In this document: positions 1 to 64,000 of the stretch, piece by piece
How positions within the stretch are numbered: the first letter of the stretch is position 1
Layout of the letters: each line of letters opens with the position of its first letter
From: Paratrimastix pyriformis
Taxonomy: Eukaryota > Preaxostyla > Paratrimastigidae
Direction: 5' to 3'
Length of the DNA stretch: 64,000 nt
NCBI GenBank assembly: GCA_027972325.1
Contig: JAPMOS010000033.1
Span: forward strand, 124,001 to 188,000
The notes under the pieces: generated by a model
Told to the model about the DNA's origin: nothing
The model's database searches: none
What the model saw: only the letters and a program-made list of their open reading frames with translations
Translations under genes and position numbers: made by a program

Positions 1-772
1 CGGAGCAGCCTCGAGAACCAATGGCTCGACGGCAGAAGACAGCATCCCGGGATCCGAGGGGGTCGGGCTGGAGAAGCGCTCGAAGATGGGCAGCCGACCC
101 CCGGGCGTAAGGGCCGAGGCGGCCGTGGTGACTAAGCTGGAAAGCGCAACAACCTGGGCCTCTTCGGGTTGTGGAGCAGCGTGCTGGAAACGGCAACGCT
201 AACCAGGGCGTGTGGAGCAAGGAGAGGGGAAACAGACCGTTCCATAGTAGCAGACCATCTCAGGGGAATGAAAGCTGTGACACGGCCGAGTTCGGTAGCA
301 GGGATGCCGAGGACCAGTCGCGATGAGATCGTCCAACCCGTGCGCGAACTCGCATTTCTAAACCGGGAAATGTGGTGAGAACGCAGAGTAACGGGCAACA
401 GACATCGCCGTACTCGCAATGCCCGAGTTCCATGTAATTCCGGCAAAGCTCCGTCTTGTACAAGGTTCGCCGTTTCGGCTCGCCTGTTTTGGTGAGAGGC
501 AATGACGCCGACCGAGACATTTGACGCACACATGGAGGCGAAGCACTGCCAGCAAGGTGATGTGAGTGACATTGTTGAATCGTCCCATTTGAGGCCGGCG
601 AGGCTGGCGCGAGGATCGAGAGAGTAGCCTTTGCCTCTGAAAAATGATTTTCAGGATTCTGACCACTCGCAAGAGGGGGAAAAACGTGTTGGCTCGCAAG
701 AAAGCTGATCGGCGGTTGAGATCGGATAGGAGCTGTGACTGGCGATCGTTTGGTTGTGGTATTGCGTGGCAT
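1..772 (-). CDS. Tandem CCCH zinc-finger RNA-binding protein (TIS11/tristetraprolin type), 3' end beyond window
   Basis: Probable RNA-binding protein; TIS11-type proteins bind AU-rich mRNA elements and recruit decay factors (family knowledge). Exons read on the minus strand: about 772-404, 357-238, 198-1 (continuing off the left edge). The first finger is YKTELCRNYMELGHC followed by EYGDKCEFAH, a perfect C-x8-C-x5-C-x3-H; its last part is created only by removing a 46-nt intron (403-358, GTCTGT...TTTAG). The second finger, YRTRPC...VCYYGTRCRFQH (C-x9-C-x5-C-x3-H), is likewise completed by removing a 39-nt intron (237-199, GTCTGT...GGTTAG). The lead-in RRTLYKTELC and the YRTRPC before finger two match the family signature. 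The start is uncertain: the ATG at 772 is in frame, but another small intron (around 633-659) or an upstream ATG (about 817) is possible. The N-terminus is Ser/Pro-rich and looks disordered. Confidence 0.8.
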
Positions 773-1206
773 GTGCTCTCACTGTCGACAGTAGATCCGT
801 GCGGTATTCTGTAGACATGAGCGTTTCCGTTCCGTTCGATACAACCATGTCAAGAGGAGTGCCCCAGGTGTCATGTTCTCAGCTGGTGCCTGGTGGGAAT
901 GGAGAACATCTGGTCGAAGATTATTCTTCGTCCCATCAACGGTTTCGTGACATCCCAGTTTTTCGGGCCGGTTCTTTGATTCCCTTTCTTTTCGCAATTT
1001 TTCCCTCCTTCCTCCACCTCCTTCTCTTCGTTCTTCTCCGTCAATTGCCCCATCGACCCCGGCCGGGCCAACACGTTTTTCTCCATGTTGAAGACCCGCG
1101 ATTATCATTCTTTTGATGCAAATAAATTTGATCCCTCATGAGAATGCACAAAGAAGATGCAGCCATACATCGGCTGATCGATGAAGAGAAGACAAAAAGC
1201 ACCACG
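773..1206. other. Intergenic, 434 bp
   Basis: Lies upstream of the CCCH gene and downstream of the kinase, both on the minus strand. Moderately AT-rich with pyrimidine-rich patches (950-1050). A 120-codon ORF on the plus strand has no recognisable domain and is not called. It presumably holds the CCCH promoter and the kinase 3' end; I see no defined element. Confidence 0.5.
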
Positions 1207-2657
1207 CTATAAGGAAGCGTTGGGGTGATGGAAAGAAAGACGCGACAACAGAGAAGTCTCCTCCCCTTCCGGCGGGCCCTCTTCGTTGGGGGCATCAACA
1301 AAGACCGCGCTTGCACTTCCGGGCGGGGGAGCCTGTGGGGCGGAATGGGCTCCGATGATGAGCGATGACACCACCGTTGCGTTCGTCCCGTCGTTGGGCG
1401 GCGAAACGGCGAAGTGGTCCGACCGAATGGGGGGTGGGAGAGGCTGGGAGGCAGGCCCGCCGGATGGCTGCTGGGGCTGTAATGGGGGGTGGTGGTCGGC
1501 GTAGTTGAGGTTGAAGAGGGGATCGTTCACCAGCTGGGCCACCGATGGTCGGGCTTGGGGGTCCACTGCGAGGCACCGGTGGACGAGGGCATCCTGGATG
1601 GAGAGAAAGCAATTAGACTGCGAGTCCGCACGCGTGGAGTCGGGGGGGGGGGGGGGGGGGGGGGGGGCAGACGGACCAGTTCCTGGGTGATCGCATCGAA
1701 GATGAGCGACCCCTTGGCCTTGTATGTGCTGAAATCGAGATCATCGGATGAACACTCCTTCCAAGGATAGCCGTGCCAAATCATGGCCACCAACATCACT
1801 CCCAATGCCCAGGTGTCAGCTTTCAAGGGGACAATGGGCCGCTGCAAGCCGAAGACTTCAGGCGCCAAAAGGTGTGGCGACCCGCGACTCTCGCAAAGTA
1901 GAGAGCCAGTCGATGGCAGCGAGAAACAGTAATCAATCAAAGCCAGGCTCACAGTCGGAAAAGTACCTTTGTACAGAATGTTTTCAAGCTTGAGGTCGAG
2001 ATGGAAGACGGCATTGTGCGCTTGTTGTACCAATTTCGCAACGCGCTTCCAAAGGTCCAGGCGCCAGGATATGGGAGAATCGGGGTGGTTGTTGAGCAAC
2101 TGGAGGAGGTCACCATCCCAGGGTTCATACCCAATCGAAACGAATGTGCTGTCGGTAAATTCGGGACTGTGAAATGGTCGTGGTTGACCGAATTTGGCCC
2201 AACAAGCCACGCACAGGCAATCCTCATTCGAAACCCTTCTTCGGGCCTTGAAGCATCCCAGTTTGATCAGGGCCTCTAACTCCGCCAGGGCGGCTTTTCT
2301 GTCCACAAAAACTTTGATCACAACTCGTTCTTGGCCCGTTGAAAACCGAGCAACGGCACCGTCATGTCCCGAGTCCAATTCCGAGCAGATAACGAGGTTT
2401 TCGAAATAGTTATTGTCAGGTTGGTTGAGAGGAAGAAGCTCGCGCAATTTGAGATAGAAAGGGTCGCGTAGTGTCATAACGCAGAGCGAAATTTCTGGTG
2501 AATTTTTGCGAAGGTCATAAATTGGGTGATGCTGGCAGAGAGCGGCGAGAGACAATTTCAGGCAGCTCGGAATTTGAGGCCGGATGAGGTCGAGGGTGAG
2601 TTCGGAGTAAACCCTCAGGCACTGAAAGGACGAAAATAAACAACGCAACAGTTCCAT
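1207..2657 (-). CDS. Protein kinase-like protein, 455 aa, one intron
   Basis: Probable Ser/Thr-type protein kinase. Exons 2657-1677 and 1593-1207; the 82-nt intron (1676-1594, GTCCGT...CCAG, holding a sense poly-C run) is phase 0, and its removal joins the kinase core to the subdomain XI segment DALVHRCLAVDPQARPSV. Motifs in order: a glycine-rich stretch SGHDGAVARF, the lysine of VVIKVF, catalytic loop HLDLKLENIL, metal-binding loop IDYCFS, activation-segment end APEVF, and DTWALGVML. The HRD is HLD and the DFG is DYC: the catalytic Asp, Asn and metal-binding Asp are kept but the Phe and Gly are replaced, so activity is uncertain. The roughly 100-residue N-terminus and the Pro-rich C-terminal 90 residues have no recognised domain. 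I cannot assign a kinase family. Base composition is lower in GC than downstream genes. Confidence 0.8.
1594..1676 (-). other. Kinase intron with poly-C tract
   Basis: Starts GTCCGT and ends CATCCAG on the minus strand. It contains an uninterrupted run of about 26 G on the plus strand (1642-1667), which is poly-C in the transcript. Confidence 0.8.
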
Positions 2658-2677
2658 GTTCTTCCGGCCTCATCGCC

Positions 2678-5600
2678 TCAAGTGGTGGAACTAATGCGGC
2701 TTAAAGAGGGCGAATTCGCCACGAGGGCCTCAGCCTCGAGCGGCTCCCCTTCGACCTCGTCGATCTGCTCCTCGAGGGCTGTGGTCTGCTCGCGGAAATG
2801 GGTCAGCGCACGGGAACTGGAAAGCACTCCGGGGCCCTGGGGGGACGTCGGCGGTGCCCCCTCACCATTCGCGGGCTTCCTCTGCGATGTGGGGGTGTAG
2901 GAGGGGCTCAGTTCGAGTGTGGCGGTTCCCATCTGGACGGTCCGCTCGATACTCTGTGAGAAGCAAGTCGCCGAGGTGAGACGAATGGGCACCCGATCAG
3001 CCAGACCTTGAAAACCTCCAGCTCCAGGTCACCCGCGGGCGACCCGATGAGGATGCCTTGCCGTAGGGCGGGTGGTGTGGAGGGCAATGGGACTTGGCCT
3101 GAAACGGTTTCCTCGGGGACAGCACTGGAAGAGGGGGCGGGATTCCCCCCGGTGGGCTCGGCGGAGGGCGGGACCACAGGGGCGGTTTCCACCGCAGCTG
3201 GGGGTGCATCCACCGGCCGGGAGGGCTGTGGGAGCTGGTGGTCGGTCGAAGGCGGCAGCTCGGACTGGCCGTCGAAGGCCACCAGCCCGTCCATGGAGGG
3301 CGCCTCCAGCCGCATCGGGGCCGCCCCCCCCGAGCGGAGGAGGGTTTCCCCCAGGGCCGACTCACCCCCGCTGAAGCCCCGCGAGGCCCGGTTGCCCGAC
3401 GGCTGTCGGCGAGCCGCCCGGAAGGCGGGCAGCCGGGAAGCGGGACCGCTCCCCCCCAAGCCCGGGTTGGGAGCCCCGGCCGCACCAGCAGCGGTGGCGA
3501 ATGGCGGGGCCGACGAAGAGCTGCCCGCGGGCCGTGCGATCCGCGACGTGGAGGCCGACGTGCCCAGCCGGCGCGCCCCCGCTGCCGGCTGCTGCTGCTG
3601 GGGTGGTGCCCCGATGGCGGCACCCGCCGGGGAGGGAGCCCCAGGACCGGAGCCGGCGCGCCCCCGGACGACGGGTTGTCGCAAACGGCTGGGAGTCAGC
3701 GACCGCCCTCCTGGGACGGCAGACGGCGGGGCCGCGGCATGGGCAGGGCTCGAAACGGTCGATGGGCGCGGCGCCGAGCCGGCCCGCCCACGGCCCAGCA
3801 GGGGCGGCTTGGGGGAGACCGCCCCCGGGGCCCCCTCGAGGGCCACGAAGAAGGCCTCTGCATGAGGCCGCCCCGTGGGCGGCGATGAGGCCACGGGAGG
3901 CGCCGGGGGCGGCGGGGGCGGCGGGGGCGGCAGGGGCATGAGGGCGAACGAAAGGGGCGCCGCGCCGGGCGGGGCGGTGGGGGCGGCGAAGGGCAGGCGA
4001 GATATGGGGAAGGCCGGCTGGTCGGGGTTCAGCACGACCGTGCCCACCAGCTCGCCGAGCTCGCCCATGCCCATCGTGCCGCCCATCGTGCCCATCGTGC
4101 CCAGGCCCAGGTGCGACCCATCCAGCAGCCCGGGGCCCTCGGAGGAGTGGGGCGCCTCCTCGGGCCGGCCGGCCGGCGGGGGCGGGGCCAGGTCGGTCAG
4201 GCCCAGGGCAGGCGGCAGCGGGCCCGCGTCCCCGTCGCCTTCAGTCGTGGGGCCCAGAGGAGGGGATGCGCCGTCCGCATTGGCTGGGCCACACACCGGG
4301 GCCTCGAGGGGTGCGGGCGGGGGTGGCGGGGCGCTTGCCCTTGGGGCGGCCGCCGCGGGTCCGGCCGGTCGTCGCCTCGGCGCCGGTTTGCGGCTGGGGG
4401 CCTCGGCCGGGGGCTGCTCCTGGGGCTGCTGGGGCTGCTCCGAGGCCGAGGCGACAGCGTGGGTGGCGGTTGGGGGAGGCGGCGGCTGGGTGCCGAGGAT
4501 GTCCACCGAGACGACCGGCGGCGCCCCGGGGCCTGCGGGGGCATCGGCGGGGGCTGGCGGGGGTGATGCGGGCGCATAGATGGCCACCGTCGGGATGCGG
4601 CGCCCCGGCCGTGAGCGCGGGCCACGGGGGGCCTCGGAGGCACGGGGGGCCTCCAGGACGGGCAGCACCGAGGCCGATGCCGATCCGGGGGCTGGCGGCG
4701 ATGACCCGCCCGGCGCCGCCCCGCCGCTCCGCCGGGTTGCGGGGCCGGCCGGGGCCTGGGGAGGCCTGTGCGACGGGGCCGAGGTGGGCCTGGTTCGGGG
4801 GCCTCCCGAAGGGGCGCGCGCCGTGGGTGCGTGGGCGGCCCCCTCCCGGCCCTCGCTGGCCCCATCCGCTGCCTGGGAGCGGACGGGCGAGCCGATGTAA
4901 ATGTCGGGCCCCTCCGAGGAGCCGGCCACCGAGGGCGGGCCCGAGGGCGGGGGCGGGGGCGGGGGCCCCTGGGCGAAGCGATCGGCGAGGTCGGCCGGGT
5001 CGGCAGCCCGGGCGGAGCGCACCACCTCGGGGGGCAGGTAGGGCAGCGAGGTCACGGCCCGGCCGAACTTGGCCTCCTGGAAGTGCAGCAGGTGCAGGTC
5101 CCGCTTGACCCAGCGCTCGTCCTGCACGCCGCCAGCCCCCACAGGACAGCAACCAGCACCCCGGTGGTGAGCCATGCAGCGGGCGGGAAGGGTGCAGGGG
5201 AGGGGAGGAGGGGAAGGAGGGGAGGAGGGAGGGGGGGTGCGGGCGCGGACGAGGCGCGCCTGACGGTCCATCTGCTCCTGCCGGGTGCGCAGCTCCAGCT
5301 GGCGGTGCCCCTGCCGGGCCCGCTCCACGGCCCTGTGCGCGCGCCCCGCGGGCCCCACCAAAAGAGCCGCCAGGCGGACGAGGGTGAGGGGCGAGAGGGG
5401 CGAAGAAGAGGCGAGGGGTGGGGGGAGGGAGGGGCCTGGACGGACTTACGGTGGGCCTCCGCCACGCGGCGGCGCTTCTCCTCCGCCTCGGCGGCCGCTG
5501 CCCGCTCGGCCTCCTGCCGGCCCACCGCCCACACCGAGGGACCCGCCGGATGAAGGATGGCCGATATGCCGCCCAGCAAGGGGGGCACGAGGAACCGGGA

Positions 5601-7642
5601 TCCGGGATGCAAAGCAAGGCCCAGCAAGGGGGACCGGGCTGCCAGGCGAGCGGCGGGGCGGACCTGGCGCTCCTCGAGCTCGATGGCGGCGATCTGGCGG
5701 CGCTGCTCTCCGATGGACATCCGGGCTGCTGCCCCACCCACCCCCACCCCCCGTGATGCCGGCCCGCCATCCCGTTAGAGGTCATCCAGGATGGTCCGGG
5801 GAGGGGGTGGGGGGGGGAGAGGGGGGGGGGGATGTCCACGGACTGGACCGGCTTGGGCCCGATGGGCGGCCCTCATCGCTCTCATCGGCACTTCCCTCCA
5901 CGGCGCCACAGCCGGCCGGGGTGGCCGCCGAGGGGCCCATGGGCGAGAGCCGGCTGGGCGAGGGATGGCTGGGGGAGGCCCGCACGGGGGCCAGGCCCGC
6001 CACCGAGTGGGCAGGGGAGACCGTCGCCCCCGGTCGGGGCTCGTCCTCGTCCGTCCCCAGCCCCAGCCCCAGCCCGGCCAGCCCGGCCTGGAGGGTGCCA
6101 CCCAGCCCCGCGACCGAACGATCACGCCACGTGTGAGCGGGCGGTGTGGCCCGTCACGCCCCACCCAACACCCCCCGGAAGCTGTGGGGGCAGGGGCAGG
6201 GGCGCGGGCAGTGAGTGGGCGAGGTGGGGGGCGGACATCGGAGCGGGACGTGGCGCTCAGGGCGGCCGCCTCCCCGCGCTCAGCCGCCTGCCGCTGGAGG
6301 CGCCGCCTGGCCGCCGCGGCCGCTTTGGCCTTCTGGCGCTCCTCCTCGCGCAGCCGCCGCACCCGCGCCTCCTGCACGCCACCCGGTCGCCCCAGCCAAA
6401 GACATGAGACGGGTCGGGGTGGGCGGGCGGGTGCAGACGCGCTCCTCGATCAGGAGCTGCTTCTCGCGCTTGATCCGCTCGGCCTCCTCCTGATGGGCCC
6501 GGATCCGCTGGGCGGCCGCTCGCCGCTCGGCCTCGGCGCGGGTGCGCTCCTCCTGCCCCGCACAGCACATCGCACAGCACAGCACAGCACAGCACAGCAC
6601 AGCACAGCACAGCACAGCACAGCACAGCACAGCACAGCACAGCACAGCACAGCACAGCACAGCACAGCACAGCATCGCACAGCACGCACCGCACCGTCAG
6701 CAAGCGGAGAGGGGAGCAAAAAGGTCAGCGCACGGGGACCCTCGGCGTCCCACCGGGCGAGGGTCGGGGGCTGCCTGCGGGGGGGGACCTTGAGCTTGGC
6801 CAGGAAGCTGGCGTGGTCGAGGCTCAGCTCCAGGGCCGCCTTGCCGCCCGCAGAGGGCCGCCCTGTGGGCGGCTGGGACGAGCTGCCGGGGGACCGCTCG
6901 CTGCTGCCCTGGGCCGCCGGGCCGCTGGCGGGGGCCGTCGCGGCCACGACGGGTGGGCTGGCCGAGGTCAGGGCGGCCCTCGGGGCGGCGGACCCCGGGG
7001 GCCGCGGGATGCGGCTGGGCAGGGGCGACGACCGGGCCGGCCCCGCCGGTGCCTCGTGGGGAGGCGTGGACGAGGGGCTCCCCGAAGGCCACGCCCGGCG
7101 GGGCGACGGCAGGCCGCGGCGCTGCTGCTGCTGTTGTTGTTGGGCGCTTCCAGGCGGGAGGCCCGGCGAGGGCCCGGCGTTCCCGGCGGGGGTTGAGGAC
7201 GGCGAGGCGGCAGTGTGTGGGCGCCGGTGGGCGGCGGGGGAGGCCCCAGCCACGGCCGAGGAGAGCGGGGGCGCGTAGGCGGCCAGAGGCAGCCGCATCA
7301 CCGGGCCATCCGTCCCCCCCGTCTGGCGGACCTCCTCCTCCTCCTCCTCCTCCTCCTCCTCCTCCTCCTCCTCGGCTGTGCCCTCGGCCGGCTGGGTGGG
7401 CTGCTGCCGGTCCCGAGGAAGGCCGCTGTCCTCCTCGTCGCCCTCGGCGGGCGGGAAGGCGACCGCATCGTCGGCGAGGGCCGCCTCGAGGCGGTGCAGC
7501 AGAGCAAGCGGGTCTACCAGGCTCCCGGCGGGCTGGGCCGAAGCCCCACCACGGGGGCCGACGGCCGGTTGACGTGGCGCAGGCGGGGTCTCCGGCCCCA
7601 CCGGCCGCTGCTCTTCCACTTCTTGGCGGCCCTCTGGCCGGC

Positions 7643-7683
<41 letters not shown>

Positions 7684-10478
7684 TCCTCCTCCTCCTCCTC
7701 GGCCAGGCTGTCGGCCCGGTCGGATGCCGGGGGGGTCTGGCGGCCCTCGAGCTGCCCATCCAGGAGGGGCGCGGGTGGGCTGGGGGCATCCTCGACGCCG
7801 TCGGCTTCCTCGCCCCCGCCCATGCCGCCCTCGCCCGTGGAGACACTGGCGGCCTCGCCCATGGGTTCGCTCAGGGCCTCCTCGCCCAAAGCGCCCCCAC
7901 CGCCCACAGACACGGACCCGGGGGCCGCCCCGAAGAGGCCATCGCCAGCCTCCGCTGGGGCGGGCGCTGCGACCGCTGGGGCTGCAGTTTCTGGAGGGAC
8001 AGCAGGGGCAGCAGGTGCGGCAGGGGCAGCAGGGGCAACCGGGGCGGGGGCAGGCGCCTGCTGGGGGAAGAAGGACGCGGCGGGGTGCTGGTGGAGGGCC
8101 GCCTTGCGGGCCCGGAGGCGCTCCTCGAGGATCTCAAGCACAGAGGGCGCCCGCACGGCCGCATCGGTGGGCGCCGGCTGAGCAGCCCGAGCCGCAGGTT
8201 CAGGCGGTGCTGGCGCAGCGGCAGCGGCAGCGGCGACAGGAGCAGGGGAAAGAGAGTGGGTGCTCCTGGGGCTGGGGCTGGGGCTGTGCTGCGAGGCCGG
8301 GCTGGTGGCGGCGAGGGGCGAGGTGGTGGGGCGGCCCGCTGCGGCTGGGGGGCTGGGCCGGGGCAGGAAGGCCGCCGATGCCCTGGGGGCCGGGGCGGGC
8401 CCATCCTCGGGTCGGCTCAGGGGCGACGAGGCTGCCGGGCCGCCCAGCCGGCTGGGGGCTGCCTGCACGTGGCGGCTGGGGGCGGGGGCCGCGGATGTGG
8501 GCGAGAGGTACTGCAGCGGCAGCAGGGCCTCCGCTGGGGCCGGGCTGAGGCACACTCCCACGCCCACGCCCCCGGGCTGCTCTGAGGGTGACGGGCTCAT
8601 CGGCCGGCCCACTGGGCTTTGCTGGGCCGGGGCCGGGGCCGGGGCCGGAGGCGGCAGGGGGCGAGACGGCGGGCCGCCGGGGGCGCTGGAGGCCGTGGGG
8701 GAGCGCCGGGCGGCCAGGGGGGCCGGCATGCGGGGCACCAGCGGGGTGGGGGGCAGCCGGTGGGTCAGATCGGCCAGCTCGCCCGGCCCCGCAACCTCCA
8801 GCCGCCCCGACGCCCCCAGGGAGGAGCTGGGTCGCCCCCGGGCAGGGGCCGGGGATGGGGCCGCGGATGGGGGCGGTGGAGGCGGAGGGCGGATCAACGG
8901 GGTCGGAGGCGCCCGCTGGGGCGGGGGCGGGGGAGGAGGAGGAGGTGGGGGAGGAGGGGGAGAGGGGGAGGTGGGGGAGGTGGGGCGGCGGGGGCGGGCG
9001 GGGCAGCGAGGTGGGGATGGGCGGGGATGGTGGGGAGGCGAGGGCAGCTGCAGGGGCGGGTGGGGCGGCGGGGCCCGCTGGTGATGGGCTGCCCGTGGCG
9101 GAGACGGGGTGGGCGGGGATGGGGTGGGCGGGGATGGGGTGGGCGGTGGAGGCCGCGAGGGAGCCGACAGCCCGCGGGGCCTGGCGGGGGAGGGGCCCCT
9201 GGTCGCAGGCTGCTGGGGCTGCCCGACCCAGGCGGGGCGTTCCGGCCCGGGCGGCAGGTGGGGCGGTGAGGGCCGGGGGGGCGGTGTGGCCGGTGGGGAG
9301 GCGGCCCTCCGGTTGGGCGGCGCCCTGGGCGAGTCCTGCGGCTCGGAGGGCGGCGAGACCAGGGCCCCCGCCCGGGCGGGCGAGCCAGGCAGCCCCGGCA
9401 GCAGGCGGGTGGTCAGGTCGAGCAGGGCCGCCTTCAGCGTGTCCAGGGCCTCGCTGCGCCCCACCGAAGCCACAAAGGAGCGAGTCAGCCCCCCACACGG
9501 ACGGGTCGAGTCGAGACATGCAGAGGGCGAAGGCAGCGGATGCTGGGCGGACCGGCGCTGGCCGGCCTGGTGGCTGAGGGAGGCGGCCAGCTGGCGGTAC
9601 TGCTGGGCCACGGCCAGCAGGTCGTCCCCATCGACGTCCACCCCTTCGGCTTCCCCATCCACGGGCTCTGCCCGGGCCGCCTGGGGTGCCGCCGCGGGAG
9701 TGCGCGGAACAGGGGCGTGCGGCCCGCGCCGCGGTGGGCTCGGGGAGGGGGCAGGCTCCGGCTCTTGGGGGGCCATCCCCTCGTCAGCCAACGCTCTGGG
9801 GGCTTCCCGGAGGTCGCCGCGAGGAGGAGGGGCCGGTGGGTTGGGGCGAGGGGTGGCCGGGACGGGGGGGAGGGGCGGAGGCCCACGCGGAGTGGGGGAG
9901 GCGCATCGGGGCGGGTGCGGAGGGGCCGCCTGGGGCGTGGGAGGGGGCCGCTTGGCGGCAGGGGGCGGAGGGGGCAGGGCGAAGAGGGGTCCAGGCGAGG
10001 GGGGCACCGCCGGGGCGGGCGGATGCGCAGCCGGGGGCTGGGGGAGGGCGGCGGCCCCTGGGCGGCCGACGGGAGCGGGGGATGGCTCCCGATGCAAGTG
10101 AGGCGGGGGTGGGGGCAGCGGCTTGGGGGATGCCGCCAGGATGGGAGCCGAGATGCTGCGCACGATGGGGGCCCCCGAAGGCGGCAGCCGCGGGACCGGA
10201 GGGGGCGGGTGCCTGTGGACGGGGGGCGGGGGGAGCGGCGTCGCGGTCGGGTCTCCTCGAGCGGCCTGCAGCAGTGGGGCCGTCGGGGCTGGCGTCGGGG
10301 GCGGAGGCGGCGGAGGCGGAAGCCGTACCGGGACGGGGCAAGGGGCGGAGGTCGGGGGAGCGGGGACGAGGGTCTTGGATGACGCCGCCCCGGTTGGGGC
10401 CGCAACGGCGACCGTGTTCGCAGACGCCCTGGCCAGAAGCTCGCGGAGCTTGACGATACCACGTAAGTCGTCTCCCAT
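2678..10478 (-). CDS. Giant low-complexity protein: Pro/Ala/Ser-rich with Glu/Arg coiled coil, about 2,220 aa
   Basis: No family recognised. Exons from the phases: 10478-9553, 9453-6789, 6552-6439, 6371-6250, 6087-5844, 5725-5664, 5513-5446, 5332-5251, 5121-3007, 2953-2678. Every junction keeps frame except 6250/6087 (phase 2 to phase 0), where a microexon or a sequence error may be missing. Residues 1-1230 are Pro-rich and disordered apart from a short helical piece (DDLLAVAQQYRQLAASL) and adjoining poly-Gln/poly-Glu runs. Six short exons (6552-5251) encode a continuous Glu/Arg/Gln-rich coiled coil of roughly 190 residues (for example AERIKREKQLLIEER). A second disordered segment of about 700 residues follows, ending in a small acidic helix near LEEQIDEVEGE. 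The layout suggests a cytoskeletal or condensate-forming scaffold; that is inference. The ATG at 10478 directly follows TTCCAG, so an upstream exon (for example within 10492-10650) may exist. Confidence 0.6.
6565..6674. repeat. (CACAG)n pentanucleotide microsatellite, about 20 copies
   Basis: Near-perfect 5-bp array inside the intron (6788-6553) of the giant Pro-rich gene. It stays open in several frames and would read as Cys/Ala/Val/Leu repeats if translated, but splice phase places it outside the coding sequence. Confidence 0.9.
7330..7372 (-). repeat. (TCC)n trinucleotide run coding poly-Glu
   Basis: Pure TCC run that encodes about 14 consecutive Glu in the giant Pro-rich protein on the minus strand. 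Confidence 0.85.
7645..7702 (-). repeat. (CTG)n-(CTC)n run coding poly-Gln next to poly-Glu
   Basis: CTG repeats encode about 12 Gln, and the adjacent CTC/TCC repeats encode 7 Glu. A second short Gln tract lies at 7122-7142. Confidence 0.85.
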
Positions 10479-10876
10479 CTGGAAGATCGGTCAACAGGCA
10501 CATTCGGCGAAACCTACAGGCCTGTTCCTTGTAGGGGAAGACAGATTCAGCCCGAAACAGAGGGGGTGGCTCCAAATGATTCTCGCGAACCAACGCATAA
10601 GCTGCCGAAATGATTTGACTTCGGGCCGACGCGAGTTGATCTGAAAACAACAGTTCGAGTGGGGCTGAATGGACAGAACAGACCAGGAGCTTGCACGGTC
10701 GTCAAATCGAGGAACTGGTTCCGAAGCGATGCAATCTATCGCAGAGGAACTAACAAAAAATATCAGATGGAAACGCAAACCTGTGCTTGGAACAGCTCGA
10801 GCCGACACAAAATTTAAAACAACTTGATATAGTGTATAACCCCTTGGTAACACTTGTTCGGCCTGTCGTGCCGGCG
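10479..10876. promoter_or_regulatory. Divergent promoter region, Pro-rich gene / MED7
   Basis: The 398 bp between head-to-head genes. It is distinctly AT-richer than either gene body and includes AACAAAAAATATC near 10751 and AAAATTTAAAACAACTTG near 10809. Part may be coding or 5'-UTR exon for the minus-strand gene. No TATA box can be assigned with confidence. Confidence 0.45.
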
Positions 10877-11826
10877 ATGGCGTTCCCTCTTCCCCCACCG
10901 TGGTATAAGCTATACGACAGCGAAAAAAGCCCATACACTCCCCCTCCATTACCACAAGAAACTTACGTCAGCTTCGGGAAAACTCTGGTCGCCCATCCCG
11001 TCCAGCAAAGCTTTTCGGATTTCCACAGGCAGCAGCTCTTTGCGAGCGATGCCCCAAAAGGTCGCGACTTTCCCAAACAGTTATTTTTGGAATTTTCGGA
11101 TCTAGATCGCGCCACTGAATTGAAGCGGCTCAACAAAATGCTCCTGGCAACATCACTGGAGCTGATTCAGGCCATGATCCTGAGCAATCCCGAGCAAACA
11201 AACGCTTCGGACATACCCGCTGCTCCGACACCCGTGGTACCACAGCCCGTCGGGGCGGCTCCGATCCCCACCAGCATCCCAGGGCCGTCCCCGCCCTCGC
11301 CGGGGTCCCCGCTGGCCCAGCAGGAGGCCCTCTGCACGTCGCTCGTGGAGCGGGTGGGGCTCATCCTGCTGAACATGCACCACCTCATCAACCTCTTCCG
11401 GCCTGCCGAGGTCCCCCCTCCTCATCCTGCCTTGCCGACTCACCCCTCCCTCTTTGCCGCCCTCCCCCAGGCGCGCCGGGGGCTGGTGGACCTGATGGAG
11501 GTCCAGTACGCCCGGAACGCCGCCCTCATCCGAGCCATGCGGAGGTCCGCGCGTCTCATCCCTTGTCTCCCTTCTCTATTCCATTGCCGTTGGGCAGCGA
11601 GCTGGCCCGGGCGGGGGCCGTCATGCGGGGGGCGACCTCCTTCTCGGCCCAGGCACTGGAGATCATCCGCCAGGCCGACCCCGCCAACACCCAGCAGGCG
11701 CCCCCCGCCTCTACCGCGGATGGTGATGCCGCAGCCCAAGCGCAGCCGCCCGCCGGATCGGACCAGCAAACCGCCCCCGAGCAGCCGCCCGCCCAAGGCA
11801 CCCAGACACAACTCGGGGAAACGTGA
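10877..11826 (+). CDS. MED7: Mediator complex subunit 7
   Basis: Subunit of the Mediator middle module, bridging transcription factors and RNA polymerase II in the nucleus (family knowledge). Exons 10877-11410, 11471-11544 and 11598-11826 give 278 aa with every junction in frame (introns GTCCCC...CCAG, 60 nt, and GTCCGC...GCAG, 53 nt). The N-terminus MAFPLPPPWYKLY with YVSFG soon after is the MED7 opening signature. The core carries LKRLNKMLLATSLELIQAM followed by SNPE, and LVERVGLILLNMHHLINLF leading to RPAEARRGLVDLMEVQ, the conserved helical region ending in the HHL..RP motif. The C-terminal 60 residues are Gln/Pro/Ala-rich. The start was set at 10877 because the family begins here; a longer frame upstream lacks an ATG. 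The stop lies 111 bp from the stop of convergent GAA1. Confidence 0.88.
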
Positions 11827-11937
11827 CCAGCTGATCCGCATCGACATGATCCGTGAAAACAGCCGCACCGCAGCCGAGCAACCGACAAGGGAAGGGAAAG
11901 GGAGGGAGGGATGGGCAGAGGGGAATGGTGGCGGGGG

Positions 11938-14127
11938 TCACCTGGGGGCGGGCGGCGGGCGGAGGATCTCCCAGGCCAGCCCGGCCAGGGGCCCCATCAC
12001 CCAGACCGCCCAGGGCCAGGCGGGGCAGCCCCACTCGAGGGCCAGCCGCAGGAGGGCCTCCAGGCACCCCAGCAGGCTGCCCGCCTGCTGGCAGCCCGCC
12101 GCCAGGAGCCCCCAGAGGGCCGGCGGGACGAGGCTGGTGGCCGAGAGGCAGAGCAGCGCCAAGAGGCGGCCCCAGAGGGCGCGGGGGGCGTGCGGGGCCA
12201 GCGCGAGCATGGCCAACGGGGCCGGCAGGGCCACCAAGACGGCCAACAGGTGCGCCGCGGCCGGGTTGAGCAGCCCCAGCAGCAGGGTGGCCACCAGGCC
12301 GTGCAGGGCACAGAGGGTGCACCCAGCCCAGGCTGCGGGGCTGGCCGGGCTGAGCCACCCCTGGGCCGGCAGGCCGGCCGCTTGGCGGCAGAGGGCCAAC
12401 ACGGTGAAGGGGGCGGAGGGAGGGGAGGGGATGGGGATGGGGGTAGGATGGGAGAAGGAGAGTTCGTCGGGGCGGGACTTCCGAGGGCCGATCAGGGGAT
12501 CGACCAGGGTGCCCACGAGCCAGGCCCCCAGCCGGCCGGCCAGATGGACGCCCAAGGCGGCGCCCAGGGCCCCGAGCAGCAGCCCCACCACGAGGGGGCA
12601 CCGCTCCAGGGGCGCCCGCAGCAAGGGGACCCCGCCGCCGCTCGACCAGCCGCCGAGGGACCGGTGGACGGCCCAGGGCCCGAGGGAGATCAGGGCCGCC
12701 GCAAGGAGCCGGCGGGCGTGACGATCCAAGGCGCCCCGCAGCGCCGCCCGGGTCTGGTCGGGGGGTCCCTGGACCAGCCAAAGCAGCCCCAGGCAGCCCG
12801 CCAGCAGGCCCAGGGCAGGCATGAGGGGGCTCAGCGACTCGCCGAAGTCCACGTACGCGACGGGGCCCGGCATGAGGTACTGGGCCTGGCTGTGGTGCAG
12901 GTGCTCGTCCAGGTTGCTGGTGTGCCGCAGCAGGTCCTGCAGCAGCTGCCCAGCCCCGTAGGCGGCCGCGCAGCCTTCCAGGGGGGCAGCCGGAATCGGA
13001 GGCCCGTCTGGGCCGCGCACCAGGGCGAAGGGGTGGCCCCAGGGGCGCGGCTGGCCCACCGAAAAGCCCACCGCGTCGCAGGGCTGGGCCCGGGTGAAGG
13101 CCGAGTGCAGCCCCCGGGGCAGCGAGAGTCCCATGTACCACGAGTAGGCCAGCTGCTCGGCAGGGGACGCGTCCACGGGCTCTGGAAAGGCGCGACAGAC
13201 GAGACCGGGCGTGAAAGGCAGACCAAGGACAGGCGGGTAGGGATGCCGGCTGCTGACCGGGGGGAGGCGGGGATGTGAGGAGGTGGGACCTTCTGAGGGC
13301 CGGGCGAGGTGGGGCATGTGCCCCAGGGTGCGATCCTGCCAGGCGGCGAGGTTGTTGAGGAGGGCCACCCAGTCCAGGTTGGGCTGGTGGCCCCGGACGC
13401 CCTCGGGCATAACCAGCACCCGGCGCGACTCGGCCCGGCCCCCGCCCAGGCCCTCCAGGCCAAAGACGGCCACGATCCCCGGGCCGTTGGGCCGGCTCCC
13501 GCGGCCGGATCCCTCGGGGGTGCTGCCGTCGGGCGGCTGGGGCGCCATCAGGAAGTCTGCCGCGGCCGCCGAGCCGGCGAGGCCGGCATAGCTGAAGACC
13601 GCCACCAGATCCTTGCTCAGCCACGAGGCCCGCCCCCGGACGGGGCCTGCTTGGGCCAAGAGTGGGTTCAACAGGCCTAGATCAGCCGCCGTGCCCCGCA
13701 GCAGGGTCGCCAGAAGGAGCCCGCTGGCCGGGGATGCGGTCATGTCGGCCCCAACCACCACCGCCTGCTGGCCGCTCCCGCGGGGAGTCCGGAGGATTCC
13801 AACCAAGGCGAGCGGGCGACCCTCCGAGGCGTCCCGGAGAATGTGCGTCTCGATGCCCCACTGGGCTAGGACGATACTCAGATTGACGGGGCTGACCCCG
13901 GGTGAGAGGAGTGCGGCACCATCCTGGTGGAGATATGCTGCGAGGTCGAGGAAGTAGGCACTGTCATTCAGGGTGAAAGTATGTGGGATCGGGCTCTGAA
14001 TATTTTTTTCATCCATACGGGTCAGTCCTGAGAGGCTTTTCAGATCGGCCCATTTGTAAAGTGAGAGCAGGTGGCAGGCAACAAGAAGAATCACTGCGCA
14101 TGTTCGTATCTTACAAGGGTCCGTCAT
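11938..14127 (-). CDS. GAA1: GPI transamidase subunit GAA1/GPAA1
   Basis: ER membrane subunit of the GPI transamidase, which attaches GPI anchors to proteins (family knowledge). Exons 14127-13290, 13181-12479 and 12349-11938 give about 650 aa, close to the family length; junctions are phase 1 and phase 2 and keep frame. Seen: an N-terminal membrane segment (CAVILLVACHLLSLYKW), the luminal block VGILRTPRGSGQQAVVVG, SWLSKDLVAVFSY, RGHQPNLDWVALLNNLAAW, then LDEHLHHSQAQYLMPG and a series of C-terminal hydrophobic segments, all in GAA1 order. The start at 14127 puts the membrane helix at the N-terminus; the frame stays open for 55 more codons to 14292, overlapping the DDB1 first exon, so I prefer the shorter form. 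The second intron's 3' site (CTCAG, 12350) was chosen by phase. Confidence 0.85.
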   Translation of the reverse strand: MTDPCKIRTCAVILLVACHLLSLYKWADLKSLSGLTRMDEKNIQSPIPHTFTLNDSAYFLDLAAYLHQDGAALLSPGVSPVNLSIVLAQWGIETHILRDASEGRPLALVGILRTPRGSGQQAVVVGADMTASPASGLLLATLLRGTAADLGLLNPLLAQAGPVRGRASWLSKDLVAVFSYAGLAGSAAAADFLMAPQPPDGSTPEGSGRGSRPNGPGIVAVFGLEGLGGGRAESRRVLVMPEGVRGHQPNLDWVALLNNLAAWQDRTLGHMPHLARPSEGPTSSHPRLPPVSSRHPYPPVLGLPFTPGLVCRAFPEPVDASPAEQLAYSWYMGLSLPRGLHSAFTRAQPCDAVGFSVGQPRPWGHPFALVRGPDGPPIPAAPLEGCAAAYGAGQLLQDLLRHTSNLDEHLHHSQAQYLMPGPVAYVDFGESLSPLMPALGLLAGCLGLLWLVQGPPDQTRAALRGALDRHARRLLAAALISLGPWAVHRSLGGWSSGGGVPLLRAPLERCPLVVGLLLGALGAALGVHLAGRLGAWLVGTLVDPLIGPRKSRPDELSFSHPTPIPIPSPPSAPFTVLALCRQAAGLPAQGWLSPASPAAWAGCTLCALHGLVATLLLGLLNPAAAHLLAVLVALPAPLAMLALAPHAPRALWGRLLALLCLSATSLVPPALWGLLAAGCQQAGSLLGCLEALLRLALEWGCPAWPWAVWVMGPLAGLAWEILRPPPAPR

Positions 14128-14258
14128 CGGGCGAGAGGAGATCCCGTAGGAACCCCCTGAAAACCTGTGGGAGCTGAGCTCCCGAGAGAAGACGAGCCGA
14201 CAGAGCCGGACCGTCGCTTTTTTTAGCACAGCCGAGCGCGAGCATCCGCACAGCTCCA
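14128..14258. promoter_or_regulatory. Compact divergent promoter, GAA1 / DDB1
   Basis: Only 131 bp separate the two start codons. It contains a T-run (about 14218-14224) and is less GC-rich than the flanking bodies. Both genes must share this region for transcription initiation. Confidence 0.5.
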
Positions 14259-15240
14259 ATGCAGAACTATGTGGTGACCGCACACAAGCCAACTGCTGTG
14301 ACAGCTAGTCTTTTGGGAAATTTCACAGGCCCAAACGACCAGAATCTGATTCTAGCGTCTGCATTCTTCTCTCCTTCTCGCACGCACGTATAACATCTCC
14401 GGGTTGCGCCCAACGCGAATAGAAAATGTACCCATATTGAAATTTTCATGGTCTCACAACAAGGGATTCAGCCGTTCCTGGACATTCCCATCAACGGCAA
14501 AATCGCGGTGATGCAATTCTTCCGACCCCAGGGCGAGAATCAGGATCTCCTTTTCTTCACCACGGAGAAGTATAAATTTACCCTTCTCGAATTCCATCGG
14601 CCCACCTGCCAGCTTCGCACCCGCGCCTGTGGTGACATCCACGATCGCATCGGCCGCCCGACCGGTTCGTTTCCCCTCATCTCAGCTATCTGAACAACTC
14701 GCTATGTCTGAACACCTGCATAGAGATGGGCCAGCTGGGCAGCATCGACCCGCAGCACCGGATGATCTGCCTGCACCTGTACGACGGGCTGCTGAAGATC
14801 ATCCCCGTCCACGGGAGCCGCCTCAGCGAGGCCTTCAACGTCCGGCTGGAGGAGCTGCGCGTGGTGGACATGTGCTTCCTGGACGGGTGCCCCGCCCCCA
14901 CCCTGGCCATCCTCTACGAGGACGCCAAGGAGTGCCGTCACATCAAGGTCCGCCCTGCCCGACGTTGGGCCCTCGCACCGCTCAACCGCCGCCGCCTCTG
15001 CCTGCGGGGTTTCTGTGTGGCCGAACGGGGCGCAGTCGTACGTGATCGACGCGGAGGAGAAGGAACTCACCCAGGCCCAGCTGGTCGGCACCAAGATCGA
15101 GAAGGGCTCCTCCCTGCTTGTCCCCCTTCCTGCCCCCTACGGTCCGGTCCCCCCCCCCCCCCCCCCCCCCCCCTTCGCCCGCCCTCCACTCCGTCCGATC
15201 GTTTGGGCCCTTCGCAACTGACCGCCCTGCTGACCTTCGA

Positions 15241-15274
<34 letters not shown>

Positions 15275-18200
15275 ATCAGGGTGGCGTGGTGGCCCTGGGG
15301 AAGACCATCATCAGCTACTACCCGCCTCAGGGCGCCCAGACCAAGTCGATTGCCATCCGGGGCAGCTCGTTCAAGGCGTGGGGCCGTGTGGACCCGCTCC
15401 GCTACCTGGTGGGGGACATCTGGGGCAACCTGTCCCTGCTCCAGCTCCAGCTGGCCTCCGACGCCCCCGCCGCCGTGGCCACTGCCGGGCCTGCACCCAA
15501 CGCTGGCCGCGGGATCGAATCGCTCACGATCGCTTTCCTGGGCAAGGTCGGGACCTCACCCTCAGCCCTCGGCAGGCGGTCGGGCAGCGGGTTCCTCCAG
15601 CAGCGCCCTTCCTCTTCTGCTCCTCTGAATGTGGGTCTCGGTCGCCCCATGCCGCGCAGACCTCGATCCCGTCGACCCTGACGTACATCGACAAGGGGGT
15701 GGCCTACGTGGGGTCCGCCATGGGCGACGCCCAGGTCGTCCGGCTGAGCAACAACCCCGAGCAGGGTCCGCCTGCCCCCGCCCGCCCGCCCGCCCGCCGA
15801 CCCGCCGACCCGGCCTACCGGCCTACCGGCCTACCCGCCCATGCTCGCACTCATCAGCTCCCCTTCTCGGCACCCTCACCCGGCCCACTGCGCCCTCGCC
15901 CACTCGCCCTCCGCGGGCCGCAGGGAGCAACGTGACCGTCCTGGAGTCCTTCACCAACCTGGCGCCCATCCTGGACCTGGCCCTGGTCGACCTCGACAGG
16001 CAAGGCCAGGTCCGCGCCCCCATCTCGCCCCTCCGCCGAGCGATGACCTCACCCGCCACCCACCACCCGCCACCCGCCGGGGCGTGCCGCCGTGCAGAAC
16101 CAGATCATCACCTGCAGCGGGGGCTTCAAGGACGGCTCACTGCGCATCATCCGGACCGGGATCGGCATCAACGAGGAGGCCTCCATCGAGGCCTCGGGCA
16201 TCAAGGGTCCGCCCGCAGGCCCCCGCCTGTCGGTTGCTGTGGCGGCGCGCGATGGAAGGCCAGCCGGGGCTCATTCGGGGGGCGCCTCCTTGGGGTGGGG
16301 TGGCTGGGGGCGTGCAGGGATGTGGGCGCTGCGTGCCCACGAGGGCGACACGTACGACAAGTACCTGGTGCAGTCCTTCATCGAGGAGACCCGCGTCATG
16401 GGCATCGAGGGCGAGGAGTTCGGCGAGGTCCGCCACGGGCCCGCTGTTCTTGCCCTGTGGTTGCACCCTTACCGCTGGGTTGGCGGGTTGCCACCCATTT
16501 GGCGGGTTGTCTTCGCTGGCTGACTGGCGCCTTGCACCGGGCCACCATCGGGTCGTGGCAGGTGGAGCTCCCCGGCCTGGACAGCGCCGTGCCCACCCTG
16601 AATTGCGCCAACGTCCAGTTCGACCAGTACGTCCAAGTCTGGCCCGCCCGCCGCCCTGCCCCCTGCCCCTGCCCCTGCACGGGTCATGTCCTTCGCCTGC
16701 CTCGGCGGCTTCCTCACTCGGCTCATGTTCGTGGGCTCAATGGCCTGATCCGGGTGGGGGCAGGTGACCCAACGGGCGGTGCGGCTGATCGCCGCGGGGA
16801 CGCTGCAGCTGGCCAGGGAGTGGCTCCCGCCCCAGGGCCTCCGCATCTCCACCGCCGCCGTCACGCCCTCCCAGGTCTGCGCCCTGCCGTCCGCCCCGCC
16901 CTCGGTTGCTGGCTGTGGGCTCCTTGGGCGCGGCGGGAAGAAGAAGAAGAAGAAGAAGAAGAAGAAGGGGCTGGTCGTGTGCTTGCCCGGCGCCGCACAT
17001 ACTGCTTGGCGGGCTGTCTTCAGCTCTCTGGTTTCCATTTGCCCCTGCCTGCCCCTTTCTGTCTCGGCCCGCCCTGCAGATTGTCGTGGCCACCTCTGGC
17101 GGGCACCTCGTTTCGATTGCCGTCGCCCTGGGTGAGCTGCGCGAAGATGGGTCTGCCCCGCCCCGGGTCGCCCCCCATCGCCCTCACACTGTCCTTCGGG
17201 CTGCAGGCACATGTCCATGGGGGCCGAGGTGGCCTGCCTGGACCTGGGTGTTTGCGCTGCCCCTGCGGGCGGCCCCTCGGTGCCGGTCACGGCGAGCAGC
17301 GGGGCCGAGCCGATGGCCCTCGAGGGCGCCGCGTCCCGGGCCCAGCCCCCAGCCGGCCCTGCGCGCTTCCTGGCGACGGGCATGTGGGACGGCACCGTGC
17401 GGCTGCTGGCCATGCCCGCCCTCAACGAGGTGGCCCGCCGGGTGCTGGGCGCCGGTCCGGCCCCTCCCCCCATTTCCTCCCCTCCTCTCCCTCCCTCCTC
17501 CCCCTCGGGGCCGCTCACGCGTGGTTCTGCCCCGGCTGCTGGCTGGACCGCAGAGGTCATCCCGCGGTCGCTGCTGCTGCAGCGGATGGAGGGCATCGAG
17601 TACCTCCTGTGCGGCCTGGGCGACGGCCACCTGGCGACCTTCCTCTTCGACCCGGTCCGCCCCCACGGCCCACCCGCCCGGCCCGCCTGGCCGCCCCCCC
17701 GTCAGCCCATCACGTCCCCCCGGACGGAAGCCCGCACTCATTCGGTTCTTCGGTTTGCCTTCCCCGCCCTCGGCTTCCTCCCCGATGCCATGCCATGCCA
17801 TACGATGCCATGCCATGCCATGCCATGCCATACGATGCCATGCCATGCCATGCGACGCAGGAGCACGCGGCCCTGACGGACCCCAAGCGGCTGCTGCTGG
17901 CCACCCACCCGGTGACCCTGCGCCGGTTCGCCAGCAACGGGGCGAGCCACGTCTTCGCGGCCTCGGACCGGCCCACGGTCATCTCATCCACAAACCGCAA
18001 GCTCTTCTACAGCAACGTCAACGTCAAGGTCCCCGCCGCCCCCGCAGCCCACCCCGCCAAAGCCACGCCCACTTGCGCACCCCGTCCGATGGCATGGCGC
18101 CCCCCTCGCCTGACATGCCCTCACTCTCTGTTTCGGCTTGCACCTGGTGGGCCGGCGACGCCCCCGTGATGCCCCTGCTCGCCCGTCGGCGGGGGCGCAG

Positions 18201-19948
18201 GAGGTCAACCAGATGTGCCCCTTCCACGCCAGCCCCTTCCCGGACTCGCTCGTGCTGGCCACCGAGCAGCGGCTGATCTTCGGCACGGTGGACGCCATCC
18301 AGAAGCTGCACATCCGCACCATCCCCCTTGGGGCCATGCCCCGCCGGCTGGCCCACGTCCCCGAGGGGCGCGCGCTGGGGGTGCTCCTGCACCGGGTGCA
18401 GCCCGACCCCACGGGCCAGGGCGAGGAGGAGCAGGACAGCCTGGTGTGCATCGACGACGAGACCTTCGAGACGACCCACCTGATCACCTTCGCCGAGGCC
18501 GAGATGGGCACAGCCCTCTGCACCGCACGCCTGGGCGGCCCCCCGGCAGGCACGGCCGCCGCCGGCCCCGCGACCGCTGCTGCTGCCGCCGCCGCTGCTG
18601 GCGGCCCCGCGAGCAGCCTGGGTGCCCCGGCCGCGGGTGGCCAGCGGTACCTGGTGGCGGGCACGGGCTTCTGCCTGCCCACCGAGCAGGAGTCCTCCAA
18701 GGGGCGCATCCTGGTCTTCCGCTGCGAGGGCCACCGGCTGGAGCTTGTGGCCGAGAAGGAGGTCCGGGGCGCCGTCTACGCGCTGGCCGAGCTGGAGGGC
18801 AAGCTGCTGGCCACGGTCAACAACAAGGTGGTCGTCTACGACCTGACCGCGGCCGCCCCGGGCCAGCTGGAGCTGACCCAGCTGTGCGCCCACACGGGGC
18901 ACATCATGGCCCTGTACGCCCAGACCCGGGGCAACTTCATCCTGGTGGGGGACCTCATCCGCAGCATGGCCCTGCTCCAGTTCAACAACGTCCGCCAGGC
19001 GCGCCTCGCCCGCCCCCCCGGCCCGTCCACCGCATCGCTTGTCTTCCTGTCCTGAGTCCTGACCGGGCGCCACACCCTGTGGGATGGGCTTGGGGGGTGT
19101 CGGGGCGTGGGCTGGGCAGAGCACGGGGACCCTCACCGACCTGGCCCACGACTACAACGCCCACTGGATGACCGGGGTGGCCTTCGTGGCGGATGACCTC
19201 TTCCTGGGCGCCGAGAACGCCTCCAACCTCTTCACCTGCAAGCGCAACGCCGGTCCGCCCCCGCGCTGGTGCCCCCATCCCCTCTGGGCTGGGGCGGCTG
19301 GGGCGGCTGGGGCTGGTGGGGCTGGTGGCTCTGGGCCTGTGGTTGAGGGCATGCCCCGCTCGCTGGGGTCGGGACGGGCCGGATGCAGACGCGCCCAACG
19401 AGGAGGAGCGCAGCCGGCTGGAGGTTGTGGGCGAGTTCCACCTGGGCAGCTTCGTCAACCGGTTCCGGGAGGGCTCCATCGCCAAGCTGGGCGCCCCCGA
19501 GGCCACCAGCACCCTCGTCTACGGGGCCGTCGACGGGTCGCTGGGGCTGGTGGCCCAGCTGCCCCCCGACGTGTTCGCCTTCGCCGAGAAGGTCCAGCAC
19601 GAGATGACCAAGAAGGCCAAGGGCGTCGGCGGCCTCTCCCACGAGCAGTCCGTCTCCCCCCCCCCCCCCCCCCCCCGCTGTTGTTGCGCCTTGCTGCCCC
19701 GGGCTGGCTGGCTGGCTGGCTCTGTCTGGACTGGGAGCCCGGCTCACCCCCCCCCCCCCTCCCTGCCCAGCTGGCGGGCCTTTGCCAACGAGCGGCGGAC
19801 GGCCCCGGCGCGGGCCTTCGTGGACGGGGACATTGTGGAGGCCTTCTACGAGCTGCCGCCCGACCGGATGGAGGAGGTGGCCCGGGCCCTGCAGACCAGC
19901 ACCGAGGAGATCCTCAAGCGCATCGACGACCTCACCCGCCTCCACTAG
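14259..19948 (+). CDS. DDB1: DNA damage-binding protein 1 (CUL4 adaptor), 1,161 aa
   Basis: WD40-propeller adaptor of CUL4 ubiquitin ligases, acting in DNA repair and protein turnover (family knowledge). Nineteen exons: 14259-14356, 14423-14664, 14724-14947, 15036-15146, 15280-15546, 15660-15765, 15924-16009, 16098-16206, 16318-16427, 16562-16636, 16764-16874, 17080-17150, 17207-17454, 17554-17654, 17861-18028, 18201-18989, 19120-19252, 19389-19647, 19771-19948. All 18 junctions keep frame, and the length is close to the usual 1,140 aa. Family blocks at both ends and in the middle: [26 protein letters not shown] (across intron 1), [109 protein letters not shown], ending DDLTRLH. Exons 1-2 are AT-rich; the rest is very GC-rich. 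An Ala-rich insertion (about 18545-18640) replaces a variable loop. Confidence 0.95.
15149..15273 (+). repeat. Two long poly-C tracts in a DDB1 intron
   Basis: Sense poly-C runs at about 15149-15172 and 15243-15273 inside intron 15147-15279. The second lies only 6 nt before the 3' splice site, so it may act as a poly-C polypyrimidine tract. Confidence 0.85.
16938..16967 (+). repeat. (GAA)n run in a DDB1 intron
   Basis: About ten GAA triplets in intron 16875-17079; an exception to the usual C-rich sense strand of introns here. Confidence 0.85.
17785..17853 (+). repeat. (CCATG)n-type pentanucleotide array in a DDB1 intron
   Basis: Degenerate 5-bp repeat just upstream of the 3' splice site of intron 17655-17860. 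Confidence 0.85.
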
Positions 19949-20345
19949 GCGGCCCCGCCCGCCCCCTCCCCCTCCCCCCTCCCCGCATTGCCTCCTCCAT
20001 CCCTCCCCCCCCCCTGGCGGTGCGTGCGGCTTCTCTGCTGTGCTGTGCTGTGCTGTGGCCTCTGCGGTCCTCCCAACAACGAGGGCTGGGCTCCGAGGAC
20101 GCTGTATACAACGGGGGGGAAGGGAGGGGAGGAGCTACCGAGCTCGATCGCGGCTTGCAAAGATAAATCATCAGAGAAATCCGAGGGGGCGGGAGGGGTG
20201 GATGGGGGAGAGACCGCGATGGGGCCGGTGGTCCGCGGGAGAAACAGAGACAGAGACAGAGGGTGCCGCACGCACGCAGGGGTTGCAGGATGGGCGGCGA
20301 GGAGGTGGGTGGAGGGGCCGGGGGTCGGGCCGGGGGTCGGGCCGG
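19949..20345. other. Convergent intergenic region, DDB1 / dynein 3' ends
   Basis: 397 bp between two stop codons. C-rich up to about 20010, then mixed. GATAAAT near 20161 could serve as a polyadenylation signal for DDB1 but this is weak. No ORF worth calling. Confidence 0.5.
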
Positions 20346-23300
20346 CTAGGCGACGTTGAGCATGAGGGCGACGCCCTGCAGGATCCAGTGGGAGTCGTGC
20401 ATGCGGCTGGTGAGGTCGGCCTCGAAGACCAGGCCCACGCCCATCTTGTTGGCCCGCTCCTGGGTCACGTAGACGGGCGTCTGGAAGGTGCTCTGCAGCT
20501 TGCGCTGGGACACCTCCACGGGCACGATCTGCAGGATGGGCAGCTCGGTCGTCAGCACCTGCGCCCCCAAAGACAACGACGGATGAGACCCATGTCCGCC
20601 CCCCGCCAACCATCCCGCCATCCCAGGCCCCCCCCCCCCCCCCCCAGGCCCGGCCCAGGGGCGGAATTGCGGGGGCCGACTGGCTGACCTTGGGGTCCTG
20701 GGGGGCCAGGCACATGTGCTCGGCGTCCCACTTGGCCCCCTCCAGGAAGAGGCCCCGCACGTAGCAGCCCGTCGTCGGGCGGGCCGGCACGTCGTCCGGG
20801 TTGACCCACTTGGTCACCTGCACGGAGCGCAGGGCGGCAGAGGGGAGCCGTCAGCGTCCGCCGGCAGGGAGGGAGACAGGGGCAAGGGCAGGGGCCAGGG
20901 TCAGGGCAAGGGCGAGAGCAAAGGCCAGCGGGGGACCTTGGTGTACTGAGTGGACTTGTCCAGGGGCCACTTGTTCAGCCGGCAGGCGGCCTGGACGAGG
21001 GCCGACAGGTATGCCTGGGGCAGGTGCAGCCCCGAGAGCCACATCACGACCGGCTCGCCGTTGTCGATCCAGCTCACGTACTGCCGGTAGCGGCTCTCGA
21101 AGTGCTCCATCCAGCCGGGCAGGTTCTTCTGCGTGTCGGGGCACAGGCTCCGCCACAGCTCGGGCAGGAAGCTGCCAGATGGGGGGGGGGGGGGGGGGGG
21201 GGGGGGCGAGGGGCGGGCGGGCGGGCGGGCGGGCGGGGGCAGGGGCAGGGCAGGGCAGGGGCAGGGGCAGGGGCAGGGGGCAGGGGCAGGGGCAGGGGCA
21301 GGGGCAGGGGCAGGGGCAGGGGCAGGGGCAGGGGCAGGGGCAGGGGCAGGGGCAGGGGCGGGGCTGGGCCGGACCCGGAGTTGAGGGGCGGAGGCGAGGT
21401 CGTCGAGCTCGTTGCTCATGCCGATCTCGCCGACCAGGGCACGGCGGAGGTCGCGCAGGGAGGTGCGCATCTTGGCCACGAGGGCGTTCCACCGCTCGAG
21501 CTCCTGCAGCAGCACCACCTGGGTGGGGCTGGGCACGCCCATGTCATGCCGCAGGGCGGCCAGGTCGAAGGGGTCCTTGGGCAGGCGGCCCTCGATGTCG
21601 GTGGCGATCTGGGCGATGTGCGCCTCGCGGGTCTGCTTGCCGGCCGAGGCGCCCACCCGGGGCTGCAGGTCGATCATGGCCCGCCACAGGTTCCGGGTGG
21701 CCTCGGTGCTGTAGGCGATCTCGGCGTTGGGGTGCAGCCCGAAGACCATGGGGGGGCTCTCCCGGGGCAGGGCCTGCTTGATGTACTCCACGTACTGGTC
21801 GTACGCCCGCGGCTCGGGCACCCGGTAGTCCACGGCCCCGTCCTGCACCGCCCCGGGCAAGGCAGAGGGGCCGACGGTGAGCGAGGTGGGCTGGGCTGGG
21901 CAGGGGGCGCGAGGTGATATGGGGCGGGCGGCGGGCGGCGGGCGGGGACCTTGTAGAAGTGGAAGGGCTGGAAGGCGTCGAAGAGGAAGTCGCCCATGTA
22001 CTCGTCGAGGTACGTCACCAGGATGCGCCGGTCGTACTCGTCCGTGACGCGGCCCCCGTACATGGCGTCGCCCACCAGGTAGCGCAGCGAGGCCCACGGG
22101 ATGGCCGTCCCGCGGCCGTCGTCGCCCGGGCTGCTGCAGGCCTTGTTCAGGTAGGTCGCAATCAAGTCGTTCGACACCTGCACGTGCCCCGTGCCCGCCA
22201 CAGCCACAGCCACAGCCCCCCGATGAGCCAGCCGTTCGCCAGGGGGGGAAGGAGACGGGGGCGGGGCGGGGCGGGGCGGGCGGGGCGTGGGCGGGGCGTG
22301 TGGGCGGGGCGTGTGGGCGGGGCGTGTGGGCGGGGCGTGTGGGCGGGGCGGACCTTGAAGTCGGACTCGTTGAAGTCGTAGGGCACGTTCCAGCCGAGCT
22401 TGCCGTACTTGCGCCGCTCCTGGACGACCGCGTGGAAGAAGGACAGCACGTACACCAGCGACCGGAAGGCGTAGTGGCCGCTGCGGGCGAGCTCGGTGTC
22501 GCCCCCGGCGGCCCCCAGGCGGGCGTACGTGTTGAGGACGTTCATCCGCAGGCTGTTGGGCGGCTCAGTCACAACCTGCGCCGCCCAGCCCACAGGCCCC
22601 AACAGGCCAGCAGACAGGTCAGCCGAGCCCTCTTATCGGCACCCCCGAGCAGGTTTGGAACCACGGAGCACACGAGGGGCACACGAGGGGCACACGAGGG
22701 GCACACGAGGGGCACACGAGGGGCACACGAGGTGCGGGCCTTGAGGGAGCGCTGCAGGATGCCCAGGGGGAAGACGTCGGTGGGCTCGGTGGTCATGAAG
22801 AGCCGGAAGTCCGAGTGGGGCGGCTCGGCCCGCTCGTAGATCTCGGCCAGCTTCTTCTCGAGCCGCTTGAGCCACTTGGGCAGCAGGTGGCAGTTCTGCA
22901 GCAGCACCCAGACGCCCTTGGTGATGCCCTGCTGGATGGCCAGCTCCGCCTTGGCCTCCTGGTTCTGGCCCAGCGCCACAGGCAGCAGCCGGCTGCACGG
23001 AAAAAGAGGCGCCACCACCACCAACAACAGCAACGAGGTGAGGTGAGGTTGAGGTTGAGGTGCGGTGCGGTGCGGTGCGGTGCGGTGCGGTGCGGTGCGG
23101 TGCGGTGCGGTGCGGTGCGGTGCGGTGCGGTGCGGTGCGGTGAGTGAGGGCCATGAGGGGGGTGTGGCGGCCGGGAGCGGGAGGGTTGGCGGAGCCTGGC
23201 GGACTTGCCGGTGAAACCCCTGCGCTTGCCCAGCTCGATGACGTCGGTGGCGGGGTCGGCGCCGGGGCTGATGACGAAGACGACGGGGGTGGTGCTCGAG

Positions 23301-26300
23301 CTGCGGTCGCAGACGTCGTCGTAGCGGAGGATGGGGAAGCTCACGTAGCGCTCGTCCAGCTCCGACGAGACGAACCCCGTCACGGCCTGCATGCGCCCCA
23401 CGTGAGGCCGTGGCGGCGGTGAGCATATGGGGGGAGCGGCAGGGGCGGGGCGGCAGGGGCGGGGCGGCAGGGGCGGCAGGGGCGGGGCGGCAGGGGCGGG
23501 GCGGCAGGGGCGGGGCGGCAGGGGCGGGGCGGCAGGGGCGGGGCGGCAGGGGCGGGGCGGCAGGGGCGGGCGGGCGGGGCAGGCGGACCTGGGGGATGCG
23601 GTCGATGCGGAAGCAGCGCAGCACGCAGAGCTTCTGGAAGGGGGTCAGGCTCTTGTCCAGGCCGCCCGGCAGGGGGGCCCGGTCGGGGCACTCCTGGTCG
23701 TACCACTGCCGCCAGGCGGCCTCGTCCTGGGTGACCATGTCGGCCAGCGGTTGGAAGGTGCCGCTCAGCTGGGTCAGCCGCATGAGGTCCTCCCAGCCCT
23801 GGGCGGGCAGCCAGCCGTGGGGCCGCTCCCGCTTGGCCTTCTCCAGGCTCTGGGTCCCCTTCAGGAAGAAGTCCAGCTCGACCCCGTCCACCTGCCAGCC
23901 CAGCACACACAGCCAAACACCAGGCCGCCCCGATGGGGATGAGATGAGGATGACGTCTGGCCCAACACCGCGGAAATCCCAAGGGGAAAATATCTCGGGG
24001 ATTTGAGGGCTGACGGCGGCGATGAGAAAGCCACAAATCGCTCAGCAAAGGTTCATCATGTTATGCAGTCGACCATTCTTAAATCAATATCACGCTCGGT
24101 AATAGTGACCCGCGCAGAAGTGTCCGCCGCAAAGTGCCAACTCGGCCCACTTTGATGATCCTCTTTGTCCTTTTTTGTTTCACTCTGAGACAGGTTGCTG
24201 GCGCCTTGTTTTCGAGGCCAAGGGAGGAAGATGTCGGAGATAATTTTTCACCATCCCTCATAGAAGGAGAGAGAATGAAGGAAATCACACGTTCACTCTA
24301 GGCAAGATATAATTCGACAGAGGGGATCCACCCATCAGAATCCACTCCCTTCCATTTGCCATGCGCAACTTGGCTCTCCCCCGGGGCCCCAGCTGGCTCC
24401 GGGGGGGCCCCCGAACCCTTATGGGACCCGGGGAAAAATCACCAAGGCGGCGCCCAGCCCCCAAGCCAAGCGGACCTGGCCGGCGGCCTGGAGGATCTTG
24501 AGGGCCATCTGGAAGACGAAGGTGAGCCGGTACTTCTCGAAGAGGCCCAGGCACACGTAGTTGAAGACGTTGTCCGTCAGCAGCTGCTTGATGTTGTCCA
24601 GCCGGTGCCCCAGCTCGTCGTCCTTGGCCTGCAGCCCCCCGGCGGGCACCCGACGACGCACGCGGCCCGATGAGGAGTCCACAGGGCGGCAGCCAAGAGG
24701 GCGCGGGGCGGGGGGGGCGGGCGGGTGGTGGGTGGGGGGGGCGTGTGCGGACCGCGTCGACGATGGACTTGACGTAGATCTCGCGGAAGGCGTCGAGGGA
24801 GTACTCGTACATGGGGCTGATGGCCGAGAGGCTGCTCATGACGAAGAAGAGCAGCGAGCCGCGCAGGGCGACGGGCTGGTAGGCGTCGCGGCTGTTGTCG
24901 ATGTCCTTCTTGAGCCGCTCGGCCTCGCGCAGCTTCTTGGCCACCTCGGAGGCCTTGGCCTTGGTCTCCTCGAGGGTCGTGATCAGCTCCACGTCCTCCA
25001 CGATGGGCCTGCGGGGGCACAGCAACACCATCACCAGCCACGTGTGGTCACGAGGGGCAGCCGTGAGCGAGCAGGGCGGGGGCAGGCAGGCAGGCAGGCA
25101 GGCAGGCAGGCGCGGCGGGGTGGCGGGGTGGCGGGGTGGCGGGGTGGCGGGGTGGCGGGGTGGCGGGGTGGCGGGGCAGGCAGGCGCGGCGGGGGGATGG
25201 GCGGACTTTGTGCTTTCCTGGAACTTTGCCAGGAGGGAGCCCTCGAGGTCGGACTGCTGCTTGCGCTGGTCGGACATGGTCTGGATGAGCTCCAGGTGGG
25301 TCCGCTGGAGCTGCTCCTGCTCGATGCCCACCACGTCGCCCAGCAGCTGGTCCTGCAGGCCCTGCGGGGTGACCGTGTAGTTGATGATCATCGTCTTGCC
25401 GGCCACCTCGGGGCTGTAGTGGGGTTGGGCAGCTTGGAGGTCATGTACATGCGGAACTCGGGTGCCAGTCCCACTCCTGGTCCCTCCACCTTGACGAACC
25501 GCCGGTTGCCCGCCTTGCGGATGTCCTGCCGGGCCGGCGGGACGGGTGGGGGCAGGGCGAGAGGAGGAGGAGGAGGGGGGGCGTGTGAGATGGTGCGCCA
25601 ACATTCATCGGGAGGGTGGGTGGTCGGGGCGTGGCGGGGCGTGGCGGGGCGTGGCGGGGCGTGGCGGGGCGTGGCGGGGCGTGGCGGGGCGTGGCGGGGC
25701 GTGGCGGGGGCGTGGCGGGGGCGTGGGGGCGGGGCGGGGCGGGGCGGGGCGGGGCGGGGCGGGGCGGGGCGGGGCGGGGCGGGTATGCGGGCGGGGGCCT
25801 TCTCGAGGACGGGGTCGATGATGGGGTCGATGTACTCGTCGACGTTCTCGAAGAGGATGGGGTTCCCGTAGAAGACGGCCTTCTTGAGGTCCGCCAGGAA
25901 GGTGGGGCTGTTGAAGGAGGTCTTGATGAGCGGGTTGGCGCTCTTGGCCTCGCGCCGCTTGATCCACTTGACCGCCTGCTGCTGCGGGTCGATGCACAGC
26001 GGGAACCGGGACCCGTTCAGCGTCAGGATACCTGCGGCCCGACCCGGGAAAGGAAAGCCCCCCAGCACAGCACGAACACGATGGTGATCAACCAGCGTCA
26101 GGAAACCTGGAAGGGGCGGGGCAGCAGGGGGGGGCTGGTTGGCTGGCTGGCTGCTGGGCGGGGGGCGGCGGGGCGGACCGTTCTGGACGGAGAGCTCGTC
26201 GCCGGGGAGGGACTCGGAGGCCCACTGGGAGACCTCCACGTCGGTGGTGAGGAGGGTCTCCACCCGGAAGCCCCGCGACAGGGGGATGCCCCGCTCGCGG

Positions 26301-29300
26301 ATGTCCGCCTGCCAGTCCTCGTACACCATCCGCCGGCGGAAGTCGAAGCTGAACGTCCCCTGCGCCCACCCAACCCGGCATGGCCCGCACACACAGACAC
26401 AGAGACACAGAGACAGACACAGGCACAGGCAGACCAAGCAACAGGCCCCGCCCGACCATGGACGTGATGAGCGAAACTCCGAGGAGCTCGAGAGGGCGAG
26501 GGCGAGGGCGAGGGCGAGGGCGAGGGCGAGGGCGAGGGCGAGGGCGAGGGCGGGGGCATGGGCGGGGGCATGGGCGAGGGCGAGGGCGGGGGCATGCCGA
26601 CGGACGGTGTACGAGAGGAAGGCCGCCGTGAGGAGGCAGTCGCCGACGAGCAGGTCGCGTCTGTCCCTGACCTGCTCCCGGGTCTCGCGCCACCGCTGCT
26701 GCTCGGGGCCCAGGGCCGCGATGAGCCGCTTGGCCGCGGCGAGCATCTCCTCCAGCTTGGCCAGCGCCGCGGCCAGCTCCTTCTGCTCCTGGCGCTGCTC
26801 CTTGAGCTGCTCGTCAAGCTGCGCCACCCATCAATAATGGCCGCCGCGCCACAGTGCCCACAGGACGGGGGGACGGGATCCGGATGAGGGGGAGCCGCAC
26901 GACAGGGAGAACCTGGGGGATGGGGCGAGGGGCGAGGGGCGAGGGGCGAGGGCGAGGGGCGAGGGGCGAGGGGCGAGGGGCGAGGGGCGAGGGGGGGCGA
27001 GGGCGGGCCTTCTTGAGCTGGGCGTTGAGGGACTGCAGCTCGCGCTCGTTCTCGGCCAGGTTGGCCTCGGCGGCCTCCTGGTCGGCGATGGCCTTGTTGA
27101 GCTCCTCCCGCAGCGGCCGCACGGTGATGGTCACGTCGTAGTAGTTTTGCAGGGCAAACACCCACTGCACGCAGCCCCGCCACCGCCGGCCAAACCGCAC
27201 GGTCAGCAGTCAGTCATCCAGGGGCACACGGGGAGGCGGCCCGATGGGCAAGGGAGAGATCAAGGCGGGGGGGGGGGGGGGGGGGGGCGGGGGCGGGGAC
27301 GGGGCTGGGGGATGGCGACCTCGAGGATGTCGGCGGCGGCGGAGGAGGCGGTTGCGAGGGCGTCCTTGGTGAAGCCGCCGGGCAGCTCGGCCCTGGCCTT
27401 CTCGATGGCCCGCTTGAGCTCGTCGGCCTGGCGGCGGGTGATGTCGTCCTTGGGGTAGTTGATCAGCCGCTCCATGAAGCCGCCCTGGGACATGATCGTC
27501 TTGGCCTCCGTCCAGTCGGGCCGCCCGCCCAGCAGCACCGACAGGCACGCACCGACGTGCCCAACGGCCACGGGGGGCCGCAGGAAACCCCGCATGATGG
27601 TGATCGAGTCCTGAAGGAGGGGAGGGGGTGCCAGGGCGCGGCCCCGATGAAGATCACGGGATGACGAGGGCAAGGGCATGGGGGCATGGGGGGTGTGTGG
27701 GCGGGTGGGGACCTTGTGCTCCTGGAGCTTCTCGAGGGCCTTGCCGGCCGCCTCGACGGCGGGGATGGCGCGGTCGAGGGCCGTCTTGGCCTCCTGGCGC
27801 TTCTTCTCTGCTCGTGCCAACACCCCCGCGCCCCACCGCGTCCCCTCGTGGGTGAGCCGCCGCGGCGACAGGAGAAGGGACAAGCAGGCGAGGCGAGAGA
27901 GGCAGGGGGACACACAGCGGGCTGGGCTGGGCTGGGCTGGGCTGGGCTGGGCTGGGCTGGGCTGGGCTGGGCTGGGCTGGGGCGGGCGGGGCGGCGTGCG
28001 GACCGATCTTCTCGGCGATGACCTGCAGGTCGGCCTTCTTCTTGGCCACCTCGTCGGACTTGCGCTGCACCTCGGCCGTGGAGCGCTCGATGACCTCCAC
28101 CAGGGCGTTGACCTGGGCGGACTTCTCGTCAGTGACCTTCTTCTTCTCGGTGACCAGGGCGTTGGTCTCCTCGACCTCCTTGCTGGCCTTCTGGAGCTTG
28201 TCCAGCCCCAGCGAGAACCGGTCGTACTGCTCCTGGAAGCGCTTGCGGTTCTTCTTGAGCAGGCCGCAGTAGTTGGCGATGTAGTCCAGGTAGTTCTTGG
28301 GGGTGACGTAGTTGTGGCGGCGCAGCATCTGCAGGAACTCCTCGCTGTACTGGGCCACGCTGCTGTGGACCTTGACCATGTGCGAGACGATCCCGTCGCG
28401 GAACTTGTCGGGCAGGTCGAGGTTCTCCTGGCCCAGCTTGTGCTGGGCCACCAGCCGGAGGGCCTTCTCGGACCAGCTCTGGAACCAGTCGATGGTGGTG
28501 CACGAGACCAGCCCCGGGAAGTCGCGGCACCGGCGCCGGAGGGCGTCCCCGGCGGGCGACATGCAGAGGACGATGTGCAGGTTGGCCCGGCACTTGGTGA
28601 CGAAGTACTCCCAGATGGCCTCGGGGGTGTACTGCTTGCTCTCCTCGCGCACCTCGGCCAGCACCTTGTCCCGGTCGGTGTCCTGGTACAGGGTGGGCAC
28701 GACGCCCGTGGTGAGCATCGAGTTGATGTACTCCATGAAGGACGGGTCCACGATGTGCCCGTCGGTGAACAGGAAGGTCACCCGCTTGCCCTCGACGCCC
28801 AGCTTGTGGTACAGGGCCATCAGGTCCTCGCGGAACTTGTCCTCGTTGTAGCCCCGGGCCAGGGCGATCTCGAAGAGCTCGTAGCCGGCGATGAAGGTGG
28901 CCAGCCGGGTGAGGGACTGCTTGCCCGAGCCGCCGTAGCCGATGAGCAGCGCGTGGCCGCGGCACATGCCCAGGATGCGGTGCACCCGGAGCAGGTGGTC
29001 GAGGGCGTCGGGGAACATGACCAGGTCCATGGGCCGGTGGCCGGCGTCCTTGTAGTCCTCCAGCATCTGGTCGGCGATCAGCTTGATGTGCTCGTGGCTG
29101 TCGAAGCCCTCGTACAGGTGCGGGTCCTCGGGCTTGCCCGCCCGCCCGAAGCTGCTGTACAGCAGCGGCTCGGCCATGACCGGCTCGCGGAGCCCGGCGA
29201 ACTTGTCGGCCACCAGGGCGGCCACCTTGTCCAGCACCAGGTGGCGGTCGTGGTCGTTGGTGAGCCGGTCGTGGAAGACCCGCAGGCACTCGTTCCGCCA

Positions 29301-32300
29301 GAGGCGCACCAGGTGCTCGGGGGCCGTGACCTTGTCCAGCGAGGCCAGGCAGAGGCCCTCGTAGACCCGGGAGAGGTCGCGCAGGTTGAAGATGTAGTGG
29401 AACTTGGACGGGGTCGCGGGCAGCTGCTGGACGACGTGCTGGTAGAGGTCCAGCGTGGCCGCGGTCAGGGGCCGGGCCACGGCCCGCACCGGGTCGGGGA
29501 AGACCTCCAGGTGGGCCGTGAGGATGCTCTCGTAGATGCGGGTCAGCGAGGTGTGCGAGGGGAAGGTGATGTTGAACACCGAGAACTTGCTCGTGAACCG
29601 GACGTCGACCTTCTGCCGCCCGCCGCCCGGCGGGGCCATGGCCGCCAGGAACTGGGCCCCCTCGTACCGGTGGAAGGTCAGGTCCTGGCGCCCGTAGAGG
29701 CCGCCCTTGTCGAGGAGCAGCTTGAGCAGGGCGATGGGCTGCTGGGTCTCCTCGGGGTCGGCCTGGGGCATGTTGAGGTCGTCGATGAAGCAGATCAGCC
29801 GCTTGTTGGCCTTGGGCCGGTAGACGTTCATCACCCGGTTGTCCAGGTTGGCGTCCAGGGTGGCCTGCACCTGGCGGCTGGTGGTCCGGTTGGAGAAGTT
29901 CATGTTGAGCGTGTTGTACTGCTCGGGGGGGCAGTGGGCCGGCTTGAGGAAGTTCTGGATGGTGACCGTCTTGGCGGTGCCCGTGTCGCCCACGAAGAGC
30001 ACCGGCTGGCGCTGCGGGACGAGCCGCTCCAGGAGCCACGTCGAGCGGACCGTGTCCACGGTGGGCACGAGGATGTTGCAGAAGCGCCCGTCGGGGGGCG
30101 GCTGGTAGGGGCCCACGACCGACTCCCAGGCGGCCCAGCGCTGGTTGGGCATGTCGAAGAAGTAGTCGTACAGGGTGGGCAGCACGCCGGGCAGCTGGTT
30201 GAGGCCGACGGTCAGGTCGGGGGTGGTGATGACGGTCAGGTCGGCCAGCTTCTTGAGGAACCCGTCGAAGAGCACCCGCGACTCGTCCACCAGCAGCGCG
30301 CCCAGCGACCAGACCGCCAGGAAGACGAAGACCATCTCCATGAGGGACGGGTCCAGCAGGGGGGTCTCCTTGGGCACCAGGCACTGGTACAGCGTGCAGA
30401 ACTGGGTGACCAGGTTCAGGGCCGAGGCCGGGATGACCTGCCGCAGCCGCTGGGCCACGGGCTGGTCGTCGACCAGGCCGTCGATGATGTACGACAGGCA
30501 GGGCGGGAAGTACTTCTTGTAGAGCACCTTCAGCAGCTCGGCCTCCTCGGACTTCTCCCCGGGCACGGGGGCCCGCTCGGCGGCCCACTTCATGAAGTAC
30601 GGCTCGTAGCCGAGGTCCTTGGGGTCGACGTAGACCATGCCGCACCGGGAGACCGTGGCCGGGGAGGCGTAGAACAGGTTGGCCACCTCGAAGAGCAGCG
30701 CACACTGGGGGTACCGGAGCACGATACGGTCCCGGTTGGGCAGGGTCAGCAGCCGGTTGTCGTCCATGACCGAGTTCATGTTCTCCACCCAGTGGGCGTC
30801 GACGTCCCCGTCGAAGAGCATGTACCGCCGGTCGGTGGGCCGCTCCAGGGGGCTGTTGTTGATCTCGCGGAAGATCTTCGAGAGCAGCCCGTCGGTCCAC
30901 TCCATGGTCTCCTTGTCGGCCCACCCGTAGAGCTCGTCGATGGTGATGGCCTTGGGGTTGAGCACGATCAGCTGGGTCTTGTAGCCCAGCCGGGTCTGCG
31001 CCTCGGCCAGCGCGTTGAGGACGACCGTCTTGCCGCCCCCCGAGGGCCCCACCACCATGGTCGTGTGGCGGGTGTTCATCGTGTCGTACAGCTGGATGAC
31101 CTTGTCCTGCTGCACCGTGACCGGGTGGTAGCGCTCCTGGGCCAGGGCCCGCTCGACGGCCTCGTTGAGCTCGGGGTAGCGCTGCTTGGGGCAGTCCAGC
31201 CCGGGGAAGAGGTCCTGGATGAGGCCCTGGAAGAGGGGCACGTCCTCGTAGATGAACTTGGGCATGTTCATGTCCCGCAGGGCCCGCATCAGGACGGCCT
31301 CCTCGGGCAGGTCGGGGGCGGCCCGCTTCAGGGAGCCGGCCATGGTCAGGACGGACTTCAGGGCGCGCAGCTGGAAGTCGTAGTGGCGCTGCTGGGAGAG
31401 CTGCCCCTTGGCCAGCTTGTAGAGGACGGTCATCTTCTTGGCCAGCACCCGGGCCGTGTCGAAGCCCTCCGAGAAGAGCATGATCTCGCAGATCTGCAGC
31501 AGGTCGGGCACCACCATCACAACCGGCCTGCCCGAGGAGCAGCAGCAGCAGCAGCAGCCGGCAGCACGGCAGCGGCAGCCAGAGGACAACAATGAGTGAG
31601 CAGGGGCGCGCGCGGAAGGGTGAGTGGGCAGGCGGGAGCGGGAGGAAGAGGAGGGGGCGGACCGGAAGAGGGCCTTGAGGTTATCAGGAAGCTCGGAGCG
31701 GCCCGCGTAGCCGGGGTTCATGGTCATGAAGATGCCCACCTTGCTGTCGAGCTTGTAGTCGGCCGGCCCGTCCAGCTTGAACTGCTGGAACCCGATGGCC
31801 AGGGCCGTCTGGATCTTCTTGACCCACCCCGAGATGACCGACATGACCTGCACCCGGACACAGGGCCGACCCGGCGATGAGGGTGAGGGTGAGGGGTGCC
31901 ATGGAGCAGGACCTGGCCATCCAGCGCATGGCGGAGGGTGGCGGAGTGGGCGGGGCAGGCGGCAGGGGGGGTGGGCGTGGCGGAGCAGCATGGGAGGACC
32001 TCGGGCTGGATGCGGTTGAACTCATCGAAGCAGCCCCAGGCGCCCGACTCGCAGAGGCCGATCAGCAGGGACGAGAAGGACAGCGCGTTGAGGCCCTCCT
32101 GGCAGTTGAACACCACGCAGTGCAGGGCCATGGCCTTGGCAAGGTCCTTGACCGTCTCGGTCTTGCCCGTGCCCGCAGGGCCGGCCGGCGAGCCGCCGTA
32201 GCGCATGGTGAGGGCCTGGGTGAGGGTCATGTAGCAGCGGTCCGTCAGCGGGGTGATCACCAGCCGGTCCCGCAGCCCGATGTACTCGTAGCCGTACCCG

Positions 32301-35300
32301 AAGCTGCCCGTGCACTGGCGCAGCACAACCTCGTCCTGCGGGCGGCGGGAAGGGCGGGCGGACAAGGACAGGGGGGATGCGCTCAGGAAAAATCCTGTGA
32401 CAGGAGGGCGGGGCGGTGCACAGGAGGTGCACAAGTGGGGGTGGGGTGGGGTGGGGTGGGCATGCGACGACGGACGGCTGCCTTGTCGAAGTAGAAGCGC
32501 AGTTGGGACTCCCAGTCGAACTCGCGCGCGTCGAGGATGGAGTCCCGCACGAAGCGCGAGACGATGTCCCGGGCGTGGACGTCCATGATGATCATGGTGC
32601 GGGTCTTGTTGCGCAGGGCCCGGTCGAGGGGGCGCCGCATGGCGGCCACCAGGTCGCGGATCTGGTCGGTCAGCTTGGCGGCCAGCTCCTTCATGGCCTG
32701 CTTGTTGCCCGCCCGCACCTGGCGGAAGACGTCCTCCACGTACCAGGTCCACCACACCTGCGAGCCCACGATGCCGCACTGGCCGAGGCACTGCTCGATC
32801 CACCGGGTGCGCTCGGCCTGGGGGTACTGGAAGATGGCCTTCTTGACCAGCTGCCGCAGGGTGCGCCGCATCTCGGCCTCGACGTTGGTCATCCAAACCT
32901 CGACCGCCCCCTCGGCCAGCACCTGGGCGCACGGACCCAACGGACAGACAGACAGTAGGCATGAGTCGGGCAAGCAGGGCGAGTTGGGCGGCAGCAGCAC
33001 CTCACGACGGGTGGGCAGAGGGGTGGGCCGAGGGGTGGGCGATGCGGGGGACGGGGGGGCGCCGACCTCGCCGGCGAAGTCGTAGGCCTCGTCCTCGTCG
33101 GACTCCATGGCCGAGATGGCGCGGGCCTTGGCTCCGGTCCCGAAGCGGATCGACTTGCAGTTCTCGAAGAGGTTGGACAGGTGCTTCTTGATGCCCGAGG
33201 GCTCGGGGCTGCCCAGGATCTGCAGCAGGTCCTCCTCGGAGATGAAGTAGAACCGGGGGAAGGCCATCCGCTTGCCCTCGAGGTACTCCGAGAGGCCCTT
33301 CTGGCACTTGTCGAGGCCCTGCAGCAGCTTGGTCAGCATGGCCAGCCGCTGGTCGGTGCACTGGTCCACCACGACGGGGTTCTTGGCCGTCTCGGCCATG
33401 ATGGAGACCCGGAAGGTCTTGTCGATGTCCATGAAGTCCTTGGTCTGCTCGGGCAGCCGGTTGCGGATGTCCTCGGACTTCAGGAAGATGTTCTCCAGGT
33501 AGAGCCACTTGAGCTGGGTCGCCAGCCACTGCTCGGTGACGGCCTGGATGCGGGAGAGCTTCTGCTCCCACTCGTCGACCCGCTCCAGGAAGGGCTTGAT
33601 GTACCGCGAGGCCTGCATGCCCTGCAGGGCCTGCATGCCCACCTCCAGCTTGGCCTTGACGTCCTCGATGCCCTTCAGGGTGTAGCCCCGCTCGCCCCGG
33701 CTGACCATCTCGAAGCGCTGCGTCCGCCAGGTGGCCTCGATCCCGTCGATCTCCTTCTCGATGACCTGCTCGCGGACCGCACCCAGGGTGATGTCCCCGA
33801 TCTCGGCCTTGTACTTGGACAGGTCCATGTCTGCATCCCACCACCCCCGGCACCACCCACCCACCCCAGAGAGGAGCCAACGGATGAGCCGGGAAGGCGG
33901 GAGGCGGGGGAGGGGCCGGACCGAAGAGGGACTTGAGGGTGAAGTTCTTCTTGTCGGAGAGGTCGAACCGGCAGCCGGTCTTGGCGAAGAGCTCCTCCCA
34001 GTGGCGGGGCCGGAGGGCCGGGTTGGTGAGGTCGTCGATGAGGGGCAGCGACTCGGCGAAGCCCTCGATGCGGGCCCCCACCAGCCGGTAGGGGGCCAGC
34101 TTGCGGAGGGGCTCGGGCAGGTGCTTGAGGCGGAGCAGGAAGACCCGGACGCCCTCCTGCAGGACGCCCAGCTTGAGCTCGCCGAAGAGCATGCCGCTCC
34201 ACTCGTCGATGGCCCCCTTGACGTCCGCGTAGAGGTCGTAGATCTTGGCGTAGCCCGCCAGCTGCTGTTCCATCTCGTAGTAGGCCGGGTAGCCCGTGAC
34301 GGGCAGGTTGAAGAGCTGCTCGGCGTGCATCAGCTCCTCGCGGCTCTTCGACAGCTGGCCCAGCTGCTCCTGGTACTGGCGGATCGTCTCCACCGCTGCG
34401 GCCCGCCACCGAACCACACCGAACGCCCCGCGCACGTTAGCAGAGGAGGGGGCGGGGCATGGGACGGGGGAGGCGTGGGGCTGGGGGCTGGGGGCTGGGG
34501 GCTGGGGGCTGGGGGCTGGGGGCTGGGGGCTGGGCAGGAGGGGCCAAGCGGACCCTTGTCCATGTTGGCGGTCTCCGAGGTCTGCTCGGCCATGACCCGC
34601 TTGAAGTCCTCCGCCAGCACGTTCATCCGCTGGCTGAACTGGGCGACGTCCTGCCGGGTGACCTCGGTGAACTTGCTCTTGACCACCTTCAGGCCCTCGT
34701 CCACCCGCAGCGCCTCGGCCATCAGGGCCTTCCAGCGGCCCTCGAGGGCCAGCGCCTCGCGGAGCTCGTGGTCGGGCATCTCGCGGTACCCGTACCGAGC
34801 CAGGAGTCGGTAGCGCTCCTGCAGGCGCATGCAGCACCCACCACCCCCATGCCCCAATCAGGAAGGAGACCGACGATGATGATGAGGGGCAGGGGCCATG
34901 CCACCCACGCCACCCGAGCCCAGCCCGCCAGCCCCGAACGAGAGGGCCGGCCGGCGAACGGGCCATGATGTCGGCGTACTGGGCCTCGACGTCCATCGAC
35001 ATGGCCCCGATCCGCTCGATGACGTGCAGCACGAACTTGAGGTCCTCCAGGGTGGCCGGGCTCTTGTGCAGGTCCTCCTCCAGCTCGCGCATCCGCTTCT
35101 GCAGCTCCTGCATGGGGCCCTGGGCCGTCCGGTAGAGCTTCTCCGCTGGGGGACACATCATCGGCCGGATGGTGCGATGCGGGTCAGCAACACGGCCCAG
35201 AGGGGGGGAGGGGCGTGGGGGGGGCCGGGGAGGCGGACCGATCTGGCGGATGAGGTCGGCGGCCTCGCGCTGGAGGGCCTGCTTGAGGGGCGCCATGTTG

Positions 35301-35749
35301 AGCAGCACAAAGTCCACCTCGCGCTCGTCTGGAGGCATCCCACCACCACCCCCACCCCACCCCACCCCAGGATGGATCGACGGACATGAGGGGTGTGCGG
35401 GGGTGTGGCCGAGGCGCGACGGACCGGGGTCGGAGCGGAACTTCTTGAGGAGGCGCCTGTATGCGGCCATCTGGGCCTCGAAGTGGGCCGCCGTGACGGG
35501 GATGGGCCGCTCCTGGCCGGCGGGGTCGAGCTGCTTCTGGTCGCAGGTCGCGTCGAGCTGCTTCATCCGGCCCCGGTCGCCCGCCAGCAGCTTGGGGATC
35601 TTGTCGTTCTTGCGGTACTGCCGGTCCAGCAGCCCCGCCAGCCGGCCCACCGTCCGGACCACGGCGCTCTCCGGGATGCGGGTCATCTCCCGATACGCGG
35701 CGATTTCCTGGGGGGCGGGCCAGCCAGAGGCAGGCAAAGAGGGGCGGGG

Positions 35750-35794
<45 letters not shown>

Positions 35795-38749
35795 CCGTTA
35801 ATCGGATCAGACGGAGGGCAGGGTGGGGCGGGGGCGAGTGCAGCTGTGGGCGGGGGCGGGGGGGCCGACCTTGGCGTATGTGTAGAGGGAGCCGTCGTGG
35901 GAGGATGGGCACTCGATGCAGGTGCCGTTCTGCCAGCGGACGAACTTGGCGGCCGTGTCGAAGAGGCTGTCCAGGAAGAGCTTCAGCTTCTTGACCACCT
36001 CCTGGTCGCCCGGCGCCAGCACTGCCAGGGAGGGGGCGGGGGGAGGGAAGGGCCGGTCAGTCAACAAGGGCCGTCCCGAGGGGCGGAGGGGCGGGCGGGC
36101 GGCACCGGGGCAGCAGGGGGACGGGCGGGCTGCGGACCGATGTTGGACATCTGCAGGGTGGCGTCCACCCGGAAGAGGAGGGCCCGCCGGGGCCCGTCGG
36201 GTGTGGGGACGGCCTGCATGAGGAGCCTGTGGAAGGCCGAGATGTTGGCCCGGATGCAGCGCACCAGGGCCTGCAGGGTCTGGCGCTCCCAGTAGAAGTA
36301 GTACGGGGCCATGCGCCGGTCGCGGCCCGTGGGGACGGCGTCGGCGACGATGCCCTCGATCTGGTGCAGCTTGATGGGCACCGTGTGGCGGTACTCGCGC
36401 ACAAGCTCGGCCACCGCCTCGGCCCGGTGCTTCTCGAGGGTCTCGTAGAAGGTGTCCAGGCTCACCTCGCACCGCGGCACGTGCTTCCCCTTGAACTCTG
36501 CGCCCACCAGCCGGCCGCCAGATGATGATGGCCGGAGTCCGGGGGGGGGGGGGGGGGGGGGGGGGGCATGGCGGGGGGAGCAAGCGGGGCGGGGAGTGGG
36601 TGCCAGACCGGCGGTCGCCTGGCACGAGTGGGCGTAGTGGAAGTGGGCCCGGTCGGCCTCGGCGGACTCCCGGTCGCGGACCCGGAGGGGCGAGCCCTCC
36701 CGACGGCCGCCCTCGGCCCCCCCGGGGCCTCCGTAGTGCACCCGGCCGCCCTTCCAGGGGCCCCGGGCCGCCACCAGGTCGCCGTCGTCGGCACCCTCGG
36801 CGGCCCGGGTCGTGGGCGGCACCGAAACCAGAGCAGCCGCGAGCGGGTGCCCCTCAGGCAGCCTGCATCCAGCCCAGCCCCAAGCCCGGCAGCGAGCAGT
36901 GGCCAAACGAGATTGGGAAACGAGCACTCGAACGGGGCGGGTGCGGACCCTGCGGGCAGCTTGGAGCTCGGGGCGCCAGGGCCGGGGCCAACCAGCGATG
37001 AGGCCGCTGGGGCGGGGGCCTCGGCGGGCGGCTCGTACCGGACCAGCACCGCGTTGGCGATTCTGCCCCCCATCATCATCATCCCCCACCCATCATCATG
37101 CCCCCATCATCCCCCACCCGCGGGGCGGCCCGTGTGAGGCGGATGGTCAGGCAGCCCCCCGGGGCTGGGCGGCCGACCAGCGGCGGTGGGGCATGGATGG
37201 TGTGCATGGATGGATCTGGGGGGCATGGATGGTGCGCATGGACGGGCGGGGCGGGCGGACTTGGCGATGACGGCCTGGATCATGTTGGCGTTGTCGTGGA
37301 TGTGGTCGACGGCCGACTGGAAGGCCGAGATGGCCGCCGTGGCCTGGCGGACGTACTCGGGGATGGAGAGCGAGTTCCAGTTGTACGTGTCCACCCCGGG
37401 GACGATGACCTCCCACAGGCGGCGCAGCTGGTCGCGGAGCATGTCCTTCTCGAAGGGCCGCAGCGAGTCCAGGGCCCCGTGGAAGGCGGCCGCCATCTGG
37501 TCGAGCTGCTCGCACTCCTCGTGGTACTTCTGCTCCTGCAGGGTCACGTCGAGGGCGATCGGGTGCACCTCGCAGCCCAGCCGGTGCAGGTAGCGGGTCT
37601 CCCGGATGAGGGCCGTCAGGGCCGGGTCGAAGTTGACCCGCAGCCGGAGCTGCTTCAGGTCGGGCACCTCGGGCAGGCCCCGCTCGGCCCCGAAGATGTC
37701 CCGCAGGCGGGGCTTGGGGGCCCCGCTCAGGTAGGGCATCAGGATCATCCGCGAGAGGGCCGGCATGGCGTCCCGCGAGACGGTCACCGTCCAGGCGCCC
37801 AGCCGCTGCTGCTGGTAGGTGCGGATCTGCTTGGCCACCGTCAGGAACTTGCGGCACACCTGCTCGTACGTGTCGCGCCACTTCTCCCGCTCCGGCAGGC
37901 CCGTCGGTCCCGTCGCCGCTGCGCCCACCACCCCCAACCAACCCCAGCAGGCCCCCACGGCATGCCCACAGCCACGGCGAGAAAGGTCAGCACCCTGGTC
38001 GCCTTCACGCGGGCCGGGCTGGGCATCGTGCGGGGCATCGTGCGGGACGGGACGGGACGGGACAAGGGCCGGGGACGGACGGCCGCTCTCTGCGAGGGCC
38101 TTGAACTTGAGCATGGGGGCCTTGATGCGGCGCAGGAGGGCCTTGGCCCAGCCGATGGCGCCCGCGACGGGGGGCTGGTTGTAGGTGCAGGGCGGGTTGG
38201 CCTGCTGGGCGAGGAAGGTCTTCTGGGCGGCGTCGAGGTCCTCGCTGTACTTGGTCAGGATCGACTCGATCTGGGCCGACATGACGTTCTTGATGCCCTG
38301 CGTGCTGTCGACCGACTTGAACTTGCGCACCAGCTCCAGGGCCCCCTCGGCCGACCGGAGCCGGGTGAAGCTGCGCCGGATGAAGTCGTGCACGCGGCTC
38401 TCGAGGGCCTTGTACTCGGCGTCGAAGGTCTGCTTGGCGGCCTTCCACTGGGCCGAGGTCTTCCCCGAGTGCTGCGCCAGGTGCTTGAACGGGTCCGAGT
38501 CCCGGATCGGCCGCAGCAGCTCGTGCACCTGCGCCCAGCCATCCACCCGTCCGTCCATTGAGGCGGTTAGGCTGGCCGTCTGGGGGGAGGGGCAAGGCGG
38601 GGCAAGGCGGGGCAAGGCGGGGCAAGGCGGGGCAAGGCGGGGCAAGGCGGGGCAAGGCGGGGCAAGGCGGGGCAAGGCGGGGCAAGGCGGGGCAAGGCAA
38701 GGGAAAGGAGGGCAGGGCAGCAGGGCAGGGAAGACAGGGCGCGTGGCGT

Positions 38750-38781
<32 letters not shown>

Positions 38782-40492
38782 TGCGGGCCTGGGCGTGGAG
38801 GGCGTCGATGCCCTCGGAGTCGCCCGTGACGAGCTTGAGCTCGGTGCCCAGGGCGGCGGTGAGGGTCTGCAACGGCGGCCATCTCGCGCAGCTCGACCAC
38901 CACCCCGGATGGCCTCCGACTTGACGAAGAGGTGCTTGTCGTGGTGGAACTCCCACCGCCGGTTCTCGCCGGCATTCTCGATCTGCTCGCGCGTGTCGAA
39001 GTAACTCTGCCCAGACGGGGGACGGATGACGGATGACGGATGGCATGGGGGGGGGGGGGGGGACAGAGGAGAAGGACACGGCCGATCAGGGACAGATCGC
39101 GCGGGGGGGGGGGGGGGGGGGGGGCACTGGGGGTACACGCAGGCGCGCGTGCGGGTGGTCGTTGGGGGACAGGGGCGTGGGGCGGGGGCACACTGGCGGT
39201 GGGGCGGGGCCGGGACCTTGTACCAGAGGGCGAGCATCTCCTCTGCGTCGGTCAGGCGGCGGGTGGCCTTCTTGAGGTCCATCGCGGCCGGGTCGAAGAT
39301 CTTCTGGACGGCCACCACCCCATGGTCGTCGCGCAGATCTCGTTGCCGATCCGCTGCAGAGGGCCGTGGGAGCAGGGCAGAATCAGCATTGCCCTCGAAA
39401 GGTGGGGGCATGGAGGCGGGCAGGGGGGGTTGGGGGGGGGGGGGGTGGGGTGGGTGGGGGGGGGGGGGGGGGGGCGACCTGGAGGAGGGTCCCCATGCGG
39501 TCGTCGGTGTTGTAGTGGCGCGAGATGGTCCACACCATGCGGATGGCCGTGAACATGGACGGCAGGGTGTCCTTGATGAGGCCCAGGTTCCCCTCGCCCT
39601 GCGGCCCCATCCGACCCATGCACGGCCCCACCATGCCCCCCACCCAAGCCGCAGTCACAGCCACCATCAGCACAATGGTTCGAGCGCTCCGAGTTCCGCC
39701 CAAAGGACGGAGGCGGGCTCTGGGGGGGGGGGGGGGGGGGGGGGGGTGCGGACGGTGGCCAGCTGGGGGGAGAGGTTGCGGAAGTGGCGCTCGAGGGTCT
39801 GCAGGAACTTGAGGTTGTCCCGGGCCTCGAGGTAGTCCTTGGTGAGGCTCTCGTAGGCCGTCACGAAGCTCTCCACGCTGCCCCGCTGGATCTGCTTGGT
39901 GACCAGCTCGCGCATCATCTGCACGTGGGGCAGGTTGAGCTGCTCGTACAGGGCTGAGAAGACGGTGCTCCGCTGCCGCCAGTACTCGATCTCGTCCAGC
40001 GGCCCCGGCCCGCGGGGCTGCTTGGCGTTCTCCTGCTCGGTGACCTCGCGCAGGACACGCTGCCAGTTCTCCATGGCGTTGGTGATTTGATCGAGCACCT
40101 TCGGGGGGGCGCGGCGGCAGAGGGGGGGACGGGGAGGGGTGAGAGAAACGCGGCAGGGCTGACGAACCTCAACATTGTCTGCATAATCCCGTGGGTCAGT
40201 GATGTGTAAGTCTGGGATCATAAGCTTGGATTCGGCAGTGACTTGCTGTAATACATGCGAAATCGTCTGTGCAAATTTGTCCAGATCTGGTTGGGAAACA
40301 AAGCCATGGGGAGGAGAGTGAATTTTCAGCGTGCCCAAGAAGTTCGGTGAGAAGCAGACAAGTCAGAAAGTCTGTGCGGAGTGGATTGATTTGTTGTTGC
40401 TGCTGGTGGCAGGCTGCCTTCCAGCTGTCTTCGAGAGACAAAAGAGTCTCATGGAGACTTTTAAGCTGCTCTGTGGACCGGGACTGATGCAT
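20346..40492 (-). CDS. Axonemal dynein heavy chain, inner-arm DNAH10-like, about 4,590 aa
   Basis: Microtubule motor of the flagellar axoneme. Forty exons: 40492-40360, 40286-40168, 40098-39754, 39598-39479, 39353-39217, 39006-38789, 38528-38081, 37918-37261, 37062-36949, 36862-36609, 36497-36138, 36021-35870, 35707-35425, 35328-35239, 35145-34940, 34818-34554, 34395-33922, 33830-33067, 32922-32476, 32335-32000, 31847-31663, 31527-28004, 27807-27713, 27610-27320, 27164-27009, 26818-26606, 26359-26179, 26031-25793, 25525-25207, 25008-24753, 24628-24476, 23891-23589, 23386-23205, 22992-22740, 22575-22354, 22177-21950, 21842-21375, 21171-20937, 20817-20689, 20558-20346. P-loops: AAA1 GPAGTGKT (about 32175) with [11 protein letters not shown]2 GPSGGGKT (31040), AAA3 GDTGTAKT (29980), AAA4 GYGGSGKQ (28930). 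The coiled-coil stalk spans exons 22-26. The C-terminus ([22 protein letters not shown]) resembles DNAH10, the inner-arm I1/f alpha chain; subtype about 50% sure. Exons 5, 6, 29 and 37 each need a 1-nt correction to stay in frame. Confidence 0.9.
21232..21362. repeat. (GGGGCA)n hexanucleotide array in a dynein intron
   Basis: About 20 copies in intron 21374-21172, following a pure G run at 21181-21206. The transcript carries the C-rich complement. Confidence 0.9.
22672..22732. repeat. 11-bp (GGGGCACACGA)n minisatellite in a dynein intron
   Basis: About five tandem copies immediately inside the GC-AG intron that starts at 22739. Confidence 0.9.
23058..23142. repeat. (GCGGT)n pentanucleotide array in a dynein intron
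   Basis: About 17 near-perfect copies in intron 23204-22993. Confidence 0.9.
23440..23575. repeat. (GGGGCGGCAG)-type minisatellite in a dynein intron
   Basis: Roughly ten copies of a 10-13-bp unit in intron 23588-23387. Confidence 0.85.
23892..24475 (-). other. Longest dynein intron, with an AT-rich core
   Basis: A 584-nt intron (GTCCGC...GGCAG, phase 0), far larger than its neighbours. Its centre (about 24000-24340) is AT-rich, like the promoter islands elsewhere in the window, and has no tandem repeats. No ORF or RNA gene is supported in it. Confidence 0.7.
25081..25190. repeat. (GGCA)n followed by (GGCGGGGT)n arrays in a dynein intron
   Basis: 4-bp then 8-bp tandem units inside intron 25206-25009. 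Confidence 0.85.
25622..25785. repeat. (GTGGCGGGGC)n and (GGGGC)n arrays in a dynein intron
   Basis: About ten copies of a 10-bp unit grading into a pure GGGGC array, inside GC-AG intron 25792-25526. Confidence 0.9.
26494..26550. repeat. (GGGCGA)n hexanucleotide array in a dynein intron
   Basis: About nine copies in intron 26605-26360. Confidence 0.85.
27917..27980. repeat. (GGGCT)n pentanucleotide array in a dynein intron
   Basis: About 13 copies in intron 28003-27808. Confidence 0.9.
34478..34535. repeat. (GGGGGCT)n array in a dynein intron
   Basis: About eight copies in intron 34553-34396. Confidence 0.85.
35748..35791. repeat. Long poly-G tract (about 40 nt) in a dynein intron
   Basis: Uninterrupted G on the plus strand, poly-C in the transcript, within intron 35869-35708. 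Confidence 0.9.
38588..38697. repeat. (GGGGCAAGGC)n 10-bp minisatellite in a dynein intron
   Basis: About 11 perfect copies, followed by a poly-G tract (38751-38780) that reaches almost to the GC 5' splice site of intron 38788-38529. Confidence 0.9.
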
Positions 40493-41414
40493 GGGTTTTA
40501 AAAAAAACCCAAGAGCAGCTAAAACGCTTCAGGGTTTCTGGCCCTGGCTTTGCCGATCACTGGGGTTTTGAATTTTTTTTATGTTCGAAAAGTTGGCAAA
40601 AGGGGCGGGGCAATAAGATCAAAGAAAAAGCCGGTTCATATCGAATCTCCTCTTCCCCTGAATGTACCTGTTTTGAAATATTTGATCAATCAATTGTCAA
40701 TATATTTTGATTTGGTTGCGTCCGTCCGGTTTGATGGGCCTCGAACCTTGACGTTCGGATGACCTCGTGGTCTCCCCCAAACACTCGTTGAAATTTAATC
40801 CCCGCGACCAAACAAGACCTCGATGGTCGATATCACTCGAAGCTGCTTGGGTACTTGTCAGGGAGCCCAAACACCATCGGTGCGTTGAGGCAGATCATCC
40901 CTTTGAGAAAAGGATTGGCTCTAGGGCCTGGACCTTCGGGTCTCTGCACCAAGGGCCGTGTGGGCGGTGCTGGACTAGCCGAGCTGGGCAACTGGCCGTC
41001 CGGGGGTTTCATGGTGTATCGAGTGGCAGATCCAACTCGCCGCCCCCGGCCCGGCCCCCGTTGACCTGACAGCTGCGTCCCCCCGTCTGGTGAAGGACCA
41101 CCTCACCGACCCGTGCTTCGGTGGTCCCCCTTGGAGGGAATCCAGGATACTGGCGTGTACCCCCACTCAGGGTAGATCCTATATCTGCGCGTTTCGAAAC
41201 TACTGGCGTCGAAAATCACGACACTATCACTCCTTTGATCGAGGAGGAGTGCTTCACTGGCTAGTTTCTCCAAAGTGTCACGGTCACCAACCCTCGACGT
41301 CCTCCAGAACTTCCGGGCATCAATTTTTTCAGCGTATGTCTCTGACAGGGTCCAGTCGCTTTAAACCGGGCATTGCCGTCTTGGGTTAACTAACTCAACA
41401 GCTCAGCCAATAGA
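40493..41414. promoter_or_regulatory. Divergent intergenic region, dynein / Qb-SNARE, 922 bp
   Basis: The longest head-to-head spacer. AT-rich from 40493 to about 40850 (TTTTAAAAAAAACCC at 40496, AATTTTTTTTATG at 40570), then mixed, with a C-rich block at 41040-41060. A 99-codon plus-strand frame (41090-41389) has no recognisable domain. I looked for tRNA A/B boxes here and saw none convincing. Confidence 0.5.
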
Positions 41415-42655
41415 ATGAGTTCTGCTGTTGCTGTCGACATTTCAGATCTTGTCTGGCAATTTTTCGATTTGGTGAGCATTGAAAGTATCTGACGATGTGG
41501 ATGTGTAGGAATCCGCCTATCAGACCTTCCAAAAAAATGTGAAGGAGGTCGAATTGGATCTCCGTGAACGTAAGAAGGTTGTCCAATGTGAATCACCATA
41601 TCATTTAGCGCTCATGTTTTCATCGCACGTCACAGAAAGCGGCCGAGATCAAGAAACCACTCCGCTACATGAAAAACTCGGTGAGTATGATGCGGAACAT
41701 CCTTGATACCATGCGTGGCAAGCTCCCCCCAGGCGACGGCCATGTTATGAGCTGGAAAGCGGTTTGCTTTCTTCCGGGCTGCATGTCAATCACGATCACC
41801 CCTTCCCCCTCCAGAAAATCGACCAGTTGGATGCCACGTATAACAGGCTGAACGACCAGGTCAAGCAGTTTGAGGCTTCCACACGTCCCGGCGCCGCCGG
41901 CGTTCGCACGGGTGCCTCGGGAACCGGGCGGGGGCGCGGCACGCCCAAGACCCGCCGGGCGGGTGGGCCGGCCGGGGCGGATGATGGCGCCACTTCCACC
42001 GCAGATGCGGCCCCTGTCAGCTGTCTGCTGCCTGCGTCTTTTTTTTCGTTGCTCATCCGACCCGGGCTGCCCAGCCACCGAGATGGAGTACCTCCCCGAC
42101 TCGGCCAAGCTCGACGCGGGCCGGGCCATCGTCGCGGTCTGTCTGTCCCCGGTGCGGGCGACCCCCCGGCTCACCTCCCGATCTCCTCCGCGCGGTGCAG
42201 CGATCGGAGAAATCGCTGAACAACTCGATGGACATGATCAACGACGCCCTCCGAACGGGCGCCACGGCGGGGGCCCAGCTGGTGCGCCAGACCGAGCAGA
42301 TGGAGAACATCTCCTCCAAGCTGGACGAGATCAATGACGAGGTGACCCAGGCCAAGAAGTCCGGCTTGAGGGAGGCTTCCTGAGGTGAGGCGACAGCGAT
42401 GGGGGGGGGGGGGGGGGGGGGAAGCTTGTCTTCGGCGCCTTCTCACGATGCCATTTCCGGGCTGGGGTGGGGGCCAGGACGCTGCGGGCCATCTTCACCC
42501 GGCTGATGACGGACAAGATCCTGATCCTGCTGCTCTTCCTGGTCATTGCCGGCATCCTGGCCGTCATCATCATCTCCATCGTCCAGGGCGTCATGAACCG
42601 GGGCGGCAAGATCATCACCCCCACCGCCACCGCCACCCCCAAGGCGTGGTTCTGA
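41415..42655 (+). CDS. Qb-SNARE, NPSN-like, 281 aa
   Basis: Tail-anchored membrane-fusion protein. Exons 41415-41471, 41509-41569, 41640-41761, 41815-42022, 42075-42136, 42201-42358, 42478-42655; all phases agree. The SNARE motif is spread over exons 6-7 (LNNSMDMINDALRTG, QTEQMENISSKLDEINDEV), followed by RLMTDK and one C-terminal membrane segment (ILILLLFLVIAGILAVIII), then 24 luminal residues. QTEQ, the TDK before the membrane anchor and the overall length fit the novel-plant-SNARE (NPSN) Qb group, which also occurs in many protists; a Vti1-type Qb-SNARE is the alternative. The first two introns (37 and 70 nt) start GTGAGC and GTAAGA, the only conventional 5' splice sites seen in the window; later ones are GTTTGC, GTCTGC, GTCTGT, GTCCGG. 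The 3' site of intron 2 (CAGAAAG, 41639) was chosen by phase. Confidence 0.78.
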
Positions 42656-43124
42656 GGAGGGGCAGGCCGCCTTCTCGCTCCGCGGCTTGTTCCTCTTCCT
42701 CCTCCCTGCCTTCTCCCCTTTCATCTCCCCTCCATTCCTCTTCCCCTTTGCGGCCTTCGAATCGCACACGCGCGGCGGCCCCCCCTCTCTCTCTCCTCTC
42801 CCTCTTTTCCTCCCCGGGCGACATGGTCGCCTGGCTGCTCTGCTCCTCTGCCTTGCTCTCGCCCCCTCGCCTCCTCGCGCTGCCGAGGGCCGCCCCTCTT
42901 CCTGTTCGCTTTCTGCGTCTGCTGGTGGGCTCGTTTTCTTCTCCGTTGGCCTCTCCGCTCCCTCCCCTCGCGGCTCGGCGGCCCTTTGTACAAAGGCTGT
43001 GCCTGGTGCTGTTCCGGACGGGACAATAATTATGGAGGGAGAAGGAGAGGAAGGAGAGGAACCGGACTTGGGGCCGCAGGGAAATGGGGAGGGGTGGTGG
43101 TTGCTGGTTGGCGGAGGGCCGGGG
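42656..43124. other. Convergent intergenic region, SNARE / TTLL 3' ends
   Basis: 469 bp, very pyrimidine-rich (TCTC/CTCC) from 42680 to 42970, then CAATAATTATGG near 43022. No gene supported. Confidence 0.5.
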
Positions 43125-46100
43125 CTACTGGCGTGGACCCGCTCTCTGGGCGGTGGTCGAGGGGCGCCCCCGGTGGGGCGTGAGGGCTGCCTGGGGGAAG
43201 GGCCGCACAGGCCCGGGGCTGCCCACCATGATCAGGCCGGCCGCCGCCCCCCGCGCCAGGCCCGGGCCCCGAGGGGGCGTGGCCCCTGCCCTGCGTGGGG
43301 GCGTGGGCTCCCCCCGGGGCGCCGTGGGCCGCGGGGCCGACCCCGACCGGACCAGGGGCGCCGGCACCGAGCTGTGCCGCCTGGCCCCACCAGCGGCCGG
43401 GGGACCCCGCGGCCGGGCGGGCGAGGTGTGCAGCGAGGCGCGCAGGAGCGGCCCCTCGCCCGCCACCAGCGACCGGGGCAGCCGGGGCGGCCCCCCGGCC
43501 AGCAGGTTGGGACCCGCAGGGGCGGCCGAGCGGCCGAGGGCGGGACCGGCCGAGGGGTGGTGATGCGCCACCAGGCCCACGGGCGAGGGCGGGGCACTGA
43601 CCGCCGTGTGGAACCGCCCTCCATCCCTGGGGCGGGGCGGGGTAACCCGGGTGGGGGCGGGGGCAGCCCCGAGGGGCGGCGGGCTGCAGGGCGGGGCGCA
43701 CGCCTCGGGCTGCTGGGGCTGCGACCGCCGCAGGGGGGACGGGCCGTGGGCCCCGCGCCGTGGGGTCGTGTGGGGCGGCGCTGCGAAATGGGGAGCATCG
43801 CGGCGGGGGGCGGAAGGAAACACGAAGGTCATCAGGGCAAGGGAGGAGGAGGGAGGAGGAGGGAGGAAGGGAGGAGGGGAGGGAGGAGGAGGGGAGGGAG
43901 GAGGGAGGAGGGAGGGAGGAGGGAGGGAGGGAGGGAGGGAGGAGGGAGGGAGGGAGGGAGGGAGGGAGGAGGGAGGAGGGAGGGAGGGAGGGAGGGAGGG
44001 AGGGAGGGAGGGAGGGAGGGAGGAGGAGGGAGGGAGGAGGAGGAGGGAGGGAGGGAGGGAGGAGGGAGGGAGGGAGGGAGGAGGGAGGGAGGGAGGGAGG
44101 GAGGGAGGGAGGAGGGAGGGAGGGAGGGAGGGAGGAGGGAGGGAGGGAGGAGGGAGGAGGAGGGAGGGAGGGAGGGAGGGAGGGAGGGAGGGAGGGAGGG
44201 AGGGAGGGAGGGAGGGAGGGAGGGAGGGAGGGAGGGAGGGAGGAGGAGGGAGGGAGGGAGGGAGGGAGGGAGGGAGGGAGGGAGGGAGGAGGGAGGGAGG
44301 GAGGGAGGGAGGGAGGGAGGGAGGGAGGGAGGGAGGAGGGAGGGAGGGAGGGAGGGAGGGAGGGAGGGAGGGAGGGAGGGAGGAGGGAGGGAGGGAGGAG
44401 GGAGGGAGGGAGGGAGGGAGGAGGGAGGGAGGGAGGAGGGAGGGAGGGAGGGAGGGAGGAGGGAGGGAGGGAGTGTGAGGGAGTGTGAGAGGGAGGGGGG
44501 ACGGACTGGCCACGCGGTGCACTGGGCTTGGGGGGATCTCGGGGGGGCTGGGCATGGGGTCGTCGTAGACGCCCTCGGCCACCTCGCGCCGGTCGATCTC
44601 GTCCCAGCAGGGCCCGCCCGGGGCCGAGGCCCGGGGGGCGGCCGCGGCCGTCATGGGGACCCCGGGGCGGCCTTGGTGCAGGAGCGGGACGGACGGGCCG
44701 CCGGTGGGGGCCAGGCCGCGGACGAGGCTTGCCGTGCGGGGGTCGGGGCCGCCCGTGGCCAGGTCGTCGCTGTCCAGGTCGAGGTCCTCTTCGGCCGGCG
44801 CGTACCCGGCGGGCCCCAGGCGGCCCCCCAGGGGCACCGCAGGACAGCCCGCGCGGACGATCCGCTCGCCCGTCCGGCCGGTCAACCGCACGGGGCGCCG
44901 GTGGGGGCGGGCTGGGTCGGCCCTCTCATCGCCCGTCATCGACATCGGGGAGGCGACCGTGGCCGTGGCCGTGGCCGTGGCCGTGGCCGTGGGGGCCGCG
45001 AAGGGGCCCACGGAGGCGCCCAGGGGCAGCGTCAGCAGGGCGGCCGTGCGGGGGGCGATGGCCGTGGTCAGGTCGACCATCCCCGCCGGGGCCGCCCAGA
45101 CGGGCCCGTGTCCGCACCCACCCGGGGCGGCGGGGGGCGAGGGCGAGCAGGCGGGCGGGCTGCCGGCCGGAACCGAGCTTGCCGGCTCGGGGGAGCTCTC
45201 CTCGCTGCTCTCCTCGTCCTCGCCAACCCCACCCGCCGCGGGGGACGGGCACGGGGCCTGGGCGGCACGCCGCACCAGGGCGGCCGTCCGGTCGGGCAGC
45301 GTCTGCCGGTCGGCCAGCAGCGCACCCCGCAGCTGCTCCAGGGCAGCCGTCAGGGCGCCTTCCAAGCGGCCCGCGGCGGCCGGGGGCTGCGGGGGGCCCT
45401 GGGCGGCGGGGGCATCGCCGCAGTCTTCGTCGGCTTCGAGGGCGGGGACCGGGGCGGGGGCCGGGGCTGACAGGCGGGGCAGCAGGAAGGGGGCCGCGTA
45501 GTTGGGGAGCACGGTGCAGGACACGTTGGGGTGCTGGTTCTGGGGGCTGCCGGGGGCGCAGCGCCACTCGGGGCCCACCTGGCCGAACAGGACCGGGCCC
45601 AGGTGCCGGCTGGCACTGGCCGGCCGGGAGGCGCTGCCAGGCCGGGAGGCGCTCGATGCTCGGGCGGGTGACTGGCTCGTCCGGCAGCCAGGGGCCGCCA
45701 GGGGGCAGCACGAGACAGCCGGGCCCCGGGCTGCGGCGGCCCCGGGGGGCAGCCAGGGGGGCGTGGGCAGGGGCGTGGGCAGGGCGGTCGGGTCGTCGCG
45801 CAGGGAGACGCACGGATACAGGGGCCGCCGGTAGTCGCAGAAGTTGTAGGGCAGGTCGGGGTCGTAGTGGTACTGGGGGTGCGCCCCGGGCTGGACGGGC
45901 GGCGGGGCCGGGGCGCCGGGGGCCTCCAGCGGGGGCGCCAGCGGGGCGGCCGCGTCGGCGGGCCGGAGCGGGTTGGCGGCGCATGCGATGGCCAGCAGGA
46001 GCTCCTCCAGCGCCCCCGGGGGCGCGCCCCGCTCGAGGAGGGCCTGCACCTGGCGGGCGGTCCACCGGCCCAGCCGGGCGGCCACCAGGGCCTGGGCGGC

Positions 46101-49100
46101 GGCCCCGTAGTAGCGCGGGCAGGGCGGGATGGCCCGGGCGGGCGCCGGCTGGGGGGGCCGGGCGAAGCTGGGCGGATGGCGCGACAGGAGCGCGAGCGGA
46201 TCCTGCGGGTGGCCCTGGCCGCACCCCCAGCACGGGGCCACCCACCTGCGGCCACCACACACCACCGCCACCCGCCCACACAGCCGCCCACACAGCCGCC
46301 CACACAGCCGCCCGCACGCCCGCCCACACAGCCAGAGAACAGCCCACGGTGGGGTGCTGGCCGCGTGGTGGCGTGGTGGCGGGGACGCGGCCCAGGGGCG
46401 GAGCGGAGCGTGAGGGGCTGGTCAGCCGGCGCGGGGCGGACTTGGGGGCGGGCGCCTGGGGGGCGGAGGGCCGTGCGGCTGGGCTGGGGCCGCACGTCTT
46501 GGCCCAGCGGTAGCGGAGCCAGCTGGCCAGCAGGCGGTCGTTGGGCCGCGCCTCGAGGAACTGGCCGTAGAGGGCCCCGTTGTGGGGGGTCGGGAAGATC
46601 CGCTCGAAGCCGCCCCGACGCGAGTACTGCGTCCCCGCCAGCCCGCCAGCAACCCCACCAACCCCAGCCCCCAATCCGTGTCAGTGCCAGCGAGCGCCCC
46701 GTGAGAGGGGCCGGGGGAGGGGAGTGGCTTCAGCAGGGGGGGGTGGGGATGTACGGGCCGACCTCCTCCTCGGAGAGGCGCAGCACGTGGCGCTCGATCT
46801 CGGAGAGGTGCCCCAGGGGCCCCGGGCCCGTGCCGGGGCTGTAGGGCGAGCCGCCCGCGGCCGGGCTGCCCGCGGGTGGGGGCGGGGACGGGTATGGGGC
46901 CGCCACGCCCTCCTCGGCCACGTCCCGGATGTGGCGGCTGGTGCAGGGCACGTGGCCCACAAGGTTGAACAGGTCTGCACAGCCGCAGCCGTGCCCAGGC
47001 AGGGCGTGAGGCGGGCATCAAGCAGCAACCAGGGGCAAGGTGGCGAGGGGCAGGGGGAGGGCGGGGTGGTGTGGGCAGGTGGGATGGGCACGGGGGGCGC
47101 CGACGGGCCGACGACGAGCTGCTCCTTGATGGCCTTGTCCAGGGGCGAGCTGCTGTGCAGCGAGGGGCTCGTGTTGACCTCCAGCAGCCACGGCCGCAGC
47201 TGCTCGTCCAGCAGCACCTGCACACCCGCGCGCCACCGCCACCGCCACCGCCACCGCCACCGCCACCGCCACCGCCGCCCCGCACAGGACATGAGTACAG
47301 CCCCAGGCACAGCCCCAGGCACAGCCCCAGCCCAAGCACCCGCGGCGGGGGCCCGAGGGGCGGCGGACATCGAAGCCGAGCAGCTCGTAGCAGACGGCGA
47401 TGGGCGGTGTGGCGCCGCCCTGGCCCTGACCGCCCGCGTGCAGCGGGCTGGGCGCCGGGTCGGCCGCGGGGCCCCAGAGGGGCGTTAGGGGGGTGGCCGG
47501 GGCCAACACCGAGCGGAGGGTCGTGGCGAGGGCCGGGGCCGCGGCGGCGAGGGTCTTGATGACCACGTCGGCGATCCGGTGCCAGACCACCCCGTCGTCG
47601 ATCCCCTGGGCCCGCAGGTAGCGGCGCAGGTGCTGGTGCGTCCTGCTCGCGGGGGGCGTGGCCACGGCCGAGATACAGACGCACAAACACAAACACAAAC
47701 ACGTCCGGATGGGGGCGTAAGGCATGGACGGCGTGACGAGGGCATGCCGGGGTGGGCCGTGAAGGTGGCCGCGGTGTCCGTGTGTGCCGTGGGGGCATCG
47801 TGCGGACCACTTGGAGCCGCCGCCCTCGTCGCCCAGCGAGCCGATGCCGGCCCGGCCCTTGTTGACCGAGTAGTTGGTCAGGTGGGCGTACCGGCTGTGG
47901 GTGGCCATCCCCCGGTAGCTGCAGCACCCCAGCACACACACACACAGACACACCCGGTCACCCGCACGCGACCGAGAATCCACTGTCGGGACCCGACGAG
48001 AGCGGGGAGGACGAGGGAGGGGTGGGAGGAGGCGGACCGCTTGGAGGCGAACCGGACGAGGCCGTCCCGGTACATGTACACCCGGAGCGGGTCGACCGAG
48101 GTCAGGGCCACGTAGACCCGCAGGTCGAACTTGTACCCGTCGATCAGGTAGGGCGCCGCCAGGTACTGCTGCACGACGGCCTTCTTGCCCGGGGGAACCT
48201 CCTCCGGGCTCCGGAGGACCTTGATCCCTGCGCCCCGACAGCCGTCCCGCCCGAGATGGGCAACGGGCAATCATGAGCGCTCAGAAAGGGGTGTCAGGAT
48301 GGGCAGGCGGTGGGGGCGGTGGGGGCGGTGGGGGCGGTGGGGCGGTGGGGGCGGTGGGGGCGGTGGGGGCGGTGGGGGCGGTGGGGGCGGTGGGGGCGGC
48401 GGGGGCGGCGGGGGCGGCGAGCAGACCCACCCCCCGGGCCCCGGCGACGGGCTTCATGATGAACGGGCCCGCGGCCGAGTCCCGATTCAGGAAGGTCTGG
48501 TCCCGAGGGAGGATGTACGTCTTCGGGAAAAACCCGAAATGCTACCGCGGGAAGGTCAGTGAGGCACGTGGGTGGGTCGTGGTGGTGACCTCAGGACCGA
48601 AGGTCCGCAACATCCTCGTGAGGTTGACCGCCAAATAGTCCTTGCGCCCCAACTCGTATGTCCCCGGTAAATGGTTCACCTTTTGATATGGTGAGAGGAG
48701 CCGATACGAGGTACGTTTGGGAGGACGGCCCCAAATGGAATGCCAAAGGTCGCCCTCTTTAACTAACTGAAAGCCAGCCCGTTTGAAGGCATTCCGAATG
48801 ACAATTGAAGACGGAGAGGCCAGCCTCATGACAAGGGGCACCTGCCTGTCCTGGCATCGGACAGGGTGCGGGTCTGCGTGAGAGAGCTATCATCAGATGG
48901 ACAACATCGAAGACGCAAACCATTATCGAGCGTGAAAAGAATGGTCGGATCGCTCTCAAGGAAAAGAGGGACGCGGCAGTACGGTGGATACTGAGCAGCC
49001 ACGGCTGACACACGCAAGCTGAACACAAAAATAGCCTGAAGAGCCTCTTGCCGGCAGACTATCTTTAGAAAAACAGTTGAATGTTGATTCTCTTTTCGGA

Positions 49101-49158
49101 CAAGCACAAGCAGGACCTGAGCTTCCTGACACAGCTCTCGGAAGAGTGTTTGTTCCAA
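43125..49158 (-). CDS. Tubulin tyrosine ligase-like protein (TTLL4-type polyglutamylase)
   Basis: Probable tubulin glutamylase modifying axonemal or cytoplasmic microtubules (family knowledge). Exons: about 49158-48921, 48873-48590, 48541-48427, 48227-48038, 47918-47808, 47642-47369, 47217-47109, 46974-46763, 46626-46442, 46245-44507, 43780-43125; phases agree throughout. Catalytic-core blocks in order: KVNHLPGTYELGRKDYL, FFPKTYILPRDQ, FIMKPVAGARGGVGIKV, VVQQYLAAPYLIDGYKFDLR, DPLRVYMYRDGLVRFASK, YAHLTNYSVNK, VCYELLGFDV, PWLLEVNTSPSLHSSSPLD, RGGFERIFP. These keep the ATP-binding lysine, the FDLR arginine and the EVN metal ligands. The last two exons add a Pro/Ala/Ser-rich tail of about 800 residues with an acidic patch near 44800. 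The intron 47108-46975 appears to start GCCCGT. The 5' end is unresolved: the 49158-48921 exon lacks an in-frame ATG, so its start may be a splice acceptor (for example CTTCAG, 49036) with a further exon upstream. Confidence 0.88.
43848..44480. repeat. About 630-bp (GGGA)n/(GGA)n purine-only array
   Basis: All-purine array on the plus strand of GGGA units with interspersed GGA, occupying nearly all of the last TTLL intron (44506-43781, GTCCGT...TTCGCAG). It is open in every frame and reads Gly/Arg/Glu or Pro/Ser/Leu. Splice phase (1/1) and composition place it in the intron. Confidence 0.95.
47226..47278. repeat. (CACCGC)n hexanucleotide array in a TTLL intron
   Basis: About eight copies in intron 47368-47218. 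Confidence 0.85.
48308..48420. repeat. (GGTGGGGGC)n 9-bp minisatellite in a TTLL intron
   Basis: About twelve tandem copies in intron 48426-48228. Confidence 0.9.
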
Positions 49159-49200
49159 TATACATTTCCGGTTTCTCCGACTGTTTTTGCTTTCTTACCA
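48840..49200. promoter_or_regulatory. Overlapping divergent 5' ends, TTLL / COMMD2
   Basis: AT-rich island where the TTLL 5' exons (minus) and the COMMD2 first exon (plus) overlap or abut, so the two transcripts probably start within or across each other's first exons. Confidence 0.45.
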
Positions 49201-50086
49201 CCTAGTCTTGCACGAGTTGTGTCAAAAGGCCGTCGAATTTATTGTTGATGGTGGGAATGAAAAGATTTTTGCTGCTGCTGCGAGTCTGACCAGCCATTTT
49301 GTGTTCCCTGCTCAGATCTCCTCTTTATCAGGGACACTGCAAATTGATGAAGCCGTCATTCGAAACCTGATCGACGGTGTTTCCTTCTTGCTGGTGGAAT
49401 CCTCCAAGCTTCAAATATCCGAGCGCGACTTTAACGACAGCGTGGCGGCTCTTTCATACCCCGAGCCTCTGGCCAAGGCCCTTCTTCAAGTCTGACCCCG
49501 CCGCCGCGCTGGTTCGTCGCCTGCTCACCCCTGCCTCCCTCCTCCTCCCCCTGCCCCGTCTGCAGTTGTACCTGGACAACCGAGGGGCGATTCGGGAGAA
49601 GCTGGCCAGCCTGCCGGCCCCGATCCCGCACTACAAGAACCTCGAGTGGCGCCTGGAGGCCCAGGTGGCCTCGCGGCTGCACCCCCTGGGGGCCGAGGTC
49701 GAGCCCGCCTTCACCCTGCGCCTCGCCACCAGCAACGTCCCGGCCACCCAGACGGCCATGCAGGGCGTCCTGGCGCCCGCATCGAACGACGCCGGTCGGT
49801 CGCCCTCTCCGACCCCTCTCCGTCCCCTCTCCGTCCCCTCTCCGTCCCCACGCCTCCTCCTCACCGGGAGCCATCGGGTTGGGTTGGCTGTTGCCGTGGG
49901 GGGGTCCCGATCTGGGTGGTGGTCGGGGCTGGCGCGGCACCAGCACCCGGGGCGGGGCAGGCGACCACCCAGGTGATCCTGGGGGCCGACGTGGCCAACC
50001 TGCGCCACCTCTACCTGGAGCTCGACCGGGCCCTGCGCGAGGTGCAGTCCGTCCACGCCCGCCGCGTCATGCGCTACGTCAAGTAG
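49081..50086 (+). CDS. COMMD2: COMM domain-containing protein 2
   Basis: Subunit of the Commander complex in endosomal recycling (family knowledge). Exons 49081-49147, 49206-49489, 49566-49794, 49944-50086 give 240 aa, all in frame. The start MLILFSDKHKQDLSFL and the block LHELCQKAVEFIVDGGNEKI (formed across the 58-nt intron 1) match the COMMD2 helical N-domain. The C-terminal COMM domain is plain: VESSKLQISERDFNDSV, YLDNRGAIREKLASL, PHYKNLEWRLEAQVASR, and LELDRALREVQSVHARRVM ending RYVK. Exons 1-2 are AT-rich and exons 3-4 GC-rich. The 3' site of intron 3 (CACCAG, 49943) is chosen by phase over a GGCAG 20 nt later. The first exon and intron overlap the 5' part of TTLL on the other strand. 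Confidence 0.9.
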
Positions 50087-50183
50087 GAGGGGAGGCCACC
50101 ACCCCGCGCCGCACCACCGGTGGCGCATGCACACCCCGCCTGGGCCCCCGCGGCGAATAACAGCCCAAAGCCGCTCCTCGCTC

Positions 50184-50236
<53 letters not shown>

Positions 50237-50465
50237 CACCCTCTCATCGTCTCGCCGATCTCATCACATTCCCCCCGCAAATCTCCGCGCCCTTTCCTGC
50301 GCTGCACTGTCTCTCGGCTGGGGTCTCGCAAACACATGGATCCTGGGACCGTGGGCCTCAAACCGGGGGGGGGGGGGGGGGGGGGTGCTGGAACATGCAC
50401 AAAAGAAGGTTAAGCAAACGACGAGCGAGATGGCTGGCGTCACCATTCGGCCGTGGGGCCCCTTG
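50087..50465. other. Convergent intergenic region with poly-C, (CA)n and poly-G
   Basis: Between the stops of COMMD2 and the receptor-like gene. Holds poly-C (about 50186-50200), (CA)n (50201-50234) and poly-G (50369-50385). No gene. Confidence 0.7.
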
Positions 50466-53400
50466 TTAGAGGGCCTCGTCCTGCTGGCGCTCTGTGCCCA
50501 GCTGGGGGCCCATCAGCGGCTGGGCGGCCGCCTCCACGCGCACCTCGGCCCTGGCCTGGCGGGCCACCTCGACCGGCGGGCGGCGGGTTGCACGGGGCGG
50601 CCCCGGGGCCGCGGCAGGGATGGTTGTTCTTGGCGGGCCGGTTGGCGGGGCCGCTGAGGTGGTGGGGGCCGCGGCCGCGGCCAGGGCATGGAGGGAGGTG
50701 GCCGCCGCGGGGGGCGCCTGGGCGGGCGGAGGCGGGAGGACGGCGGCGGGCTGGTCGGGCTCGGGGTCGACCAGGGCGGTGCTCTCGACGGGCAGGCCCA
50801 GCTCGCCCTCCTCGGCCTCGAGCAGCGTCAGCGGCCGGTAGCCGCCCTTGCGGCCGCCCGGGGCGCCGCGGGTGCCCGCAGAGGAGCCGGATGCCGAGGC
50901 GGACGCCCCGCCCCCGACCCCGGCCTGGTAGCGGTCGTCGGGGCAGCCGCAGCCGCAGCAGCGCACCTGGCAGCACCGGCGGCAGCAGGGCGGGTAGCAG
51001 CAGCGACGGCAGCACCGGCACCGGCAGCAGCAGCAGACGGCCAGGGCGGCCAGGTGGACCAGCAGCACCGCCGCCAGGGCGGCCCCCAGGGGGAACCACC
51101 AGGCCCCCACCAAGGCCGCTGCAGGGCAGGCCCCGGCAGGAGGAGGTGGTGGAGCGAAAGGCGATGAAAAGGCGCCGTCAGACGGGGTCGGCCCAGCCCA
51201 ATCGGCAGGGGCGTGGCATCCACCAGCAGGCAGGGTGGGACATGCGAAGGAAAGGGCGGGACATGCGAAAGGGCGGGACATGCGAAGGAAGGGTGCCGGA
51301 CCGAAGGGGCTGCCGCCCGTGAGGAGGACCGGCCACGGGGAGCCGGCCAGCTGGGTGCCGCGCCACATGAGGTGCACCAGGGCCAGCCCGCTGCGGGGCG
51401 GCAGCGGCACCAGGGCAGCCCACTCGGGCCCCTCGGCCCCACCCGGCCGGCACTCGACCCGCCCCAGGGTCGCCGCCTGGTCGCCCTGCAGGGGTGGCCA
51501 TGATGACCACGGGACGATGTGAGATCGGACGTTTGCTGGGGGACCGAGGGTCTATGCCGACCAGGACGATGAGGTGGCGGCGAAGAGCAAGTGCTCAACG
51601 GGAGGAGGCCGAAGATGGAGGGAGGGCCGTGGGAGTGGAGGGAGGGCCGTGGGAGTGGAGGGAGGGCCGTGGGAGTGGAGGGAGGGCCGTGGAGTGGGGG
51701 GGGGGGCCGGGGACCTCAGCAGCCGCGGCGAGGGCCACCAGGCCGGTTGTGGAGCATGGCAGCTGGTTGCCGGCCAGGTCGCGGAGCACGAAGGGGAGCC
51801 GCAGGAGGCTGGAGCTCGCCGCCGTAGCAGGCGGGGGGGCCGTCAGGTTGGTGGTCAGCCCCGAGGGGTCCCCTGCTCGACCGGAGGCAGGCGAGGGTCG
51901 GGTCAGGGAAACGAGGGCAGGTGAGGCGACCCGCTCGGTGGCCCATCGGCCCCCCGGGGTGGGCGAAAGGGCGCGGGGGGCGGACCGAGGGTGACCGAGA
52001 TGGCGTGCTGGGCCGAGCCGGGCAGGGGGAAGGCCCGCATGGTCAGGTGGAGCGAGTAGTTCCCGGGGGACACCATCCAGAAGTGCCCGTACACGCAGTT
52101 CCCCCCGGGACACGCGGCAACCCCGAGGGCCGCCCGGGCCTCGTCTTGGGGGTGGCCGCCCATGTCCAGGGTGGCCAAGTCGCTGCCAGGGGTGGCCAAG
52201 TCGCGGGCAGGGGTGGCCAAGTCGCTGCCAGGGGTGGCCAAGTCGCGGGCAGGGGCGGCCAAGTCGCGGGCAGGGGCGGCCAAGTCGCGGGCAGGGGCGG
52301 CGGGGGCACCGATGGGGGCGGGGGCGCTGACGAAGCGGCCTCGGACCCACCGTGCGGCCCTCGCCAGAGCCTGGCGGATGGGGGCCCCAGCCCGAGGGGC
52401 CGTGACCACGGAGAAGAGCGGCCGGGGCACGTCGGGCGGGGGCGGGCCGGAGGCGGGGGTCGGGTCGCAGTCGCAGCGGCCCTCGACGTGCATCCACCAG
52501 TCGCCCCCCGGCTCCAGCTGGGCCCACAGGTCGAACAGGCCCGCGACGGCCCCCGTGCAGCCCACCGGGCGGCCCCGGTCGTCGTACAGCTCCAGGGGAA
52601 GCTCGAAGGGGCCGGCCCCCTGCTGGTACAGCTGTCCCCGCCCCTCCCCCCCCCCCCCACACACACACACAGACACACCCGTCGGCCGAAAACGAGCTCC
52701 AAAATGACGGCAGTGCTCATCCCGCCCTCGCACCGTCGGGGGGGCATGGGTGGGTGGGTGGGTGGGCGCCGATGCGGACCGTGCCCTGGGCGGGGGGCTG
52801 GGGCCAGTGGACGATGGTCCGGTCGGGTGCCGGAGCGCACTGGGGGACGCTAACCCGGACCGGCCCGCCCACCGGGCGGCCCTGGGCGGTGACCTGCAGG
52901 TCGTAGGCGCCTGCGAGGGCCTCGGGCGGGACCGGGGCCAGCAGGAGCACCCCAGCGGCCGGGTCGGGGAGGCACTGAGCCGTCAGCTCCAGGGGGACCC
53001 GGGGCCCGGCAGCGCTGCCGTTTGCCGCCAGGGGGACCATGGAGCCCGCCAGCCCCAGGGCGGCCAGCCCACTCGCATCACAGGCGATCTGCAGCCCCGC
53101 CGCGGCACCCCCACCGCCGAGGCGAGGGGAGATGTGATGTGAGGCCTCGTGTTGCGGTCCCAGGACCGGTGGCTTTGGGAGAGGTGGCGGGTGCGGGCGG
53201 GGGCGGATGTGGTTGGGCGGACCGGGTTGCCGAAGAGGTCGGCCAGGGGCAGCCGCAGCCGGGCCACCTCGTCGCCCTCCCTGGGCCCCGCCAGCAGACG
53301 CACCTCCGCCCCGGGCCACCAGGGGGCCCCTGCCGACCGGGAAGATGAGCCAGCTCGCCCGCCGCGGGGGATGCGGCCGAGGTGCAGAAGAGGCAGAGGG

Positions 53401-56400
53401 CGAGCGGGGCGGACCGGGCTGGATGTCGATGGGGACGGGCGGCCCGACGGGAAGCTCCCCGTAGAAGACCCGGCCCTCGTAGCGGCCGGCCTGGGTGGGG
53501 CACTGGACGAGGCCCACCCAGGTGCCGTTGGCCGGGCCGCAGTAGACGAGCCCCTCCACCGGGGCCCGGGCGGGCGCCTCGAGGGGCACCAGGGCCACGC
53601 CGCACCGGGCGGCCTCCTCGGGGCTGCAGCCCACCGGGGCCCCGGTTGGCGAGCGCATGTCCAGGGCCACCCGCACCGAGCTGCCCACCAGCGGGCTGGC
53701 CGTGGCCCAGCTGGCGTTGCTCGCCTCGGCCCAGGGCCCCGCTGCGGCACACGGAGTCGCATAGGGAAACACAAGCCGATCGAGCGGCGGTGACGGGGGA
53801 GCGTGGTGGGAATCAGGGTGGTGTTGATGAGGATGACCCTGGGTGATGAGGATGACCTGGGTGATGATGTGATGATGTTTGTGATGATGATGATGATGAT
53901 GATGATGATGGGGGGGAGCGAGTGGGAGGGGGAGCGTGGGCGGACCGTGCTGGACGAGGATGACGGTGAGGGGCGACCCGGCGGCGGGGGCTCCATCGAC
54001 GGTGATGTTCAGCAGCAGCGGGCCCTGGGCGGCCCCCGGGCAGGGCACCTGCATCTGCAGCCGGCCGTCGTCGGTGCATGTGGCGGCCCCGCGGGCACGG
54101 CCCGGCCCCAAGTCAAACACCAGCCGGCCCGCGAGGGCCCCCGTGCAGTCGGGCAAGTTGCCGAACCGATCGGCCGTCTGCAGGGTCAGCCGCACGAGGC
54201 TCCCGGCTGCCCAGGGGAGCGCCGGGTAGGCGAAACTCGTCCGGGCCGGGTCGGGGTCCGCTGAGGGAGGAGGATGAGAGGGAGGATGAGGTGAGGGATG
54301 AGAGGAGGGAGGACGAGAGGGGGCTTCTGTCGGAGGCCATGACGGAGCGGCGGCGGACCGGCGAGGACCCTGATTGCGGGCGGGCTGCCCTGGGGGTGGG
54401 GTAGCGGGTCGGTGCCCAGCCTGACCATCGCCCGGTAGGCCCCGGCCCGGGTGGGGACGACCCGCATCTCGAGGGCCCCGCACCCGGCCCCGCCAGCGCA
54501 GAGGCCGCCCCCACCGCAGGCCAGAGACCCCGCGACGGGCTCGCCGGGGAGTAGAGCAGGCTCCAGGCCCCCCGTGAAGAGGGCTGCCAGGGCCCCCGTG
54601 CAGTTCAGCTGCACGCCCGCCGCCCCACCGTCGGAGCAGGAACCTGAGCTCATCGTCATCGTCATCGTCATCGTCATCATCACCAACACCATCGTCACCA
54701 TCCCATCTGGGGCCGAGAGTGGGCGGGAGTCGAGCAAGTGCAGGTGGGGGCGGCGGCAGACCGGGTTCGTGAAGTGGTCGAAGAGCGCCACCGGCAGCCG
54801 GAGGGCCGTGCCGGCGGGGCATGAGGCAGGCAGGGCCTCCCATTGGGGCGCGCACCGGGCCCACGCCGGGGCCGCTGGACGGGCGGGGTGGCAGTGGAGT
54901 GGATGAACGCCAGGGGGGAAGTAGCTCCTGGGAGGCAGCAGGCCGGGCAGCGCGTGATGGTGGGCTGTGCAGTGGTGGGCTAGAGTGGTGGGCTGTGCAG
55001 TGGTGGGCTAGAGTGGTGGGTTGTGCAGTGGTGGGCTAGAGTGGTGGGCTGTGCAGTGGTGGGCTAGAGTGGTGGGTTGTGCAGTGGTGGGCTGTGCAGT
55101 GGTGGGCTAGGGTGGTGGGTTGTGCAGTGGTGGGCTAGAGTGGTGGGCGGTGGGGCGGCGCAAGGTGGCCGACCGGGCTCGACGATGAGGGTCTCGGCCG
55201 ACCGGTTGAGCAGTACCTCGGGGCCGGCCGGGGGGGCCCGGTACCACAGGGCGAACTGGTAGGCACCCGCCCGGGCGAGCACAATCCGGGCCTCCCAGAG
55301 GGCGGGGGCCCCACCACAGGTCAGGTTGACCTGGGCAGGCAGGGCGGGGCCGCTTCCCCCCAGGAAGACAGCCTGCCCCGCGCCGCCCGAATATCCGAGG
55401 GCCGTGAGTGCCGTGAGGGGAGCCGAAGGGAGGCGATTGGGCGCCACGCACGAACGCGAGGCGGCGGGGTGGTGGCGGGGGCGGGGTGGGATGGGCGGAC
55501 CTCGATGCGGAGGGCCCCCGCAATGGTGGGGTCGCAGGGCTGCGGGGTGCCCCGGTCGGTGAGGAGGCTCAGCCCCACCGACACCGAGTCGCCCGCCCGG
55601 GCCGAGCCGCCCGGCCAGAGCACCCCGGTCCGCTCGGGCGCGAAAGAGGGCGGCGCCTCTACCGGTGCGCGGGGCCATCCGTGACGGGATGCTCGGCGGG
55701 ATGAGTGGAGATCATTGGGGCCGGGGGCGGGTGACGGGTGACGGGCAGAGGGTGGCGGGTGACGGGCAGGGATGGCGGGGTGGCGGGGGTGGCGGGGGTA
55801 GCGGGGTAGCGGGGTGGCGGGGTGGCGGACCGGGAGCCACCACGAAGGTGCGGTTGGCGATGGCGGTCCCGTTGACCCGCAGGACCAGCGAGCAGGCCCC
55901 CGTGTGGACGAAGCATGTCCCTGGGGCCGCAAGCACCATCTGATGGGCAGGGGGCGAGGACGGGGTGGCCAATTGAGGGACGGCGAGCTGCTTCGGGTTG
56001 GCGAGGGCAGAGCACGTGTCCCACAGGGATGGGGGGATGGGGGATGGGGACGGGGGCGCCGGAGGTGCCCAGCCCACGGACCGCGGGGCCTTGGGGGGCG
56101 CACCTGGGGGCCAGGCCCACCTGAGCCGAGCCGCACGCGAGGCTGGCCAGGGCCGCCCGGGCGGGGTCGCAGGGCAGCGGGACCGCCGAGCAGACGGGCC
56201 GGAAGGTGACGTTGGCGGCCAGGTCAGCCGCTCGGGGAGCTCCAGCCCCGCCACGGCCAGCACTGCGACCGGCCGAGGGGCGGTGCCATCATGAGGGGCG
56301 GTGCCGCGGTGCCATCATGAGGAGCATCCGAGTGGCGTGGTGCCAGGGGAAGGACACAGACCGCTCTCAGGGACGGTGGGGGCCGGGGCGACGCGGGCAG

Positions 56401-58626
56401 GGCACCCGGGGATGTCGGCCCAGCGCGGGACGGTGTACCCGTTGCCGGACCATGCCCGCACGGCCACCGCGAGGCCGCTGGAGAGCTCCTCGGGCCCGGC
56501 AGCGGTCAGGTCGACGGCCCCCACGTCCGGGCCGCACGCGACCGTGGCCGGGGCGCTCAGGGTGCTGTTGGGGGTCCGCTGGACCTGCAGCGAACCCAGA
56601 AGGTCGGCCCCGCAGGGCAGCGGCTGCCCCGACCAGCCGACCAGCTGGAGGCGTCCTGCGAGACGGCTGCAGAGGGGCGCCGGCCCCGCCGGGAAGCCGC
56701 ACGTGCTGCGCGGGGCGGCAATCGGGGTCGCTGGCAGCGGCGCAGGGATGGGGCGGGAAACGCAATGGGGCGGCAGGGTGAAGGATGAAGGGCGCGTCAC
56801 GCACCACAGGCCCTACAGTCCAGCCCCACAGCGACCTCCCCAAGCCTCCCACAGCCTCACCAGCCCCGATGGGCGGACGTGGGTGGGCGGTGTAGATGTG
56901 GACGGCGCCCCGCGCCTGGTTGCTGCCCTGGGCGCCCACCAGCAGGAGCAGGGCCGGCTCACTCGCGGTCAGGGGCCCCGCGGCGGGGGGTGCCGGGCCC
57001 ATCCAGAGGGAGCCCCCGAAGTACGCGCTGGGGGCCGGGGCGGGCGCCTCGAGCGTGCCGGCGAGGCCCCACTAACGCGAGGCCGACGCAGCAACGAGGG
57101 GCAGCGGGCAAGTGGGCTGAGGGAGAGTTGGCGGGGAGGGGAACGTACAGAGGCGGGGAGGGAGAGGGGAAGGGAAGGGGGGAGCGACCATCTTCTCGCC
57201 ACCTGCAGGGCGGCCCCCAACCGGGCACCGATATCATGGACCATCCAGGAAAGGAGAGGGAGACGGCTGGTTGTTAGTCGGTCGGCAGAGGGGGTGGGTG
57301 GGTGGGTGGGTGGGTGGGCATCGGGAGAGGCACCAGCAGCGGATGAGCGGCGGACCCGCATCCTGTCCGAAGAGGAACACCGCGCCGGCGTTCTGGCTGG
57401 GCCCCACGGTGACCCCCGGAGCCCCGACAGCCAGCAGGGCACCCGATGGACTCAGAGCCAGGAAATCGCCGAAGGTGGCGTTCTGGAGGCCCTCCAGCCG
57501 GCCCGCGGGCCTGGTCAGCTTCTTCTGCAGCCTCAGGGGCGCCCCTGCCGCCAGCCAGCCAAAAGCGGTCAGAAGAACCGGGAAGGGCCAGGCAGGCGCC
57601 AGACCCTGGTAGACATAGGCCGCCCCCGTGGGCAGGCCGCAGCCAAGAACAGTCGCCGTGGGGCTGGTGGTCAGGGCCCGAAGGACGCAGGGCTCCCCGG
57701 GCCGCAGCTGGTCAACCAGCGACCAGGTCGACATGGCCTCGGTGCAGTCTGCGACCGATGGCCGGGTGAGCCAGGATGCGGATGGCGGGGCATGGGCATC
57801 GCGCAGACCGGTGCACTTGTAGACGAAGACGACAGGGCCGCTGGCGGCGGACGGGTCACCGGGCGCACCAACGAGGAGCGTGGCCACTCCATCAGAATCG
57901 GTGCCTTGGGCCAGAACCAGCCCGAAACTGGATGGGGCTCCCACCGGGGGCCGAACGACCGCCGTGTGAACGATGGCAATCCTGCCGGGGGACGGCCAAG
58001 TGATGGTGGACACATAGACGGCCCCCGTCCCGTTGGACCCGCAGGCCCCGACGGCCACCCGGCGCTCGTCGGCTGAGAAGGACACCGAGTAGCCAAAGAA
58101 CTGGGCGAATGCCATCCGGCGATGTGTACCCATTGAAAATCCAAACCTGATTGGGAGTTTCTGTGGGTGGGCCCAGTGCCAACAGAAAAGTGAGGTTGCC
58201 CTCGGCATTATGATGGTATAGATGCATTGCGCCGGCACCGGAATCTGCAAGAGGGGCACCGATTGCAACAAGGCTTCTGTTGCCCGATGTACTACTCAGA
58301 CAACTCCCAAAGTAGTCACCAGGGGCACTCAGGTTGCCGGGGGCCTTAACAGTTTGCATGAGTCCCCACTGGAGGCTGGTCTCATTGAGAGCAAAGTGAG
58401 ATACGCTCCCAGCCACCTGCGTTGATCCTTGCTGCCCGACAAACAGGGTTTTGTGTGCCAAGGTCAAGGCACTCCCAGCGAATGAGAAAGGATCGACATC
58501 ATCTCGAGGAATCGTTGTGAGCGATGAAAAAGAGGGGACTGATGAAGCGACAGCTATGGCAACCGAAATCAAAAGAACCCGGTACCACATTGGGACCCTG
58601 GGCGCGACTTTTGTTTCGCCTTTCAT
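50466..58626 (-). CDS. Receptor-like type I membrane protein: FG-GAP repeats, filamin-like repeats, TM, Cys-rich tail
   Basis: No orthologue recognised. It starts at 58626 with a signal-like segment (YRVLLISVAIAVASSVPSF). Exons 58626-58147 and 58100-57356 (intron GTTTGG...GCCCAG) and one near 57060-56870 hold integrin-type FG-GAP/beta-propeller units (FGSCLSS...LVAIGAPLADSGAG, FGYSVSFSADERRVAVG, FGDFLALSPSGALLAVGAPG, VGAQGSNQARGAVHIY). Roughly twelve further exons (56740-51300, borders approximate) encode repeated beta-sandwich units with two recurring motifs: DxxGNxxxCTGALA (DRFGNLPDCTGALAG, DDRGRPVGCTGAVAG, DLAGNQLPC) and AGxYxxxV...GSPxxV (PAAGSPLTVILVQHG, LAGSPWPVLLTGG), as in filamin/E-set domains. 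N-x-S/T sites are frequent. The last exon (about 51121-50466) has the membrane helix WWFPLGAALAAVLLVHLAALAV, then 17 Cys within 31 residues, then a Pro/Ala-rich cytoplasmic tail. Many introns start GTCCGC. Inferred role: surface adhesion or sensing. Confidence 0.68.
51599..51694. repeat. 20-bp minisatellite in an intron of the receptor-like gene
   Basis: About four copies of GGAGGGCCGTGGGAGTGGAG. Confidence 0.85.
52165..52305 (-). repeat. 21-bp in-frame coding minisatellite
   Basis: About seven copies of a 21-bp unit which on the minus strand encode the heptads PARDLAA, PARDLAT and PGSDLAT in the ectodomain of the receptor-like protein. Confidence 0.8.
54950..55145. repeat. About 16/32-bp minisatellite in an intron of the receptor-like gene
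   Basis: Tandem copies built from GTGGTGGGCTGTGCA and GTGGTGGGCTAGA units, downstream of the exon ending near 55180. Confidence 0.85.
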
Positions 58627-61593
58627 TTTGGGAGGGAGCCACTACCGGTATTCGGGGAAAGAAGACCTCTGCCGGACTGAGCCGCCGAACATTTCATTTT
58701 TTTTTAGTTTTGTGGGACGAGTGGTGTTGTATGCAAGGTGTCGAAAGAGTCGAAAAGCCAGAGAAAAAAGACCTCCCTGTCCCAATGGCGGCCGCCGCGG
58801 AGAAGAGACAGCCTTCCAACCCCACCGGTCGTACACCGGCTGTAGTCGGCCCTCGTCCAATCCGCGCCCGATTCGCCCTGTGGGGTCTTCACTTCGGTCC
58901 CGAGGCTTTTGTCGGCGCGTGGTCTGCTGCCGATCTTGGGGGCAGGGTGACGACCCATAAACCCCTTCCGTTGAGCGAGGGGGCTGCCGGGAGTGGCGCC
59001 GGTTAACTTCCCGCTGCTTGCAGTAAGTGGAAGTGCTCTAACACAATGGCGGTCTTACGGCCCATGGAGAGAGCCCTCTGTTCGTTTGAGGAAAAGGGGC
59101 ATGTCGTTTTAGCTGTCCGAAGGAAGAGAGGAGGTGGAAAGAAAACAACCTAAACAAAAAAAAGGAAAACGGAGGGATCATGACCACGTCCGGATTAGGC
59201 GGGAAGACAGGAGCGACAAAAGAGAACACTGGTACATAAGGTCAGGGTACCAATCCGGAGGGTAATGGTGGGCCAGGGAGAAGAGAAAAACAAGGACACA
59301 CAACGCACAAAAAAAATGTGGATCAGGTCCGGGGAATAGGCCCCGGGCACGGACATCCGAAAGCACTCGAGCCCCTGGGATGGGGAGGGGAACAGTGATG
59401 ACTGGCGGCGAAGAACACGAGCGGAGCGGAAGTTGGGGTCAGGTGAACTGCCCGAGGGGGAGAGGGGGAGGCAAGCGGGGGGAGGGGAAGGGAGGAGCAC
59501 ATCGAGGGCACACACGCACACAAAACGGCACAAAAGATGGGGTAAAGATGGAGAAGGAAACGCCAGTCGAGTCGGAGGAGGAGGAGGAGGAGGAGGAGGA
59601 GGAGAGGCGACGCAGGCGGAGGCGAGCAGGGACTGCGTGTGAGGCGGGCCGGGGGGGGGGGGGGGGGGGCAGAGGTCGAGGCACGCACGGAAGACGAGCA
59701 AACGCCTTTTTCATATGAGAGAACTCCAATGTGGAGGGAGACAGCCCAGCCGGTGACGAGCGGCGGAGAGGTGGATGAAATGGGACGGGATGGGATGGGA
59801 GTGGGGAGAAGACGAGCGGGAATGGTCCGGCACTTGCCGGCGGGTGGTAGGGAGCGGCGTGGTGGGGAGCGAACGGCGTCCGGGAATCAGCGGAGAGCAG
59901 AGTGTTCGGGGAAAAAACAATCGTCAGGGGGTGGAGCCTGCCCGGAGCCGTTCGGCAGGGAGGGTCGATGAGGGGACCCGGCGGGTGGAGGACAGGAGTG
60001 CACGGACGCCGAGGGGGAGGGCCGCATGGCGGAGAAGACGGGGATCCGGCGGGGGGCGGACGCCAATCGGACCCACGCCGTGCCGGGCCCTGCTGGCCGG
60101 GCGAAGGGGAGCAAACGAGCCCGCGGCATGCGGTATGCGGCACGCCCACACATGGCCAGGCCAGGAGGGACGTCCGGGGCCCCCGAGGGAGCTGGGTGAG
60201 GGCTGCTGCCCACAAACTCCGCCAGCCGCCAGCGCAACGTCACGCGACCCGACAAGGTCGTGAAAGCGGCACGCACGCATGCGGGGGCGGGGAAGGAAAA
60301 AAACAAGAACAACAACAAGGAAAGGAAAGGAAAGGAAGGGGGCCATCCAAGGAGGGGCAGCCAAAGGAGCCAAAAAAAAAACCAACCAGCCCAACAGTGA
60401 GCAAAAGAAAACAGGGAGCGGGGTCTCGAACAAAACGAAGGAGAGGACCCATCGTCACGTCCAATGCCAACTCGGCCACGCGGCAAACACCCAGACCCAG
60501 ACCCAGACCCAGACCCAGACCCAGACCCAGACCCAGACCCAGACCCAGACCCAGACCCAGACCCAGACCCAGACCCAGACCCAGACCCAGACCCAGACCC
60601 AGACCCAGACCCAGACCCAGACCCAGACCCAGACCCAGACCCAGACCCAGACCCAGACCCGGTACCCACCCAGACAGACCCCAGACAGACCCAGATACGC
60701 AGACACGCAGACACAAACGCAAAGGCGCACAGACACAGCAGAACCGACTCAGGATGACGAGCAGGGTGATGGACGAGGCGGAGGGGGGGAGGAGGCGGAG
60801 GCGCGGAAACGAAACGAGCGAGGGAGGCGGCCATCGGGGAGGGGAGGGCATGGGGATGGGGATAGGGTTTGGGCGATGAAGGCGCAGGGAGGGTGTGGAA
60901 GGTGGGGTGACGAGTGGGGTCGGGTGGCGATGGTGGGCTGGCGAAACAAGAGGGGACCCGGCGGAGGGGGGCAGCACAATTCCCGAAGGTCACGCGCAGG
61001 GCGGGAGGCGAGGGAGGCGAGGGAGGCGAGGGAGGCGAGGGAGGCGAGGGAGGCGAGGGGAGGCGAGGGGAGGCGAGGGGAGGCGAGGGGAGGCGAGGGG
61101 AGCGGAAAAAACAAGGCAAAGGCAAACAAAGGCAAAGGCAAAAAAAGGGCGGGGAAACAGAACAGACGAGCAGAGCACAGGCCAAATACCGATCGAACGG
61201 AGGGCAATCCCACGGGGGGGGGGAAGAGACGGCGGGGGGTCGCCGACCCGCCACGCAGGGGGAGGCAGGCGGCGAGGAAAGAAAGCCGCGGCCCGACAGC
61301 CAGACGAAGCCAGGGGGGCCCATGGCGCCGCCTGGGCGGCAGGACGAGCAAACGGGCAGACGCAACCGAACGGGACACGCACCGCGACGGTCGCGGACAT
61401 CAGCCACGCGGCACGGGGGGGGGGGGGCACGGATCGATGGCAGGGGCACGAGCAGCACGGGATCACTCGAACGGGGTGTGACGACACGGAGGGGGGGCCG
61501 GGGGAGTGGCCCCAAAAAACAACGCAGCAGGAATAGAAGGGCGCAGGAACGGCCGGGGCGGCCGAGCGGCCGGGCTGTGGGAGGCGGGCCGCT
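58627..61593. other. 2.97-kb stretch without a supported gene
   Basis: Upstream of the receptor-like gene (minus) and downstream of the LRR gene (minus). AT-richer from 58627 to about 59370, consistent with a promoter island; from 59370 on it is purine-rich with (GGA)n (59575-59605), poly-G (59650-59668), (ACCCAG)n (60488-60660) and (GAGGCGAGG)-type repeats (61010-61105). Open frames up to 540 codons exist but consist of repeat translation and biased composition, with no domain and no plausible splice pattern. Part is probably the 3' UTR of the LRR gene. Confidence 0.55.
60488..60660. repeat. (ACCCAG)n hexanucleotide array, about 29 copies
   Basis: Perfect 6-bp array; the complementary strand reads (CTGGGT)n. 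It reads Asp-Pro, Thr-Gln or Pro-Arg dipeptides on the plus strand and Val-Trp, Leu-Gly or Gly-Ser on the minus, none placed in a credible gene. Confidence 0.95.
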
Positions 61594-64000
61594 TCAGGAA
61601 GCCGAACGGCCCTGGGGGATGCCCAGGCCGTCGTCGGGCCCCGGGGCGGCCGGCGGCTGGACGATGGGCGGCGAGTACGAATAGGCGATGGGCGGAAGAT
61701 GGGCCTCGGGCGGGGGCAGGGCCCGCTGGAGGGGCTCGGGGAGCCGCGACGAGGCGCACTTGGCCGGGGCCGAGGACGAGGCCGAGGACGAGGGCGGGCC
61801 CTCCATGGGGGCCGGCTGAAGGACGGGCGTGGTGGGCTCGCCAGCCAGCGAGTAGGATGCCGTCCACAGGGGCGAGGCGGGCGAGGCGGGGCCCAGCTGG
61901 AGCTGCGACGAGTAGAACGAGAAGTCGCCCGGGGGCCCGAAGCCCCCGAGGTGCCCGCTCTCGCCCAGGGTCAGCTCCGGCTGGGCGGGCGGTCCCGCGG
62001 CGGGCGGCTGGGGTGGTGGTGGCAGCCGCTTGATGGGCCCCGCAGGCGCAGCTGGCACGGGCGGCGGGGGCCGAAGGGCGGGCGCCTGGGTCTGGGCGCG
62101 GAGCAGGTTGCCCAGCTGCGACTCGACGCCCTCGCCGGCGGGGCGTTCCCGCGAGGCGGTCGGGTCGGCCCGGCCCACCCCAGCCGCGGGCTCGGGGCCG
62201 CGGCATCGGCCGAGCCGCCCGGGAAGAAATCGACCCCGTAGGCGAGCGCCTGGTGGGACTGGTGGTGCGGCACGGGGGGCGTGTCCGATGCGGGGCAGAC
62301 GGCCGAGAAGGCCGCCAGCAGGTGCTGGGCGGGGCGGGCGGGGCGGGGCGGGGCGGGGCGGGGCGGGGCGGGGCGGGGCGGGGCGGGGCGGGGCGGGGCG
62401 GGGCGCCGCACCGAAGTCCATCAGAGAACCCCGCGTCCGGGCGGGGACCGGGGGAGGGGGGGGAAGGCTCACGGGTCGGCCGCCCGGGAAGCAGGGGGCC
62501 TGGGGTGGCATGGAGGACCCTGCTGATGGCCCGGGCTGGAGCGGAGCGGGCCCAGGACCGGCCGGCGGGGGCTGGAGGGGCAGGAAGGAGGCCAGCAGCG
62601 ACCGGATGAGGTGCGGGTCGATCCCGTGCAGGTTGGCCAGCAGGGCGGGCGGCAGCATGTACGCCGACCCCGCCACGGCCGGGTTGGGCGGGACGGGGGG
62701 GCGCCCGGGGCAAGTGCTCATGGGGGGCTGTCCGGGCGGGGACCCCGGGGACGCCGGGGCGACCCAGGAGTACCCCCCCGGGAAGACCCGCGGGCTGGAG
62801 GCGTGGGACGGCAGAGGGGGCGAGTAATGCGGGGCCGGGAGCGGGCCCACAGGGGGCGGGTGGGCCGTGGGGAAGGAGGGCAGCGAGAGGACGTGCGGCG
62901 CCCATTGCTGGGGGCCCCGGGATGAGCTGGGGTGGGGCTGGGGCTGGGGCTGGGGCTGGGGCTGGGGCGGCTGCAGCTGCCTGCCCGCGGGGCCGACGGG
63001 GGGGTGCGGAGGGAGGGGGAGGAGGCCGCTCGATGAGGAGGCGGGTGGGGGTGGGTAAGGTCCCCACTGCTGGGATGGGGGTATGGGTGGGGGAGGCGGC
63101 AGGGGCGCGGGCGCGGGCGGGGCACCCGGGGCCGCGAGGAACTGAGGGGGCGAGTAGGGCTGCGTGACGGCAAACATGGGGCCCGGGCCGTGGTGGTGGT
63201 GGTGGTCCAGCAGCACGGGGGGCCGCCCATCCCCGGCCCCCTCGCGGCGGGCGCTCGCGCTCAGCGGGCTTCGGCCGGGGGCGGGGGCGGGCAGGGCCTC
63301 GGCCAGCTTGCTGAGATCCAGGAAGGTCTGCAGGGCCGAGAGGTGCCCGTGGGCCGGGGCGGGGGCAGGGGCGCGGGGGGAGTCCGAGGCGACCAGGGGC
63401 GAGGTCGACCCGGGGCTGGCCGGGGCCGAGTGGTCCAGGGCCCGCTCCGAGCCGGCCCCTTCGCCCTCGGCACGCCGGGAGCCGTGCGACCAATAGGTGA
63501 GCTGCCGCTTGGTGCCCGGGGGGATGTGCTCGAGCCAGCTGGCGATGCAGTGGATGCCGACGGGGCTGAGGGCGTTGTGGTTGATGTCCAGCTTGAGGGT
63601 GGCCGAGACGAAGCACCGGAAGAGCACCGGCACGCACTCGTCCGTCATCTGCAAGCCGAGGATGAGAGGGGGCGGGGGGCGGGGGGCGGGGTGCCGGAGA
63701 CCTTGTTGTGGGAGAGCCTAAGGACCCGCAGCCGCTTGTTGACGGGCAGGGCGGACAGCAGGGCCCCGATCCCCACGTCGGTGAGGGCGTTCCCGTCGAG
63801 AAGCAGGTTTTCCAAGAATGTCGTCGCCGGTTGGGCCAGAACCTGCGCCGCGAGCAGGCATCAATGAGACCAGGCAGGGAGTCGGGGAAGGGGCAGCAGA
63901 GGAGGGGATGCAACGGCCCGCACCTTACTCAGCTCGAGGGCCATGATGTCGCCCAGCTGCATCTCGGAGAGGATCAGGATGGTCAGCGAGGGGTGGTTCC
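61594..64000 (-). CDS. Leucine-rich-repeat (RNI-type) protein with long Pro-rich tail; 5' end beyond window
   Basis: Exons seen: 64000-63923 (continuing off the right edge), 63842-63702, 63648 to about 62405, then from about 62325 to 61594. Ribonuclease-inhibitor-type LRR units: LTILILSEMQLGDIMALELS, LLLDGNALTDVGIGALLSAL, LRVLRLSHNK and LKLDINHNALSPVGIHCIAS, each with the LxLxxN pattern, joined across introns starting GTGCGG and GTCTCC, both phase 0. After about four repeats the protein becomes Pro/Ser/Gln/His-rich and disordered. The GGGGC array (62330-62405) lies in or next to an intron whose 5' border I cannot fix. Between HLLAAFSAVCP (62320) and ESQLGNLLRAQ (62120) the frame shifts by one, near 62175-62215. 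The stop is TGA at 61594-61596, after IPQGRSAS. Function unknown. Confidence 0.65.
62330..62405. repeat. (GGGGC)n array in the LRR gene
   Basis: About 15 copies of GGGGC; on the minus strand GCCCC, reading Pro/Ala/Arg, probably intronic because the flanks look like coding sequence in a different phase. Confidence 0.9.

Follow-up and report, generated by a model that had tools for sequence, protein, structure and literature searches.

Coordinated change of 5' splice sites and U1 snRNA predicted in Paratrimastix pyriformis

Sequences of introns and snRNA genes in Paratrimastix pyriformis, a free-living anaerobic protist (Preaxostyla, Metamonada), very probably record a move of the major-spliceosome 5' splice-site code from GTRAGT or GTATGT to GTCYGY, with U1 snRNA moving along in a co-evolution of U1 and 5' splice site.

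RESULTS

Placement of introns

Introns were placed by a homology-based protein-to-genome spliced aligner that favoured only GT/GC...AG ends and had no preference at positions +3 to +6. In this way we placed 117 introns in 12 genes on 11 contigs: 50 in two genes of the window (the whole 64,000-nucleotide stretch of DNA analysed here; Table 1) and 67 on ten other contigs. DDB1 contributed 18, a DNAH10-type dynein heavy chain 32, Prp8 (contig C456) 15 and dynein paralogs (nine further contigs) 52. Two of the 117 do not end in AG and were dropped; both start GTCCGC. Among the 115 retained, 108 start with GT, as a preliminary description of this DNA had held for donors generally, and the other 7 depart from it as GC-AG introns, six of them with C at +3.

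The best DDB1 match, P0001, is annotated as the same species. For DDB1 the number of introns equals that described before, whereas for the dynein gene 32 were placed and not 39. With the splice signal switched off, a human DDB1 query recovered 18/18 intron sites, displaced by no more than 8 bases, and made 4 extra short calls; the corresponding Prp8 run recovered 15/15 within the same displacement. A human-DDB1 run favouring GT-AG gave 20 introns, from which 17250-17345 and 18549-18644 were omitted because the stretch is coding in P0001. The NCBI DDB1 protein model also implies 18 introns, 16 of which share donor and acceptor with ours, and gene models of the P. pyriformis genome paper are reported to have been built with RNA-seq intron hints (PMC10703272). 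Introns of the DNAH10-type gene were accepted when supported by at least three of four references, except for 7 introns with two of four towards the N terminus, a region in which P0191 is short. Among the best 120 of 3,092 matches, no dynein was named P. pyriformis. For the dynein paralogs, at least two references were required and candidates with weak flanks were omitted; other starting bases occur among the candidates left out. Ab initio gene finding with no splice signals placed too few introns exactly to be used (5/18 for DDB1 and 14/32 for dynein).

Table 1. Genes and introns in the window (window coordinates; References, supporting references out of four)
Feature	Donor...acceptor	Coordinates	Strand	References	Remarks
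DDB1 gene		14259..19948	+		reads open through 1,159 aa after removal of 18 introns; best match P0001
DDB1 intron 1	GTCTGC...TAG	14357..14422	+
DDB1 intron 2	GTTCGT...TAG	14665..14723	+
DDB1 intron 3	GTCCGC...CAG	14948..15035	+
DDB1 intron 4		15142..15280	+		ends ambiguous, with two possible donors: 15142 GTCCGG (used for the counts) and 15147 GTCCCC; +3 C both ways
DDB1 intron 5	GTCGGG...CAG	15547..15659	+
DDB1 intron 6	GTCCGC...CAG	15766..15923	+		P0001 acceptor differs
DDB1 intron 7	GTCCGC...CAG	16010..16097	+
DDB1 intron 8	GTCCGC...CAG	16207..16317	+
DDB1 intron 9	GTCCGC...CAG	16428..16561	+
DDB1 intron 10	GTCTGG...CAG	16637..16763	+
DDB1 intron 11	GTCTGC...CAG	16875..17079	+
DDB1 intron 12	GTCTGC...CAG	17151..17206	+
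DDB1 intron 13	GTCCGG...CAG	17455..17553	+
DDB1 intron 14	GTCCGC...CAG	17655..17860	+
DDB1 intron 15	GTCCCC...CAG	18029..18200	+
DDB1 intron 16	GTCCGC...CAG	18990..19119	+
DDB1 intron 17	GTCCGC...CAG	19253..19388	+
DDB1 intron 18	GTCCGT...CAG	19648..19770	+
DNAH10-type dynein heavy chain gene		20349..40362	-		approximate span
Dynein intron	GTTCGT	40099..40167	-	2/4	P0191 short
Dynein intron	GTCGCC	39304..39478	-	2/4
Dynein intron	GTCCCG	39007..39216	-	3/4
Dynein intron	GTCCGC	37063..37260	-	2/4
Dynein intron	GTCCGC	36022..36137	-	2/4
Dynein intron	GTCGGC	35708..35869	-	2/4
Dynein intron	GTCCGT	35329..35424	-	2/4
Dynein intron	GTCCGC	35146..35238	-	3/4
Dynein intron	GCCCGT	34819..34963	-	2/4	GC-AG
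Dynein intron	GTCCGC	34396..34553	-	3/4
Dynein intron	GTCCGG	33831..33921	-	4/4
Dynein intron	GTCGGC	32923..33066	-	4/4
Dynein intron	GTCCGT	32336..32475	-	4/4
Dynein intron	GTCCTC	31848..31999	-	4/4
Dynein intron	GTCCGC	31528..31662	-	4/4
Dynein intron	GTCCGC	27808..28003	-	4/4
Dynein intron	GTCCCC	27611..27712	-	3/4
Dynein intron	GTCGCC	27165..27319	-	4/4
Dynein intron	GCCCGC	26819..27008	-	3/4	GC-AG
Dynein intron	GTCCGT	26360..26605	-	4/4
Dynein intron	GTCCGC	26032..26178	-	4/4
Dynein intron	GCCCCC	25526..25798	-	3/4	GC-AG
Dynein intron	GTCCGC	25009..25206	-	4/4
Dynein intron	GTCCGC	24629..24752	-	4/4
Dynein intron	GTCCGC	23892..24475	-	4/4	584 nt; an exon may have been missed within it
Dynein intron	GTCCGC	23387..23588	-	4/4
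Dynein intron	GTCCGC	22993..23204	-	4/4
Dynein intron	GCCCGC	22576..22739	-	4/4	GC-AG
Dynein intron	GTCCGC	22178..22353	-	4/4
Dynein intron	GTCCCC	21843..21949	-	3/4
Dynein intron	GTCCCC	20818..20936	-	4/4
Dynein intron	GTCAGC	20559..20688	-	3/4
SNARE gene intron 1	candidate donor GTCTGG	41451..41508	+		58 nt; inferred; same frame as GTGAGC at 41472 (37 nt)

A pyrimidine at +3 of the 5' splice site

Position +3 is C in 105 and T in 3 of the 108 GT introns, and the purine of the GTRAGT consensus occurs in none. At +4 there are 78 C, 19 T, 7 G and 4 A (C or T in 97); at +5, 95 G, 11 C and 2 T; and at +6, 65 C, 24 T, 17 G and 2 A. G is favoured at -1 as well as at +5. GTCCGC is the commonest of the 17 hexamers seen (39/108). 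Non-canonical GTCYG(C/T)-type donors, mostly GTCCGC and favouring C/T at +4 and G at +5, had been described for the window; they are confirmed there in DDB1 and the dynein gene, and also outside it, with C at +3 in 44/46 GT introns of the window and 61/62 elsewhere. The GT-AG (minor GC-AG) ends are those of the major spliceosome; the aligner favoured them, and the signal-free runs agree for DDB1 and Prp8. As a purine at +3 is a consensus rather than a defining property of U2-type introns, the P. pyriformis case is a variant of that type.

Two SNARE introns had been put forward as exceptions. In the first, taking GTGAGC at 41472 as the donor leaves an intron of 37 nt, below the length of any of the 115, and a consensus donor at 41451 would fit instead. 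The donor given for the second is GTAAGA, a possible exception with a purine at +3.

C-rich 5' ends of introns in a GC-rich genome could make C at +3 uninformative, with U1 drifting neutrally. Intron interiors are 39% C, and the C:T ratio at +6 is consistent with each intron's own composition (p = 0.11). Against such an account, a pyrimidine follows 550/961 internal GTs of the same introns versus 108/108 at donors (p about 7e-27), and C follows 295/961 versus 105/108, a result that rejects composition as the cause. It is further contradicted by G at +5 in 95/108, by the persistence of the pattern outside the window in Prp8 and dynein paralogs, and by the change of U1 at exactly the facing bases in all eight copies (below), so that we regard it as very improbable. 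At +4, C exceeds T beyond each intron's own C:T ratio (78/97 C/T sites versus 62.4 expected, p = 5e-4). Genome-wide, AAGGTCYGY occurs 4,308 times and the reversed pattern 1,491 times, a crude control.

U1 is changed and U6 is intact

Eight U1 genes were found, all starting AUACAGACCUUG where the canonical start is AUACUUACCUG, with AG instead of UU at nucleotides 5-6 in 8/8. Their 5'-splice-site-binding sequence is ACAGACC throughout, and canonical ACUUACC is absent from these genes. Each matched the U1 family model at full length (1-166), with scores of 50.8-60.2 bits, below the Rfam gathering score of 69.5. A canonical or second type of U1 was sought by exact canonical pattern, which had 0 matches in the genome, and by a body-sequence pattern with at most 3 mismatches, which returned these 8 loci only. 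In 8/8 U1 genes, and likewise in 8/8 U2 genes examined (of 10 U2 matches), AUAC is preceded at a distance of 58-60 nt by a promoter-like CCCATAA motif, which makes the assigned U1 5' end credible. The co-evolution reading would fall if abundant U1 began AUACUUACC or at another base.

The U6 ACAGA box is canonical in 4/4 copies found, and the branch-recognition sequence of U2 is ordinary (of the 10 matches, 4 copies were aligned, and these have GUGUAGUA). The preliminary description had expected that U1 and/or U6 co-evolved with the donors, to be checked by reading the U1 5' end and the U6 ACAGA region. This interpretation is supported at the level of gene sequence: a compensatory change is present in U1, at the nucleotides facing +3 and +4, while the intact ACAGA box in all four U6 copies found led us to reject co-evolution of U6. 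The two nucleotides that have changed are the only ones at which the U6 box (AUAC-AG-A) and canonical U1 (AUAC-UU-A) are unlike, so the heptamer AUACAGA is now common to both snRNAs.

The introns might alternatively not be ordinary major-spliceosome introns but introner copies, minor-spliceosome or non-spliceosomal introns, which we consider extremely unlikely. A U12-like snRNA is present, and 7 intron pairs among the 115 resemble each other locally (longest match 283 nt, 70%). These are few among 6,555 possible pairs (matches at E 1e-4, plus strand only), which rules out introners; the ends are GT/GC-AG and U1, U2 and U6 are all present. The minor (U12-type) 5' splice-site motif is RTATCCTT, and none of the 17 hexamers of the 108 GT introns fits it.

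Predicted pairing of donors with U1 and U6

Pairing energies were calculated with duplexfold in a scan over the 115 donors and all 16 dinucleotides at U1 nucleotides 5-6. Replacing UU by AG strengthens 110/115 duplexes, the mean going from -3.3 to -6.9 kcal/mol, and among the 16 dinucleotides AG ranks 2nd and UU 15th. G is the best base at nucleotide 6, where it faces and pairs with +3C; A5 faces +4 and is able to pair with +4U. Donors are complementary to their own U1 at -1 to +3 and +5, and partially at +4 and +6. With GG at nucleotides 5-6 the predicted pairing is far stronger than with the genomic AG (-10.9 vs -6.9), and G in place of the genomic base improves the mean duplex by >1 kcal/mol at U1 nucleotides 3 and 5 only. 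In this simple model the invented canonical donor CAG/GUAAGUAU (-6.7) and the commonest kind, CAG/GUCCGCCC (-7.0), are about equal with the organism's own U1, and GUCUGUAU alone stands out (-14.3). The U6 box pairs poorly with GUCCGCCC (+0.2) and better with GUCUGUAU (-6.9). Simple Watson-Crick pairing to the new U1 would explain C at +3 and G at +5 in the model, but not C over T at +4.

One way to account for +4 is that an RNA modification, for instance to inosine, makes the adenosine at U1 nucleotide 5 (and that at 3) read C, so that mature U1 matches GTCCGC and not only GTCTGT. The order C > T > G > A at both +4 and +6, together with the gain from G at just these two nucleotides, would fit. 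Yet +6 is explained by composition too, A opposite C may be tolerable as a mismatch or protonated wobble, and we know of no precedent for modified U1 adenosines reading C, which counts against the idea; we think it improbable.

It is also possible, if rather unlikely in our judgement, that pairing with U1 is secondary, the site being chosen mainly by U6, U5 and proteins (Prp8, SNRNP27K, U1-C) whose shift U1 followed. U1 pairing alone is reported not to determine the site (PMC11732430), neither U1 nor U6 pairing explains C at +4, and in the simple model the organism's U1 barely separates GUCCGCCC from GUAAGUAU. METTL16-like and SNRNP27-like genes are present. The METTL16-like protein matches Pfam PF05971 (64.5 bits), which is also found in 5/14 prokaryote controls; its best PDB matches are U6 m6A43 methyltransferases (E 2e-11) and it contains the NPPF motif, as CNPPFFE, so by sequence it is a predicted U6 m6A43 writer. 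The U1-C gene, on contig C68, has Trp where human has Arg28; a zf-U1 match on contig C86 was rejected as U1-C, the protein being instead WBP4-like as judged by eye. Human U1-C with R28G,K29S lacked E complex enhancement, but in the human structure U1-C makes no base contacts, and Ala at yeast U1-C residue 28 had no growth effect (PMC4383343). A secondary role for U1 is countered by the confinement of both U1 substitutions to nucleotides facing +3 and +4, with predicted pairing raised at 110/115 sites.

DISCUSSION

As in canonical U2-type recognition, P. pyriformis has GT/GC-AG ends, a full-length U1 family match, an intact U6 ACAGA box and U2, and a preference for G at -1 and +5; it differs in having C rather than a purine at +3 and AG rather than UU at U1 nucleotides 5-6. 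Introns of Streblomastix, an oxymonad of the same group, are reported to have A, U and G at +3 to +5 (PMC1501061), and Giardia combines U1 ACUUAC with UAUGUU sites and a U-U pair as in yeast (PMC3510501). These GUAUGU-like sites, with those of S. cerevisiae, have A at +3, whereas P. pyriformis has C at +3 and a changed U1. In Saccharomycotina, too, the change is genome-wide at positions handed from U1 to U6: +4 A-to-U switches are tied to METTL16 and SNRNP27K, and in yeast +4U is Watson-Crick paired to the ACAGA box of U6 (PMC10581693). There, however, U1 ACUUACC is invariant wherever U1 was found (227/230 yeast genomes and 9/10 outgroups, 236 in total), U6 ACAGA is present in all 240 yeast and outgroup genomes, and a change of U1 nucleotide 5 to A was named as a possible compensation for +4U and not found (PMC10581693). 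P. pyriformis has that A and keeps METTL16-like and SNRNP27-like genes. Large-scale departures from usual intron ends are shared with Fritillaria borealis, which keeps a canonical U1 5' end (PMC13326754), and with diplonemids, where those examined have a well-conserved U1, S. specki has an alternative U1 with a C stretch beside the normal one, and no U1 was found in R. humris (PMC12621601). In P. pyriformis, by contrast, the one U1 type found is itself changed.

Under U1/5'-splice-site co-evolution, U1 would bind through AG/GU (U1 nucleotides 7-10), C3:G6 and G5:C4; +4 and +6 would add a pair only where they are U. At the handover the same +3C could pair with U6 G44 and +5G with U6 C42. The likely ancestor had GUAUGU donors and canonical U1, as suggested by the related oxymonad splice sites and Giardia U1. 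From there, U1 U5A would mend the +4U mismatch. The +3 purine is described as contacting U6 G44 weakly, whether A or G (PMC11732430); U1 U6G together with +3 A-to-C would turn that contact into a Watson-Crick pair with both snRNAs. Perhaps, though we lean somewhat against it, U1 was remade as a copy of the U6 box: both snRNAs would then read an ideal GUCUGU by one code, and the compromise between U1 and U6 that is usual at +3 and +4 would be gone. The UACAGA core is the motif that METTL16 methylates in U6, and U1 now carries it; on that reading A5 of U1 could itself be a methylation target, and modified adenosines in U1 and U6 may be what reads C at +4 and +6.

A literature search in main texts, with few subscription papers among them, did not find the P. 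pyriformis donor and U1 change in print. Such a genome would be misannotated by gene finders built to expect GTRAGT. The 5' end of U1 is generally regarded as fixed, since every intron in the cell depends on it. In P. pyriformis, U1 5' end and introns would have changed together, which amounts to a genome-wide suppressor experiment performed by nature. Several questions become testable in this system: by what route a 5' splice-site code shifts without passing through lethal intermediates, how strongly U1 and U6 restrict one another at +3 and +4, and what retains METTL16-like and SNRNP27-like genes where +4A is rare.

Donor sites carry a pyrimidine at +3

Introns were placed by protein homology using a purpose-written spliced aligner that penalized ends other than GT/GC and AG but had no preference beyond the ends. 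Under this weak constraint, we obtained 18 introns in DDB1 and 32 in a DNAH10-type dynein within the window, together with 15 in Prp8 (contig C456) and 52 in dynein paralogs (nine other contigs) outside it. Two of these 117 introns were excluded for lack of an AG end, and the 115 kept comprise 108 with a GT start and 7 with a GC start. In signal-free controls, a human DDB1 query gave introns at 18/18 sites and a plant Prp8 query at 15/15 sites, each slid by no more than 8 bases, with four extra short calls in the case of DDB1.

For the DDB1 protein built from the window, the best match is P0001, annotated as Paratrimastix pyriformis (92% over the full length), followed by land plants (49%). 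Realignment of P0001 to the window, with GT-AG favoured, implied 18 introns, 16 of which have the same donor (5' splice site) and acceptor as our model; the acceptor differs in intron 6 and both ends differ in intron 4. All the implied donors are GTC or GTT, and the published DDB1 model agrees with the present intron set. For its gene models the genome paper drew on curated training genes and on intron hints from RNA-seq; no statement on a splice-site consensus turned up when its main text was searched by term (PMC10703272). A 2005 report describes an EST-confirmed GT-AG intron of 172 nt in Rpl7a of P. pyriformis (AY925011; PMC1201135).

Among the 108 GT introns, the third intron base (+3) is C in 105, T in 3 and a purine in none, and window and non-window introns agree in this pattern. 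The preliminary description had proposed a pyrimidine at +3 in place of the usual purine, and this is confirmed. As a null, a pyrimidine follows internal GTs of the same introns in 550 of 961 cases. The remaining positions of the GT introns favour C over T at +4 (78 and 19), G at +5 (95) and C over T at +6 (65 and 24). The excess of C over T goes beyond each intron's own composition at +4 (p = 5e-4), with no such excess at +6 (p = 0.11). Genome-wide, AAGGTCYGY occurs 4,308 times compared with 1,491 for the reversed pattern, a crude control. +5 is G in all 19 introns with a last exon base (-1) other than G, and -1 is G in all 13 with a +5 other than G, an association that is not significant (p = 0.12). 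Such a trade-off ("seesaw") between -1 and +5 is familiar donor behaviour.

GC-AG introns are frequent (7/115 overall, four of them in the window); +3 is C in 6/7 and GCCCGY is found in 4/7. In the last 60 bases of the 115 introns, CTCAC is present in 30 and CTGAC in 14, both being commoner there than in the 5' part, and CTAAC is rare (1/115). CTCAC and CTGAC may represent the branch site.

Positions of individual features
Feature	Location	Strand	Remark
GC-AG intron	window 25526-25798	(-)	dynein gene
GC-AG intron	window 26819-27008	(-)	dynein gene
GC-AG intron	window 22576-22739	(-)	dynein gene
GC-AG intron	window 34819-34963	(-)	dynein gene
Long coding-like stretch	window 2681-10490	(-)	very proline-rich, low complexity; trinucleotide and AGCAC repeats
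U1-C zinc finger	U1-C locus L071, near 1380-1760		Trp for conserved basic residue 28
U12-like minor-spliceosome snRNA	locus L072:1501-1675 (contig C432)	(-)	44.9 bits, gathering score 53 not reached

U1 snRNA is altered and U6 snRNA is canonical

We searched the assembly (495 contigs, 56,060,509 bases) for snRNA genes. All eight U1 copies start with AUACAGACCUUG, as opposed to AUACUUACCUGG in the family consensus. At the loose threshold of the U1 search (E of 10), matches also appeared in 9 of 14 control genomes, none of them above the cut-off; the eight P. pyriformis matches have E values of 2e-10 to 4e-13. A 34-base U1 body pattern with up to three mismatches recovered the same eight loci and none beyond them, and an exact pattern for canonical U1 gave no match. 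The four U6 copies contain the canonical AUACAGAGAAGAUUAGC. Ten matches were found for U2, with GUGUAGUA in the four copies aligned. It had been predicted that U1 and/or U6 co-evolved with the donors: the altered start of every U1 copy and the absence of the canonical pattern bear this out for U1, and U6 is unchanged.

In 8/8 U1 genes and in 8/8 U2 genes examined, CCCATAA precedes AUAC by 58-60 bases, and a similar motif is found upstream of U6. Its placement supports the reality of the genes and the assigned 5' end; the dominant 5' end of U1 RNA is predicted to be AUACAGACC. The promoter-like motif around CCCATAA is common to U1 (L005-L012), U2 (L047-L054) and U6 (L001-L004) loci at a near-fixed distance, and in most cases a T run comes before it. 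Both U1 and U2 genes start with AUAC, most often after AATTC.

Pairing between U1 and donors

Changing U1 nucleotides 5-6, which face +4 and +3, from UU to AG strengthens the predicted duplex at 110/115 donors, the mean energy over all 115 going from -3.3 to -6.9 kcal/mol. Among the 16 possible dinucleotides AG ranks second behind GG, and UU fifteenth. G is the best of the four bases at nucleotide 6, and from this ranking the change at nucleotide 6 is the one that the introns demand. By contrast, A at nucleotide 5 suits +4 U rather than the commoner +4 C. With the organism's own U1, the invented donor GUAAGUAU (-6.7) is about equal to GUCCGCCC (-7.0), and GUCUGUAU (-14.3) is far better than either. 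The similar energies of GUAAGUAU and GUCCGCCC speak against a simple U1-pairing reading, and the main feature that such pairing does not account for is the preference for C over T at +4. Possible reasons are that an A-C mismatch is tolerated between two strong G-C pairs, that pairing too stably with both U1 and U6 is avoided, that U opposite methylated U6 A43 is avoided, or that the A in U1 is modified.

Splicing proteins and a U12-like snRNA

A METTL16-like gene with CNPPFFE has U6 m6A43 methyltransferases as its best matches, and an SNRNP27-like gene keeps the RQYMNRK stretch. The two introns of the latter (GTCTGC, GTCGGG) and the three of the U1-C gene (GTTCCG, GTCTGT and GTTTGT, with T at +3 in two) were read by eye and stand outside the 115-intron counts. 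U1-C has Trp where the human protein has Arg28. In the human structure U1-C does not contact any base, and residue 28 is close to the backbone; growth is unaffected by Ala at residue 28 of yeast U1-C, and E complex is not enhanced by the human R28G,K29S double mutant (PMC4383343). The Trp therefore carries no weight in our interpretation. The U12-like snRNA carries the branch-recognition stretch UAAUGAGUAAGGAAAAUA, which suggests a minor spliceosome in P. pyriformis, a metamonad.

Match between U1 and the U6 box

The U6 box (AUAC-AG-A) departs from canonical U1 (AUAC-UU-A) at only two nucleotides, and at both of them the U1 of P. pyriformis agrees with U6. A GUCUGU donor would pair with U1 and U6 alike from +2 to +6. 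U6 G44 is reported to be contacted only weakly by A or G at +3 (PMC11732430). A at U1 nucleotide 5 was proposed as a possible compensation for +4U, and was not found in the 227 of 230 Saccharomycotina and 9 of 10 outgroups where U1 was identified (PMC10581693). Above the level of sequence, the mechanism is one that we infer.

P. pyriformis is a free-living Preaxostyla flagellate, with oxymonads as relatives. In contrast to its donors, those of the oxymonad Streblomastix have A, U and G at +3 to +5 (PMC1501061), and Giardia, unlike P. pyriformis, has ACUUAC in U1 (PMC3510501). From these two comparisons, and as judged from one Preaxostyla U1, the U1 and donor state of P. pyriformis looks derived within its group.
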